Assembly (NCBI GenBank): GCA_017551165.1
Contig: JAFZMO010000159.1
Coordinates: forward strand, 1 to 32,979
From: Lachnospiraceae bacterium
GTDB lineage: Bacteria > Bacillota > Clostridia > Lachnospirales > Lachnospiraceae
Reading direction: 5' to 3'
Length of the DNA stretch: 32,979 nucleotides
The notes below the pieces were generated by a model, which saw nothing but the letters and a program-made list of their open reading frames with translations, was not told the origin of the DNA and did not search any database. Shown piece after piece: positions 1-32,979 of this stretch (positions are counted from its first letter, which is position 1; each line of letters starts with the position of its first letter). The position numbers and the translations under genes are program-made.

Positions 1-1
1 G

Positions 2-604
2 TTCACGGAGCGCGTGAACGAGCTGTACGAAGCGTGCGGCGTCTCGACGATCCTGGTCATCGGCGGAAGCGGAGAGTATCTATCGATCGCGGATTCGGTC
101 TACATGATGGACGAGTACGTGATCACCAACGTGACGAAGGAAGCGAAGGCGCTCGGAGGCGATCGCGACGATGCGGAGCAGTTTTCGGAAAATGCTCTGA
201 AGTCGGCAAGGTGGTCGCAGTCGCGTCAGCTGCTGGCGGAAGGCTTTACGCCGTATCCGGAGCAGGCGGCGCAGGAGAAGCTTGCGGTGCCGGACATCGG
301 TTTCATCCTGATCGGGGATGAGAAGATCGATACCAGGATGATTCAGAACATTCTCTGTCAGGAGCAGCGGACAGCGATCGGGTTCATGATCCGCCTGATG
401 GAAATCCGGCAGAATACTGCGAAAGTATGCTTGACTACAGCTGTAGAACGGCTGCTTGCGGAGATCGAGGAGAAGGGTCTCGATGCGATCTACTCGGGCT
501 TCTTCCCGGAGTGTGACCGTTTCCTGGCGATGCCGCGGCTGTACGACCTGTATGCCGTGATCAACCGCATGCGAAAACTCACGTATACGAAGATTGAGGC
601 ATAA
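2..604 (+). CDS. ABC-class P-loop ATPase, C-terminal part (partial)
   Basis: This is the 3' end of a gene that begins before the window; the open frame runs from base 2 to the TAA at 602-604, about 200 codons. The visible residues resemble the C-terminal half of the COG3044/PF09818 family (predicted ATPases of the ABC class). The stretch STILVIGGSGEYLSIADSV followed by YMMDEY matches the family's conserved segment in which a Walker-B-like strand is followed by the ADxVxxMD motif. The Walker A half must lie upstream of the window. The substrate of this family is not established; some members sit near RNA or nucleotide metabolism genes. A hairpin terminator follows directly, so this is the last gene of its unit. 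The family call rests on recalled motifs; the function is open. Confidence 0.72.
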   Translation, partial: FTERVNELYEACGVSTILVIGGSGEYLSIADSVYMMDEYVITNVTKEAKALGGDRDDAEQFSENALKSARWSQSRQLLAEGFTPYPEQAAQEKLAVPDIGFILIGDEKIDTRMIQNILCQEQRTAIGFMIRLMEIRQNTAKVCLTTAVERLLAEIEEKGLDAIYSGFFPECDRFLAMPRLYDLYAVINRMRKLTYTKIEA

Positions 605-610
605 TCTGTG

Positions 611-641
611 AGGGGCGCCGGTCATAAGCCGGCGCCTTTCC
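611..641 (+). terminator. Rho-independent terminator after the ATPase gene
   Basis: GGCGCCGG (614-621) pairs perfectly with CCGGCGCC (629-636) around a 7-nt loop. The stem can extend through G-U and A-U pairs to 611/639. The T-run is short (TTT then CC). Confidence 0.75.
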
Positions 642-644
642 AAA

Positions 645-673
645 TTGACAAGAAACATCGGCTTTGCTACAAT
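645..673 (+). promoter_or_regulatory. Sigma-A promoter of the flavodoxin lipoprotein gene
   Basis: A perfect -35 TTGACA (645-650) and TACAAT (668-673) are separated by 17 bp. Transcription should start near 680, giving a leader of about 60 nt. Confidence 0.85.
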
Positions 674-741
674 AAGGCAGCTACTTGGGAAGAGTATCGG
701 GGAGAAACAACTTCACAGACAGAATACGGGAGGATTTGAGT

Positions 742-1467
742 ATGAGAAAGAAACTGATCGTGATTGTGCTGTTCCTTTGCGTTATGCTTGTTTCGACAGC
801 ATGCGGTAAGGACGAAACGAACAATACCCCTATGCCGACGGCAGAGGCGACACCGACCTCGGAAACGACCAAGGCGCCTGAGGTGACAACAACGCCCGAG
901 GCGACGCCGACTGCGGAAGCAACACCGATGCCGGAGGCTACGCCGACCGCGGAGCCGACGCAGATCGTTACCGATCCGGGGAAAGTGCTCGTGGTCGTCT
1001 TCTCAGCTACCGGCAATACAAAGAAGGTTGCGGAGATGGTTGCGAAGACCGAAAATGCCGACCTTTACGAGATCGTTCCCGCGGTGCCGTACACGAGCGA
1101 GGACATTAACTACAACAATTACAGCTGCCGCGCGCTGAAGGAGCAGAGCAATGCAGCTGCACGGCCGGAGATCGGCAGCGAGACGATCGACATCTCCGGA
1201 TACACGAAGATCTATGTCGGCTATCCGATCTGGGCGGCCAGCGAACCGAGGATCATGGACACATTTGTCGAGAGTTATGACTTCGGTACGGCGACGGTGA
1301 TCCCGTTCTGCACCTCCGGAAGCAGCGGCATCGGTTCGACAGGGACCAAGCTGGCGACACTCGCCGGGAGCGGTAACTGGCAGAGCGGCAAGCGTTTCCC
1401 GGGAAGCGCGACGGAGAAAGATGTGCAGACCTGGATCGACAGCATGAAGCCGGCGCAGACGGAATAA
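742..1467 (+). CDS. Lipid-anchored flavodoxin-domain protein
   Basis: The protein has 241 residues. The start at 742 has a GGGAGGA site about 8 nt upstream; the frame is open further upstream but lacks such a site. Residues 1-20 form a lipoprotein signal (KK, hydrophobic core, VSTA) with the lipidated cysteine at 21. Residues 25-78 are a Thr/Pro/Glu/Ala-rich linker of near-repeats of the type EATPT, typical of a flexible spacer across the cell wall. From about residue 81 there is a flavodoxin fold (Flavodoxin_4 type): the strand VLVVVFS leads into the FMN phosphate loop SATGNT at 88-93, and later YVGYPIWA and PFCTSGSSGIG correspond to flavin-isoalloxazine loops. It should therefore carry FMN outside the membrane and take part in extracytoplasmic electron transfer. 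The partner is not visible here. The fold call is firm; the physiological role is inference. Confidence 0.85.
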   Translation: MRKKLIVIVLFLCVMLVSTACGKDETNNTPMPTAEATPTSETTKAPEVTTTPEATPTAEATPMPEATPTAEPTQIVTDPGKVLVVVFSATGNTKKVAEMVAKTENADLYEIVPAVPYTSEDINYNNYSCRALKEQSNAAARPEIGSETIDISGYTKIYVGYPIWAASEPRIMDTFVESYDFGTATVIPFCTSGSSGIGSTGTKLATLAGSGNWQSGKRFPGSATEKDVQTWIDSMKPAQTE

Positions 1468-1505
1468 CCGTCGGTCACGGGATTGCGTAAAATATGTTTG
1501 CGATG

Positions 1506-1536
1506 ATGAGGCGAGCCGCGAGGCAGCCTCATTTTT
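1506..1536 (+). terminator. Rho-independent terminator after the flavodoxin gene
   Basis: ATGAGGC (1506-1512) pairs with GCCTCAT (1526-1532). An inner GCC/GGC helix is capped by a GCGA tetraloop (1518-1521). A run of five T follows. Confidence 0.82.
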
Positions 1537-1581
1537 CGTGTCGTTAAAAGCGGTGTCACCCCTCCTACCCCGAAAACAATG

Positions 1582-1610
1582 TTGACAATGTAACGGAACA
1601 CCGTTATACT
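1582..1610 (+). promoter_or_regulatory. Promoter of the XRE/nucleotidyltransferase operon
   Basis: TTGACA (1582-1587) and TATACT (1605-1610) lie 17 bp apart. The spacer is almost filled by the first operator palindrome (1591-1606), so a bound regulator would block RNA polymerase. The same transcript can continue into the two-component genes at 3034-4712. Confidence 0.85.
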
Positions 1611-1665
1611 ATAATCATACTACGGCGTACCGTTATATTTTCCGATAAAACGGTATACCGTTATA
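1591..1665 (+). promoter_or_regulatory. Triple operator, CCGTTATA repeats with inverted partners
   Basis: Three sites share the right half CCGTTATA at 1601-1608, 1630-1637 and 1658-1665. Each has an inverted left half: TAACGG-AACA-CCGTTA (1591-1606, perfect 6+6), ACGG-CGTA-CCGT (1622-1633) and AACGG-TATA-CCGTT (1649-1662). Spacing is 29 and 28 bp. Site 1 lies between -35 and -10; sites 2 and 3 lie in the transcribed leader. The most likely binder is the XRE protein encoded 40 bp downstream (inference). Confidence 0.8.
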
Positions 1666-1704
1666 AGCGCTTTGCGGATTACGGCAATTACGGAGGAGAA
1701 AACG

Positions 1705-2271
1705 ATGTTTCGCGATCTGTTAAACAAGAAAAATATTACGGCATACCGCCTTTCCAAGGAGAGCGGTGTCCCTTATGCGACCATCAGTGACCTGTGCTGC
1801 GGGAAGACGAAGATCGAGAAGTGCGCGGCAGAGACAGTGTACCGCATTGCCAAGACGCTTGGAATGACGATGGAGGAGATCATTGAACCTCATACTCATT
1901 ACAGACAGTCGTTTGACCTGTTCCGAAGCGAGGTCTGCCACAGAGTCAAAGGGCTCGGAGATCTCGATTTTCTGATCGAAATGCTGAACGGTAATGCTGC
2001 CGAGGATTATTATGCGCGTGGATGGTATCCGGAGGCATTATACCTTGTGGCAATGGTTGATTACCTGAGCAGAGTGAATGATATTCCGCTTTGCGATAAG
2101 TATAATTCGCTGCGGGGGAGCAAGCTTCAAAAGCCGCTGTTTCCTTCCAGCTTGCGTATCGAGGCTAAGGTGCTTAAGGATGATTCCCTTTTGGATAAGG
2201 CGATCGATAACGCGATTCCGGAGTTCGCACGGTTTAATATCATAGAGGGGGAGGTGCGAGATGTCTGTTAA
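1705..2271 (+). CDS. XRE-family transcriptional regulator, putative antitoxin
   Basis: The protein has 188 residues. ATG 1705 is chosen because GGAGGAG at 1692-1698 is correctly spaced. Residues 1-60 are a Cro/C1-type helix-turn-helix (ITAYRLSKESGVPYATISDL, then later YRIAKTLGMTMEEII). Residues about 75-188 form a second domain that I know only as the C-terminal part of regulators encoded next to nucleotidyltransferase-fold toxins (the segment GWYPEALYLVAMVDYL is characteristic). It should bind the triple operator just upstream and repress its own operon. The gene overlaps the next by 11 bp, so the two are translationally coupled. A- and T-ending codons are more common here than in flanking genes, suggesting acquisition. 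The HTH is certain; the antitoxin role is inferred from context. Confidence 0.82.
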   Translation: MFRDLLNKKNITAYRLSKESGVPYATISDLCCGKTKIEKCAAETVYRIAKTLGMTMEEIIEPHTHYRQSFDLFRSEVCHRVKGLGDLDFLIEMLNGNAAEDYYARGWYPEALYLVAMVDYLSRVNDIPLCDKYNSLRGSKLQKPLFPSSLRIEAKVLKDDSLLDKAIDNAIPEFARFNIIEGEVRDVC

Positions 2272-3037
2272 TGCGTCCGATGACAATAAGAGGATCACTC
2301 GGGAGACTCTGAATCAATTGCTTTCCGAGTTGGCAAAAGAATACAAAAAACTTGCCGGCAAGAAAACACCGGCAGAGATTGTTATGGTAGGCGGAGCCGT
2401 AATCGTATCGGAATACGGTTTCCGTGGTATGACGGAGGATATTGATGCCGTGATCCAGGCGGCTTCTGCGATGAAAGAAGCGATAGCACGAGTGGAGGAG
2501 CGATATGATCTGCCACATGGATGGATCAATACCGATTTCATGAAGACATCTTTGTACAGTCGAAATCTTGTTGTGTGTTCTTCACACTATCGAACGATTA
2601 ATCAGACGTTCAATGTCAGGGTAGTAAAAGGCGAATACCTGATTGCAATGAAGCTTAGATCATACCGTGATTATAAGAATGATATTTCGGATATTGTCGG
2701 AATTCTGGCGGCACATAAGGAAAAGGGCGAACCGATTACAATGGAGCGGATTGAAAAAGCGGTCGTTGATCTGTACGGTTCGTGGGAAGGGTTTTATCCG
2801 AAGGCTGTTCAGTTCATCAAAGACGCGGTACAATGTACCGATTATGATGCCTTGTACTCAATAACGCGGGAAGGTGAAAAAGAAGCAAAAGAAATCCTGC
2901 TTGAATATGAAAACCGATATCCGGGGTTCATATCAAACAACAACGTGAAGAGTGTCGTTGAGCGAATCCGAGAGAAAAAGAAATCGGCTGAAAAAAACAA
3001 TACAAAAGATATTCCCGACCGGAGGGACGACGAATGA
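2261..3037 (+). CDS. DUF6036-like nucleotidyltransferase, putative toxin of a TA-like pair
   Basis: The protein has 258 residues. ATG 2261 follows GGGGGAGG closely and overlaps the regulator gene by 11 bp. The fold is that of minimal nucleotidyltransferases: the P-loop-like strand VMVGGAVIV (G44-G45) is followed by the metal-binding TEDIDAV motif (D60, D62). A distal KLRSYRDYKNDISDI helix (K131-D144) is the usual signature of DUF6036/AbiEii-like proteins. This combination suggests transfer of a nucleotide to protein or RNA. The C-terminal 40 residues are highly charged. The stop codon overlaps the ATG of the response regulator (ATGA at 3034-3037), an unexpected link to a signalling operon. 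GC content is visibly low; the line 2641-2700 is about 35% GC, while the genes from 3034 on are GC-rich. The fold is well supported; toxin activity is inference. Confidence 0.75.
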   Translation: MSVNASDDNKRITRETLNQLLSELAKEYKKLAGKKTPAEIVMVGGAVIVSEYGFRGMTEDIDAVIQAASAMKEAIARVEERYDLPHGWINTDFMKTSLYSRNLVVCSSHYRTINQTFNVRVVKGEYLIAMKLRSYRDYKNDISDIVGILAAHKEKGEPITMERIEKAVVDLYGSWEGFYPKAVQFIKDAVQCTDYDALYSITREGEKEAKEILLEYENRYPGFISNNNVKSVVERIREKKKSAEKNNTKDIPDRRDDE

Positions 3038-3705
3038 AGAGAATTTTCCTGATCGAAGACGACTACGCGCTTGCGCAGGCGGTGAAAAAACAGATTGAGA
3101 GCTGGGGCAACGAGGTTGTCACGGCGCGGGATTTCCGCAACGTGATGGAGGAGTTTGCGGCGTGCGATCCGCAGCTGGTGCTCGTGGATGTGATGCTGCC
3201 GTTCTTCAACGGTTACCACTGGTGCACGGAGATCCGCAAGGTATCGAACGTGCCGATCGTGTTCCTCTCATCTGCGGCGGACAACATGAACATTGTCATG
3301 GCGATGAACCTCGGCGCGGATGACTTCATCCCGAAGCCCGTGGATCCGATGGTGCTCACCGCGAAGGTGTCCGCCATTTTACGAAGAGCGTACGACCTCG
3401 GCGAGATGCCGCAGGAGCTGGAGCACCGGGGACTGAAGCTCAATCTCGGCGACAATTCCGTGACGGTGCACGGCGAGCGCGTCGAGCTTACGAAAAATGA
3501 GTTCCGCATCCTGCGCACGCTCCTTGAGAACAGCGGGAAGATCGTGTCCCGCGACCGGTTGATGACGGCGCTGTGGCAGGATGACTGTTACGTGGAGGAA
3601 AACACGCTGACGGTCAATGTGACAAGGCTTCGCAAGAAGCTGGAGGCCATCGGCCTTCCGGAGTTTATTAAGACAAAAGTGGGAAGCGGGTATATTGTCG
3701 AATGA
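3034..3705 (+). CDS. OmpR-family response regulator, BceR type
   Basis: The protein has 223 residues. The receiver domain (1-115) carries the acidic pair E8-D9-D10, the phosphoacceptor D52 (VLVDVMLP) and K101 (FIPKP). The C-terminal winged helix (about 130-223) includes ELTKNEFRILRTLLEN and VNVTRLRKKL. ATG 3034 overlaps the preceding stop as ATGA, and its ribosome site (GGAGGG, 3021-3026) lies inside the nucleotidyltransferase gene. Its own stop overlaps the kinase start, again as ATGA. The neighbouring short kinase and large-loop permease identify the BceRSAB class, which senses cell-wall antibiotics and antimicrobial peptides. The predicted target is the TTACA-N4-TGTCA site at 4717-4730. 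Confidence 0.93.
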   Translation: MKRIFLIEDDYALAQAVKKQIESWGNEVVTARDFRNVMEEFAACDPQLVLVDVMLPFFNGYHWCTEIRKVSNVPIVFLSSAADNMNIVMAMNLGADDFIPKPVDPMVLTAKVSAILRRAYDLGEMPQELEHRGLKLNLGDNSVTVHGERVELTKNEFRILRTLLENSGKIVSRDRLMTALWQDDCYVEENTLTVNVTRLRKKLEAIGLPEFIKTKVGSGYIVE

Positions 3706-4712
3706 GATTTTTCGTGGAATTTCTGAAGGAACGGTTTTATCCGATCGTGTGGGGCCTGGTTGCGCTCGCGATCGGGATCCTCGTGTTCTGGCTGCACAAC
3801 ATTGAGCCGGAGGCGCTGATCTACACGGTGATGCTGTGCTTCGCCGCAGGTGTCCTGCTCGTGGCGACGGACTTCATCCGCGAGCTGCGCCATCACAGGG
3901 CGCGTCTTCGCAGCATCCGCACGGCCGCCTACGAGGTCGGCGACCTGCGCGATGAGTACGGCGTGGCAGCGACCGACTACGCGGAGCTGGTGCATGCGTT
4001 GTGGAAGCGCATTGAGGACCTGCAGATGCAGATGTTTACGGAGCGCCGCGAGGCGAAGGACTACTATACGACCTGGGTGCACCAGATCAAGACGCCGCTC
4101 TCTGTCATGCAGATGCTGGTGAAATCGGAGGACACCGAGCTGAGCCGGGCTGTCGCTGCGGAATTGTTCCGCACGGAGCAGTACGTCGACATGGCGCTCG
4201 GGTACATCCGCCTGGGTGAGGAGGCCTCGGACCTGGCATTTCGCGAGTGCGACCTCGATGAGCTGATCCGCGCGTCGGTGCGGCGGTATGCACCGCAGTT
4301 TATCGCGCGGAAGCTTTCATTTTCCTATGAACCGAACTCGGTGAAGGTTGTGACTGACGGCAAATGGTTCACCTTCCTTCTGGAGCAGCTTCTCTCCAAC
4401 GCGGTCAAGTACACGTATGAGGGCGGCGTGACCGTCAAGCTCACGGACGACGCGAAGGTGATCGTGAGCGACACCGGCATCGGCATCGCGCCGGAGGATG
4501 TGCCGCGCGTCTTTGAGAAGGGCTTCACCGGCTTCAACGGACGCAGGGTGTCGGACACCGGCACAGACGGCGGTCGCGCGACAGGACTCGGCCTGTACCT
4601 GTGCAAGAAGACCGCCCACAAGCTGAACGTCGGGCTCTCCGTGGAATCCGAAGTGGGGAAGGGGACCACATTTACCGTGGATATGAAGAAGGAACAGACA
4701 CTGCTGGATTAA
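3702..4712 (+). CDS. Intramembrane-sensing histidine kinase, BceS type
   Basis: The protein has 336 residues, usual for this class. Two membrane segments (about 12-31 and 37-56) are joined by only a few residues, so there is no real external sensor domain. Such kinases are activated through the partner permease. The dimerisation/phosphoacceptor segment holds H127 in TTWVHQIKTPLSVM. The ATPase domain has the N box (LLSNAVKYT, N233), G1 box (SDTGIGI, D257) and a GLGL box at 295-298. It is the phosphodonor of the response regulator encoded immediately upstream (4-bp overlap). No terminator is visible before the regulatory region at 4717. Confidence 0.92.
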   Translation: MRFFVEFLKERFYPIVWGLVALAIGILVFWLHNIEPEALIYTVMLCFAAGVLLVATDFIRELRHHRARLRSIRTAAYEVGDLRDEYGVAATDYAELVHALWKRIEDLQMQMFTERREAKDYYTTWVHQIKTPLSVMQMLVKSEDTELSRAVAAELFRTEQYVDMALGYIRLGEEASDLAFRECDLDELIRASVRRYAPQFIARKLSFSYEPNSVKVVTDGKWFTFLLEQLLSNAVKYTYEGGVTVKLTDDAKVIVSDTGIGIAPEDVPRVFEKGFTGFNGRRVSDTGTDGGRATGLGLYLCKKTAHKLNVGLSVESEVGKGTTFTVDMKKEQTLLD

Positions 4713-4716
4713 GACC

Positions 4717-4751
4717 TTACAAAAATGTCACATTGCGGACGCAAAATGTAA
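4717..4751 (+). promoter_or_regulatory. Predicted BceR-type binding site
   Basis: TTACA-AAAA-TGTCA (4717-4730) fits the TNACA-N4-TGTAA pattern described for Firmicute BceR-like regulators, with one deviation that keeps the symmetry. A second half-site, AAAATGTAA (4743-4751), lies exactly 21 bp downstream of AAAATGTCA, two helical turns away on the same DNA face. Confidence 0.7.
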
Positions 4752-4761
4752 CCGGAATCGA

Positions 4762-4790
4762 TGTTTCTGCGGACACAGGCGGCGTATAAT
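4762..4790 (+). promoter_or_regulatory. Activated promoter of the BceAB-type transporter
   Basis: A perfect -10 TATAAT (4785-4790) lacks a recognisable -35 (TGTTTC at 4762-4767 with a 17-bp spacer). This fits an activator-dependent promoter with the BceR-like sites just upstream. The leader to the ATG at 4936 is about 140 nt and GC-rich; I see no further element in it. Confidence 0.68.
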
Positions 4791-4935
4791 CGCCAATGTA
4801 AGCAGGAGATGCGGGTTGCTGCGCACGCCGGTGACACGATGTGGGGGAGATGACACCGAACTGGGGGAGAGCGCAGCGCGGCTTCCCGTAACCTGCACAT
4901 AAATACGCGGCGCGGCCGCAAGACGGAGGCTGACA

Positions 4936-5700
4936 ATGGCAATTTTGGATGTAAAAAATCTGCAGAAGATCTACACGACGAGATTCGGCGGAAGTAAGGT
5001 GCAGGCACTCTCGGATGTGACATTTTCCGTAGAGAAGGGGGAGTATGTGGCGATCATGGGCGAGTCGGGCTCCGGCAAGACGACGCTCCTCAACATTCTG
5101 GCGGCGCTCGACCGCCCGACCAACGGTAAGGTTTACCTGGAGGACAAGGAGCTCTCGGGCATCAAGGAGTCGGAGATGGCGACCTTCCGCCGCGAGAACC
5201 TCGGCTTTGTGTTCCAGGAGTTCAACCTGCTGGATACATTTTCCATCCGTGACAACATTCTGCTGCCGCTTGTCTTAAACGGCGCGAAGCCCGCGGAGCT
5301 TGAGGGAAAGCTTCAGCCGATCGCAGAGAGACTCGGCATCGCGGACCTTCTTGCAAAATTCCCTTACGAGGTGTCCGGCGGTCAGAAGCAGCGCACGGCT
5401 GTGGCGCGCGCACTGATCACGGATCCGAAGCTGATCCTGGCCGATGAGCCTACCGGTGCGCTTGACTCGAAGTCCACCGACGATCTCCTGCGCGTGTTCC
5501 GCGATATCAATTCGCAGGGACAGACAATTCTTATGGTTACGCACTCGACGAAGGCGGCGAGCCACGCTTCGCGAGTGTTGTTCATCCGCGACGGCGAGGT
5601 GTTCCATCAGATTTATCGAGGCGACTGCACGAACGAGCAGCTGTACCAGAAGATCTCGGACACGCTCACACTTCTTACGACGGGTGGTGAGAAGCGATGA
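4936..5700 (+). CDS. ABC transporter ATPase, BceA type
   Basis: The protein has 254 residues, the normal length. It shows Walker A GESGSGKTT (42-50), a Q-loop in FVFQEFNLLD, signature VSGGQKQR, Walker B LILADEPTGALD with the catalytic glutamate, and the switch histidine in MVTHS. It belongs to the MacB/LolD-like group that powers mechanotransmission permeases. With the permease (4-bp ATGA overlap) it removes or frees lipid-II-cycle intermediates from bound peptide antibiotics and signals flux to the kinase. The ribosome site is GGAGG in GACGGAGGCTGACAATG. Confidence 0.93.
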   Translation: MAILDVKNLQKIYTTRFGGSKVQALSDVTFSVEKGEYVAIMGESGSGKTTLLNILAALDRPTNGKVYLEDKELSGIKESEMATFRRENLGFVFQEFNLLDTFSIRDNILLPLVLNGAKPAELEGKLQPIAERLGIADLLAKFPYEVSGGQKQRTAVARALITDPKLILADEPTGALDSKSTDDLLRVFRDINSQGQTILMVTHSTKAASHASRVLFIRDGEVFHQIYRGDCTNEQLYQKISDTLTLLTTGGEKR

Positions 5701-7838
5701 AACTCGGACTATTCCTCCGGCTGGCGTGGTCGAACATCAAGAAGAACCACCAGCTGTATGTGCCGCACATCCTTGCGGGCACGGGTCTCACGGCGATCTT
5801 CTATGTCATGCTGACGCTCGCCAATGACGATCGCCTGAAGAAGATCAAGGGCGGCTATGCGATCCCGTCCATCATGTCGATCGGTATCGCGGTAGTCGCG
5901 ATCCTCTCGGTGATCCTCGTATTTTTCACCAACAGCTTTCTTATGAAACAGCGCACGCGCGAGTACGGTATGTACAACGTGCTCGGTATGGAGAAGCGCC
6001 ACGTCGGTTGTATTATGTTTTTGGAAAATGCGATCTCGACGGTGATCCTTCTTGTGGCCGGCATCCTCGGCGGTGTGCTGATGTACAAGCTCTGCTGCCT
6101 GTTCATCTGTAAAATGCTGGAGGTCAAGACGATCCTCGGCTTCTATGTAAAGCTTGAGTTCGTGCTGAAGACCGTCGGCGCTTTCGCGGCGATGTACCTG
6201 GTGGCATTCATCTGGAACTGCATCCGGCTGGCGCGTCTTCGTCCCGTTGAACTTCTGGCCAGCTCGGGCGTCGGCGAGAAGGAGCCGAAGACGAAGTGGA
6301 TCCTTCTGATCATCGGACTTCTCACGCTCGGCTCCGGCTATGCGATCGCTCTTACCTCCGAGTCGCCGATCAAGGCGATCCCGGATTTCTTCAAGGCGGT
6401 CATTCTGGTCATCATCGGAACCTATGCGCTGTTTCTCGCCGGAAGCGTCGCATTTCTCAAGCTGCTGCGCCGAAACAAGAACTTCTACTATCGCAAGAAA
6501 AACATGATCGCGGTTTCGGACCTGCTGTACCGCATGAAGCAGAACGCCGCAGGACTCGCGTCCATCGCGATCCTCGCGACCGGCGTCATCGTCATGATCT
6601 CCACGACCGTATGTCTGTACATGGGCATTGACGCAACCGTTAAGAACTACTTCCTGGAAGGCGAAGCGGACATGATCGTCGATGGGAAGTACATATACAA
6701 TATCCCGTCCGAGGATGACGAGGATTCGACGGAGCGCCATATCGATTTCATTCCGGAGGAGCAAGTCCGGCGCATGACGGAGGAGGTTGTCGGCAAGTAC
6801 GGAGCCAAGGTGGTTTCCTTCCAGCTGGTGCGCAGCCTCACGGATGCGCTCTGCTTTACGGATGGAAGGGCCTCGGTCGTAAATGCGAACTCATCGTTTA
6901 CCACGCTGCCGAAGGGTACGATCGAGGTTGTGATCATTCCGCTTGAGGATTACAATCGGATCTGCAAGGATTCGCTTGTTTTACAAGACAATGAGATCGG
7001 CTGGGTTGCACTCTCGGATGACGCGGGCGATCTCTCCAAGGAGCTTCCCTCGGAGATCCGTTTTGCCGACGGGCCGAAGTATCGTCTCGGACCGGAGGTG
7101 AAGCACCTTCCGTTGATGAGAAACGAGGCGCTTTCCGCCGGATACTACGGACTTGTCGTTCCGACCATGGAGGACCTGGATAAGATCTCGGAGGATCTGT
7201 ACAGGGAGAAGGCGGGGGATTTCTGGTATTACAATTTCCCCAATCGGAAATACTATGTTCGTCTGGATGGTGTGAAAGAGATCAACGAGCGCGATGAACT
7301 GGATCCGGAGTGGGGCACCAGAAAGAGCGGATACGAGTACCGGGAATTGGTACTTGCCTATTTGGATACGCTCGATCTCGGCAAGGCCAGCTCATACTGG
7401 GATTCCTGCATCTGGGATACCTCGTGGAGCCTGAAGGATGAGCTCCTGGGCATGTACGGTTCGCTGTTCTTCCTCGGAATTCTCCTAAGCTTTGTGTTCC
7501 TCTTCGCGACGGCGCTGATCATTTACTACAAGCAGATCTCCGAGGGCTACGATGACCGCGGCCGGTTCCAGATCCTGCTGAAGGTCGGTATGACGCAGAA
7601 GGAGACGAAGGGAACGATCCGTCGCCAGATCGTGATCGTGTTCTTCCTCCCGCTTGTGACGGCAGTGATCCATATGGTTGTTGCGTATCCGGTCATCCGT
7701 AAGCTTCTGATGCTTCTGATGATGCCCAACGACAAGCTCTTCCTGCTCTGCACGGCGGCCACGGTGGTTGCGTTTGCGTTCATCTACATGGTGATCTACC
7801 GCCTGACGGCGCGCACCTACTACCGCATCGTTCGTTGA
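5697..7838 (+). CDS. ABC transporter permease, BceB type
   Basis: The protein has 713 residues. Its topology matches BceB. One N-terminal membrane segment and further helices lie within the first 310 residues, including a FtsX-like unit (about 55-200). A large extracellular domain follows (about 320-585, starting near FLEGEADMIVDG), and three C-terminal helices from about 587 form the second FtsX unit. The extracellular domain is the part that differs between Bce systems and sets peptide specificity, so the antibiotic recognised cannot be read from sequence alone. It pairs with the ATPase encoded upstream, also serves as the sensor for the BceS-type kinase, and is followed by a strong terminator. 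Confidence 0.92.
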   Translation: MKLGLFLRLAWSNIKKNHQLYVPHILAGTGLTAIFYVMLTLANDDRLKKIKGGYAIPSIMSIGIAVVAILSVILVFFTNSFLMKQRTREYGMYNVLGMEKRHVGCIMFLENAISTVILLVAGILGGVLMYKLCCLFICKMLEVKTILGFYVKLEFVLKTVGAFAAMYLVAFIWNCIRLARLRPVELLASSGVGEKEPKTKWILLIIGLLTLGSGYAIALTSESPIKAIPDFFKAVILVIIGTYALFLAGSVAFLKLLRRNKNFYYRKKNMIAVSDLLYRMKQNAAGLASIAILATGVIVMISTTVCLYMGIDATVKNYFLEGEADMIVDGKYIYNIPSEDDEDSTERHIDFIPEEQVRRMTEEVVGKYGAKVVSFQLVRSLTDALCFTDGRASVVNANSSFTTLPKGTIEVVIIPLEDYNRICKDSLVLQDNEIGWVALSDDAGDLSKELPSEIRFADGPKYRLGPEVKHLPLMRNEALSAGYYGLVVPTMEDLDKISEDLYREKAGDFWYYNFPNRKYYVRLDGVKEINERDELDPEWGTRKSGYEYRELVLAYLDTLDLGKASSYWDSCIWDTSWSLKDELLGMYGSLFFLGILLSFVFLFATALIIYYKQISEGYDDRGRFQILLKVGMTQKETKGTIRRQIVIVFFLPLVTAVIHMVVAYPVIRKLLMLLMMPNDKLFLLCTAATVVAFAFIYMVIYRLTARTYYRIVR

Positions 7839-7860
7839 AAATGCAATAATGACAAATTAC

Positions 7861-7895
7861 ACGGCAGCGTTACGAAAGTTTCGCTGCCGTTTTTA
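7861..7895 (+). terminator. Terminator of the Bce transporter operon
   Basis: ACGGCAGCG (7861-7869) pairs perfectly with CGCTGCCGT (7882-7890) around a 12-nt loop and is followed by TTTT. Confidence 0.85.
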
Positions 7896-7944
7896 CGTTC
7901 GAAAAATGCGTCTCCTCCCTCGCGCTTGCATTGCCGGGGCTGTT

Positions 7945-8073
7945 TATGATACGCTTAGTACAGAAAGACAGACGGAAGGTTTCGAAGGGAGCCGGACGAT
8001 GGATACGACCTAATAACCTGGATATAGATACCACCTCGCAGAAGCGGCCGGGAGAAATCCCGGTCGTGTCTGC
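7945..8073 (+). ncRNA. Possible structured RNA or leader, class unknown
   Basis: This is part of a 419-nt gene-free stretch (7839-8257). A TATGAT -10-like box at 7945-7950 (weak -35) could start an RNA near 7957. Its 3' end is a strong hairpin: GCAGA (8038-8042) pairs with TCTGC (8069-8073). After one A-G mismatch, ten further pairs (8044-8053 with 8058-8067, two of them G-U) are capped by a GAAA tetraloop. Upstream, 8011-8041 (AACCTGGATATAGATACCAC and beyond) resembles the 3' half of a TPP aptamer, but the CTGAGA core is missing. It does not match any class I can name with confidence. The next gene has its own promoter downstream, so this may be a free-standing small RNA rather than a riboswitch. 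Confidence 0.4.
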
Positions 8074-8150
8074 TTACTTACGCATGATTTTTCATACACA
8101 GGCCTGTTTTTGCGTACAAACTGGCCTCGGAAAAGATTTGCGGTGCTGTA

Positions 8151-8179
8151 TTGCAACCAAAATGGAATGGGAGTATAAT
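8151..8179 (+). promoter_or_regulatory. Promoter of pncB
   Basis: TTGCAA (8151-8156) and a perfect TATAAT (8174-8179) are 17 bp apart. A small hairpin (GCGCC 8225-8229 with GGCGC 8234-8238) precedes the ribosome site GGAGGTG. Confidence 0.82.
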
Positions 8180-8257
8180 AAAATCGGTATGGGCTCGCGA
8201 CAGCGGGCAAAAAGAAAAAGTGCAGCGCCCTTCGGCGCGGCAGTTTGGAGGTGACCG

Positions 8258-9454
8258 ATGGAACGAATCGTAAACAGCCTGTTGGAGACCGATGCGTACA
8301 AGTTCTCTATGGGACAGGGTATTTATCATCAGTTCAGCGATTACAAGACGACGTGGAGTTTCCACTGCCGGAATGAGAACGTGTTCTTCACACCCGAGAT
8401 GGTGGAGGAGATCAAGCGGCAGATCAAGCTCTACTGCGATCTCCGGTTCACGGAGGAGGAGCTCGAGTATCTCGAGAACATCCGCTGGATCCGCGGCTCG
8501 TACGTGGATTACCTTCGTCTGTGGAAGCCGCGCTACGCCGACTTCGAGTTCGGTACGGACGCTCCGTGCGGTCTGACGATCGAGACCAAGGGCACCTGGC
8601 TCAATACATCGATGTATGAGATCCCGACGCTGGCGATCGTCAACGAGGTGTACTTCCAGATGCGCTACGATCACGAGGAGCTCATGAAGAGCTACAGTGA
8701 GCGCCTCGAGGCGAAGATCGCGAAGCTGAAGTCCGGCGAGTTTGAGCTGGGCGCATTTTCCGAATTCGGATTGCGCAGACGACTGTGCGCCGAGGCGGAG
8801 GATCTGGCGATCAAGCGTCTCGCGGAGGAGACGTTCCCGACGTCGAAGTTTGTCGGTACCTCGAACGTATATCTCGCAAAGAAATACGGCGTGACGCCAG
8901 TCGGAACGATGGCACATGAGTGGATCATGTGCGTCGGCCAGGGCAATCACAAGCACAATCCGGCATACTCGAACTGGTACGCGCTCGACGCGTGGGTGAA
9001 GGAGTACGGCGTGCTGAACGGAACCGCTCTGACGGACACGATCACGACGGACTGCTTCCTCAAGGACTTCCAGCTGACGTACTCGACGCTGTTCAGCGGC
9101 GTTCGACACGACAGCGGTTCGCCGTACGAGTGGGGCGACAAGATGCTCGCGCACTACAAGAGACTCGGCATCGACGCTACGCAGAAGACGCTTCTGTTCA
9201 GCGACAGCCTGGATTTCCAGCGCGCGACCGACATCATGAAATACTTCAAGGGCAAGGCGAAGGTGGCGTTCGGTATCGGAACGTACATCTCCAATGACAC
9301 ATTTGCCGAACCGCTCAACATCGTCATGAAGACGACGGCATGCAACGGCATGGACGTAGCCAAGATCTCCGATGTCAAGGGCAAGGGCATGTGCAAGAAC
9401 CCCGATTACGAGCATTATCTGCAGCGCTGTATCGATTGGCGCATGAATCACTGA
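8258..9454 (+). CDS. pncB: Nicotinate phosphoribosyltransferase
   Basis: The protein has 398 residues, matching the short (E. coli PncB-like) form. It converts nicotinate and PRPP to nicotinate mononucleotide with ATP hydrolysis, the first step of the Preiss-Handler NAD salvage route in the cytoplasm. Visible family features are the N-terminal LLETDAYKFSMGQ, the GTMAHEW segment with the phosphorylatable histidine H220 (H219 in E. coli), FSGVRHDSGSP for the PRPP/phosphate site, and FGIGTYISND near the C-terminus. It is transcribed from its own promoter at 8151. Downstream genes are unrelated to NAD, so it is probably monocistronic or loosely coupled. Confidence 0.95.
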   Translation: MERIVNSLLETDAYKFSMGQGIYHQFSDYKTTWSFHCRNENVFFTPEMVEEIKRQIKLYCDLRFTEEELEYLENIRWIRGSYVDYLRLWKPRYADFEFGTDAPCGLTIETKGTWLNTSMYEIPTLAIVNEVYFQMRYDHEELMKSYSERLEAKIAKLKSGEFELGAFSEFGLRRRLCAEAEDLAIKRLAEETFPTSKFVGTSNVYLAKKYGVTPVGTMAHEWIMCVGQGNHKHNPAYSNWYALDAWVKEYGVLNGTALTDTITTDCFLKDFQLTYSTLFSGVRHDSGSPYEWGDKMLAHYKRLGIDATQKTLLFSDSLDFQRATDIMKYFKGKAKVAFGIGTYISNDTFAEPLNIVMKTTACNGMDVAKISDVKGKGMCKNPDYEHYLQRCIDWRMNH

Positions 9455-9505
9455 TACATCGGTACATGACCGCGGCGCGCGAATGCCGCGGAGAAAGAGG
9501 GCAGT

Positions 9506-11866
9506 ATGGACGAAAACAGAAATTCCGGAAGAAAGCAAAACATAACCGGTACGACTGACGGCGCGCACAGAAGAGGCCAGGGCATCGGCAGCGGCAACGT
9601 CGGTTCGCAGAACGGGTATTCCGGCAGAAGACGCGGCCAGTCCGTTTCACTCGGCGACTCGAGCAGTTCGTCGGGCGGCGGTCACGGCGTGACCCGTGCG
9701 GGCGGCATCAGTCTGATCACGATCATCGGTATCGTGCTCTACATGATCATCGGCGGCAAGTTCGGCGGTACCTCGACGGAACCGGAGCAGACGCCGCAGG
9801 AAGGCGATCACGTGGCAGTGGAATCGGGCAACGTCAACAATGAGGTGGCGAAGGGTTCCCGCGCAAAATACACGACGATCCAGGGCAACGGCAAGGACAA
9901 GGTCACGATCCTCGTGTACATGTGCGGTACCGACCTTGAGTCGAAGCACGGCATGGCTACAAACGATCTGCAGGAGATGGCGGCAGCCAACCTCGGCAGC
10001 AACGTGAACATCATCGTGTTTACCGGCGGCTGCTCGAAGTGGAAGACGAGCGCCATCAGCAGCTCCGTGAACCAGATTTATCAGGTGAAGAGCGGAGGCC
10101 TGACCTGCCTCAAGAACGATGCGGGCAACGGCGCGATGACGACGCCTTCGACGCTCTCCGGCTTTATTCAGTACGGCGTAAAATCGTTCCCTGCCGACCG
10201 CTATGAGCTGATCCTCTGGGATCACGGCGGCGGATCGGTGAGCGGCTACGGTTATGATGAGAAAAATACGAGAAGCGGCTCCATGACGCTCGCGGGCATC
10301 AACCAGGCGCTCCGCGACGGCGGCGTGAAGTTCGATTTCATCGGCTTCGATGCGTGCCTGATGGCAACGGCGGAGACGGCTCTCATGCTCGACTCCTACG
10401 CGGACTACTTGATCGCTTCGGAGGAGACGGAGCCCGGTATCGGCTGGTACTACACCAACTGGCTGACGAAGCTCGGCAGCAACACCTCGATGGCTACGCT
10501 CGACGTAGGCAAGATCATCGTCGACGATTTCGTATCGGAGTGCAAGCGCCGCTGCAACGGTCAGAAGACCACACTCTCGGTCATCGACCTTGCGGAGTTC
10601 GCACACACGGTTCCGAGCGATCTGAAGGATTTTGCGAAGTCCATCAGCAAGGAGCTTTCGAACGACAATTATCAGAAGATCTCGGATGCGCGCTCGGCAA
10701 CGCGTGAGTTCGCAACGAGTAGCAGGATCGATCAGGTCGACCTCGTCGACCTTGCAAACCGCATCGGCACGAAGGAAGCGAACGAGCTTGCGAAGTCGAT
10801 CCAGAGCGCGGTTAAGTACAACCGCACTTCCTCCAATATGAGCAACTGCTACGGCGTGTCGATCTATTTCCCGTATCGCACGACGGGCAAGGTGGACAGC
10901 GCATGCAACACCTACAACCAGATCGGTATGGACAGCGAGTACGCGGACTGCATCCGCAAATTCGCAAGCCTTGAGACCGGCGGTCAGGTTGCTTCCGGCG
11001 GTTCGACCACGGCGACCTCGCTGATCGGCACTCTGCTCGGCGGCGGCGGAACAAGCGGTTCCAGCGGCAGCGCAGACCTCATCGGTACGCTCCTCACCGG
11101 ATTCCTGGGCGGCGGACGCAGCATTGCAGGTCTCGACGAGACCAACACCGACTTCATGAAGTCTCTCGACGTTGACCAGGCGACGCAGTACTACGCAAAG
11201 CACTACCTCGATGCCTCCAAGCTTGTCTGGAACTTCGACGGCACCAACTACACCATGAACGTCGCGAGCGACCAGTGGGCGATCATCCAGAGCATCGACA
11301 AGAACATGTTCCTTGACGACGGCGAGGGCTACATCGACATGGGTCTGGATGAGCTCTACGACTACAACAACGGCGTGCTCACCGGCAACATGACCAAGGC
11401 ATGGATCGCAGTCAACGGACAGCTTGTTGCGTACTACCACACGGACGATCAGACGGTCAACGGTAAGATATACATCTACGGTTACATCCCGGCGCTTCTG
11501 AACGGAGAGCGCGTGGAGCTTCAGGTTGTGTTCGATGAGAACGGCAAGGGCACCATCACCGGTGCGGTTGCGGTCTACAAGAACAACGAGACCGACACCG
11601 TAGCGAAGAGTGAGACGGAGGAGTTCTGGAAGGACGAGAACGGCAACGCGATCTCCTACACGATCGACTTCATCGCCGACTACTACACCTACAACGGTGA
11701 CTATCAGGATACCTACAAGCTCGGCACGCAGATCACGGTGAGCGGAGATCCTGCTACGGCACTCACCCTCAGCGATCTCGCGATCACCTCGCAGACGGCG
11801 AAGATCACGTATCGCTTCACGGATATGTACGGTAAGGAATACTGGACGGATCCGGTCGTAAAATAA
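9506..11866 (+). CDS. Clostripain-like (C11) cysteine protease, membrane-anchored
   Basis: The protein has 786 residues. The cytoplasmic N-terminus (1-65) is rich in Gly, Ser, Asn and Arg. A single membrane segment (about 67-84, SLITIIGIVLYMIIGG) then places the rest outside. The peptidase C11 domain starts near 132 (KVTILVYMCGTDLES) and holds the catalytic H240 (LILWDHGGG) and C284 (IGFDACLM). Clostripain-family enzymes cleave after Arg or Lys. A Gly/Ser-rich stretch near 490-540 contains two similar LIGTLL-GGG blocks and separates the protease from a C-terminal beta-rich domain of unknown role. It may process surface proteins. The next gene follows after 22 nt, so the two are probably co-transcribed. 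The family is clear; the substrate is unknown. Confidence 0.88.
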   Translation: MDENRNSGRKQNITGTTDGAHRRGQGIGSGNVGSQNGYSGRRRGQSVSLGDSSSSSGGGHGVTRAGGISLITIIGIVLYMIIGGKFGGTSTEPEQTPQEGDHVAVESGNVNNEVAKGSRAKYTTIQGNGKDKVTILVYMCGTDLESKHGMATNDLQEMAAANLGSNVNIIVFTGGCSKWKTSAISSSVNQIYQVKSGGLTCLKNDAGNGAMTTPSTLSGFIQYGVKSFPADRYELILWDHGGGSVSGYGYDEKNTRSGSMTLAGINQALRDGGVKFDFIGFDACLMATAETALMLDSYADYLIASEETEPGIGWYYTNWLTKLGSNTSMATLDVGKIIVDDFVSECKRRCNGQKTTLSVIDLAEFAHTVPSDLKDFAKSISKELSNDNYQKISDARSATREFATSSRIDQVDLVDLANRIGTKEANELAKSIQSAVKYNRTSSNMSNCYGVSIYFPYRTTGKVDSACNTYNQIGMDSEYADCIRKFASLETGGQVASGGSTTATSLIGTLLGGGGTSGSSGSADLIGTLLTGFLGGGRSIAGLDETNTDFMKSLDVDQATQYYAKHYLDASKLVWNFDGTNYTMNVASDQWAIIQSIDKNMFLDDGEGYIDMGLDELYDYNNGVLTGNMTKAWIAVNGQLVAYYHTDDQTVNGKIYIYGYIPALLNGERVELQVVFDENGKGTITGAVAVYKNNETDTVAKSETEEFWKDENGNAISYTIDFIADYYTYNGDYQDTYKLGTQITVSGDPATALTLSDLAITSQTAKITYRFTDMYGKEYWTDPVVK

Positions 11867-11888
11867 TTGAGAAAGTGTTAGTATTTGT

Positions 11889-13616
11889 ATGAGTTCGGAC
11901 ATTAAGAAGAGAAAGAAGCACAGAAAAAAGAAGAACGGCCACTGGACACTGTTTTTGATCATCGTGTTGCTCACAGTGGCAATCCTGACAACATTTATCC
12001 GTATCATCACGCGCGACGTATCGATCGAGCTGCGTGGGGATGCGGTGGTTACCGTGGAGGTCGGCAGTCACTACGATGAGAAGGGTGCTGCCGCCGAGTA
12101 CGGACACAAGGGATTTTCCCTGATGCGCAAGCAGCCTCTCGCAGTCAGCATCAGCGGACGCGTGGACACGAACACGATCGGCGAGTACACGATCACCTAC
12201 ACGGCGATCCACGGAAAGCAGGAGAGATCGGTGACGCGCACGGTCAAGGTGGCGGACACAAAGGCACCGGAGATCACGCTGCTGACGAAGGAGGATTACT
12301 ACACGCCGATCGGCGGAGAGTACGAGGAAGAGGGCTACCAGGCCATCGATGCGTATGACGGCGACTTGACGGAGCAGGTAGTCCGTGAGGAGCTTGGGGA
12401 CGGCACGGTCCGCTACACCGTGAAGGACAGCACCGGCAACGAGGCGACAGTGATCCGCCCGATCCCGTATGACGACCGCACGGCACCCGTGATCACGCTG
12501 CAGGGCGGCACGGAGATGGTGATCGACTACGACGGTTCCTTCATCGAGCCCGGTTTTTCGGCTACCGATGATGTCGACGGTGACATCACGGCGAGGGTTG
12601 TCGTGACGAACGAGCCCGGCGAGTCGGCAGACCAGCTGCGATACATCTACACCGTAACGGACGCACACGGCAACAAGGCGACGGCGGAGAGATCGGTTCT
12701 TCGCATGGATCCCGAGATCCCGACGATCCTCCTCGAGGGGGATGACACGGTGAAGCTTGTCGGCGGCGTCTGGTACAAGGAACCCGGCTACACCGCGACG
12801 GACCGCAAAGACGGCGACCTCACCGAGAAGGTGACGGTTGAGGGCGAGGTGGAATACTGGAAGCCCGGCACCTACACGCTCAAGTACACCGTGAAGGACG
12901 CCGACGGCAACACGGCTACGGAGACCCGCACGATCGTTGTTGAGGGCCGCGAGCAGCCCGAGCCGGTCGACCTGGGCGACCACGCGATCTATCTGACATT
13001 TGACGACGGTCCGAGCTCGTACACGCAGGGACTGCTCGATGTGCTTGCGAAGTACGATGTAAAGGCAACATTTTTCGTAACGGCCAACCATAAGGAGTGC
13101 GATGACATGATCCTCGCCGAGTATGCGGCCGGCCACACCGTTGCGATCCACACGTACACACATGACTACAGCAAGGTTTACAAGAGCGAGAAGGGATACT
13201 TCGACGATCTCAACAAGATGGCTGACCGGATCGAGAAACTGATCGGCATCCGTCCTTCGATCATCCGATTCCCGGGCGGCAGCTCCAACACCGTAAGCCG
13301 CAAATACTGCGACGGCGTCATGACGGCACTCACGCACGACATGGATGTCATGGGCTTCCAGTACTACGACTGGAACGTTTTGAGCGGCGATGCAAACGCC
13401 GTCACGATCACGACAGAGGAAGTGTACAAGAACGTCATCAACGGCATCGCTTACAACACCAAGAAGGGCAAGTCCTCCATCGTGTTGCAGCATGACGTAA
13501 AGAAGTTCTCGATCGACGCCGTGGAAGACATCATCAAGTGGGGGCTCGCGAACGGTTACACGTTCTACCCGATCCTTCCGACGACGCCTACCGTGCACCA
13601 GAAGGTTGCGAACTGA
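11889..13616 (+). CDS. Ig-repeat polysaccharide deacetylase (NodB domain), membrane-anchored
   Basis: The protein has 575 residues. A lysine-rich cytoplasmic start and one membrane helix (about 20-37) are followed by four Ig-like repeats of the DUF5011 type (about 45-360). The last three share APxITL, the EPGYxATDxxDGDLT pattern and YTVKDxxGN. The catalytic NodB domain (about 364-565) has TFDDGPS (D372, D373), the metal ligands H421 and H425 (HTYTH), RFPGG and the distal VLQHD. All canonical residues of CE4 deacetylases are present, so it should remove acetyl groups from peptidoglycan or another amino-sugar polymer outside the membrane. The repeats probably act as a stalk through the wall. 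The ribosome site before ATG 11889 is weak (GAGAAAG), in line with coupling to the upstream protease. Confidence 0.9.
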   Translation: MSSDIKKRKKHRKKKNGHWTLFLIIVLLTVAILTTFIRIITRDVSIELRGDAVVTVEVGSHYDEKGAAAEYGHKGFSLMRKQPLAVSISGRVDTNTIGEYTITYTAIHGKQERSVTRTVKVADTKAPEITLLTKEDYYTPIGGEYEEEGYQAIDAYDGDLTEQVVREELGDGTVRYTVKDSTGNEATVIRPIPYDDRTAPVITLQGGTEMVIDYDGSFIEPGFSATDDVDGDITARVVVTNEPGESADQLRYIYTVTDAHGNKATAERSVLRMDPEIPTILLEGDDTVKLVGGVWYKEPGYTATDRKDGDLTEKVTVEGEVEYWKPGTYTLKYTVKDADGNTATETRTIVVEGREQPEPVDLGDHAIYLTFDDGPSSYTQGLLDVLAKYDVKATFFVTANHKECDDMILAEYAAGHTVAIHTYTHDYSKVYKSEKGYFDDLNKMADRIEKLIGIRPSIIRFPGGSSNTVSRKYCDGVMTALTHDMDVMGFQYYDWNVLSGDANAVTITTEEVYKNVINGIAYNTKKGKSSIVLQHDVKKFSIDAVEDIIKWGLANGYTFYPILPTTPTVHQKVAN

Positions 13617-13693
13617 TCGCAGGCGAAGAATCCCGGCGACAGCGAACAACAGGCGGAACAACGCGCATTAAGCAAAAAACTGAGGCAACAGAA

Positions 13694-13730
13694 AAGACCG
13701 GCAGCGATGAACTGCCGGTCTTGTTTGTTA
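13694..13730. terminator. Bidirectional terminator between the deacetylase gene and pilT
   Basis: AAGACCGGCAG (13694-13704) pairs perfectly over 11 bp with CTGCCGGTCTT (13712-13722) around a 7-nt loop. T-rich sequence follows on the plus strand (TTGTTTGTT) and a short T-run on the minus strand, so it serves both converging genes. Confidence 0.85.
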
Positions 13731-13781
13731 TGTTCTCTATGATGCAGGGGCTTGGCTCCGACGTACGGAAGAGACCTGCGA

Positions 13782-14840
13782 TCAGAAGTTGCCGTGAACG
13801 AGCTTGGTGAGCGACTGTGCGTCCGGCGAAACCTTCTTTGCCTCGATGATGGAGACAAGGTCGCGGCGAACGAGGTCTGCAAGAGCTTCGTTCATGGTGC
13901 TCATACCCTGAGCGCGGCTCTGCTGCAACATGCTCGGGATCTGGATAGTCTTGCTCTCACGGATGAGGTTCGTGATGGCCGGTGTAGCCAACATAACCTC
14001 GGAAGCGAGGATACGACCGCTGCCGTCCTTGAGAGGAAGAAGCTGCTGTGTGAATACGCCGCGGATAACGTTGGCGAACTGTGCACGGATCTGCTCCTGA
14101 GCCTCGAGCGGGCTGGCGTCGATGATACGCTCTACGGTCTGTGCCGCAGACGTGGTGTGCAGCGTGGAAAGAACGAGGTGGCCGGTCTCGGCTGCGGTGA
14201 TGGCAGCGGAGATGGTCTCGTAGTCACGCATCTCACCTACAAGGATAACGTCCGGGTCCTCGCGGAGGGCGGAACGGAGAGCGAGCGAGAAGGACTCAAC
14301 ATCGCGGCCGACCTCACGCTGGTGGATCATCGCCTTGTTGTGCGGATACACGTACTCGATAGGATCCTCGATCGTCATGATGTGACGAGCGGAGTTCATG
14401 TTGATGTAGTTGACAACCGAAGCAAGCGTCGTGGACTTACCGCTTCCGGTAGGACCGGTTACGAGCACAAGTCCGCGAGGAGTCTCAGCCATCTGGCGGA
14501 TCGCAGCGGGAAGACCGAGCTTCTCGAACGTCGGAATGGTCTGCTGCAGGATACGGATGCTGGCTGCAAGGTTGTTACGCTGGTGATACACGTTTGCACG
14601 GATACGAAGTCCGTCGGGAAGCATAACGCCGACATCAAGGTCTTTGCCGGAGTTAACCCAGTTGATCTGATCCTCGCTGAGGATGGAATAGATCATCTGC
14701 TTCGATTCCTCGGCGGTAGGAGTGGGGTCCAAAATAGTCAGGACACCGTACCGTCTTACGGCCAGAGCGGTACCCACGGTGATGTGGATATCGGAGCACT
14801 GCTGCTTTCTGGCATAGTTCATAATCTCTTCAAACGTCAT
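13782..14840 (-). CDS. pilT: Type IV pilus retraction ATPase
   Basis: The protein has 352 residues, the normal length. It is the hexameric cytoplasmic motor that depolymerises type IV pili, driving twitching motility and, in competent bacteria, DNA uptake. The N-terminal PAS-like domain (1-100) is followed by Walker A GPTGSGKST (129-137), an Asp box (MTIEDPIEYV), Walker B with VILVGEMRD, a His box (TLHTTSAAQTVERIID) and the PilT-typical C-terminal AITNLIRE (AIRNLIRE-like), which separates PilT from PilB. It stands alone; no pilin, pilB or pilC gene is in the window. A minus-strand ribosome site (AAGGGGG) lies 9-10 nt upstream of the start, next to a sequence that can pair with the 5' leader. 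Confidence 0.95.
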   Translation of the reverse strand: MTFEEIMNYARKQQCSDIHITVGTALAVRRYGVLTILDPTPTAEESKQMIYSILSEDQINWVNSGKDLDVGVMLPDGLRIRANVYHQRNNLAASIRILQQTIPTFEKLGLPAAIRQMAETPRGLVLVTGPTGSGKSTTLASVVNYINMNSARHIMTIEDPIEYVYPHNKAMIHQREVGRDVESFSLALRSALREDPDVILVGEMRDYETISAAITAAETGHLVLSTLHTTSAAQTVERIIDASPLEAQEQIRAQFANVIRGVFTQQLLPLKDGSGRILASEVMLATPAITNLIRESKTIQIPSMLQQSRAQGMSTMNEALADLVRRDLVSIIEAKKVSPDAQSLTKLVHGNF

Positions 14841-14844
14841 GAAA

Positions 14845-14929
14845 GGAGCCCCCTTTTATATAGTTTTGCGCATATCTGAAAGCCCAGCGGCCGTGACCGA
14901 ATAGCCTCTCTCAAGGCTCCCAACATACA
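14845..14929 (-). promoter_or_regulatory. Foldable leader of pilT
   Basis: On the minus strand the leader holds GGAGCC (14920-14915), complementary both to a nearby GGCT (14906-14903) and to GGCTCC (14850-14845), which sits between the ribosome site and the ATG. The distal pairing would cover the start region. I cannot assign it to a known riboswitch class. Confidence 0.4.
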
Positions 14930-14935
14930 TATGTT

Positions 14936-14965
14936 AGTATATCACATTTATTTTGCATAGTTCAA
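14936..14965 (-). promoter_or_regulatory. Promoter of pilT
   Basis: On the minus strand TTGAAC (14965-14960) and TATACT (14941-14936) are 18 bp apart. Transcription would start near 14929 and give a leader of about 89 nt. Confidence 0.72.
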
Positions 14966-15042
14966 ACCTTACGAAAAATATAGACATAACAATTGCTAAT
15001 CATAATCATAAGTACAACTTAACAAAGAGACGAAATAGTACA

Positions 15043-15071
15043 TTGACAAATGAATTTTCCAATGGTACCAT
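15043..15071 (+). promoter_or_regulatory. Promoter of the marR-ABC exporter operon
   Basis: TTGACA (15043-15048) and TACCAT (15066-15071) are 17 bp apart. The operator palindromes begin at the last base of the -10. Confidence 0.85.
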
Positions 15072-15097
15072 TAACGCGTTAACTGTTAATGCGTTAA
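15071..15097 (+). promoter_or_regulatory. Tandem MarR operator
   Basis: A perfect 12-bp palindrome TTAACGCGTTAA (15071-15082) is followed after 3 bp by the near copy TTAATGCGTTAA (15086-15097). The outer halves also form one large inverted repeat (ATTAACGC...GCGTTAAT). It covers the transcription start, as expected for autorepression by the MarR protein encoded at 15121. Confidence 0.82.
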
Positions 15098-15120
15098 TAT
15101 TTCAGAGAAAGGGGTAGAAA

Positions 15121-15591
15121 ATGGAGCTGGAGAAGTCCGGAATCGATCGTTTTAACATCGTCATGTCGTTCCTTCGGACGGATCGTTTTCACCGCTGTGC
15201 GGCGGAGTCGCAGGTGAAGAAACTGGGGATCCATCGGAGTCAGCACATGATGCTGATGCACCTTGCGCGCTGCACGGAGCCGCCGAACCAAGCGGAGCTT
15301 GCGAAGGCGTTCGAGATCAGCCCCGCGGCCGTTACGGTTACACTGCAGAAGCTTGAGAAGGCGGGCTTTGTGACACGGACATCGGTGGAGGGCAACAACC
15401 GGGCGAAGAACATCGCCATCACCCCGGCGGGCATGGACATCGTGCGCAAGTCGTGGGAGCTGTACAAGGCGCTTGACGAGGCGATGCTGGCGGGACTCAC
15501 CGAGGAGGATCTGGAACATTTTGCGAGTGTCCTTGCGAGAATGCAGGACAACCTGCGCAAGTACAGCCCTGAGGTCGCGACGCTCGAATAG
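15121..15591 (+). CDS. MarR-family transcriptional repressor
   Basis: The protein has 156 residues, typical for MarR. A winged helix spans about 40-105: QHMMLMHLARCTEPPNQAEL leads into the recognition helix region (ISPAAVTVTLQKLEKAGFV), and the wing is around TSVEGNNRAKNIAIT. N- and C-terminal helices should form the dimer interface and ligand pocket. It precedes the two exporter subunits and almost certainly represses this operon through the tandem palindrome at its start site until a drug or metabolite binds. The ribosome site is AAAGGGG. The inducing ligand cannot be read from sequence. Confidence 0.92.
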   Translation: MELEKSGIDRFNIVMSFLRTDRFHRCAAESQVKKLGIHRSQHMMLMHLARCTEPPNQAELAKAFEISPAAVTVTLQKLEKAGFVTRTSVEGNNRAKNIAITPAGMDIVRKSWELYKALDEAMLAGLTEEDLEHFASVLARMQDNLRKYSPEVATLE

Positions 15592-15622
15592 AAGAAACCA
15601 AAGGAAAGGAAATATACATCAC

Positions 15623-17398
15623 ATGCAACCAATGAATTGGTACAAGTACATTAAGCCGTATGCGGCGTACTTCATCCTCGGACCGTTGTGCATGATCGTG
15701 GAGGTCATCGGCGAAGTCGTCATGCCGAGACTCCTTGCGGTCGTGATCAACAATGCGAACGAGGGAACGCTGAAGACCGGCACAAGCCTCGGGATCATGG
15801 CACTTATGATCCTGACGGCACTGATCATGATGGCCGGAGGCATCGGCGGCGCTTACTTTGCGTCGAAGGCGTCGGTCAGCTTCGCTGCGGATCTCCGTGC
15901 GGACGGATACCGCCGGATCCAGCAGTATTCATTTGCCAATATTGACAAATTCTCGACGGGCTCGCTCGTGACGCGTCTCACGAACGATGTCACGCAGGTG
16001 CAGAATTTCGTCGCGATGTCTCTCCGCATGGCGCTCCGCGCGCCCGGCATGATGATCGCCGCACTCGTGATGGCGATCATGCTCAATCCGCCGTTGTCGG
16101 TAGTCTTCGCGGTGTCGATCCCCACGATGCTGATCGCGGTGGGCGGCATCATCCGCACCGGTTTCCCGCGCTTCGGACGCGTGCAGAAGAAGGTGGACGG
16201 CCTGAACTCGACGGTTCAGGAAAATGTCACCAACGTCCGCGTTGTGAAGAGCTTCGTCCGCGAGGATTTTGAGATCGAGAAGTTCCGTGATGCCAACGCC
16301 AACTTGAAGCAGGCCGGCATCTCCGCAGCGAAGGTCATGATCTTCATGTCCCCCGTTATGACGCTGTTCATGAACGGCACGATCATCGCGGTCATCCTGA
16401 TCGGCGGCCCGATGGTTCTCGACCACGGTATGAAGATCGGTGATCTGTCCGCATTCCTCACGTACGTTACCCAGATCCTTTCGTCGCTTGTCATGGTGAC
16501 GTTCCTGTTGATGTTCTCCTCGAGGGCGCTCGCATCCGCGAAGCGTATCAGCGAGATCATGGACGAACCGCTGGATCTGACGGACGACGATGCACAGTGC
16601 AAGGACTTGCAGGTTGAGCGCGGTGACATCACGTTTAAGAACGTATCCTTCCGCTACTACAAGAACAGCGAGGAGAAGGTACTCAACAATATCAACTTAG
16701 ATATCAAGGCAGGTTCGACGGTCGGCATCATCGGTTCCACGGGCTGCGGCAAGACGACGCTCGTGTCGATGATCCCGAGACTGTACGACTGCGACGAGGG
16801 CGAGGTGCTCGTGGACGGCGTGAACGTGCGCGACTACTCGCTGTACAACCTCCGCGAGGGTGTTTCGATGGTCCTGCAGAAGAACACGCTGTTCTCCGGC
16901 ACGGTCACCGAGAACCTGCAGTGGGGTGATGAGAACGCCTCCGACGAGGAGATCCGCCGCATGGCCGAGTACGCGCAGGCCGACAAGTTCGTGTCCGCGT
17001 TCAAGGACGGCTACGACTCGATCATCGAGCAGGGCGGCGCGAATGTCTCCGGCGGTCAGAAGCAGCGTCTGTGTATCGCACGCGCGCTTCTCAAGAAGCC
17101 GAAGATCCTGATCCTCGACGACTCGACGAGCGCCGTGGATACGGCGACCGAGGCGCAGATAAGGAAGGCATTTTCCGAGAAGGCCAACGAGGGCGAGGCG
17201 ACCGATCCGTACACCGCCAACCTTCGCGCGGCGACCAAGCTGATCATCGCACAGCGCATCAGCTCCGTGCAGGATGCCGACACGATCATCGTCATGGACG
17301 ACGGCGTGATCACCGGTATCGGAACGCACGACGAGCTCCTTAAGAACAACGTCGAGTATCGTGAGATCTACGAGTCTCAGACGGGAAAGGGGGCTTGA
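15623..17398 (+). CDS. Heterodimeric ABC exporter, subunit with degenerate catalytic site
   Basis: The protein has 591 residues. ATG 15623 is chosen as the first start after the AGGAAAGGA site (15602-15610); the frame stays open upstream inside marR but has no start signal there. Six membrane helices (about 15-310) are followed by a nucleotide-binding domain: Walker A GSTGCGKTT (371-379), signature VSGGQKQR, and Walker B ILILDDSTSAVD. The usual catalytic glutamate is replaced by aspartate (D500), as in TM287 and BmrC, where this site binds ATP but hydrolyses it poorly. An insertion follows the D-loop (NEGEATDPYTANLR). It must pair with the product of the next gene, 4 nt downstream, to export drugs or lipids. 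Confidence 0.92.
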   Translation: MQPMNWYKYIKPYAAYFILGPLCMIVEVIGEVVMPRLLAVVINNANEGTLKTGTSLGIMALMILTALIMMAGGIGGAYFASKASVSFAADLRADGYRRIQQYSFANIDKFSTGSLVTRLTNDVTQVQNFVAMSLRMALRAPGMMIAALVMAIMLNPPLSVVFAVSIPTMLIAVGGIIRTGFPRFGRVQKKVDGLNSTVQENVTNVRVVKSFVREDFEIEKFRDANANLKQAGISAAKVMIFMSPVMTLFMNGTIIAVILIGGPMVLDHGMKIGDLSAFLTYVTQILSSLVMVTFLLMFSSRALASAKRISEIMDEPLDLTDDDAQCKDLQVERGDITFKNVSFRYYKNSEEKVLNNINLDIKAGSTVGIIGSTGCGKTTLVSMIPRLYDCDEGEVLVDGVNVRDYSLYNLREGVSMVLQKNTLFSGTVTENLQWGDENASDEEIRRMAEYAQADKFVSAFKDGYDSIIEQGGANVSGGQKQRLCIARALLKKPKILILDDSTSAVDTATEAQIRKAFSEKANEGEATDPYTANLRAATKLIIAQRISSVQDADTIIVMDDGVITGIGTHDELLKNNVEYREIYESQTGKGA

Positions 17399-17402
17399 GC
17401 AG

Positions 17403-19346
17403 ATGGCAAGATCATTGGAACAACTGCAGCAGCAGTACAACAGTATAGCTAAGAAAAATGCGTTCAAGCAGCGTCCGCAGGGCGGTCCGAGAGGCCGCGG
17501 CATGATGGGCGGTAAGCCGAAGAGCGCAAAGAAAACGATCGCGAGACTGCTCACGTACATGCACGGCTTCCGGCTTCGCTTCGCGCTCGTGCTCGCATGT
17601 ATGCTCCTTACGACCGTGACCAGCCTGATCGGAGGATATCTTCTCGCCCCGATCATCAACAAGCTCACGAGCGTTGTCACCCCGGACAAGAAGCTGAACC
17701 CCTCCGTGTTTGAGAAGATCGCGGACCGCGTGATCACCAAGCTCGCAGGTGAGTTCTTCCCGGGCGGCGAGACCATGAAATACGTTCTGATGGCGCTGAT
17801 CCTTCTCGGCTCCATCTACTGCATCGGCGTCATCACGACGTACGTGCAGGCGAGATTGATGCTCTCAATCTCCCAGGGTATGATCGAGCGCATCCGCAAC
17901 GATTTGTTTGCAAAGCTTCAGAAGCTTCCCGTGCGCTTCTTTGACTCCCGCCAGACCGGTGAGATCATGTCGCGCTTTACCAACGATATCGACAACATCG
18001 ATGTCATGATCAACAACTCGTTCACCCAGATCGTCTCCGGTGCGGTAACGCTGGTCGGTACGTTCATCTTCATGGTGACGACGAGCTGGATCCTGACGCT
18101 TGTGACGGTGGCGTTCATCCCCGTGCTTCTGTTCGGCGGTTTCACCATCGGCAAGCTGAGCCGCAAATACTACGCTGCACAGCAGAGCGCCCTCGGTGCC
18201 GTGAACGGCTACATCGAGGAGACGGTCACCGGCCAGAAGGTCGTCAAGGTGTTCAACCACGAGGAGTGCTGTGTCGAAGAATTTTCCGCACTCAACGACG
18301 ACATGCGCGACAAGCAGTTCAAGGCGCAGTTCTGGGGCGGCGTGACCGGCCCGATCATGGGCAACACCTCGCAGATCTCGTACGCGGTGACGGTCGGCGT
18401 CGGCGGTATCCTGCTGATCTTCGGCAAGATCACGGTCGGCGGTCTGACGGTGTTCGCGCAGTACTCGAGACAGTTCGCGATGCCCATCAACATGCTCTCG
18501 CAGCAGATGGCGACGTTCTTCTCGGCACTGGCGGGTGCTGAGCGCGTGTTCGAGGTCATGGACGAGGTTCCCGAGGCTCCGGACGCAGCGGACGCGGATC
18601 CGATGGACAACATGAAGGGCCACGTTGTCATGGAGCATGTGACGTTTGGCTACAACCCGGACAAGACGGTCCTCAAGGACATCAACCTCTACGCGAAGCC
18701 CGGACAGAAGATCGCCTTCGTCGGTTCGACCGGCGCGGGCAAGACGACCATCACGAACCTTCTGAACCGCTTCTACGACATCGACGAGGGCACGATCACG
18801 ATTGACGGCGTCAATGTCAAGGATATCCAGAGAGACGTGCTCCGCAGAAACATCGCCATGGTGCTTCAGGACACGCACCTCTTCTCCGGCACGGTTATGG
18901 AAAATATCCGCTACGGCCGTTTGGACGCGACCGACGACGAAGTCATCGCGGCGGCCAAGACCGCTTCCGCACACAGCTTCATCATGCGTCTCTCGGACGG
19001 CTACCAGACGCAGCTTGACGGCGATGGCGCGAACCTCTCGCAGGGCCAGCGCCAGCTTCTCAACATCGCCCGAGCGGCGCTGTCGAAGGCACCGATCCTC
19101 GTTCTCGACGAGGCGACGAGCTCGGTCGACACGCGTACCGAGCGTCACATCGAGCACGGTATGGACCGCCTGATGAAGGACCGCACGACATTTGTCATCG
19201 CACATCGACTCTCGACCGTCCGCAACGCGAACGCCATCATGGTGCTCGAGCACGGCGAGATCATCGAGCGCGGCGACCACGACGATCTGCTTGCGCAGAA
19301 GGGCCGCTACTACGAGCTCTACACCGGCGTGAAGGAACTGGATTGA
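17403..19346 (+). CDS. Heterodimeric ABC exporter, catalytically competent subunit
   Basis: The protein has 647 residues. ATG 17403 has AAAGGGGG directly upstream and lies 4 nt after the previous stop. A basic, Gln/Gly-rich N-terminal extension (1-45, with RPQGGPRGRG) precedes six membrane helices. The ATPase domain has Walker A GSTGAGKTT and the intact catalytic E570 in VLDEATSSVD. Its signature is the altered LSQGQ. In TM288-like partners this altered signature faces the degenerate site of the other subunit, so the two genes divide one active and one inactive site as the family predicts. An insertion of about 50 residues between helices 1 and 2 (SVVTPDKKLNPSVFEKIADR and onward) probably lies outside the membrane. 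Substrate unknown. Confidence 0.92.
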   Translation: MARSLEQLQQQYNSIAKKNAFKQRPQGGPRGRGMMGGKPKSAKKTIARLLTYMHGFRLRFALVLACMLLTTVTSLIGGYLLAPIINKLTSVVTPDKKLNPSVFEKIADRVITKLAGEFFPGGETMKYVLMALILLGSIYCIGVITTYVQARLMLSISQGMIERIRNDLFAKLQKLPVRFFDSRQTGEIMSRFTNDIDNIDVMINNSFTQIVSGAVTLVGTFIFMVTTSWILTLVTVAFIPVLLFGGFTIGKLSRKYYAAQQSALGAVNGYIEETVTGQKVVKVFNHEECCVEEFSALNDDMRDKQFKAQFWGGVTGPIMGNTSQISYAVTVGVGGILLIFGKITVGGLTVFAQYSRQFAMPINMLSQQMATFFSALAGAERVFEVMDEVPEAPDAADADPMDNMKGHVVMEHVTFGYNPDKTVLKDINLYAKPGQKIAFVGSTGAGKTTITNLLNRFYDIDEGTITIDGVNVKDIQRDVLRRNIAMVLQDTHLFSGTVMENIRYGRLDATDDEVIAAAKTASAHSFIMRLSDGYQTQLDGDGANLSQGQRQLLNIARAALSKAPILVLDEATSSVDTRTERHIEHGMDRLMKDRTTFVIAHRLSTVRNANAIMVLEHGEIIERGDHDDLLAQKGRYYELYTGVKELD

Positions 19347-19359
19347 TAAGACTTACTAG

Positions 19360-19392
19360 GGAGCTGCCCCGGACCGGGGCGGCTCCTTTTTT
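19360..19392 (+). terminator. Terminator of the exporter operon
   Basis: GGAGC-T-GCCCC (19360-19370) pairs with GGGGC-G-GCTCC (19376-19386) through 11 pairs including one G-U, with a 5-nt loop and six T. Confidence 0.92.
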
Positions 19393-19421
19393 GTGCCCCG
19401 CGGGAGAAAAGAAGCAACCTC

Positions 19422-19450
19422 TTAACAGATTTTCCGAAATGGTGTATAAT
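19422..19450 (+). promoter_or_regulatory. Promoter of the gene at 19520
   Basis: TTAACA (19422-19427) and a perfect TATAAT (19445-19450) are 17 bp apart. Confidence 0.85.
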
Positions 19451-19519
19451 GATAGGACAAGGTCGGAGCCGTGGGGGCTCCTCAGCGTCAAAAACCAGAG
19501 AAAAGAATGGGGGATAAGT

Positions 19520-20353
19520 ATGGACAAGGAAAAGAAAAGCAAGGGGTTTCTGATCGCAGTGTTGATCGCGGTCGTAGCATCCTTCGCGGTGATCCTGGTG
19601 ATCAGCAAACTGGTTGACCGCAATCACGATCGCATGGAAGAGGAGAAGAAAAACAAGAAGATCGAGGACCTGACGGTCAAGAGCTTGGACGGAAAGGTGA
19701 CGCTCTCATTTTCCCATTGTGTGTATGAGGGAGATGCGATGAAGAGCGGTGAACTGGTCGAAGGATATCAGTACAAGAACGCGTCGTGCGATTCCGCGGA
19801 GTCCTTCTATGCAAACGTGATCGCTGCCAGCCCGAACTTCTACGGGGTGTTCCAAAGAGAAGGCGTGTTCGTCACGGCGGCCGAGATTACGACGTCGTCC
19901 ACGGGAGGTGGCCTGTTCTTCAAAGACAACCACTGCTTTGACATGTCGTTCGGCGATACGTCCAAGGTTAACTACGAGAAGTATTTAGTGGAACTCGGCG
20001 AGCTCTGCATGTGTGTGAAATTGCCGGACGGGGTCAAGGCATACCTGCCGTTCCCGGTCGACGGTCATCACAGAAGGGATCTCTCCGCATGGGAGACGAC
20101 CGCGGTCAATTACGGGGAGATGATCGGGCCCAACCGGTTCGTAAACATGGTGCAGTTCTACGGAGGAATGGATGCATCGCACTGCTTCATCGACGAGGAG
20201 GGTGAGACGATCTACGCGAAGCTCTCCTGCACCGGCGACCATACGACGGACTACGTTGCGAAGATCGTTTCTATGGAAAATGGCGTTGCGATCTCGTTTG
20301 GCACGACCGCCGAGGTACAGGCGAAGTTCGAGAACGCCTTCGCCGGCAAATAA
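19520..20353 (+). CDS. Membrane-anchored extracytoplasmic protein, unknown function
   Basis: The protein has 277 residues. ATG 19520 follows GGGGGAT and the promoter at 19422-19450; an earlier in-frame start would lie inside the terminator. Residues 1-9 are basic, 10-28 form one membrane helix (FLIAVLIAVVASFAVILVI), and a charged linker (32-50) leads to an outside domain of about 225 residues with five cysteines. I do not recognise the domain. It alternates short predicted strands with aromatic residues and looks like a soluble beta-rich fold. It stands alone between the exporter terminator and the PspC promoter. Confidence 0.75.
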   Translation: MDKEKKSKGFLIAVLIAVVASFAVILVISKLVDRNHDRMEEEKKNKKIEDLTVKSLDGKVTLSFSHCVYEGDAMKSGELVEGYQYKNASCDSAESFYANVIAASPNFYGVFQREGVFVTAAEITTSSTGGGLFFKDNHCFDMSFGDTSKVNYEKYLVELGELCMCVKLPDGVKAYLPFPVDGHHRRDLSAWETTAVNYGEMIGPNRFVNMVQFYGGMDASHCFIDEEGETIYAKLSCTGDHTTDYVAKIVSMENGVAISFGTTAEVQAKFENAFAGK

Positions 20354-20359
20354 GACCTC

Positions 20360-20388
20360 TTGACACCGTCTTTAGGTTGTGGTAGTAT
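20360..20388 (+). promoter_or_regulatory. Promoter of the first PspC gene
   Basis: TTGACA (20360-20365) and TAGTAT (20383-20388) are 17 bp apart. The -10 lies inside the palindrome at 20377-20396. Confidence 0.82.
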
Positions 20389-20396
20389 TACCACAA
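20377..20396 (+). promoter_or_regulatory. Perfect 20-bp palindromic operator over the PspC -10 box
   Basis: TTGTGGTA-GTAT-TACCACAA has perfect 8-bp arms around a 4-bp centre that overlaps the -10. A repressor dimer bound here would block the promoter. The spacing is compatible with a GntR- or TetR-like protein; the binder is not identifiable in this window. Confidence 0.72.
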
Positions 20397-20473
20397 ACGT
20401 AAACAACATTTACCGACGAAAATGCACCAGCCGTGGGGGCGGTGCCGGCAGGTCGGTGATCAAGGAGGATTTT

Positions 20474-21061
20474 ATGGAAAAGAAATTGTACAGAAGCAGA
20501 ACCGATTCCGTGTTCTGCGGCGTTTGCGGCGGTATGGCGCGATACCTGGGGATCGACTCGAGTGTGATGCGTGTCGTCACCGTGATCCTGTTCTTCATGG
20601 GAACCGTGGGATTCTGGATGTACGTCGTGCTTGCGATCATCATCCCGAAGGAACCTTACGCGGGCTTCCTGGATCAGTATAACGTAGTGGACAGCAACGG
20701 CAACTATCCCGGCGGCTATGACGCGCGGGACATGAACGGTTATCCGAACGGCAACTACGGCGGAGCGCCGTACGGCAACTACCCGAACGGCTATCCGAAC
20801 CCGAACGGTTTCACGAACCAAAACGGCTATCCGAGCTCGAATGGCTATCCGAATCAGGGCTATCCGAACGGCTACCCGAATGGTTTCGGAGCACCTTACG
20901 GAAACTACCCGAACGGGTATCCGAATCCGAACGGTTTCTACGGCGTTGCTCCGGTGAACGGCGTGAACGATCCTTACCAGGTGCCTGTTGAGCCCGTAGC
21001 GCCGATGGAGCCTGAAGTTCCGGTTGAGCCCGCATCGGAGAAGTCCGACGATTTAATTTAA
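20474..21061 (+). CDS. PspC-domain envelope-stress protein with Asn/Gly/Tyr/Pro repeat tail
   Basis: The protein has 195 residues. ATG 20474 follows AAGGAGG. Residues 3-60 are a PspC domain (LYRSRTDSVFCGVCGGMARYLGIDSSVMRV and a membrane helix at about 36-58). PspC proteins sit in the membrane and respond to envelope stress. The tail is unusual: residues 77-165 are built of NGYPN-type units, with the 17-residue block GAPYGNYPNGYPNPNGF present twice (97-113 and 139-155). The two copies differ at third codon positions, so the duplication is old or selected. An acidic Pro/Val/Glu segment ends the protein. The tail is low-complexity and may be disordered or mediate assembly (inference). Confidence 0.87.
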   Translation: MEKKLYRSRTDSVFCGVCGGMARYLGIDSSVMRVVTVILFFMGTVGFWMYVVLAIIIPKEPYAGFLDQYNVVDSNGNYPGGYDARDMNGYPNGNYGGAPYGNYPNGYPNPNGFTNQNGYPSSNGYPNQGYPNGYPNGFGAPYGNYPNGYPNPNGFYGVAPVNGVNDPYQVPVEPVAPMEPEVPVEPASEKSDDLI

Positions 21062-21172
21062 TTCTAATCTTTCTTAAAAGACGCCTTCATCTTGACATGG
21101 TACTCTGAGAATGTCCAAAGGGACAGAGAACAAACAGAGAAAAAATTAACATATCAAGAAGGAGTGCATACC

Positions 21173-21367
21173 ATGCGTAAACTTTACAAATCAAGAAATG
21201 ACAGAAAGATCTGCGGCGTTTGCGGAGGCATCGCTGAGTACCTCGGAGTTGATTCCTTTGTTGTCCGTCTGATCACGGTGCTTCTCGTGGCATTTGCCGG
21301 AATGAGCGTTTGGATCTACGTGATCGCAGCTCTTCTGATGAGCACGGAGCCTTTATTTTACAATTAA
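21173..21367 (+). CDS. Small PspC-domain protein
   Basis: The protein has 64 residues. ATG 21173 follows AGAAGGAG with an 8-nt gap. It consists only of the PspC domain: KLYKSRNDRKICGVCGGIAEYLGVD and a membrane helix (about 34-56, RLITVLLVAFAGMSVWIYVIAAL). It is clearly a paralogue of the previous protein without the repeat tail, and probably arose by tandem duplication. TTGACA at 21092-21097 may mark a separate promoter, but no good -10 follows. The pair could form mixed membrane complexes during envelope stress (inference). Confidence 0.9.
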   Translation: MRKLYKSRNDRKICGVCGGIAEYLGVDSFVVRLITVLLVAFAGMSVWIYVIAALLMSTEPLFYN

Positions 21368-21404
21368 CGAATGAATGATACCTGAAGGGGGTTCAGGGTG
21401 AATG

Positions 21405-21436
21405 GCCGGACAGTCTTAGGACTTGCCCGGCTTTTC
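21405..21436 (+). terminator. Terminator after the small PspC gene
   Basis: GCCGG (21405-21409) pairs with CCGGC (21427-21431), an inner AGTC/GACT helix closes on TTAG, and TTTT follows. A second hairpin CCTGAA...TTCAGG (21381-21397) lies just before it. Confidence 0.7.
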
Positions 21437-21445
21437 GTTTGGGAG

Positions 21446-21451
21446 TATACT
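21446..21451 (+). promoter_or_regulatory. Possible -10 of the TPR gene
   Basis: TATACT at 21446-21451 has TTGCCC (21423-21428) 17 bp upstream, within the terminator stem. This is a tentative promoter. Confidence 0.45.
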
Positions 21452-21481
21452 GTCTGTAATAAGGGTTGAGGAGGTAGAGCG

Positions 21482-22240
21482 ATGGGCGCGATAGCAATGG
21501 ACCGTGTGATGGAGAAACTGGATCGGCTGTATGCCGCCGATGATACCGCGGGTGCGAAGAGGCACCTGCTGTACTGGATGGAGGAGGCGAAGCTGGCGGG
21601 CGATGAGCGAGCGCAGCTGACGATCGGCAACGAGCTGATGGGCCTGTGCCGGATGGCCGGAGAGGGCGACGCGTCGGTGCGCTACGCGGAGGCTACGGCG
21701 GCGCTCGTGCGGAAGCTCGGTTTGGAAAATACGGCGACCGCCGCGACCGTGTGCGTGAACTGCGGCACGGTGTACACCGCTGTCGGCCGCACGGAGGACG
21801 CGCTTGCGCAGTACCGCATGGCGGAGGACCTCTACGCGCGGTTGCTCGACCCCGTCGACGAGAGGGTGGGGAGCCTCTATAACAACATGGCCGCCTGCCT
21901 GACGAAGCTGGAGCAGTACCGCGACGCGATGGAGTCGTACAGCAAGGCACTGTCGATCATGCGGCAGATCCCCGGCTCCGAGCCGGAGATCGCGATCACG
22001 CTTCTAAATATCGCCGACCTGCTTCGCGACGCGTACGGCCTCGCAGACGCCTGCGAGCGCATCGATGACTGCACGCAGCACGCGCACGATCTGCTGGAGA
22101 CCGAGGGGCTTGTCCGGGACGGCCGGTACGCGCAGGCCTGCGCCAAATGCGCCCCCGTCTTCGAGTACTACGGCTGGTTCGTGTATGCGAAGGAGCTTCG
22201 CAAACGCGCCGCGGACATCTACTCGCGCGCGAAGGGGTGA
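21482..22240 (+). CDS. Tetratricopeptide-repeat protein
   Basis: The protein has 252 residues. ATG 21482 follows GAGGAGG. It is entirely helical, with TPR-like units from about residue 25 to 190; the clearest are TVCVNCGTVYTAVGRTEDAL with AQYRMAEDLYARLL, and SLYNNMAACLTKLEQYRDAM with ESYSKALSIM. There is no signal peptide or membrane segment, so it is a cytoplasmic protein-binding scaffold. It lies 101 bp upstream of a DUF4037 nucleotidyltransferase-like protein. A TPR protein next to DUF4037 suggests that the two act together, but I know of no demonstrated function. Confidence 0.82.
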   Translation: MGAIAMDRVMEKLDRLYAADDTAGAKRHLLYWMEEAKLAGDERAQLTIGNELMGLCRMAGEGDASVRYAEATAALVRKLGLENTATAATVCVNCGTVYTAVGRTEDALAQYRMAEDLYARLLDPVDERVGSLYNNMAACLTKLEQYRDAMESYSKALSIMRQIPGSEPEIAITLLNIADLLRDAYGLADACERIDDCTQHAHDLLETEGLVRDGRYAQACAKCAPVFEYYGWFVYAKELRKRAADIYSRAKG

Positions 22241-22341
22241 GACTTCGGGCAGGATGCTTCCCGCCGGAGAGCGGCTTGAAAAGAGGATCTGTCGGAAAAT
22301 GAGGACAGAAATCCGATCAATGAGATGAGGACACTACCGAA

Positions 22342-23310
22342 ATGAATGGTTTGGAGATATCGAGACAATACTGGGAGGAGTGCGGTCGGCCGATGATCGA
22401 GGAGCGGTTCCCCGAGCTGATGGGACTGATCGCCGTCGGCCTGATCGGCGCGGGCTCAGAGTGCTACGGTTACGACGACGATGTGTCGCGCGACCATGAT
22501 TTTGAGCCCGGCTTTTGCATTTATCTTCCGGATGAGGAGCGCGTGAACCGGCGGCAGGAGTTCCTGCTCGGGCGAGCGTACGAGTCGCTGTCGAAGGAGT
22601 ACATGGGGCTTCGCCGAAGCCTGTTCAACCCGGCGGGCGGCAACCGGCGCGGCGTGTTCCGCACGGCCGGGGTGTTTCGTGCGATGACCGGGCTCGAGGG
22701 AGTGCCGGTCGGGTGGCGCGCGTACCTGTCGCTGCCGGACCAGAACTGGTTCGAGGCGATCGACGGGGAAGTATTTTACGACGGACTCGGCGAGTTCACC
22801 GCGATCCGCGAGGCGTGGAAGAAACCTCCGAAGGACGTGGTGAACAAGAAACTGAGCGGCTACCTGCTGCGCATGACGCAGACCGGCGAGTATAACTACG
22901 AGAGGTGTCTGCAGCGCGGTGATGAGGCAGCGGCGCGGCTTGCGGCGGCCGAGTTTGTGAAGGCAGCCATCGGCGCGCTCGGGTGGGCCTACGGTCGCCC
23001 TGCACCGTACTACAAGTGGAGCTTCCGCTTCCTGCAGGAGTTCCCGGAGGCAGGACGCTACCGCGAGCTTCTCGCAAAGATCCTCGCCTCGGACAATGCG
23101 ACGGACGAGATCCATGCCGCCTGCGCGGAGATAATGCGGATCCTGCGAGAGCGGGGGATCGTTGTGGTGCAAGGTACTCAGGCAGAAGGTAGGACACCTG
23201 CTCAGGCAGAGGGTCAGCAGGACGACTTGCAGCGGGCAGCGGTTGCGATCAACGACGCGATCGGCGACGGCGTGCTTCGGAATATGAGCCTGTTGGCGGC
23301 GGTCAACTGA
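22342..23310 (+). CDS. DUF4037 nucleotidyltransferase-like protein
   Basis: The protein has 322 residues. The N-terminal part has the pattern of the nucleotidyltransferase superfamily: G38-S39 in LIGAGSECYGYDDDVSRDHDF, with the D51-x-D53 metal pair. The rest is helical, with a conserved-looking WKKPPKDVVNKKLSGYLLRM segment and YYKWSFRFLQEFPEAGRY. This matches my recollection of PF13228 (DUF4037), whose substrate is unknown; a nucleotide transferred to a small molecule, RNA or protein is plausible. The ribosome site before ATG 22342 is weak. Near the C-terminus a 14-bp sequence is directly repeated (23177-23190 and 23201-23214, one mismatch). This is the second nucleotidyltransferase-fold protein in the window and is unrelated to the one at 2261. 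Confidence 0.8.
   Translation: MNGLEISRQYWEECGRPMIEERFPELMGLIAVGLIGAGSECYGYDDDVSRDHDFEPGFCIYLPDEERVNRRQEFLLGRAYESLSKEYMGLRRSLFNPAGGNRRGVFRTAGVFRAMTGLEGVPVGWRAYLSLPDQNWFEAIDGEVFYDGLGEFTAIREAWKKPPKDVVNKKLSGYLLRMTQTGEYNYERCLQRGDEAAARLAAAEFVKAAIGALGWAYGRPAPYYKWSFRFLQEFPEAGRYRELLAKILASDNATDEIHAACAEIMRILRERGIVVVQGTQAEGRTPAQAEGQQDDLQRAAVAINDAIGDGVLRNMSLLAAVN
23177..23214 (+). repeat. Short direct repeat in the DUF4037 gene
   Basis: CTCAGGCAGAAGGT (23177-23190) recurs with one change at 23201-23214, a 24-bp period that keeps the reading frame. It encodes a variable Gln/Ala/Glu/Gly-rich linker. Confidence 0.7.
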
Positions 23311-23349
23311 AACATGTGGGAGGAGGCACCCGAAGAGGGGTGCGTAACG

Positions 23350-23376
23350 ATGAACGAAGCCTATGAACGGTTATGA
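23350..23376 (+). CDS. Possible 8-codon upstream peptide before the Mrr-type gene
   Basis: The best-placed ribosome site (GAGGGG, 23335-23340) is 9 nt from ATG 23350. That frame encodes only MNEAYERL before TGA at 23374-23376. The nuclease frame starts at 23363 inside it. The peptide could be a leader, or one of the starts may be misassigned. Confidence 0.3.
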   Translation: MNEAYERL

Positions 23377-24253
23377 GTATGAGGAGGCCTGTGCCCGGTA
23401 CCTTCGCAAGAAGGGTTTCAAGGATGTGCAGGTGACGCAGGCGAGCAGAGACCAGGGCGCGGATATTCTCGCGCGCCGCAAGAAGGAAAAATACGCCGTA
23501 CAGTGCAAGTACTATGCGAAGCCGGTGGGCAACAAGGCGGTCCAGGAGGTGTACGCGGCGAAAACATTTTACGGATGCGACCGGGCGCTTGTGATGAGCA
23601 ACGCGACATTTACCAAGGGAGCGAAGGAGCTGGCGGAGTCGCTCGACGTGGAACTGATGCCGGGGATCGAGCCGAAGAAGCTGTTCCCCATCGCGCGTTT
23701 GATCGCGTGGATTCTTTTTATCGCAACGATCCTGCTCTTCCTGTGGGTCAGCGGGATCGCGGCTTTTGTGTTGCACCGCACGTTTCCGCAGGTGTTCGAG
23801 GCGATCCCCGCGAAGTATTTCCACAATCGCTGGATCAACGCAGCGCTTCCGTTTACGGGGGCGGTCTGGGCCATGTTGGCGCGCAACATCGCCAAGTACG
23901 GTACCTCGTGGGAAAATGTAGCCGCCCATGAGGATGATCCCGACGACGAGGAGGAGCCGGAGAGACAGGAACAGCCGAAAAAGTCCGTGGAGCCTGAGCA
24001 GCAGGATCGGCAGGAGTCTCCGGCACCGTCCCTCAGGGAGCTTGCGATCATCTACGACCTCGTGGGCGTCGCGGAGGCGCGCCTGAAGGAAGAGGAGGAC
24101 CCCGCGGAGCAGGCGATGATCCAAACGACGATCGAGGCGGCGTATGAGCTGCTGATCGCCAACGAGGCGTCTTTGCCCGAGGATTGGGAGTCGCCCCGCG
24201 AGCGATTGGCTCGTTTTCAGGAGGACACAAATTGTTCACAAATAAATTGTTAG
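23363..24253 (+). CDS. Membrane-anchored Mrr-type restriction endonuclease-like protein
   Basis: The protein has 296 residues. The N-terminal domain (1-110) is a PD-(D/E)xK nuclease of the Mrr/HJC group: GYEYEEACARYLRKKGF, then DQGADILA (catalytic D) and YAVQCKYY (the QxK motif), and later ALVMSNATFTKGAKELA. Two membrane segments follow (about 114-136 and a weaker one near 158-175), then an acidic Gln/Glu/Pro-rich linker (about 190-220) and a helical tail. Mrr-type enzymes cleave foreign or modified DNA; membrane attachment would place the nuclease where DNA enters. The start is uncertain (see 23350). The TAG stop lies inside the CIRCE element of the next gene. The domain call is firm; the biological target is inference. 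Confidence 0.83.
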   Translation: MNGYEYEEACARYLRKKGFKDVQVTQASRDQGADILARRKKEKYAVQCKYYAKPVGNKAVQEVYAAKTFYGCDRALVMSNATFTKGAKELAESLDVELMPGIEPKKLFPIARLIAWILFIATILLFLWVSGIAAFVLHRTFPQVFEAIPAKYFHNRWINAALPFTGAVWAMLARNIAKYGTSWENVAAHEDDPDDEEEPERQEQPKKSVEPEQQDRQESPAPSLRELAIIYDLVGVAEARLKEEEDPAEQAMIQTTIEAAYELLIANEASLPEDWESPRERLARFQEDTNCSQINC

Positions 24254-24276
24254 CACTCACTTGACACGAGTGCTAA
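24250..24276 (+). promoter_or_regulatory. CIRCE operator (HrcA binding site)
   Basis: TTAGCACTC (24250-24258), a 9-bp spacer and GAGTGCTAA (24268-24276) form a perfect consensus CIRCE. The -35 of the hsp20 promoter (TTGACA, 24261-24266) lies in its spacer. The upstream gene's stop codon is part of it. Confidence 0.97.
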
Positions 24277-24289
24277 CAAGTGGTATAAC
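24261..24289 (+). promoter_or_regulatory. Heat-shock promoter of hsp20
   Basis: TTGACA (24261-24266) and TATAAC (24284-24289) are 17 bp apart. HrcA on CIRCE would cover the -35 and release it on heat shock. Confidence 0.88.
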
Positions 24290-24367
24290 TATGTCAGAAC
24301 GAGGGAGCGAGAAGAACTTCCGAGTTACATTTCAGAGTGGCAATGCCACATAAAGGAGGAATGACAT

Positions 24368-24811
24368 ATGTTGATGCCCAGAATTTTCGGTGAGAACCTT
24401 TTGGATGATTTCTTTGATGACTTTTATGCACCTGCAAAGCCCGGCTTCGCCGGAGCACATCCTTTCAACGGATTGATGAAGACGGATGTGAAGGAGAACG
24501 AGAACGGCTTCGAGCTTAACATTGATCTGCCGGGTTACGGCAAGGAAGATGTCACCGCCGAGCTGAAGAACGGTTACCTGACCATCAACGCTACGAAGAA
24601 GACGGAGGATGAGAACAAGGAGAACGGCGGCCGCTACATTCGCCGCGAGCGTTTCTACGGTTCCTGCAGCAGAAGCTTCTACGTAGGCAAGCAGGTCACG
24701 GAAGAGGATATCAAGGCGAAGTTTGAGAACGGTATCCTGATCGTGACGATTCCGAAGAAGGAAGATAAGCCGAAGATCGAGGATAAGAAGTACATCCCGA
24801 TCGAAGGGTAA
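24368..24811 (+). CDS. Small heat-shock protein Hsp20
   Basis: The protein has 147 residues. ATG 24368 is preferred over ATG 24361, which touches the AAAGGAGGA site. The N-terminal arm (1-36) has LLDDFFDDFY. The alpha-crystallin domain (about 37-140) includes MKTDVKENENGFELNIDLPG, the LKNGYLTINATK strand and the family hallmark FENGILIVTIPK. It is an ATP-independent holdase that forms cytoplasmic oligomers and keeps unfolded proteins soluble. HrcA/CIRCE control of hsp20 is direct from sequence here. A strong terminator follows, so it is monocistronic. Confidence 0.96.
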   Translation: MLMPRIFGENLLDDFFDDFYAPAKPGFAGAHPFNGLMKTDVKENENGFELNIDLPGYGKEDVTAELKNGYLTINATKKTEDENKENGGRYIRRERFYGSCSRSFYVGKQVTEEDIKAKFENGILIVTIPKKEDKPKIEDKKYIPIEG

Positions 24812-24861
24812 ATAAGCTGACAAGCGAAGGCTTTCCAATAGTTGTTCTTTTGTCCCCCCCA

Positions 24862-24895
24862 GAGGGCAGGCTCCGGCCTGCCCTCGAAATTTTTG
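24862..24895 (+). terminator. Terminator of hsp20
   Basis: GAGGGCAGG (24862-24870) pairs perfectly with CCTGCCCTC (24877-24885) around a 6-nt loop and is followed by a T-run at 24890-24894. Confidence 0.9.
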
Positions 24896-24929
24896 TCCCC
24901 GGAAAATGATCCGCCTCCCCTTTAACGCA

Positions 24930-24958
24930 TTGCGCTTCTGCGTAAAACAGAGTATAAT
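24930..24958 (+). promoter_or_regulatory. Promoter of the esterase gene
   Basis: TTGCGC (24930-24935) and TATAAT (24953-24958) are 17 bp apart. Confidence 0.78.
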
Positions 24959-25005
24959 ACTTGTGTTGCGGACCACAAATCTGCCGCGATATAAAGGAGA
25001 AACAT

Positions 25006-25812
25006 ATGGCACATTTTCAAGGGACATTCTTTTCTAAAATGTTGAGCCGCCCGGTTCATTTTACGGCGGTTCTTTGCAATGATGCTGCGTACGGCACGGA
25101 GAACAACCCTCATTTTCAGAGGGAGACGAAGAACGTGTACCTGCTGCACGGCTACAGCGGATGCGACACCGACTGGTTCGTGAACGCGCCGCTCGGTGAG
25201 ATCGCGAACCGTTTCAACGTGAACTTCTTCCTGCCGAACGGCGACAACAACTTCTATCTCGACCAGCCGCAGACGGGCTGCAAATACGAGAGCTATGTCG
25301 GCAAGGAGTTCGTCGACTACACGCGCAGGACGTTCGGCCTCTCGGACAAGAAGGAGGACACCTTCATCGGCGGCCTCTCGATGGGCGGCTTCGGCGCGCT
25401 TCACACCGCGTTCAAGTTCCCCGAGACGTTCGGCAAGGTGATGGCGCTCTCGTCGGCGCTGATCCAGAACGGCCTCGCGTTCTTCAGCCCGGATATGCCG
25501 AACGGCATGGCCAACTACGACTACTACACGTGGGTCTTCGGCGACCTGAAGACCGCGGCGCAGACCGACGTGAACCCCGAGGTTCTGGTGCGCAAGCTCA
25601 AGGAGAGCGGCGCGGCGATCCCGGACATCTTCATGGCGTGCGGCACCGAGGATTTCCTGATCCAGCCGAACCGCGATTTCAAGGCGTTCCTCGACGGACT
25701 CGGCGTTCCCGCGACGTTCGTGACCGCGCCCGGCGTGCATGACTTCCAGTTCTGGAGAACGCACCTGGTGACCGGCCTTACGTGGGCGCTGGAGGGCAAG
25801 ACGGAGGCGTAA
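25006..25812 (+). CDS. Alpha/beta-hydrolase esterase of the esterase D / feruloyl esterase family
   Basis: The protein has 268 residues. ATG 25006 follows AAAGGAGA. It is of the PF00756 type: YLLHGYSG forms the oxyanion-hole region, the nucleophile is S125 in GGLSMGGFGA, and D216 (CGTEDF) and H245 (GVHDFQFW) complete the triad. It has no signal peptide, so it is cytoplasmic. Close relatives include the short-chain acetylesterases of gut Clostridia that deacetylate imported xylo-oligosaccharides; S-formylglutathione hydrolases are another branch. An acetylesterase is the likelier role, but no sugar-utilisation genes flank it. Confidence 0.9.
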   Translation: MAHFQGTFFSKMLSRPVHFTAVLCNDAAYGTENNPHFQRETKNVYLLHGYSGCDTDWFVNAPLGEIANRFNVNFFLPNGDNNFYLDQPQTGCKYESYVGKEFVDYTRRTFGLSDKKEDTFIGGLSMGGFGALHTAFKFPETFGKVMALSSALIQNGLAFFSPDMPNGMANYDYYTWVFGDLKTAAQTDVNPEVLVRKLKESGAAIPDIFMACGTEDFLIQPNRDFKAFLDGLGVPATFVTAPGVHDFQFWRTHLVTGLTWALEGKTEA

Positions 25813-25863
25813 CCCTTCGGGCCCGGGCGGCAGCGAAGCCGCCGAACGAAATCGATGATACGA

Positions 25864-25902
25864 AAAATGCAGGCATCCCGCGAGTGGGAATGCCTGCATT
25901 TT
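25864..25902. terminator. Bidirectional terminator
   Basis: AAAATGCAGGCATCCC (25864-25879) pairs with 25886-25902 apart from one bulged A, around a 6-nt loop. A-runs on the left and T-runs on the right make it work for the esterase gene and for the converging minus-strand gene. Confidence 0.88.
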
Positions 25903-25928
25903 GCATTTCAAGAGTAAGTTCGTTCGGA

Positions 25929-26363
25929 TCAGAACTTGCCGATGCTCGTGCCGATCGCCGGCAGAACGAGGAGGTCGAGGATGATCCATGCGGTCATGCC
26001 CGCCTCGATCGTGTGCTTGTGCATGTTGGCAGCGAGTTCATCCTGGAAGTTGAGTGCGTCGCACTTCATGACGTCGAGGATCGGAGCCTGCATCGGGCAG
26101 CCGCCCGCATACACGATGACGTTGTCGCCCTGACTGAAGGAGCCCGTGGTCACGAGACCGCGGACAACGCAGCGGTTCTTGTACAGCTTCGCGCGCTTGA
26201 TGCCGACCTCCGTCGCCTTGGGAGCGATCGGGAAGGACTCGTCGATCTGGAACATGTTTGCGTACACGCCGTTAGCCGGAAGAGATTCCGGAGCAACCGG
26301 TACCGCAGCAGCCACCTCGGGAGCGGCATCTTTCTTACCGAACAAAGAACTGAAGAAACCCAT
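25929..26363 (-). CDS. Small cytoplasmic protein of unknown function, beta-barrel-like
   Basis: The protein has 144 residues. The start at 26363 is fixed by an AGGAGG site (plus-strand CCTCCT, 26373-26378) at 9 nt. Residues 1-11 (MGFFSSLFGKK) form a short amphipathic motif often used for membrane or protein contact, followed by an Ala/Pro/Val linker (13-30). The body contains RCVVRGLVTTGSFSQGDNVIVYAGG, which resembles domain 2 of translational GTPases (a beta-barrel with GxVxxGxxxxGDxV). I do not recognise a family. It ends in a hydrophobic stretch (about 123-140). The upstream 5'-nucleotidase-like gene ends 70 nt before it, so the two may be co-transcribed. Confidence 0.75.
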   Translation of the reverse strand: MGFFSSLFGKKDAAPEVAAAVPVAPESLPANGVYANMFQIDESFPIAPKATEVGIKRAKLYKNRCVVRGLVTTGSFSQGDNVIVYAGGCPMQAPILDVMKCDALNFQDELAANMHKHTIEAGMTAWIILDLLVLPAIGTSIGKF

Positions 26364-26433
26364 AAGTAACACCTCCTTATATAGTTCTGTAATTATATCA
26401 CATTTTCCGAAGAAATACAATACGACGGAGCAG

Positions 26434-27933
26434 TTATTCCACCGGAAGTCCGGTCGTGGTGCCGTCCGCCAAATGGATGATCAGACGGCCGGTGCCGGCG
26501 GCGTTCTGGTGCTGTCCGTTCAGCAGGATCTCCTCGATCACCTGGCAGCAGGAACTCGAAATCACCTTCTTGCGATGATTCTTCTGGATCTCCTCGGGAT
26601 CGAGGTCGAAGCCGTCGACCATGTTGATGTAGTGGTACAGCTGCAGACCGACGGTATACTCGCGGTCATCGTCCACGGGCTCGCCCTCGAAGTTGAACTT
26701 GAGGAAGGTATGCGTCTTCTGATCGTACTCGACCTCAAGACCGTGGGAGAGCTGGTAGAACTCGGTGTGTGCGCCCTCGAGCGCCTCGTCGCGGAGCATG
26801 CGCATCAGGGCGTGCTTTAGCTGCGCGCCGGTCCAGTACACGAGGTAGACGGGATCGTCGTACGGGAAGCAAACCGTGAAGTCGCCCTTGGTCACGACCG
26901 GTCCGAGAGCCTCGGTGCGGATCGAGCCGGAGGCGAGCAGGAAAATGTCAACACCGAGAGCGTCCTTCAAAATATCCGAGAAGAGGTCGCCGAGCTCCGT
27001 CTCGCGGATGCGCGAGGGGTGCGTGAGCTCGCGGACAAACCTCGTGATGATCTGGCCGTATTTGGCGTCCGTCTGCGTCTGATAGACGTCGATGACCTTC
27101 TCGATCGCCGGGTCCTCCGGGCAGTTCTCCGCGTTGATCGGGACAGGAGTCCAGGTGTAGCTGTCGATGCAGTTGTTGTCCGTGTCGATCTCAATGTCGA
27201 AACGGCCGATCTGGTCCGTGCCGGTGCCGGCCTGAACGATCGGGATGCCGTTGACCACGGCGGGCTCCGTCAGGAACGTATGCGAGTGGCCGCCGATGAT
27301 CACGTCGACGCCCCACGCGGGGTTTAGGAGGGCGGCGAGCTTCTTGTCCTCCTCAAAGCCGATGTGCGTGAGGAGCACCGTGAAATCCACGTCCAGTGAG
27401 TTGTAGGTGTTGCAGATGCGTCCGATCTCGTCGGCCGCGTCCTCAAGCGTGACGAAGGTGCCGATCAGGCTCTCCTTGCGGCACTGCGCGAGCGCAACCT
27501 CGGTGATGATGCCGATGAACAGGATCTTCATCCCGTCGATCTCGATGATCTTGCAGGGCGAGAACAGGCGCTTGTGGTTTGTGCTGATGTGGAGGTTCGC
27601 GTTGATGATCGGGAACTCAGCACATTTTTCGAGAAATAAGAGATGGGAGAGGCCGTAGTCAACCTCGTGGTTGCCCACCGTGACGATGTCCGGGGCGAGG
27701 ATGTTCATGATCTGGATCGTGGAGACGCCCTTGAACTCGGAGTCGATGATGGATCCGCGGAACATGTCGCCGGAGATCGCGTAGAGGACGTTCTTCTCCT
27801 CGCGGCGAACCTTGTTGATGTAGCCGGACAGCATGGATACGCCGCCCACCAGCTTCTCATCGACGGTTTCCGCGAGGAAATCGCCGTGCATGTCGTTGGA
27901 GTGGAGCAGCGTCAGTTTCTTTGTGTTCTTCAT
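26434..27933 (-). CDS. Cytosolic 5'-nucleotidase / metallophosphoesterase (UshA-like)
   Basis: The protein has 499 residues with the two-domain layout of the UshA/YfkN family but without a signal peptide or anchor. The metallophosphoesterase domain (1-270) has HSNDMHGDF (D14, H16), AISGDMFRG, VTVGNHEVDYG, LLTHIGFEEDK and IIGGHSHTF, which supply the two-metal ligands. The C-terminal 5'-nucleotidase domain (about 300-480) has ELGDLFSDIL, LLASGSIRTE, VCFPYDDPVY and YQLSHGLEVEYD for base and sugar binding. It probably dephosphorylates nucleotides or related phosphoesters in the cytoplasm; the exact substrate is open. The ribosome site is AAAGGAT on the minus strand. Confidence 0.9.
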   Translation of the reverse strand: MKNTKKLTLLHSNDMHGDFLAETVDEKLVGGVSMLSGYINKVRREEKNVLYAISGDMFRGSIIDSEFKGVSTIQIMNILAPDIVTVGNHEVDYGLSHLLFLEKCAEFPIINANLHISTNHKRLFSPCKIIEIDGMKILFIGIITEVALAQCRKESLIGTFVTLEDAADEIGRICNTYNSLDVDFTVLLTHIGFEEDKKLAALLNPAWGVDVIIGGHSHTFLTEPAVVNGIPIVQAGTGTDQIGRFDIEIDTDNNCIDSYTWTPVPINAENCPEDPAIEKVIDVYQTQTDAKYGQIITRFVRELTHPSRIRETELGDLFSDILKDALGVDIFLLASGSIRTEALGPVVTKGDFTVCFPYDDPVYLVYWTGAQLKHALMRMLRDEALEGAHTEFYQLSHGLEVEYDQKTHTFLKFNFEGEPVDDDREYTVGLQLYHYINMVDGFDLDPEEIQKNHRKKVISSSCCQVIEEILLNGQHQNAAGTGRLIIHLADGTTTGLPVE

Positions 27934-28034
27934 ATTCGTGCATCCTTTGTTTATTTGTGCGGGAGTTGCGGCGCGGGCCTAGCTCCTGCGTAACATAACT
28001 ATGATACTACAAAAGAGGATTTTTGGAAAGGGAA

Positions 28035-28069
28035 AAGGTGATAAAAGAACCGTCCCCTTGTCACTTTTG
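28035..28069. repeat. Imperfect inverted-repeat element with a GAACCGTCCCC centre
   Basis: AAAAGGTGATAA (28034-28045) and TTGTCACTTTT (28059-28069) form imperfect arms around AAGAACCGTCCCC. From memory, the sequence around GAACCGTCCCCTTGTCAC recurs in many Clostridia genomes as a short dispersed repeat; I could not check this. Confidence 0.55.
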
Positions 28070-28070
28070 C

Positions 28071-28098
28071 TTGCATTTTGCGCGTTTCTGAGTATAAT
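28071..28098 (+). promoter_or_regulatory. Promoter of the envelope glycosylation cluster
   Basis: TTGCAT (28071-28076) and TATAAT (28093-28098) are 16 bp apart, directly after the inverted-repeat element. Confidence 0.8.
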
Positions 28099-28162
28099 AA
28101 AATAGGCGTTTTGCGGGGAGACCGTCTAGGGCGCTAATGGATAGGTGCAGGAGTGTGTTGAC

Positions 28163-28771
28163 ATGCCGTTGTTGAATTTGGACGGAGACATTTTGATCTA
28201 TATTCAGGAGCATATAAGGAGTTCGGTGCTGGACAAGATCTTCCCGAACATCACGTTTCTCGGGGATGCGGGAATCTTCTGGCTGATCCTGACGGCGATC
28301 CTGCTGTGCTTCCGGAAGACGCGGCGCGCCGGCGTGTGCTCGGCGATCGCACTGCTCGGATCGCTCATACTGAACAACTTCATCCTCAAGCCGCTCGTGA
28401 ACCGGACAAGGCCGTATGAGCTCGTGGACGGGCTCGTGCTGATCGGCAAGAAGGCGAAGGACGCATCGTTCCCGTCGGGACATACGGGTGCGAGCATCGC
28501 GTCTGCGGTGGCATTGTGCAGACATCTGAAGAAGCGTTGGTCGGTGCCGCTTTTGATCCTGGCGCTGATGATCGCATTTTCCAGATTATATATCGGAATC
28601 CACTATCCGACGGACGTGCTGGCGGGATTGATCGACGGCATCGCGCTCGGCCTGATGGCGTGGGCGATCGAGGGCTGCCTGTTCCGCAAGACCGCGTGGT
28701 ATCCGGGGATAACGGAGGAGTGTTCTACAACAGTAGAACAAGGAGAAGGCGCAGTAACAGAGGGAAAATGA
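28163..28771 (+). CDS. PAP2-family membrane phosphatase
   Basis: The protein has 202 residues. ATG 28163 follows CAGGAG; an in-frame GTG at 28145 has no such site. It has five or six membrane helices and the three PAP2 motifs: KPLVNRTRP (76-84), PSGH (104-107) and SRLYIGIHYPTD (140-151). The active site faces outward. Such enzymes dephosphorylate lipid pyrophosphates, and the context (a GT2-GtrA fusion next) suggests undecaprenyl pyrophosphate recycling. The last 20 residues (ECSTTVEQGEGAVTEGK) are polar and cover a perfect DNA palindrome at 28721-28740, so the tail may be shaped by a DNA element. Confidence 0.9.
   Translation: MPLLNLDGDILIYIQEHIRSSVLDKIFPNITFLGDAGIFWLILTAILLCFRKTRRAGVCSAIALLGSLILNNFILKPLVNRTRPYELVDGLVLIGKKAKDASFPSGHTGASIASAVALCRHLKKRWSVPLLILALMIAFSRLYIGIHYPTDVLAGLIDGIALGLMAWAIEGCLFRKTAWYPGITEECSTTVEQGEGAVTEGK
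28721..28740. repeat. Perfect 8-bp inverted repeat at the 3' end of the PAP2 gene
   Basis: TGTTCTAC-AACA-GTAGAACA has perfect arms. It lies 70 bp upstream of the GT2-GtrA start and could be an operator or an RNA hairpin between the two genes. It has no T-run. Confidence 0.7.
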
Positions 28772-28810
28772 CGGAGTTTACCCGGTTGGTAACAGACAGG
28801 GAGGAACGGC

Positions 28811-29935
28811 GTGAATGTGACGATCGTACTGCCTTCCCTGAATCCCGATGAAAAGATGATCCGCACCGTGGAGGGTATCCTCGCGGAGGGATTTACGGAC
28901 ATCGTAGTCGTGGACGACGGAAGCGCAGAGGAATATAAGAAACCGTTTGAGACGGTGGCGGCCATGGACGGCGTGACCGTGCTGACGCACGAGGTCAACA
29001 AGGGCAAGGGCCGCGCGATGAAGACGGCGTTTGCGTACATTGCGGAGAATCGGCCGGAGTCGGCGGGCGTGGTCACGGTCGACGGCGACGGGCAGCATTT
29101 GCCGAAGGATATCCGCGCGTGTGCGGAGGCGATGATCGCGGAGAAGGACAAGGTCGTGCTCGGCGTGCGGGATTTCAGCAAGCCGGACGTGCCCTTCAAG
29201 AGCCGCAACGGCAACAACATAACGAAGGCGGTGTTCCGCATCTTCTGCGGCATCCGCATCAGTGATACACAGACCGGGCTTCGTGCGATTCCGGCGCAGT
29301 ATTTGCCGCTGATGGGCGAGATCGCCGGTGAGCGGTACGAGTACGAGACCAATCAGTTGCTCGTTCTCAAGGACAACAAGATCGCACTGCACGAGGTCGT
29401 GATCGACACGGTGTACATCGATGACAACGCATCGTCGCACTTTCATCCGTTCCGCGACTCGTGGAGAATTTACAAAATCATATTCAAGCACATCGGGACT
29501 TCCGTGTTCGCGAAGTTCCTCGGGGCGTCGCTCGTGTGCTTCCTTGTCGACACGCTGCTGTTCTTCCTCCTGAACGTCGGGCTGGAAGGCGCGGGCATGC
29601 GCAAGGCGGACAGCCAGCTGCGGATCGCGCTCGCGACGGTGGGTGCGCGTGCGGTCAGCACGATCGTGAACTTCTGCTTAAACCGCAAGGTCGTGTTCAA
29701 GAGCGACAATTCGGTCGGCGGAACGCTGGTGCGGTATTACATCCTGGCGGTGTGCCAGATGACGGCGTCCTTCCTCTTGGTCAATCTCGTGGCGGAGCGT
29801 CTGCTCGGCATGACCGCGGGAGTCGGGGAGTCTGTCGTCAAGTTTGTCGTCGACATGTGCTTGTTTGCGATCAGCTTCTATGTACAAAAGCATTGGGTAT
29901 TTGCCAAACATAATAAAAACGGGGAGAATGTTTGA
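28811..29935 (+). CDS. GT2 glycosyltransferase fused to a GtrA-like flippase domain
   Basis: The protein has 374 residues. The start is GTG 28811, with GGGAGGAA upstream. Residues 1-230 form a GT2 domain of the dolichol-phosphate-mannose-synthase/GtrB type: VVVDDGS (35-37 for the nucleotide), DGDGQH (91-96 for the metal), DTQTGLRAI and YETNQLL. From about 233 the GtrA domain follows with four membrane helices and the typical NFCLNRKVVFKS and YVQKHWVFAK ends. One polypeptide would thus attach a sugar to undecaprenyl phosphate and help move it across the membrane. With the upstream PAP2 phosphatase and downstream glycosidase this suggests a lipid-linked sugar route for cell-wall or teichoic-acid decoration. 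The sugar is unknown. Confidence 0.92.
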   Translation: MNVTIVLPSLNPDEKMIRTVEGILAEGFTDIVVVDDGSAEEYKKPFETVAAMDGVTVLTHEVNKGKGRAMKTAFAYIAENRPESAGVVTVDGDGQHLPKDIRACAEAMIAEKDKVVLGVRDFSKPDVPFKSRNGNNITKAVFRIFCGIRISDTQTGLRAIPAQYLPLMGEIAGERYEYETNQLLVLKDNKIALHEVVIDTVYIDDNASSHFHPFRDSWRIYKIIFKHIGTSVFAKFLGASLVCFLVDTLLFFLLNVGLEGAGMRKADSQLRIALATVGARAVSTIVNFCLNRKVVFKSDNSVGGTLVRYYILAVCQMTASFLLVNLVAERLLGMTAGVGESVVKFVVDMCLFAISFYVQKHWVFAKHNKNGENV

Positions 29936-31029
29936 TGGGAAAGAGGATTTTACGGTATTTTCTGCGGCTTCTGCTGCTGTTGCTCGTGACGCTGGTCGTC
30001 CTTGCGGGCGCGCTGTACGGCGTCATCTATAAGTGCTGCAACGGACCGTCGGAGGCTGCCAAGGCAACATTTATCACAACGATCCTGGAGACCGGCCAGC
30101 TGAAGTTCCTCGCTTCGTGGGTTTGCACGGACGAGGAGATCCAGGCGGTCGTCGACCAGAACAAGATGAAGCCGATGGAGACGGAGAGCGATCGAAGCCT
30201 GATTAAGATCGCACGCGGTGAGGGCCCGGACATCGGAACGCCGGAGACGCCCGAGGGCAGAAAGATCGTGTACGATGAGAACGGCGTCTGCATCGTGGAG
30301 GTTGCGGGAAGAACATTTTTCGGGAAAATGATGATCGTCAAGGACCCGGCGCAGGTGGTCGTGGGAACGACCTACCCGTGGGGTGAGTACGGTAAGGATC
30401 TCGATAAGATCGTCAAGCAGACGGGCGGTATCGGCGGCGTGAACGGCGGCCTGTACCAGTCGGATCAGAACAAGGGCGGCAAGCCGTACGGTGTTGTCGT
30501 GTCACACGGACAGATCCAGTACAATTCCCCGTCGCAGCGCGGTCTGTATCTGATCGGCATGGACGAGTCGGACATCCTGGTTGTCAAGGACATTCAGGGC
30601 ATGAAGGCGTCCGAGGTGGAGAAGTACATCAGGGAGGCAAAGATCCGCGATGCGGTTACGTTCCAGGAGGAAGCCTCCGATGTGAATAACCATTTTGTGC
30701 CGCTTGTCATCGACGGCAAGGGGCGTGAGCTGACGGGACAGGGCAGCGGCAGCAACCCGCGTACGGCCATCGGCCAGCGCGCGGACGGGGCGATCCTTCT
30801 GTTCGTCACGGACGGCCGCGGTGCGGGCGGTCACCTCGGTGCGACGGCCTCCGACCTGATCAGCGTCATGCTTGACTTCGGTGCGATCACGGCGGCTAAC
30901 CTCGACGGCGGTAGCTCGTCGACGATGTACTACAAGGATCAGTATGAGATGACCAGCGTGACCTTCTACTATCAGAACTCGTCATGGCGTCTGCCCGATG
31001 CCATGATCGTAATGCCGCCGAGCAAGTGA
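29935..31029 (+). CDS. Membrane-anchored phosphodiester glycosidase (NAGPA domain)
   Basis: The protein has 364 residues. ATG 29935 overlaps the previous stop by one base (TGATG), with GGGGAG upstream. A membrane helix (about 8-30) anchors it and places the rest outside. The domain from about 105 to 362 is PF09992 (phosphodiester N-acetylglucosaminidase-like): GVNGGLYQ, NPRTAIGQRADGAILLFVTDGR and ANLDGGSSSTMYY are the family's signature segments. Members cleave sugar-phosphodiester bonds; in Gram-positives the likely substrates are wall glycopolymers or capsule linkages. It fits the preceding lipid-linked sugar genes as a trimming or transfer step (inference). Confidence 0.9.
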   Translation: MGKRILRYFLRLLLLLLVTLVVLAGALYGVIYKCCNGPSEAAKATFITTILETGQLKFLASWVCTDEEIQAVVDQNKMKPMETESDRSLIKIARGEGPDIGTPETPEGRKIVYDENGVCIVEVAGRTFFGKMMIVKDPAQVVVGTTYPWGEYGKDLDKIVKQTGGIGGVNGGLYQSDQNKGGKPYGVVVSHGQIQYNSPSQRGLYLIGMDESDILVVKDIQGMKASEVEKYIREAKIRDAVTFQEEASDVNNHFVPLVIDGKGRELTGQGSGSNPRTAIGQRADGAILLFVTDGRGAGGHLGATASDLISVMLDFGAITAANLDGGSSSTMYYKDQYEMTSVTFYYQNSSWRLPDAMIVMPPSK

Positions 31030-31109
31030 TCGCGCGGCAGCGGCTGAGCAGTAGTTGAGGATTACGGACAGTATACGGAAGTACGAAAGAGTAGGGGGAT
31101 TTCTTCTCT

Positions 31110-32777
31110 GTGGCAGTAGATGAGAACAACAAGAAGCGCGGACGCAGCGAGCGTTACCGCAATCTGTACGACGCGTACCGTGACGAGACGGATGCGGATG
31201 ACGACGAGTTCTGGAGCTCGCTCGGGAACGCGAAGCAGCAGGAGGACGATGACGAGGAAACGCGGGAGCTGATCCGGAGCATCGTCTACGGTGACGTCGA
31301 CAGCAAGAAGACTGACGACGAGGATGACGATGACGACGATGCGGACTACGTCGAGCACAACGCGTTTGCGGACGACGATGATGACGACGACCTGGTGAGT
31401 GTCGTGCATCTGGACGAGGCGGCATCGGCCAAGAAGACAGCAGGAAAAACACAGGCGGCTGTATCGGCGAAGAAGACGTCGAAGAAACCCGCTATGAGCG
31501 CGGAGGAGATGTCGAGGAAGCTGGATGCCCGCGATAAGGCGAAGAAGGAAGAGAAGCGCAAGATCAAGCGCGGGCGCAGGATGTTCCTCGTATTCCTTCT
31601 GTTCTGGGCGATCGTGCTGGTCGTGCTCGGCGCATGGCTGTGGCGATACACGGACCGCTGTCTGGTCGACTATGAGAATTCGCAGCCGGAGAACAACGTG
31701 GCGCGCCTGCTCGAGGAGTTCAAGACGCGCGTGAGGAACGGCTCGATCGAGAAAGAGGTTCAGATCGAGGCGGAGGGCAGCGAGTTTGAGTCTGCCGAGA
31801 CGATCACGGCGTTCATCAAGAACCGTTACCTCGAGAAGCTTGCCAATGTTCAGCAGTTCACCTGCGAGAAAAATAAAAACAGTTACAGCACGACCAACCC
31901 GGTCTACGATATCCTCGGCGACGGCGAGGTGATCGCGCAGATGCGCATGACCTCGTTCAATCCCCGCAAGATCCTTGCGATCCTTGAGGTGTGCGACTGG
32001 AAGATCGATACGATCACGCCGATCGTGAAGACGGATGACCTCGTAACGACGGGATACGTCTACACGGTGCCGTCGGGCTACAAGATCACCGTCAACGGCA
32101 AGGAGCTGACGCAGGATCACATCGTGAGCACCGGCGAGGTTCCGAAGGACCTTGAGTACGTGAACAAATACGTCACGATCCCGACCAATGTGACGTACGC
32201 CGTGAACGACATTCTCCTTGAGCCCGCAGTCGTGATCACCGATGAGCACGGCGAGGTTGTCGATGCACAGAAGGACGAGAAGGGCTACATCAACATCGCC
32301 TACGCGCCCAAGACCGGGATCGAGATGCCGCAGGAGCGGTACGATTTTGCGCTTGATATCGCGAAGAAGTGGGGCGATTTCGTGACGAACGACATGCCCG
32401 GCGAGAAGCGCGGTCTGTACGCGATGCGAAAGTATATCGTGACGGATTCCGACTTCTTCTACGCTGCGGAGAGCTATGCGAAGAGCGTTGACATCACGTT
32501 CATCAGCTCGCACACGATCGACAAGCCGGCGTACACCGATCTGTCCGTCACCGAGTATACGGAGTACACGGACACCTGCTACTCCTGCCACATTGAGTTC
32601 ACCAAGAACATGCATCTCACGAAAAACAACAACCACGTGACGATGCACATCAACTCGTATTTCTACTACGTCTACATCGATGATTCCGACGATGGCGTGG
32701 ACAACCCCCGCTGGGCGCTGCTCGACATGCTTTCGGCGACGTCGCAGACGCCGGCCGTGACGGAGAACGCGGACTGA
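31110..32777 (+). CDS. Acidic single-pass membrane protein of unknown function
   Basis: The protein has 555 residues. The start is GTG 31110, with AGGGGGA upstream. The cytoplasmic part (1-157) is extremely acidic: residues 65-95 contain two Asp runs (EDDDDDDADY and ADDDDDDD), followed by a Lys/Ala-rich segment (107-157). One membrane helix (about 158-178) leads to a 375-residue outside part with no domain I recognise, containing a YTVPSGYKITVNGKEL segment like an Ig or PEGA-like strand pair. The Asp run resembles calcium-, cation- or protein-binding tails, but this is speculative. It follows the glycosidase by 80 bp, so it may belong to the same unit. Confidence 0.8.
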   Translation: MAVDENNKKRGRSERYRNLYDAYRDETDADDDEFWSSLGNAKQQEDDDEETRELIRSIVYGDVDSKKTDDEDDDDDDADYVEHNAFADDDDDDDLVSVVHLDEAASAKKTAGKTQAAVSAKKTSKKPAMSAEEMSRKLDARDKAKKEEKRKIKRGRRMFLVFLLFWAIVLVVLGAWLWRYTDRCLVDYENSQPENNVARLLEEFKTRVRNGSIEKEVQIEAEGSEFESAETITAFIKNRYLEKLANVQQFTCEKNKNSYSTTNPVYDILGDGEVIAQMRMTSFNPRKILAILEVCDWKIDTITPIVKTDDLVTTGYVYTVPSGYKITVNGKELTQDHIVSTGEVPKDLEYVNKYVTIPTNVTYAVNDILLEPAVVITDEHGEVVDAQKDEKGYINIAYAPKTGIEMPQERYDFALDIAKKWGDFVTNDMPGEKRGLYAMRKYIVTDSDFFYAAESYAKSVDITFISSHTIDKPAYTDLSVTEYTEYTDTCYSCHIEFTKNMHLTKNNNHVTMHINSYFYYVYIDDSDDGVDNPRWALLDMLSATSQTPAVTENAD

Positions 32778-32817
32778 TCGAAGCGGAAGAAATGCGACAC
32801 AACAACATACGGACAAC

Positions 32818-32892
32818 GGAAGGATCCCTCGGGATCCTTCTCAGAGTGAAGACAAAGTCCGAGGCGTAACCGCCTCGGACATGTGTTTTTAT
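32818..32892 (+). terminator. Two consecutive hairpins ending the envelope cluster
   Basis: GAAGGATCCC (32819-32828) pairs with GGGATCCTTC (32831-32840). GTCCGAGGCG (32857-32866) pairs perfectly with CGCCTCGGAC (32871-32880) around TAAC and is followed by T-rich sequence. The second is the better terminator. Confidence 0.85.
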
Positions 32893-32903
32893 AGGAGTGT
32901 AAA

Positions 32904-32946
32904 AGTGTCGGAAAGCCGCATAAATACTGGCTTTTCGGCACTTTTT
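32904..32946 (+). terminator. Third hairpin terminator, with a promoter-like box after it
   Basis: AAGTGTCGGAAAGCC (from 32904) pairs with GGCTTTTCGGCACTT, including G-U pairs, and is followed by a T-run. A TATACT box (32951-32956) then suggests the promoter of a gene that begins beyond the window. Confidence 0.6.
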
Positions 32947-32979
32947 GTGGTATACTGGAAGTATCAAAATGAGGCGGTA

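What the first reader, a model, noticed from the sequence alone, without database searches (positions are those of the whole stretch)
187..30330. Octamer GGAAAATG is massively over-represented: a candidate uptake or recognition word in a Clostridium-type genome
By eye I count 18 exact copies of GGAAAATG or CATTTTCC. First bases: 187, 6023, 16219, 20275, 22294, 23911, 24901, 26940, 28763 and 30323 as GGAAAATG; 4318, 5021, 5237, 8754, 17169, 19707, 26401 and 28575 as CATTTTCC. At this base composition about one is expected. Ten are on one strand and eight on the other, so there is no strand bias. They occur in all three codon frames (GAA-AAT, TTT-TCC, and others such as GGA-AAA-TGA at 28763) and between genes (22294, 24901, 26401). 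They often use codons that neighbouring genes avoid (GAA, AAT, ACA, TTT in place of GAG, AAC, ACG, TTC), which points to selection on DNA. None lies between 8762 and 16218 or in the low-GC pair 1672-3037. Density (about 1 per 1.8 kb) is like the uptake sequences of Haemophilus and Neisseria, and pilT is in the same window. No such sequence is established in Firmicutes to my knowledge.
Basis: partly seen in the sequence, partly recalled or inferred. Interest (0 to 1): 0.8.

Follow-up and report, generated by a model that had tools for sequence, protein, structure and literature searches.

The report
Uptake-like DNA word in Lachnospiraceae
A gut and rumen bacterium carries the same eight-letter DNA word about every 1.8 kb on both strands, far more often than chance or codon use allows, which looks like the self-recognition tags that some competent bacteria use to choose which DNA to take up, a thing not established in Gram-positive bacteria.

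Summary
The window holds 18 exact GGAAAATG/CATTTTCC where shuffles give 0.95. Its genome, a Lachnospiraceae MAG, holds 667+717=1384, against 20 for the reversed word.

The excess survives synonymous-codon shuffling (123 in genes vs mean 12.1). It shows no gene-strand or replichore bias and extends to TTCGGAAAATG. Sites are conserved about twice as well as anagram words (62/131 vs 885/3564).

Some congeners carry a second form, GGCAAATG, at similar counts. A different word, TCGGTAAAAGA, behaves the same way in another Lachnospiraceae genome, G116.

Of 22 genus genomes, 22 match ComEA, 20 ComEC and 17 show full-length PilB. The window's own orphan PilT is in 19. It is missing from exactly the three with the lowest word density, which are one clade. 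G116 has a 73% ortholog.

Best explanation: a DNA-uptake (self-recognition) word read by the pilus/competence apparatus, the first such candidate in a monoderm. Uptake and receptor are inferred. Chi, codon-pair and terminator readings are disfavoured; an unknown genome-wide DNA-binding protein remains possible.

The parts
187..194 (+). GGAAAATG, in gene (sense)
4318..4325 (-). GGAAAATG, antisense in histidine kinase gene; intact in L001, changed in L002 and L003
5021..5028 (-). GGAAAATG, antisense in ABC ATPase gene; replaced in the three relatives aligned there
5237..5244 (-). GGAAAATG, antisense in ABC ATPase gene; intact in L001 only of three aligned
6023..6030 (+). GGAAAATG, in FtsX-type permease gene; changed in the three relatives aligned there
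8754..8761 (-). GGAAAATG, antisense in nicotinate phosphoribosyltransferase gene; GGAAAATG in 4 and GGAAAATA in 4 of the 8 relatives aligned
16219..16226 (+). GGAAAATG, in ABC transporter gene; intact in 6 of 7 relatives aligned
17169..17176 (-). GGAAAATG, antisense in ABC transporter gene; intact in 7 of 7 relatives aligned
19707..19714 (-). GGAAAATG, antisense in hypothetical gene
20275..20282 (+). GGAAAATG, in hypothetical gene
22294..22301 (+). GGAAAATG, intergenic
23911..23918 (+). GGAAAATG, in Mrr-type endonuclease gene
24901..24908 (+). GGAAAATG, intergenic
26401..26408 (-). GGAAAATG, just upstream of, or at the start of, the gene at 25929 (-), depending on its start codon
26940..26947 (+). 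GGAAAATG, antisense in 5'-nucleotidase-family gene
28575..28582 (-). GGAAAATG, antisense in PAP2 gene
28763..28770 (+). GGAAAATG at the end of the PAP2 gene (GGA AAA TGA)
30323..30330 (+). GGAAAATG, in NAGPA-family gene
13782..14840 (-). Orphan PilT/PilU-family pilus ATPase (called PilT2 here), distinct from the PilT1 next to pilB; its presence tracks the word within the genus

Best explanation
GGAAAATG is the core of a genome-wide, strand-neutral DNA word (consensus TTCGGAAAATG, then A, C or T) that probably serves as a DNA uptake sequence in this Lachnospiraceae genus. Proposed steps: (1) a pilus-tip minor pilin, or ComEA, binds DNA carrying the word (inferred; receptor not identified); (2) the type IV pilus retracts, perhaps with the extra PilT encoded in this window, and brings the DNA to ComEA and ComEC (genes present; role inferred); (3) ComEC imports one strand and it recombines with the chromosome (from established knowledge of ComEC); (4) because fragments with the word are favoured, conspecific alleles with the word replace those without it, so words accumulate on both strands wherever protein coding tolerates them, and some near-matches build up too (the pattern is shown; the drive is inferred). 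Within-genus forms and the different word in G116 would be changes of receptor specificity (inferred).
For: Count: 1384 vs 20 reversed. In a 307.7 kb sample 164 vs Markov 16.5, with near-matches in excess at positions 2 and 8 (GAAAAATG 58/19, GTAAAATG 37/8, GGAAAATA 58/13) and a flank preference. Not codons: 123 vs mean 12.1, max 20 of 50 shuffles; G011 174 vs mean 23.1, max 30. Strand-neutral: sense:antisense 65:58 and 93:81; in G011, with leading strand taken from GC skew and gene direction, 120:115 (my sum of the table). Conservation between five genomes: 62 of 131 vs 885 of 3564 for anagram words. Ratio to the reversed word is 7.5 or more in 19 of the 22 genus genomes and at most 6.2 (G064) in the 94 genomes outside (my division). 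GGCAAATG form near or above GGAAAATG counts in G004, G007, G008, G013, G016, G018. Second word in G116: 1166 vs 94 reversed, in genes 68 vs 9.9, 33:35 strands. Machinery: ComEA 22/22, ComEC 20/22, full-length PilB 17/22, comEA and comEC in one locus in the five loci read. PilT2 in 19/22, absent only from G006, G015, G017, the three lowest both in word density and in that ratio; 73% ortholog in G116.
Against: No uptake experiment; only MAGs. The PilT2-lacking, word-poor congeners keep ComEA, ComEC and a pilus locus, so the machinery alone does not predict the word. G006, G015 and G017 group together on the ComEC tree, so the PilT2 link is one event, not three. PilT2-like proteins (52-59%) occur in G030, G036 and other genera without a clear word in samples of 21-40 kb. 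No receptor identified. Genes with atypical codon use are only slightly poorer in words (0.43 vs 0.46-0.59 per kb). Close inverted pairs are few, unlike DUS/USS. Some one-letter variants are below expectation (GGAAAACG 5 vs 17.2, GGAAGATG 13 vs 28.9). G017 still has 13 of its 21 sampled GGAAAATG between genes, unexplained, and G015 keeps some GGCAAATG excess in genes (9 vs 2.4). In G004 GGAAAATG in genes is only 12 vs 6.0.
Confidence: 0.6

Rival explanations
1. Binding site of an unknown genome-wide DNA-binding protein (nucleoid, condensation or segregation factor) that keeps a dense, strand-neutral array of sites.
For: Dense, strand-neutral, randomly spaced sites; close pairs inverted as CATTTTCC..GGAAAATG in 6 of 6 cases in G000 and 6 of 12 in G011, and a weak half-palindrome TTTTC-G-GAAAA, would suit a dimeric protein.
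Against: I know of no such factor (recalled) that keeps about 1400 exact long non-palindromic words; forms that differ within one genus and the co-occurrence with an extra PilT in the genus and in G116 are unexplained.
Confidence: 0.18
2. Chi-like recombination signal read by AddAB.
For: 8-mer scale, genome-wide excess, non-palindromic.
Against: No leading-strand bias in 391 kb of G011 with consistent GC skew and gene bias: 120:115; known Chi sites are strand-biased and G-rich (recalled). AddAB genes were not examined.
Confidence: 0.07
3. HIP1-like word kept by a methyltransferase, repair or mutation bias rather than by uptake.
For: A palindrome frequent in cyanobacteria (HIP1 by my recall) is also dispersed and over-represented (PMC1939737, passage seen).
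Against: HIP1 is palindromic; this word is longer, non-palindromic, with soft ends, and exists in more than one form within one genus.
Confidence: 0.08
4. Transcription terminator or other RNA element.
For: Higher density between genes (0.73 vs 0.49 per kb; 1.17 vs 0.51) and some inverted pairs.
Against: 123 of 164 sites in the G000 sample lie inside genes, 58 of them antisense; close pairs are a small minority; in G116 density is not higher between genes (0.48 vs 0.67).
Confidence: 0.03
5. Codon-pair or base-composition artefact.
For: Sites in genes prefer frames that read Glu-Asn or Phe-Ser.
Against: Synonymous shuffles give about a tenth to an eighth; all three frames and intergenic DNA are used; in genes of congeners G006 and G017 (GC 0.49 and 0.53) counts stay within the shuffle range (12, shuffle max 15; 8, shuffle max 10).
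Confidence: 0.01

Closest known systems
DNA uptake sequence (DUS) of Neisseriaceae, read by minor pilin ComP
   Same: About 10-12 bp word dispersed in very high numbers; dialect forms by clade, even two forms at nearly equal numbers in one genome (Simonsiella muelleri, PMC3630211 passages; compare G007); genomes without it in the wider group (same passages); host with type IV pilus and ComEC genes.
   Different: No CTG core, which all DUS dialects share (PMC3630211); fewer copies (1384 here; 2245 to 5918 for the dialect counts I saw in those passages); few inverted pairs; monoderm host; no ComP found or searched for.
Uptake signal sequence (USS) of Pasteurellaceae
   Same: Similar copy number per genome (recalled for Haemophilus influenzae); near-matches in excess, read as molecular drive (PMC1939737 passages); two types within the family (PMC12616744 passages).
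   Different: No GCGG core (core named in PMC12616744); different phylum and envelope.
Chi sites (RecBCD/AddAB)
   Same: 8-mer, non-palindromic, over-represented genome-wide.
   Different: No replichore or gene-strand bias here.
HIP1 of cyanobacteria (recalled name)
   Same: Abundant dispersed octamer with unclear function.
   Different: HIP1 is palindromic (GCGATCGC); this word is not.

Membership tests
DNA uptake sequences (DUS/USS) as a functional kind | Strong genome-wide excess on both strands beyond codon use | tested here: met
DNA uptake sequences (DUS/USS) as a functional kind | Graded excess of near-matches | tested here: met
   strongest at positions 2 and 8, about two-fold for several others; a few below expectation (GGAAAACG, GGAAGATG)
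DNA uptake sequences (DUS/USS) as a functional kind | Host has DNA-uptake genes (type IV pilus, ComEA, ComEC) | tested here: met
   also present in word-poor congeners; DprA not tested
DNA uptake sequences (DUS/USS) as a functional kind | Preferential uptake of DNA carrying the word | not testable with these tools
   needs a culture and an uptake assay
DNA uptake sequences (DUS/USS) as a functional kind | Specific surface receptor | not tested
   pilin-like genes seen in the pil locus but none linked to the word
DNA uptake sequences (DUS/USS) as a functional kind | Depletion in recently acquired DNA | tested here: inconclusive
   1 word in 9 kb beside a phage terminase of G005 (about 4 expected at 1260 per 2.8 Mb); codon-atypical quintile 0.43 vs 0.46-0.59 per kb in G011
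DUS of Neisseriaceae | CTG core | tested here: not met
   consensus TTCGGAAAATG
USS of Pasteurellaceae | GCGG core | tested here: not met
   consensus TTCGGAAAATG
DUS/USS | Frequent occurrence in terminators, often as inverted pairs | tested here: not met
   pairs within 60 b: 6 among 164 sites in G000, 12 among 235 in G011 in three orientations; single sites in terminators were not scored
Chi | Leading-strand bias | tested here: not met
   120:115
HIP1 | Palindromic octamer GCGATCGC (recalled) | tested here: not met

The most novel reading that the evidence does not exclude
Monoderm Lachnospiraceae have independently evolved self-DNA recognition words for natural transformation: at least two different words (TTCGGAAAATG with a GGCAAATG form in one genus, TCGGTAAAAGA in G116), served by a type IV pilus with a dedicated second retraction ATPase (the PilT2 of this window), both word and ATPase being missing together in one clade.
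Probability: 0.45. Interest if true: 0.92.

Novelty: new variant of a known kind. Interest (0 to 1): 0.82.

Why it matters
[quoted passage not shown] A third, Gram-positive origin would show that uptake specificity evolves repeatedly, give a new system in which to find a receptor, and suggest that uncultured gut and rumen bacteria of this group are naturally transformable and exchange genes mainly with their own kind. It could also offer a practical handle: adding the word to DNA to transform genetically intractable Lachnospiraceae commensals.

Tried and rejected
Chi/KOPS-type polar signal: disfavoured for lack of strand bias. Codon-pair artefact: rejected by synonymous shuffles. Tandem or mobile repeat: flanks show only weak preferences. 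Terminator role: a minority at most. Regular spacing: gaps are random. PWM by EM: drifted to codon periodicity or AT-rich background in most genomes and was discarded. PilB tree: some rows were wrong reading frames, so it was not used; the ComEC tree was kept (19 of 22 genomes, midpoint root, G015 row from a split gene). Search for further words in other genera with PilT2-like proteins: G033 is a repeat within one stretch, G057 a clustered repeat; G093, G097 and G036 have too few sites to judge. A terminase search for prophages matched only G005 of 22. First conservation count held the same genomes under two names; redone without that, which is the one quoted.

Literature searches for a Gram-positive uptake word, for the family or for this octamer; none showed one in the listings or passages seen. 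Papers: passages only of PMC12616744, PMC3630211, PMC1939737, PMC13020248; all others as search listings.
Full report
Observation. The window is contig C139 of a 2.54 Mb, 160-contig assembly (91% complete, 7.7% contamination). It holds 667 + 717 = 1384 copies, while the word read backwards has 12 + 8. Relatives found through the nicotinate phosphoribosyltransferase are mostly named Lachnospiraceae MAGs.

What the word is. In 307.7 kb of the same genome GGAAAATG occurs 164 times (third-order Markov 16.5). The preferred context is T-T-C before it and A, C or T, not G, after it: TTCGGAAAATG. Variants at position 2 (GAAAAATG 58 vs 19, GTAAAATG 37 vs 8, GCAAAATG 34 vs 14) and at the last position (GGAAAATA 58 vs 13, GGAAAATC 36 vs 16) are also in excess. 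Several others are about two-fold up, the rest near expectation, and a few below it (GGAAAACG 5 vs 17, GGAAGATG 13 vs 29).

Not codons, not one strand. In predicted genes of that sample there are 123 copies; shuffling synonymous codons within each gene gives a mean of 12.1 and at most 20 in 50 rounds; 65 are sense and 58 antisense; density is 0.49 per kb in genes and 0.73 outside. In congener G011 (391 kb) the numbers are 174 vs 23.1 (30 rounds, max 30), 93:81, and 0.51 vs 1.17 per kb. G011 contig C1 has positive GC skew throughout and mostly + genes; the piece of C2 is the reverse. Summing the table gives 120 words on the leading and 115 on the lagging strand. Gaps between sites fit a random (exponential) law. 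Pairs within 60 bases are few: 6 in G000, all CATTTTCC then GGAAAATG, and 12 in three orientations in G011.

Conservation. Aligning samples of five genomes (G000, G002, G007, G011, G019) at about 76-81% identity, the word is intact in 62 of 131 cases against 885 of 3564 for anagram words in the same alignments; pairs are counted in both directions and are not independent (identities). At 5021 several letters of the word differ at once in the three relatives aligned while the flanks are 81-89% identical.

Distribution. 116 genomes were searched: own, 21 congeners, 50 other genera of the family, 44 genomes of other families in the order. The ratio of GGAAAATG to its reversed word is 7.5 to 126 in 19 of the 22 genus genomes, 2.7, 4.5 and 6.3 in G006, G017 and G015, and at most 6.2 (G064) in the 94 others (my division). 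GGCAAATG is near or above GGAAAATG in G004 (438 vs 449), G007 (622 vs 672), G008 (584 vs 783), G013 (614 vs 491), G016 (611 vs 807) and G018 (512 vs 728). In word-poor G015 it is 337 vs 374, with 150 for its reversed control; in G006 and G017 it lies below its reversed control. Codon-shuffle controls in genes: G006 12 vs 9.7, G017 8 vs 4.8, G015 4 vs 2.6, G004 12 vs 6.0 for GGAAAATG; for GGCAAATG G007 23 vs 3.2, G018 13 vs 1.9, G004 26 vs 7.1, G015 9 vs 2.4, G006 11 vs 5.0, G017 2 vs 2.6. G017 has 13 further GGAAAATG between genes, unexplained.

A second word elsewhere. In locus L017, from another Lachnospiraceae MAG (Horse_feces270), CGGTAAAA stood out. Its genome G116 has 562 + 604 copies against 94 for the reversed word; ten other genomes searched with it have 23 to 292. 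The fuller consensus is TCGGTAAAAGA; in genes 68 vs 9.9 after codon shuffling, 33 sense and 35 antisense. The two words share the pattern (T)CGG and a run of four A.

Machinery. All 22 genus genomes have T2SSE-family matches; 17 have a full-length PilB, G003 has pieces at contig ends, and G010, G013, G020 and G021 (79-85% complete) show none or a fragment. Most PilB genes have an adjacent PilT (PilT1), and most genomes have another member of about 420-480 aa that I take for a Tad/CpaF type (from length and E-value, not tested). Ten pil loci were fetched; the gene lists printed for word-bearing G011 and word-poor G017 and G006 each hold pilB, pilT1, pilC, pilins, pilM and minor-pilin-like genes (families of G011; G000's contig ends inside pilT1). 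ComEC is found in 20 of 22, the two misses being 79-82% complete. The ComEA domain is in 22 of 22, 21 over the cut-off. In the five com loci read, comEA and comEC lie together around a two-component system and a lipoprotein-like gene. DprA was not tested.

The PilT of this window. 13782-14840 (-) is a PilT/PilU-family ATPase (TIGR01420, 436 bits, cut-off 319), 49% identical to PilT1. In the six loci compared its neighbours differ between the two identity groups. Besides G000 it is present at 93-98% in ten congeners, at 75-76% in seven, at 60% in G012, and absent from G006, G015 and G017, which are also the three lowest of 22 in GGAAAATG per Mb (about 116, 178 and 99, from the rounded sizes). 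By chance that is 1 in 1540, but these three group together (97/95) on the ComEC tree, which holds 19 of the 22. With midpoint rooting, word-bearing G012 is their sister (100/99), so the likeliest history is one loss of both; an early-branching clade that never had them is not excluded, and the G012 and G015 branches are long. Independently, G116 has a PilT2 ortholog at 73% (L255:2794-3849 -); among the 94 relatives outside the genus the best is 59% in G030. On a tree of 29 PilT rows the seven PilT2 used from word-bearing genomes form one supported group (100/99), G030 next to it. G030 and other genera with PilT2-like proteins show no clear word in samples of 21-40 kb, so PilT2 is not sufficient.

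Reading. The pattern matches the known uptake sequences in most respects that sequence can test: strand neutrality, independence of codons, near-matches in excess, dialect-like forms, lineages without the word, pilus and ComEA/ComEC genes. It does not match in terminator pairs, and depletion in acquired DNA is untested in effect. The DUS and USS cores are absent, so it is not a member of either family; it would be a third origin. Retraction by a PilT is a known part of pilus-mediated uptake (established knowledge), which makes the orphan PilT an attractive partner; that link is inference. Uptake, receptor and drive remain to be shown.

Noticed in passing
L017, L251-L262 (genome G116): A second strand-neutral genome-wide word, TCGGTAAAAGA (CGGTAAAA 1166 vs 94 reversed), in another Lachnospiraceae genome.
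   Followed up: yes
L010, L263-L266 (genome G121): CGAAAATG shows a weaker excess (18 copies in 74.5 kb, both strands) and TTTTCGAAAA is frequent; possibly a weaker related word.
   Followed up: partly
G087 contig C1: In a genome of another family 33 of the 34 listed GGAAAATG sites on this contig are on one strand, unlike the strand-neutral genus; perhaps leading-strand composition.
   Followed up: no
G015:C63 and G016:C57: ComEC matches in two pieces in these two congeners, with stops in G016; real decay or assembly error.
   Followed up: no
L073:13425-14047: Tandem array of alternating inverted TTTGGTAC units, spaced 32 and 21 bases.
   Followed up: no
L236:11753-18920 and L021: Clustered GGGACGGTTC-type repeats in two Lachnospiraceae genomes.
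   Followed up: no
L221:5186-11272 and its counterparts in L222-L225: comEA and comEC are separated by a response regulator, a histidine kinase and a fast-evolving lipoprotein-like gene, a possible competence regulator set.
   Followed up: no
L148-L150, L176, L230 (G001): Excess around TGGCAAATGCCA, an inverted repeat containing the GGCAAATG form.
   Followed up: no
G012:C126 and G012:C175: Two full-length PilB genes in one congener assembly; a second pilus set or contamination (3%).
   Followed up: no
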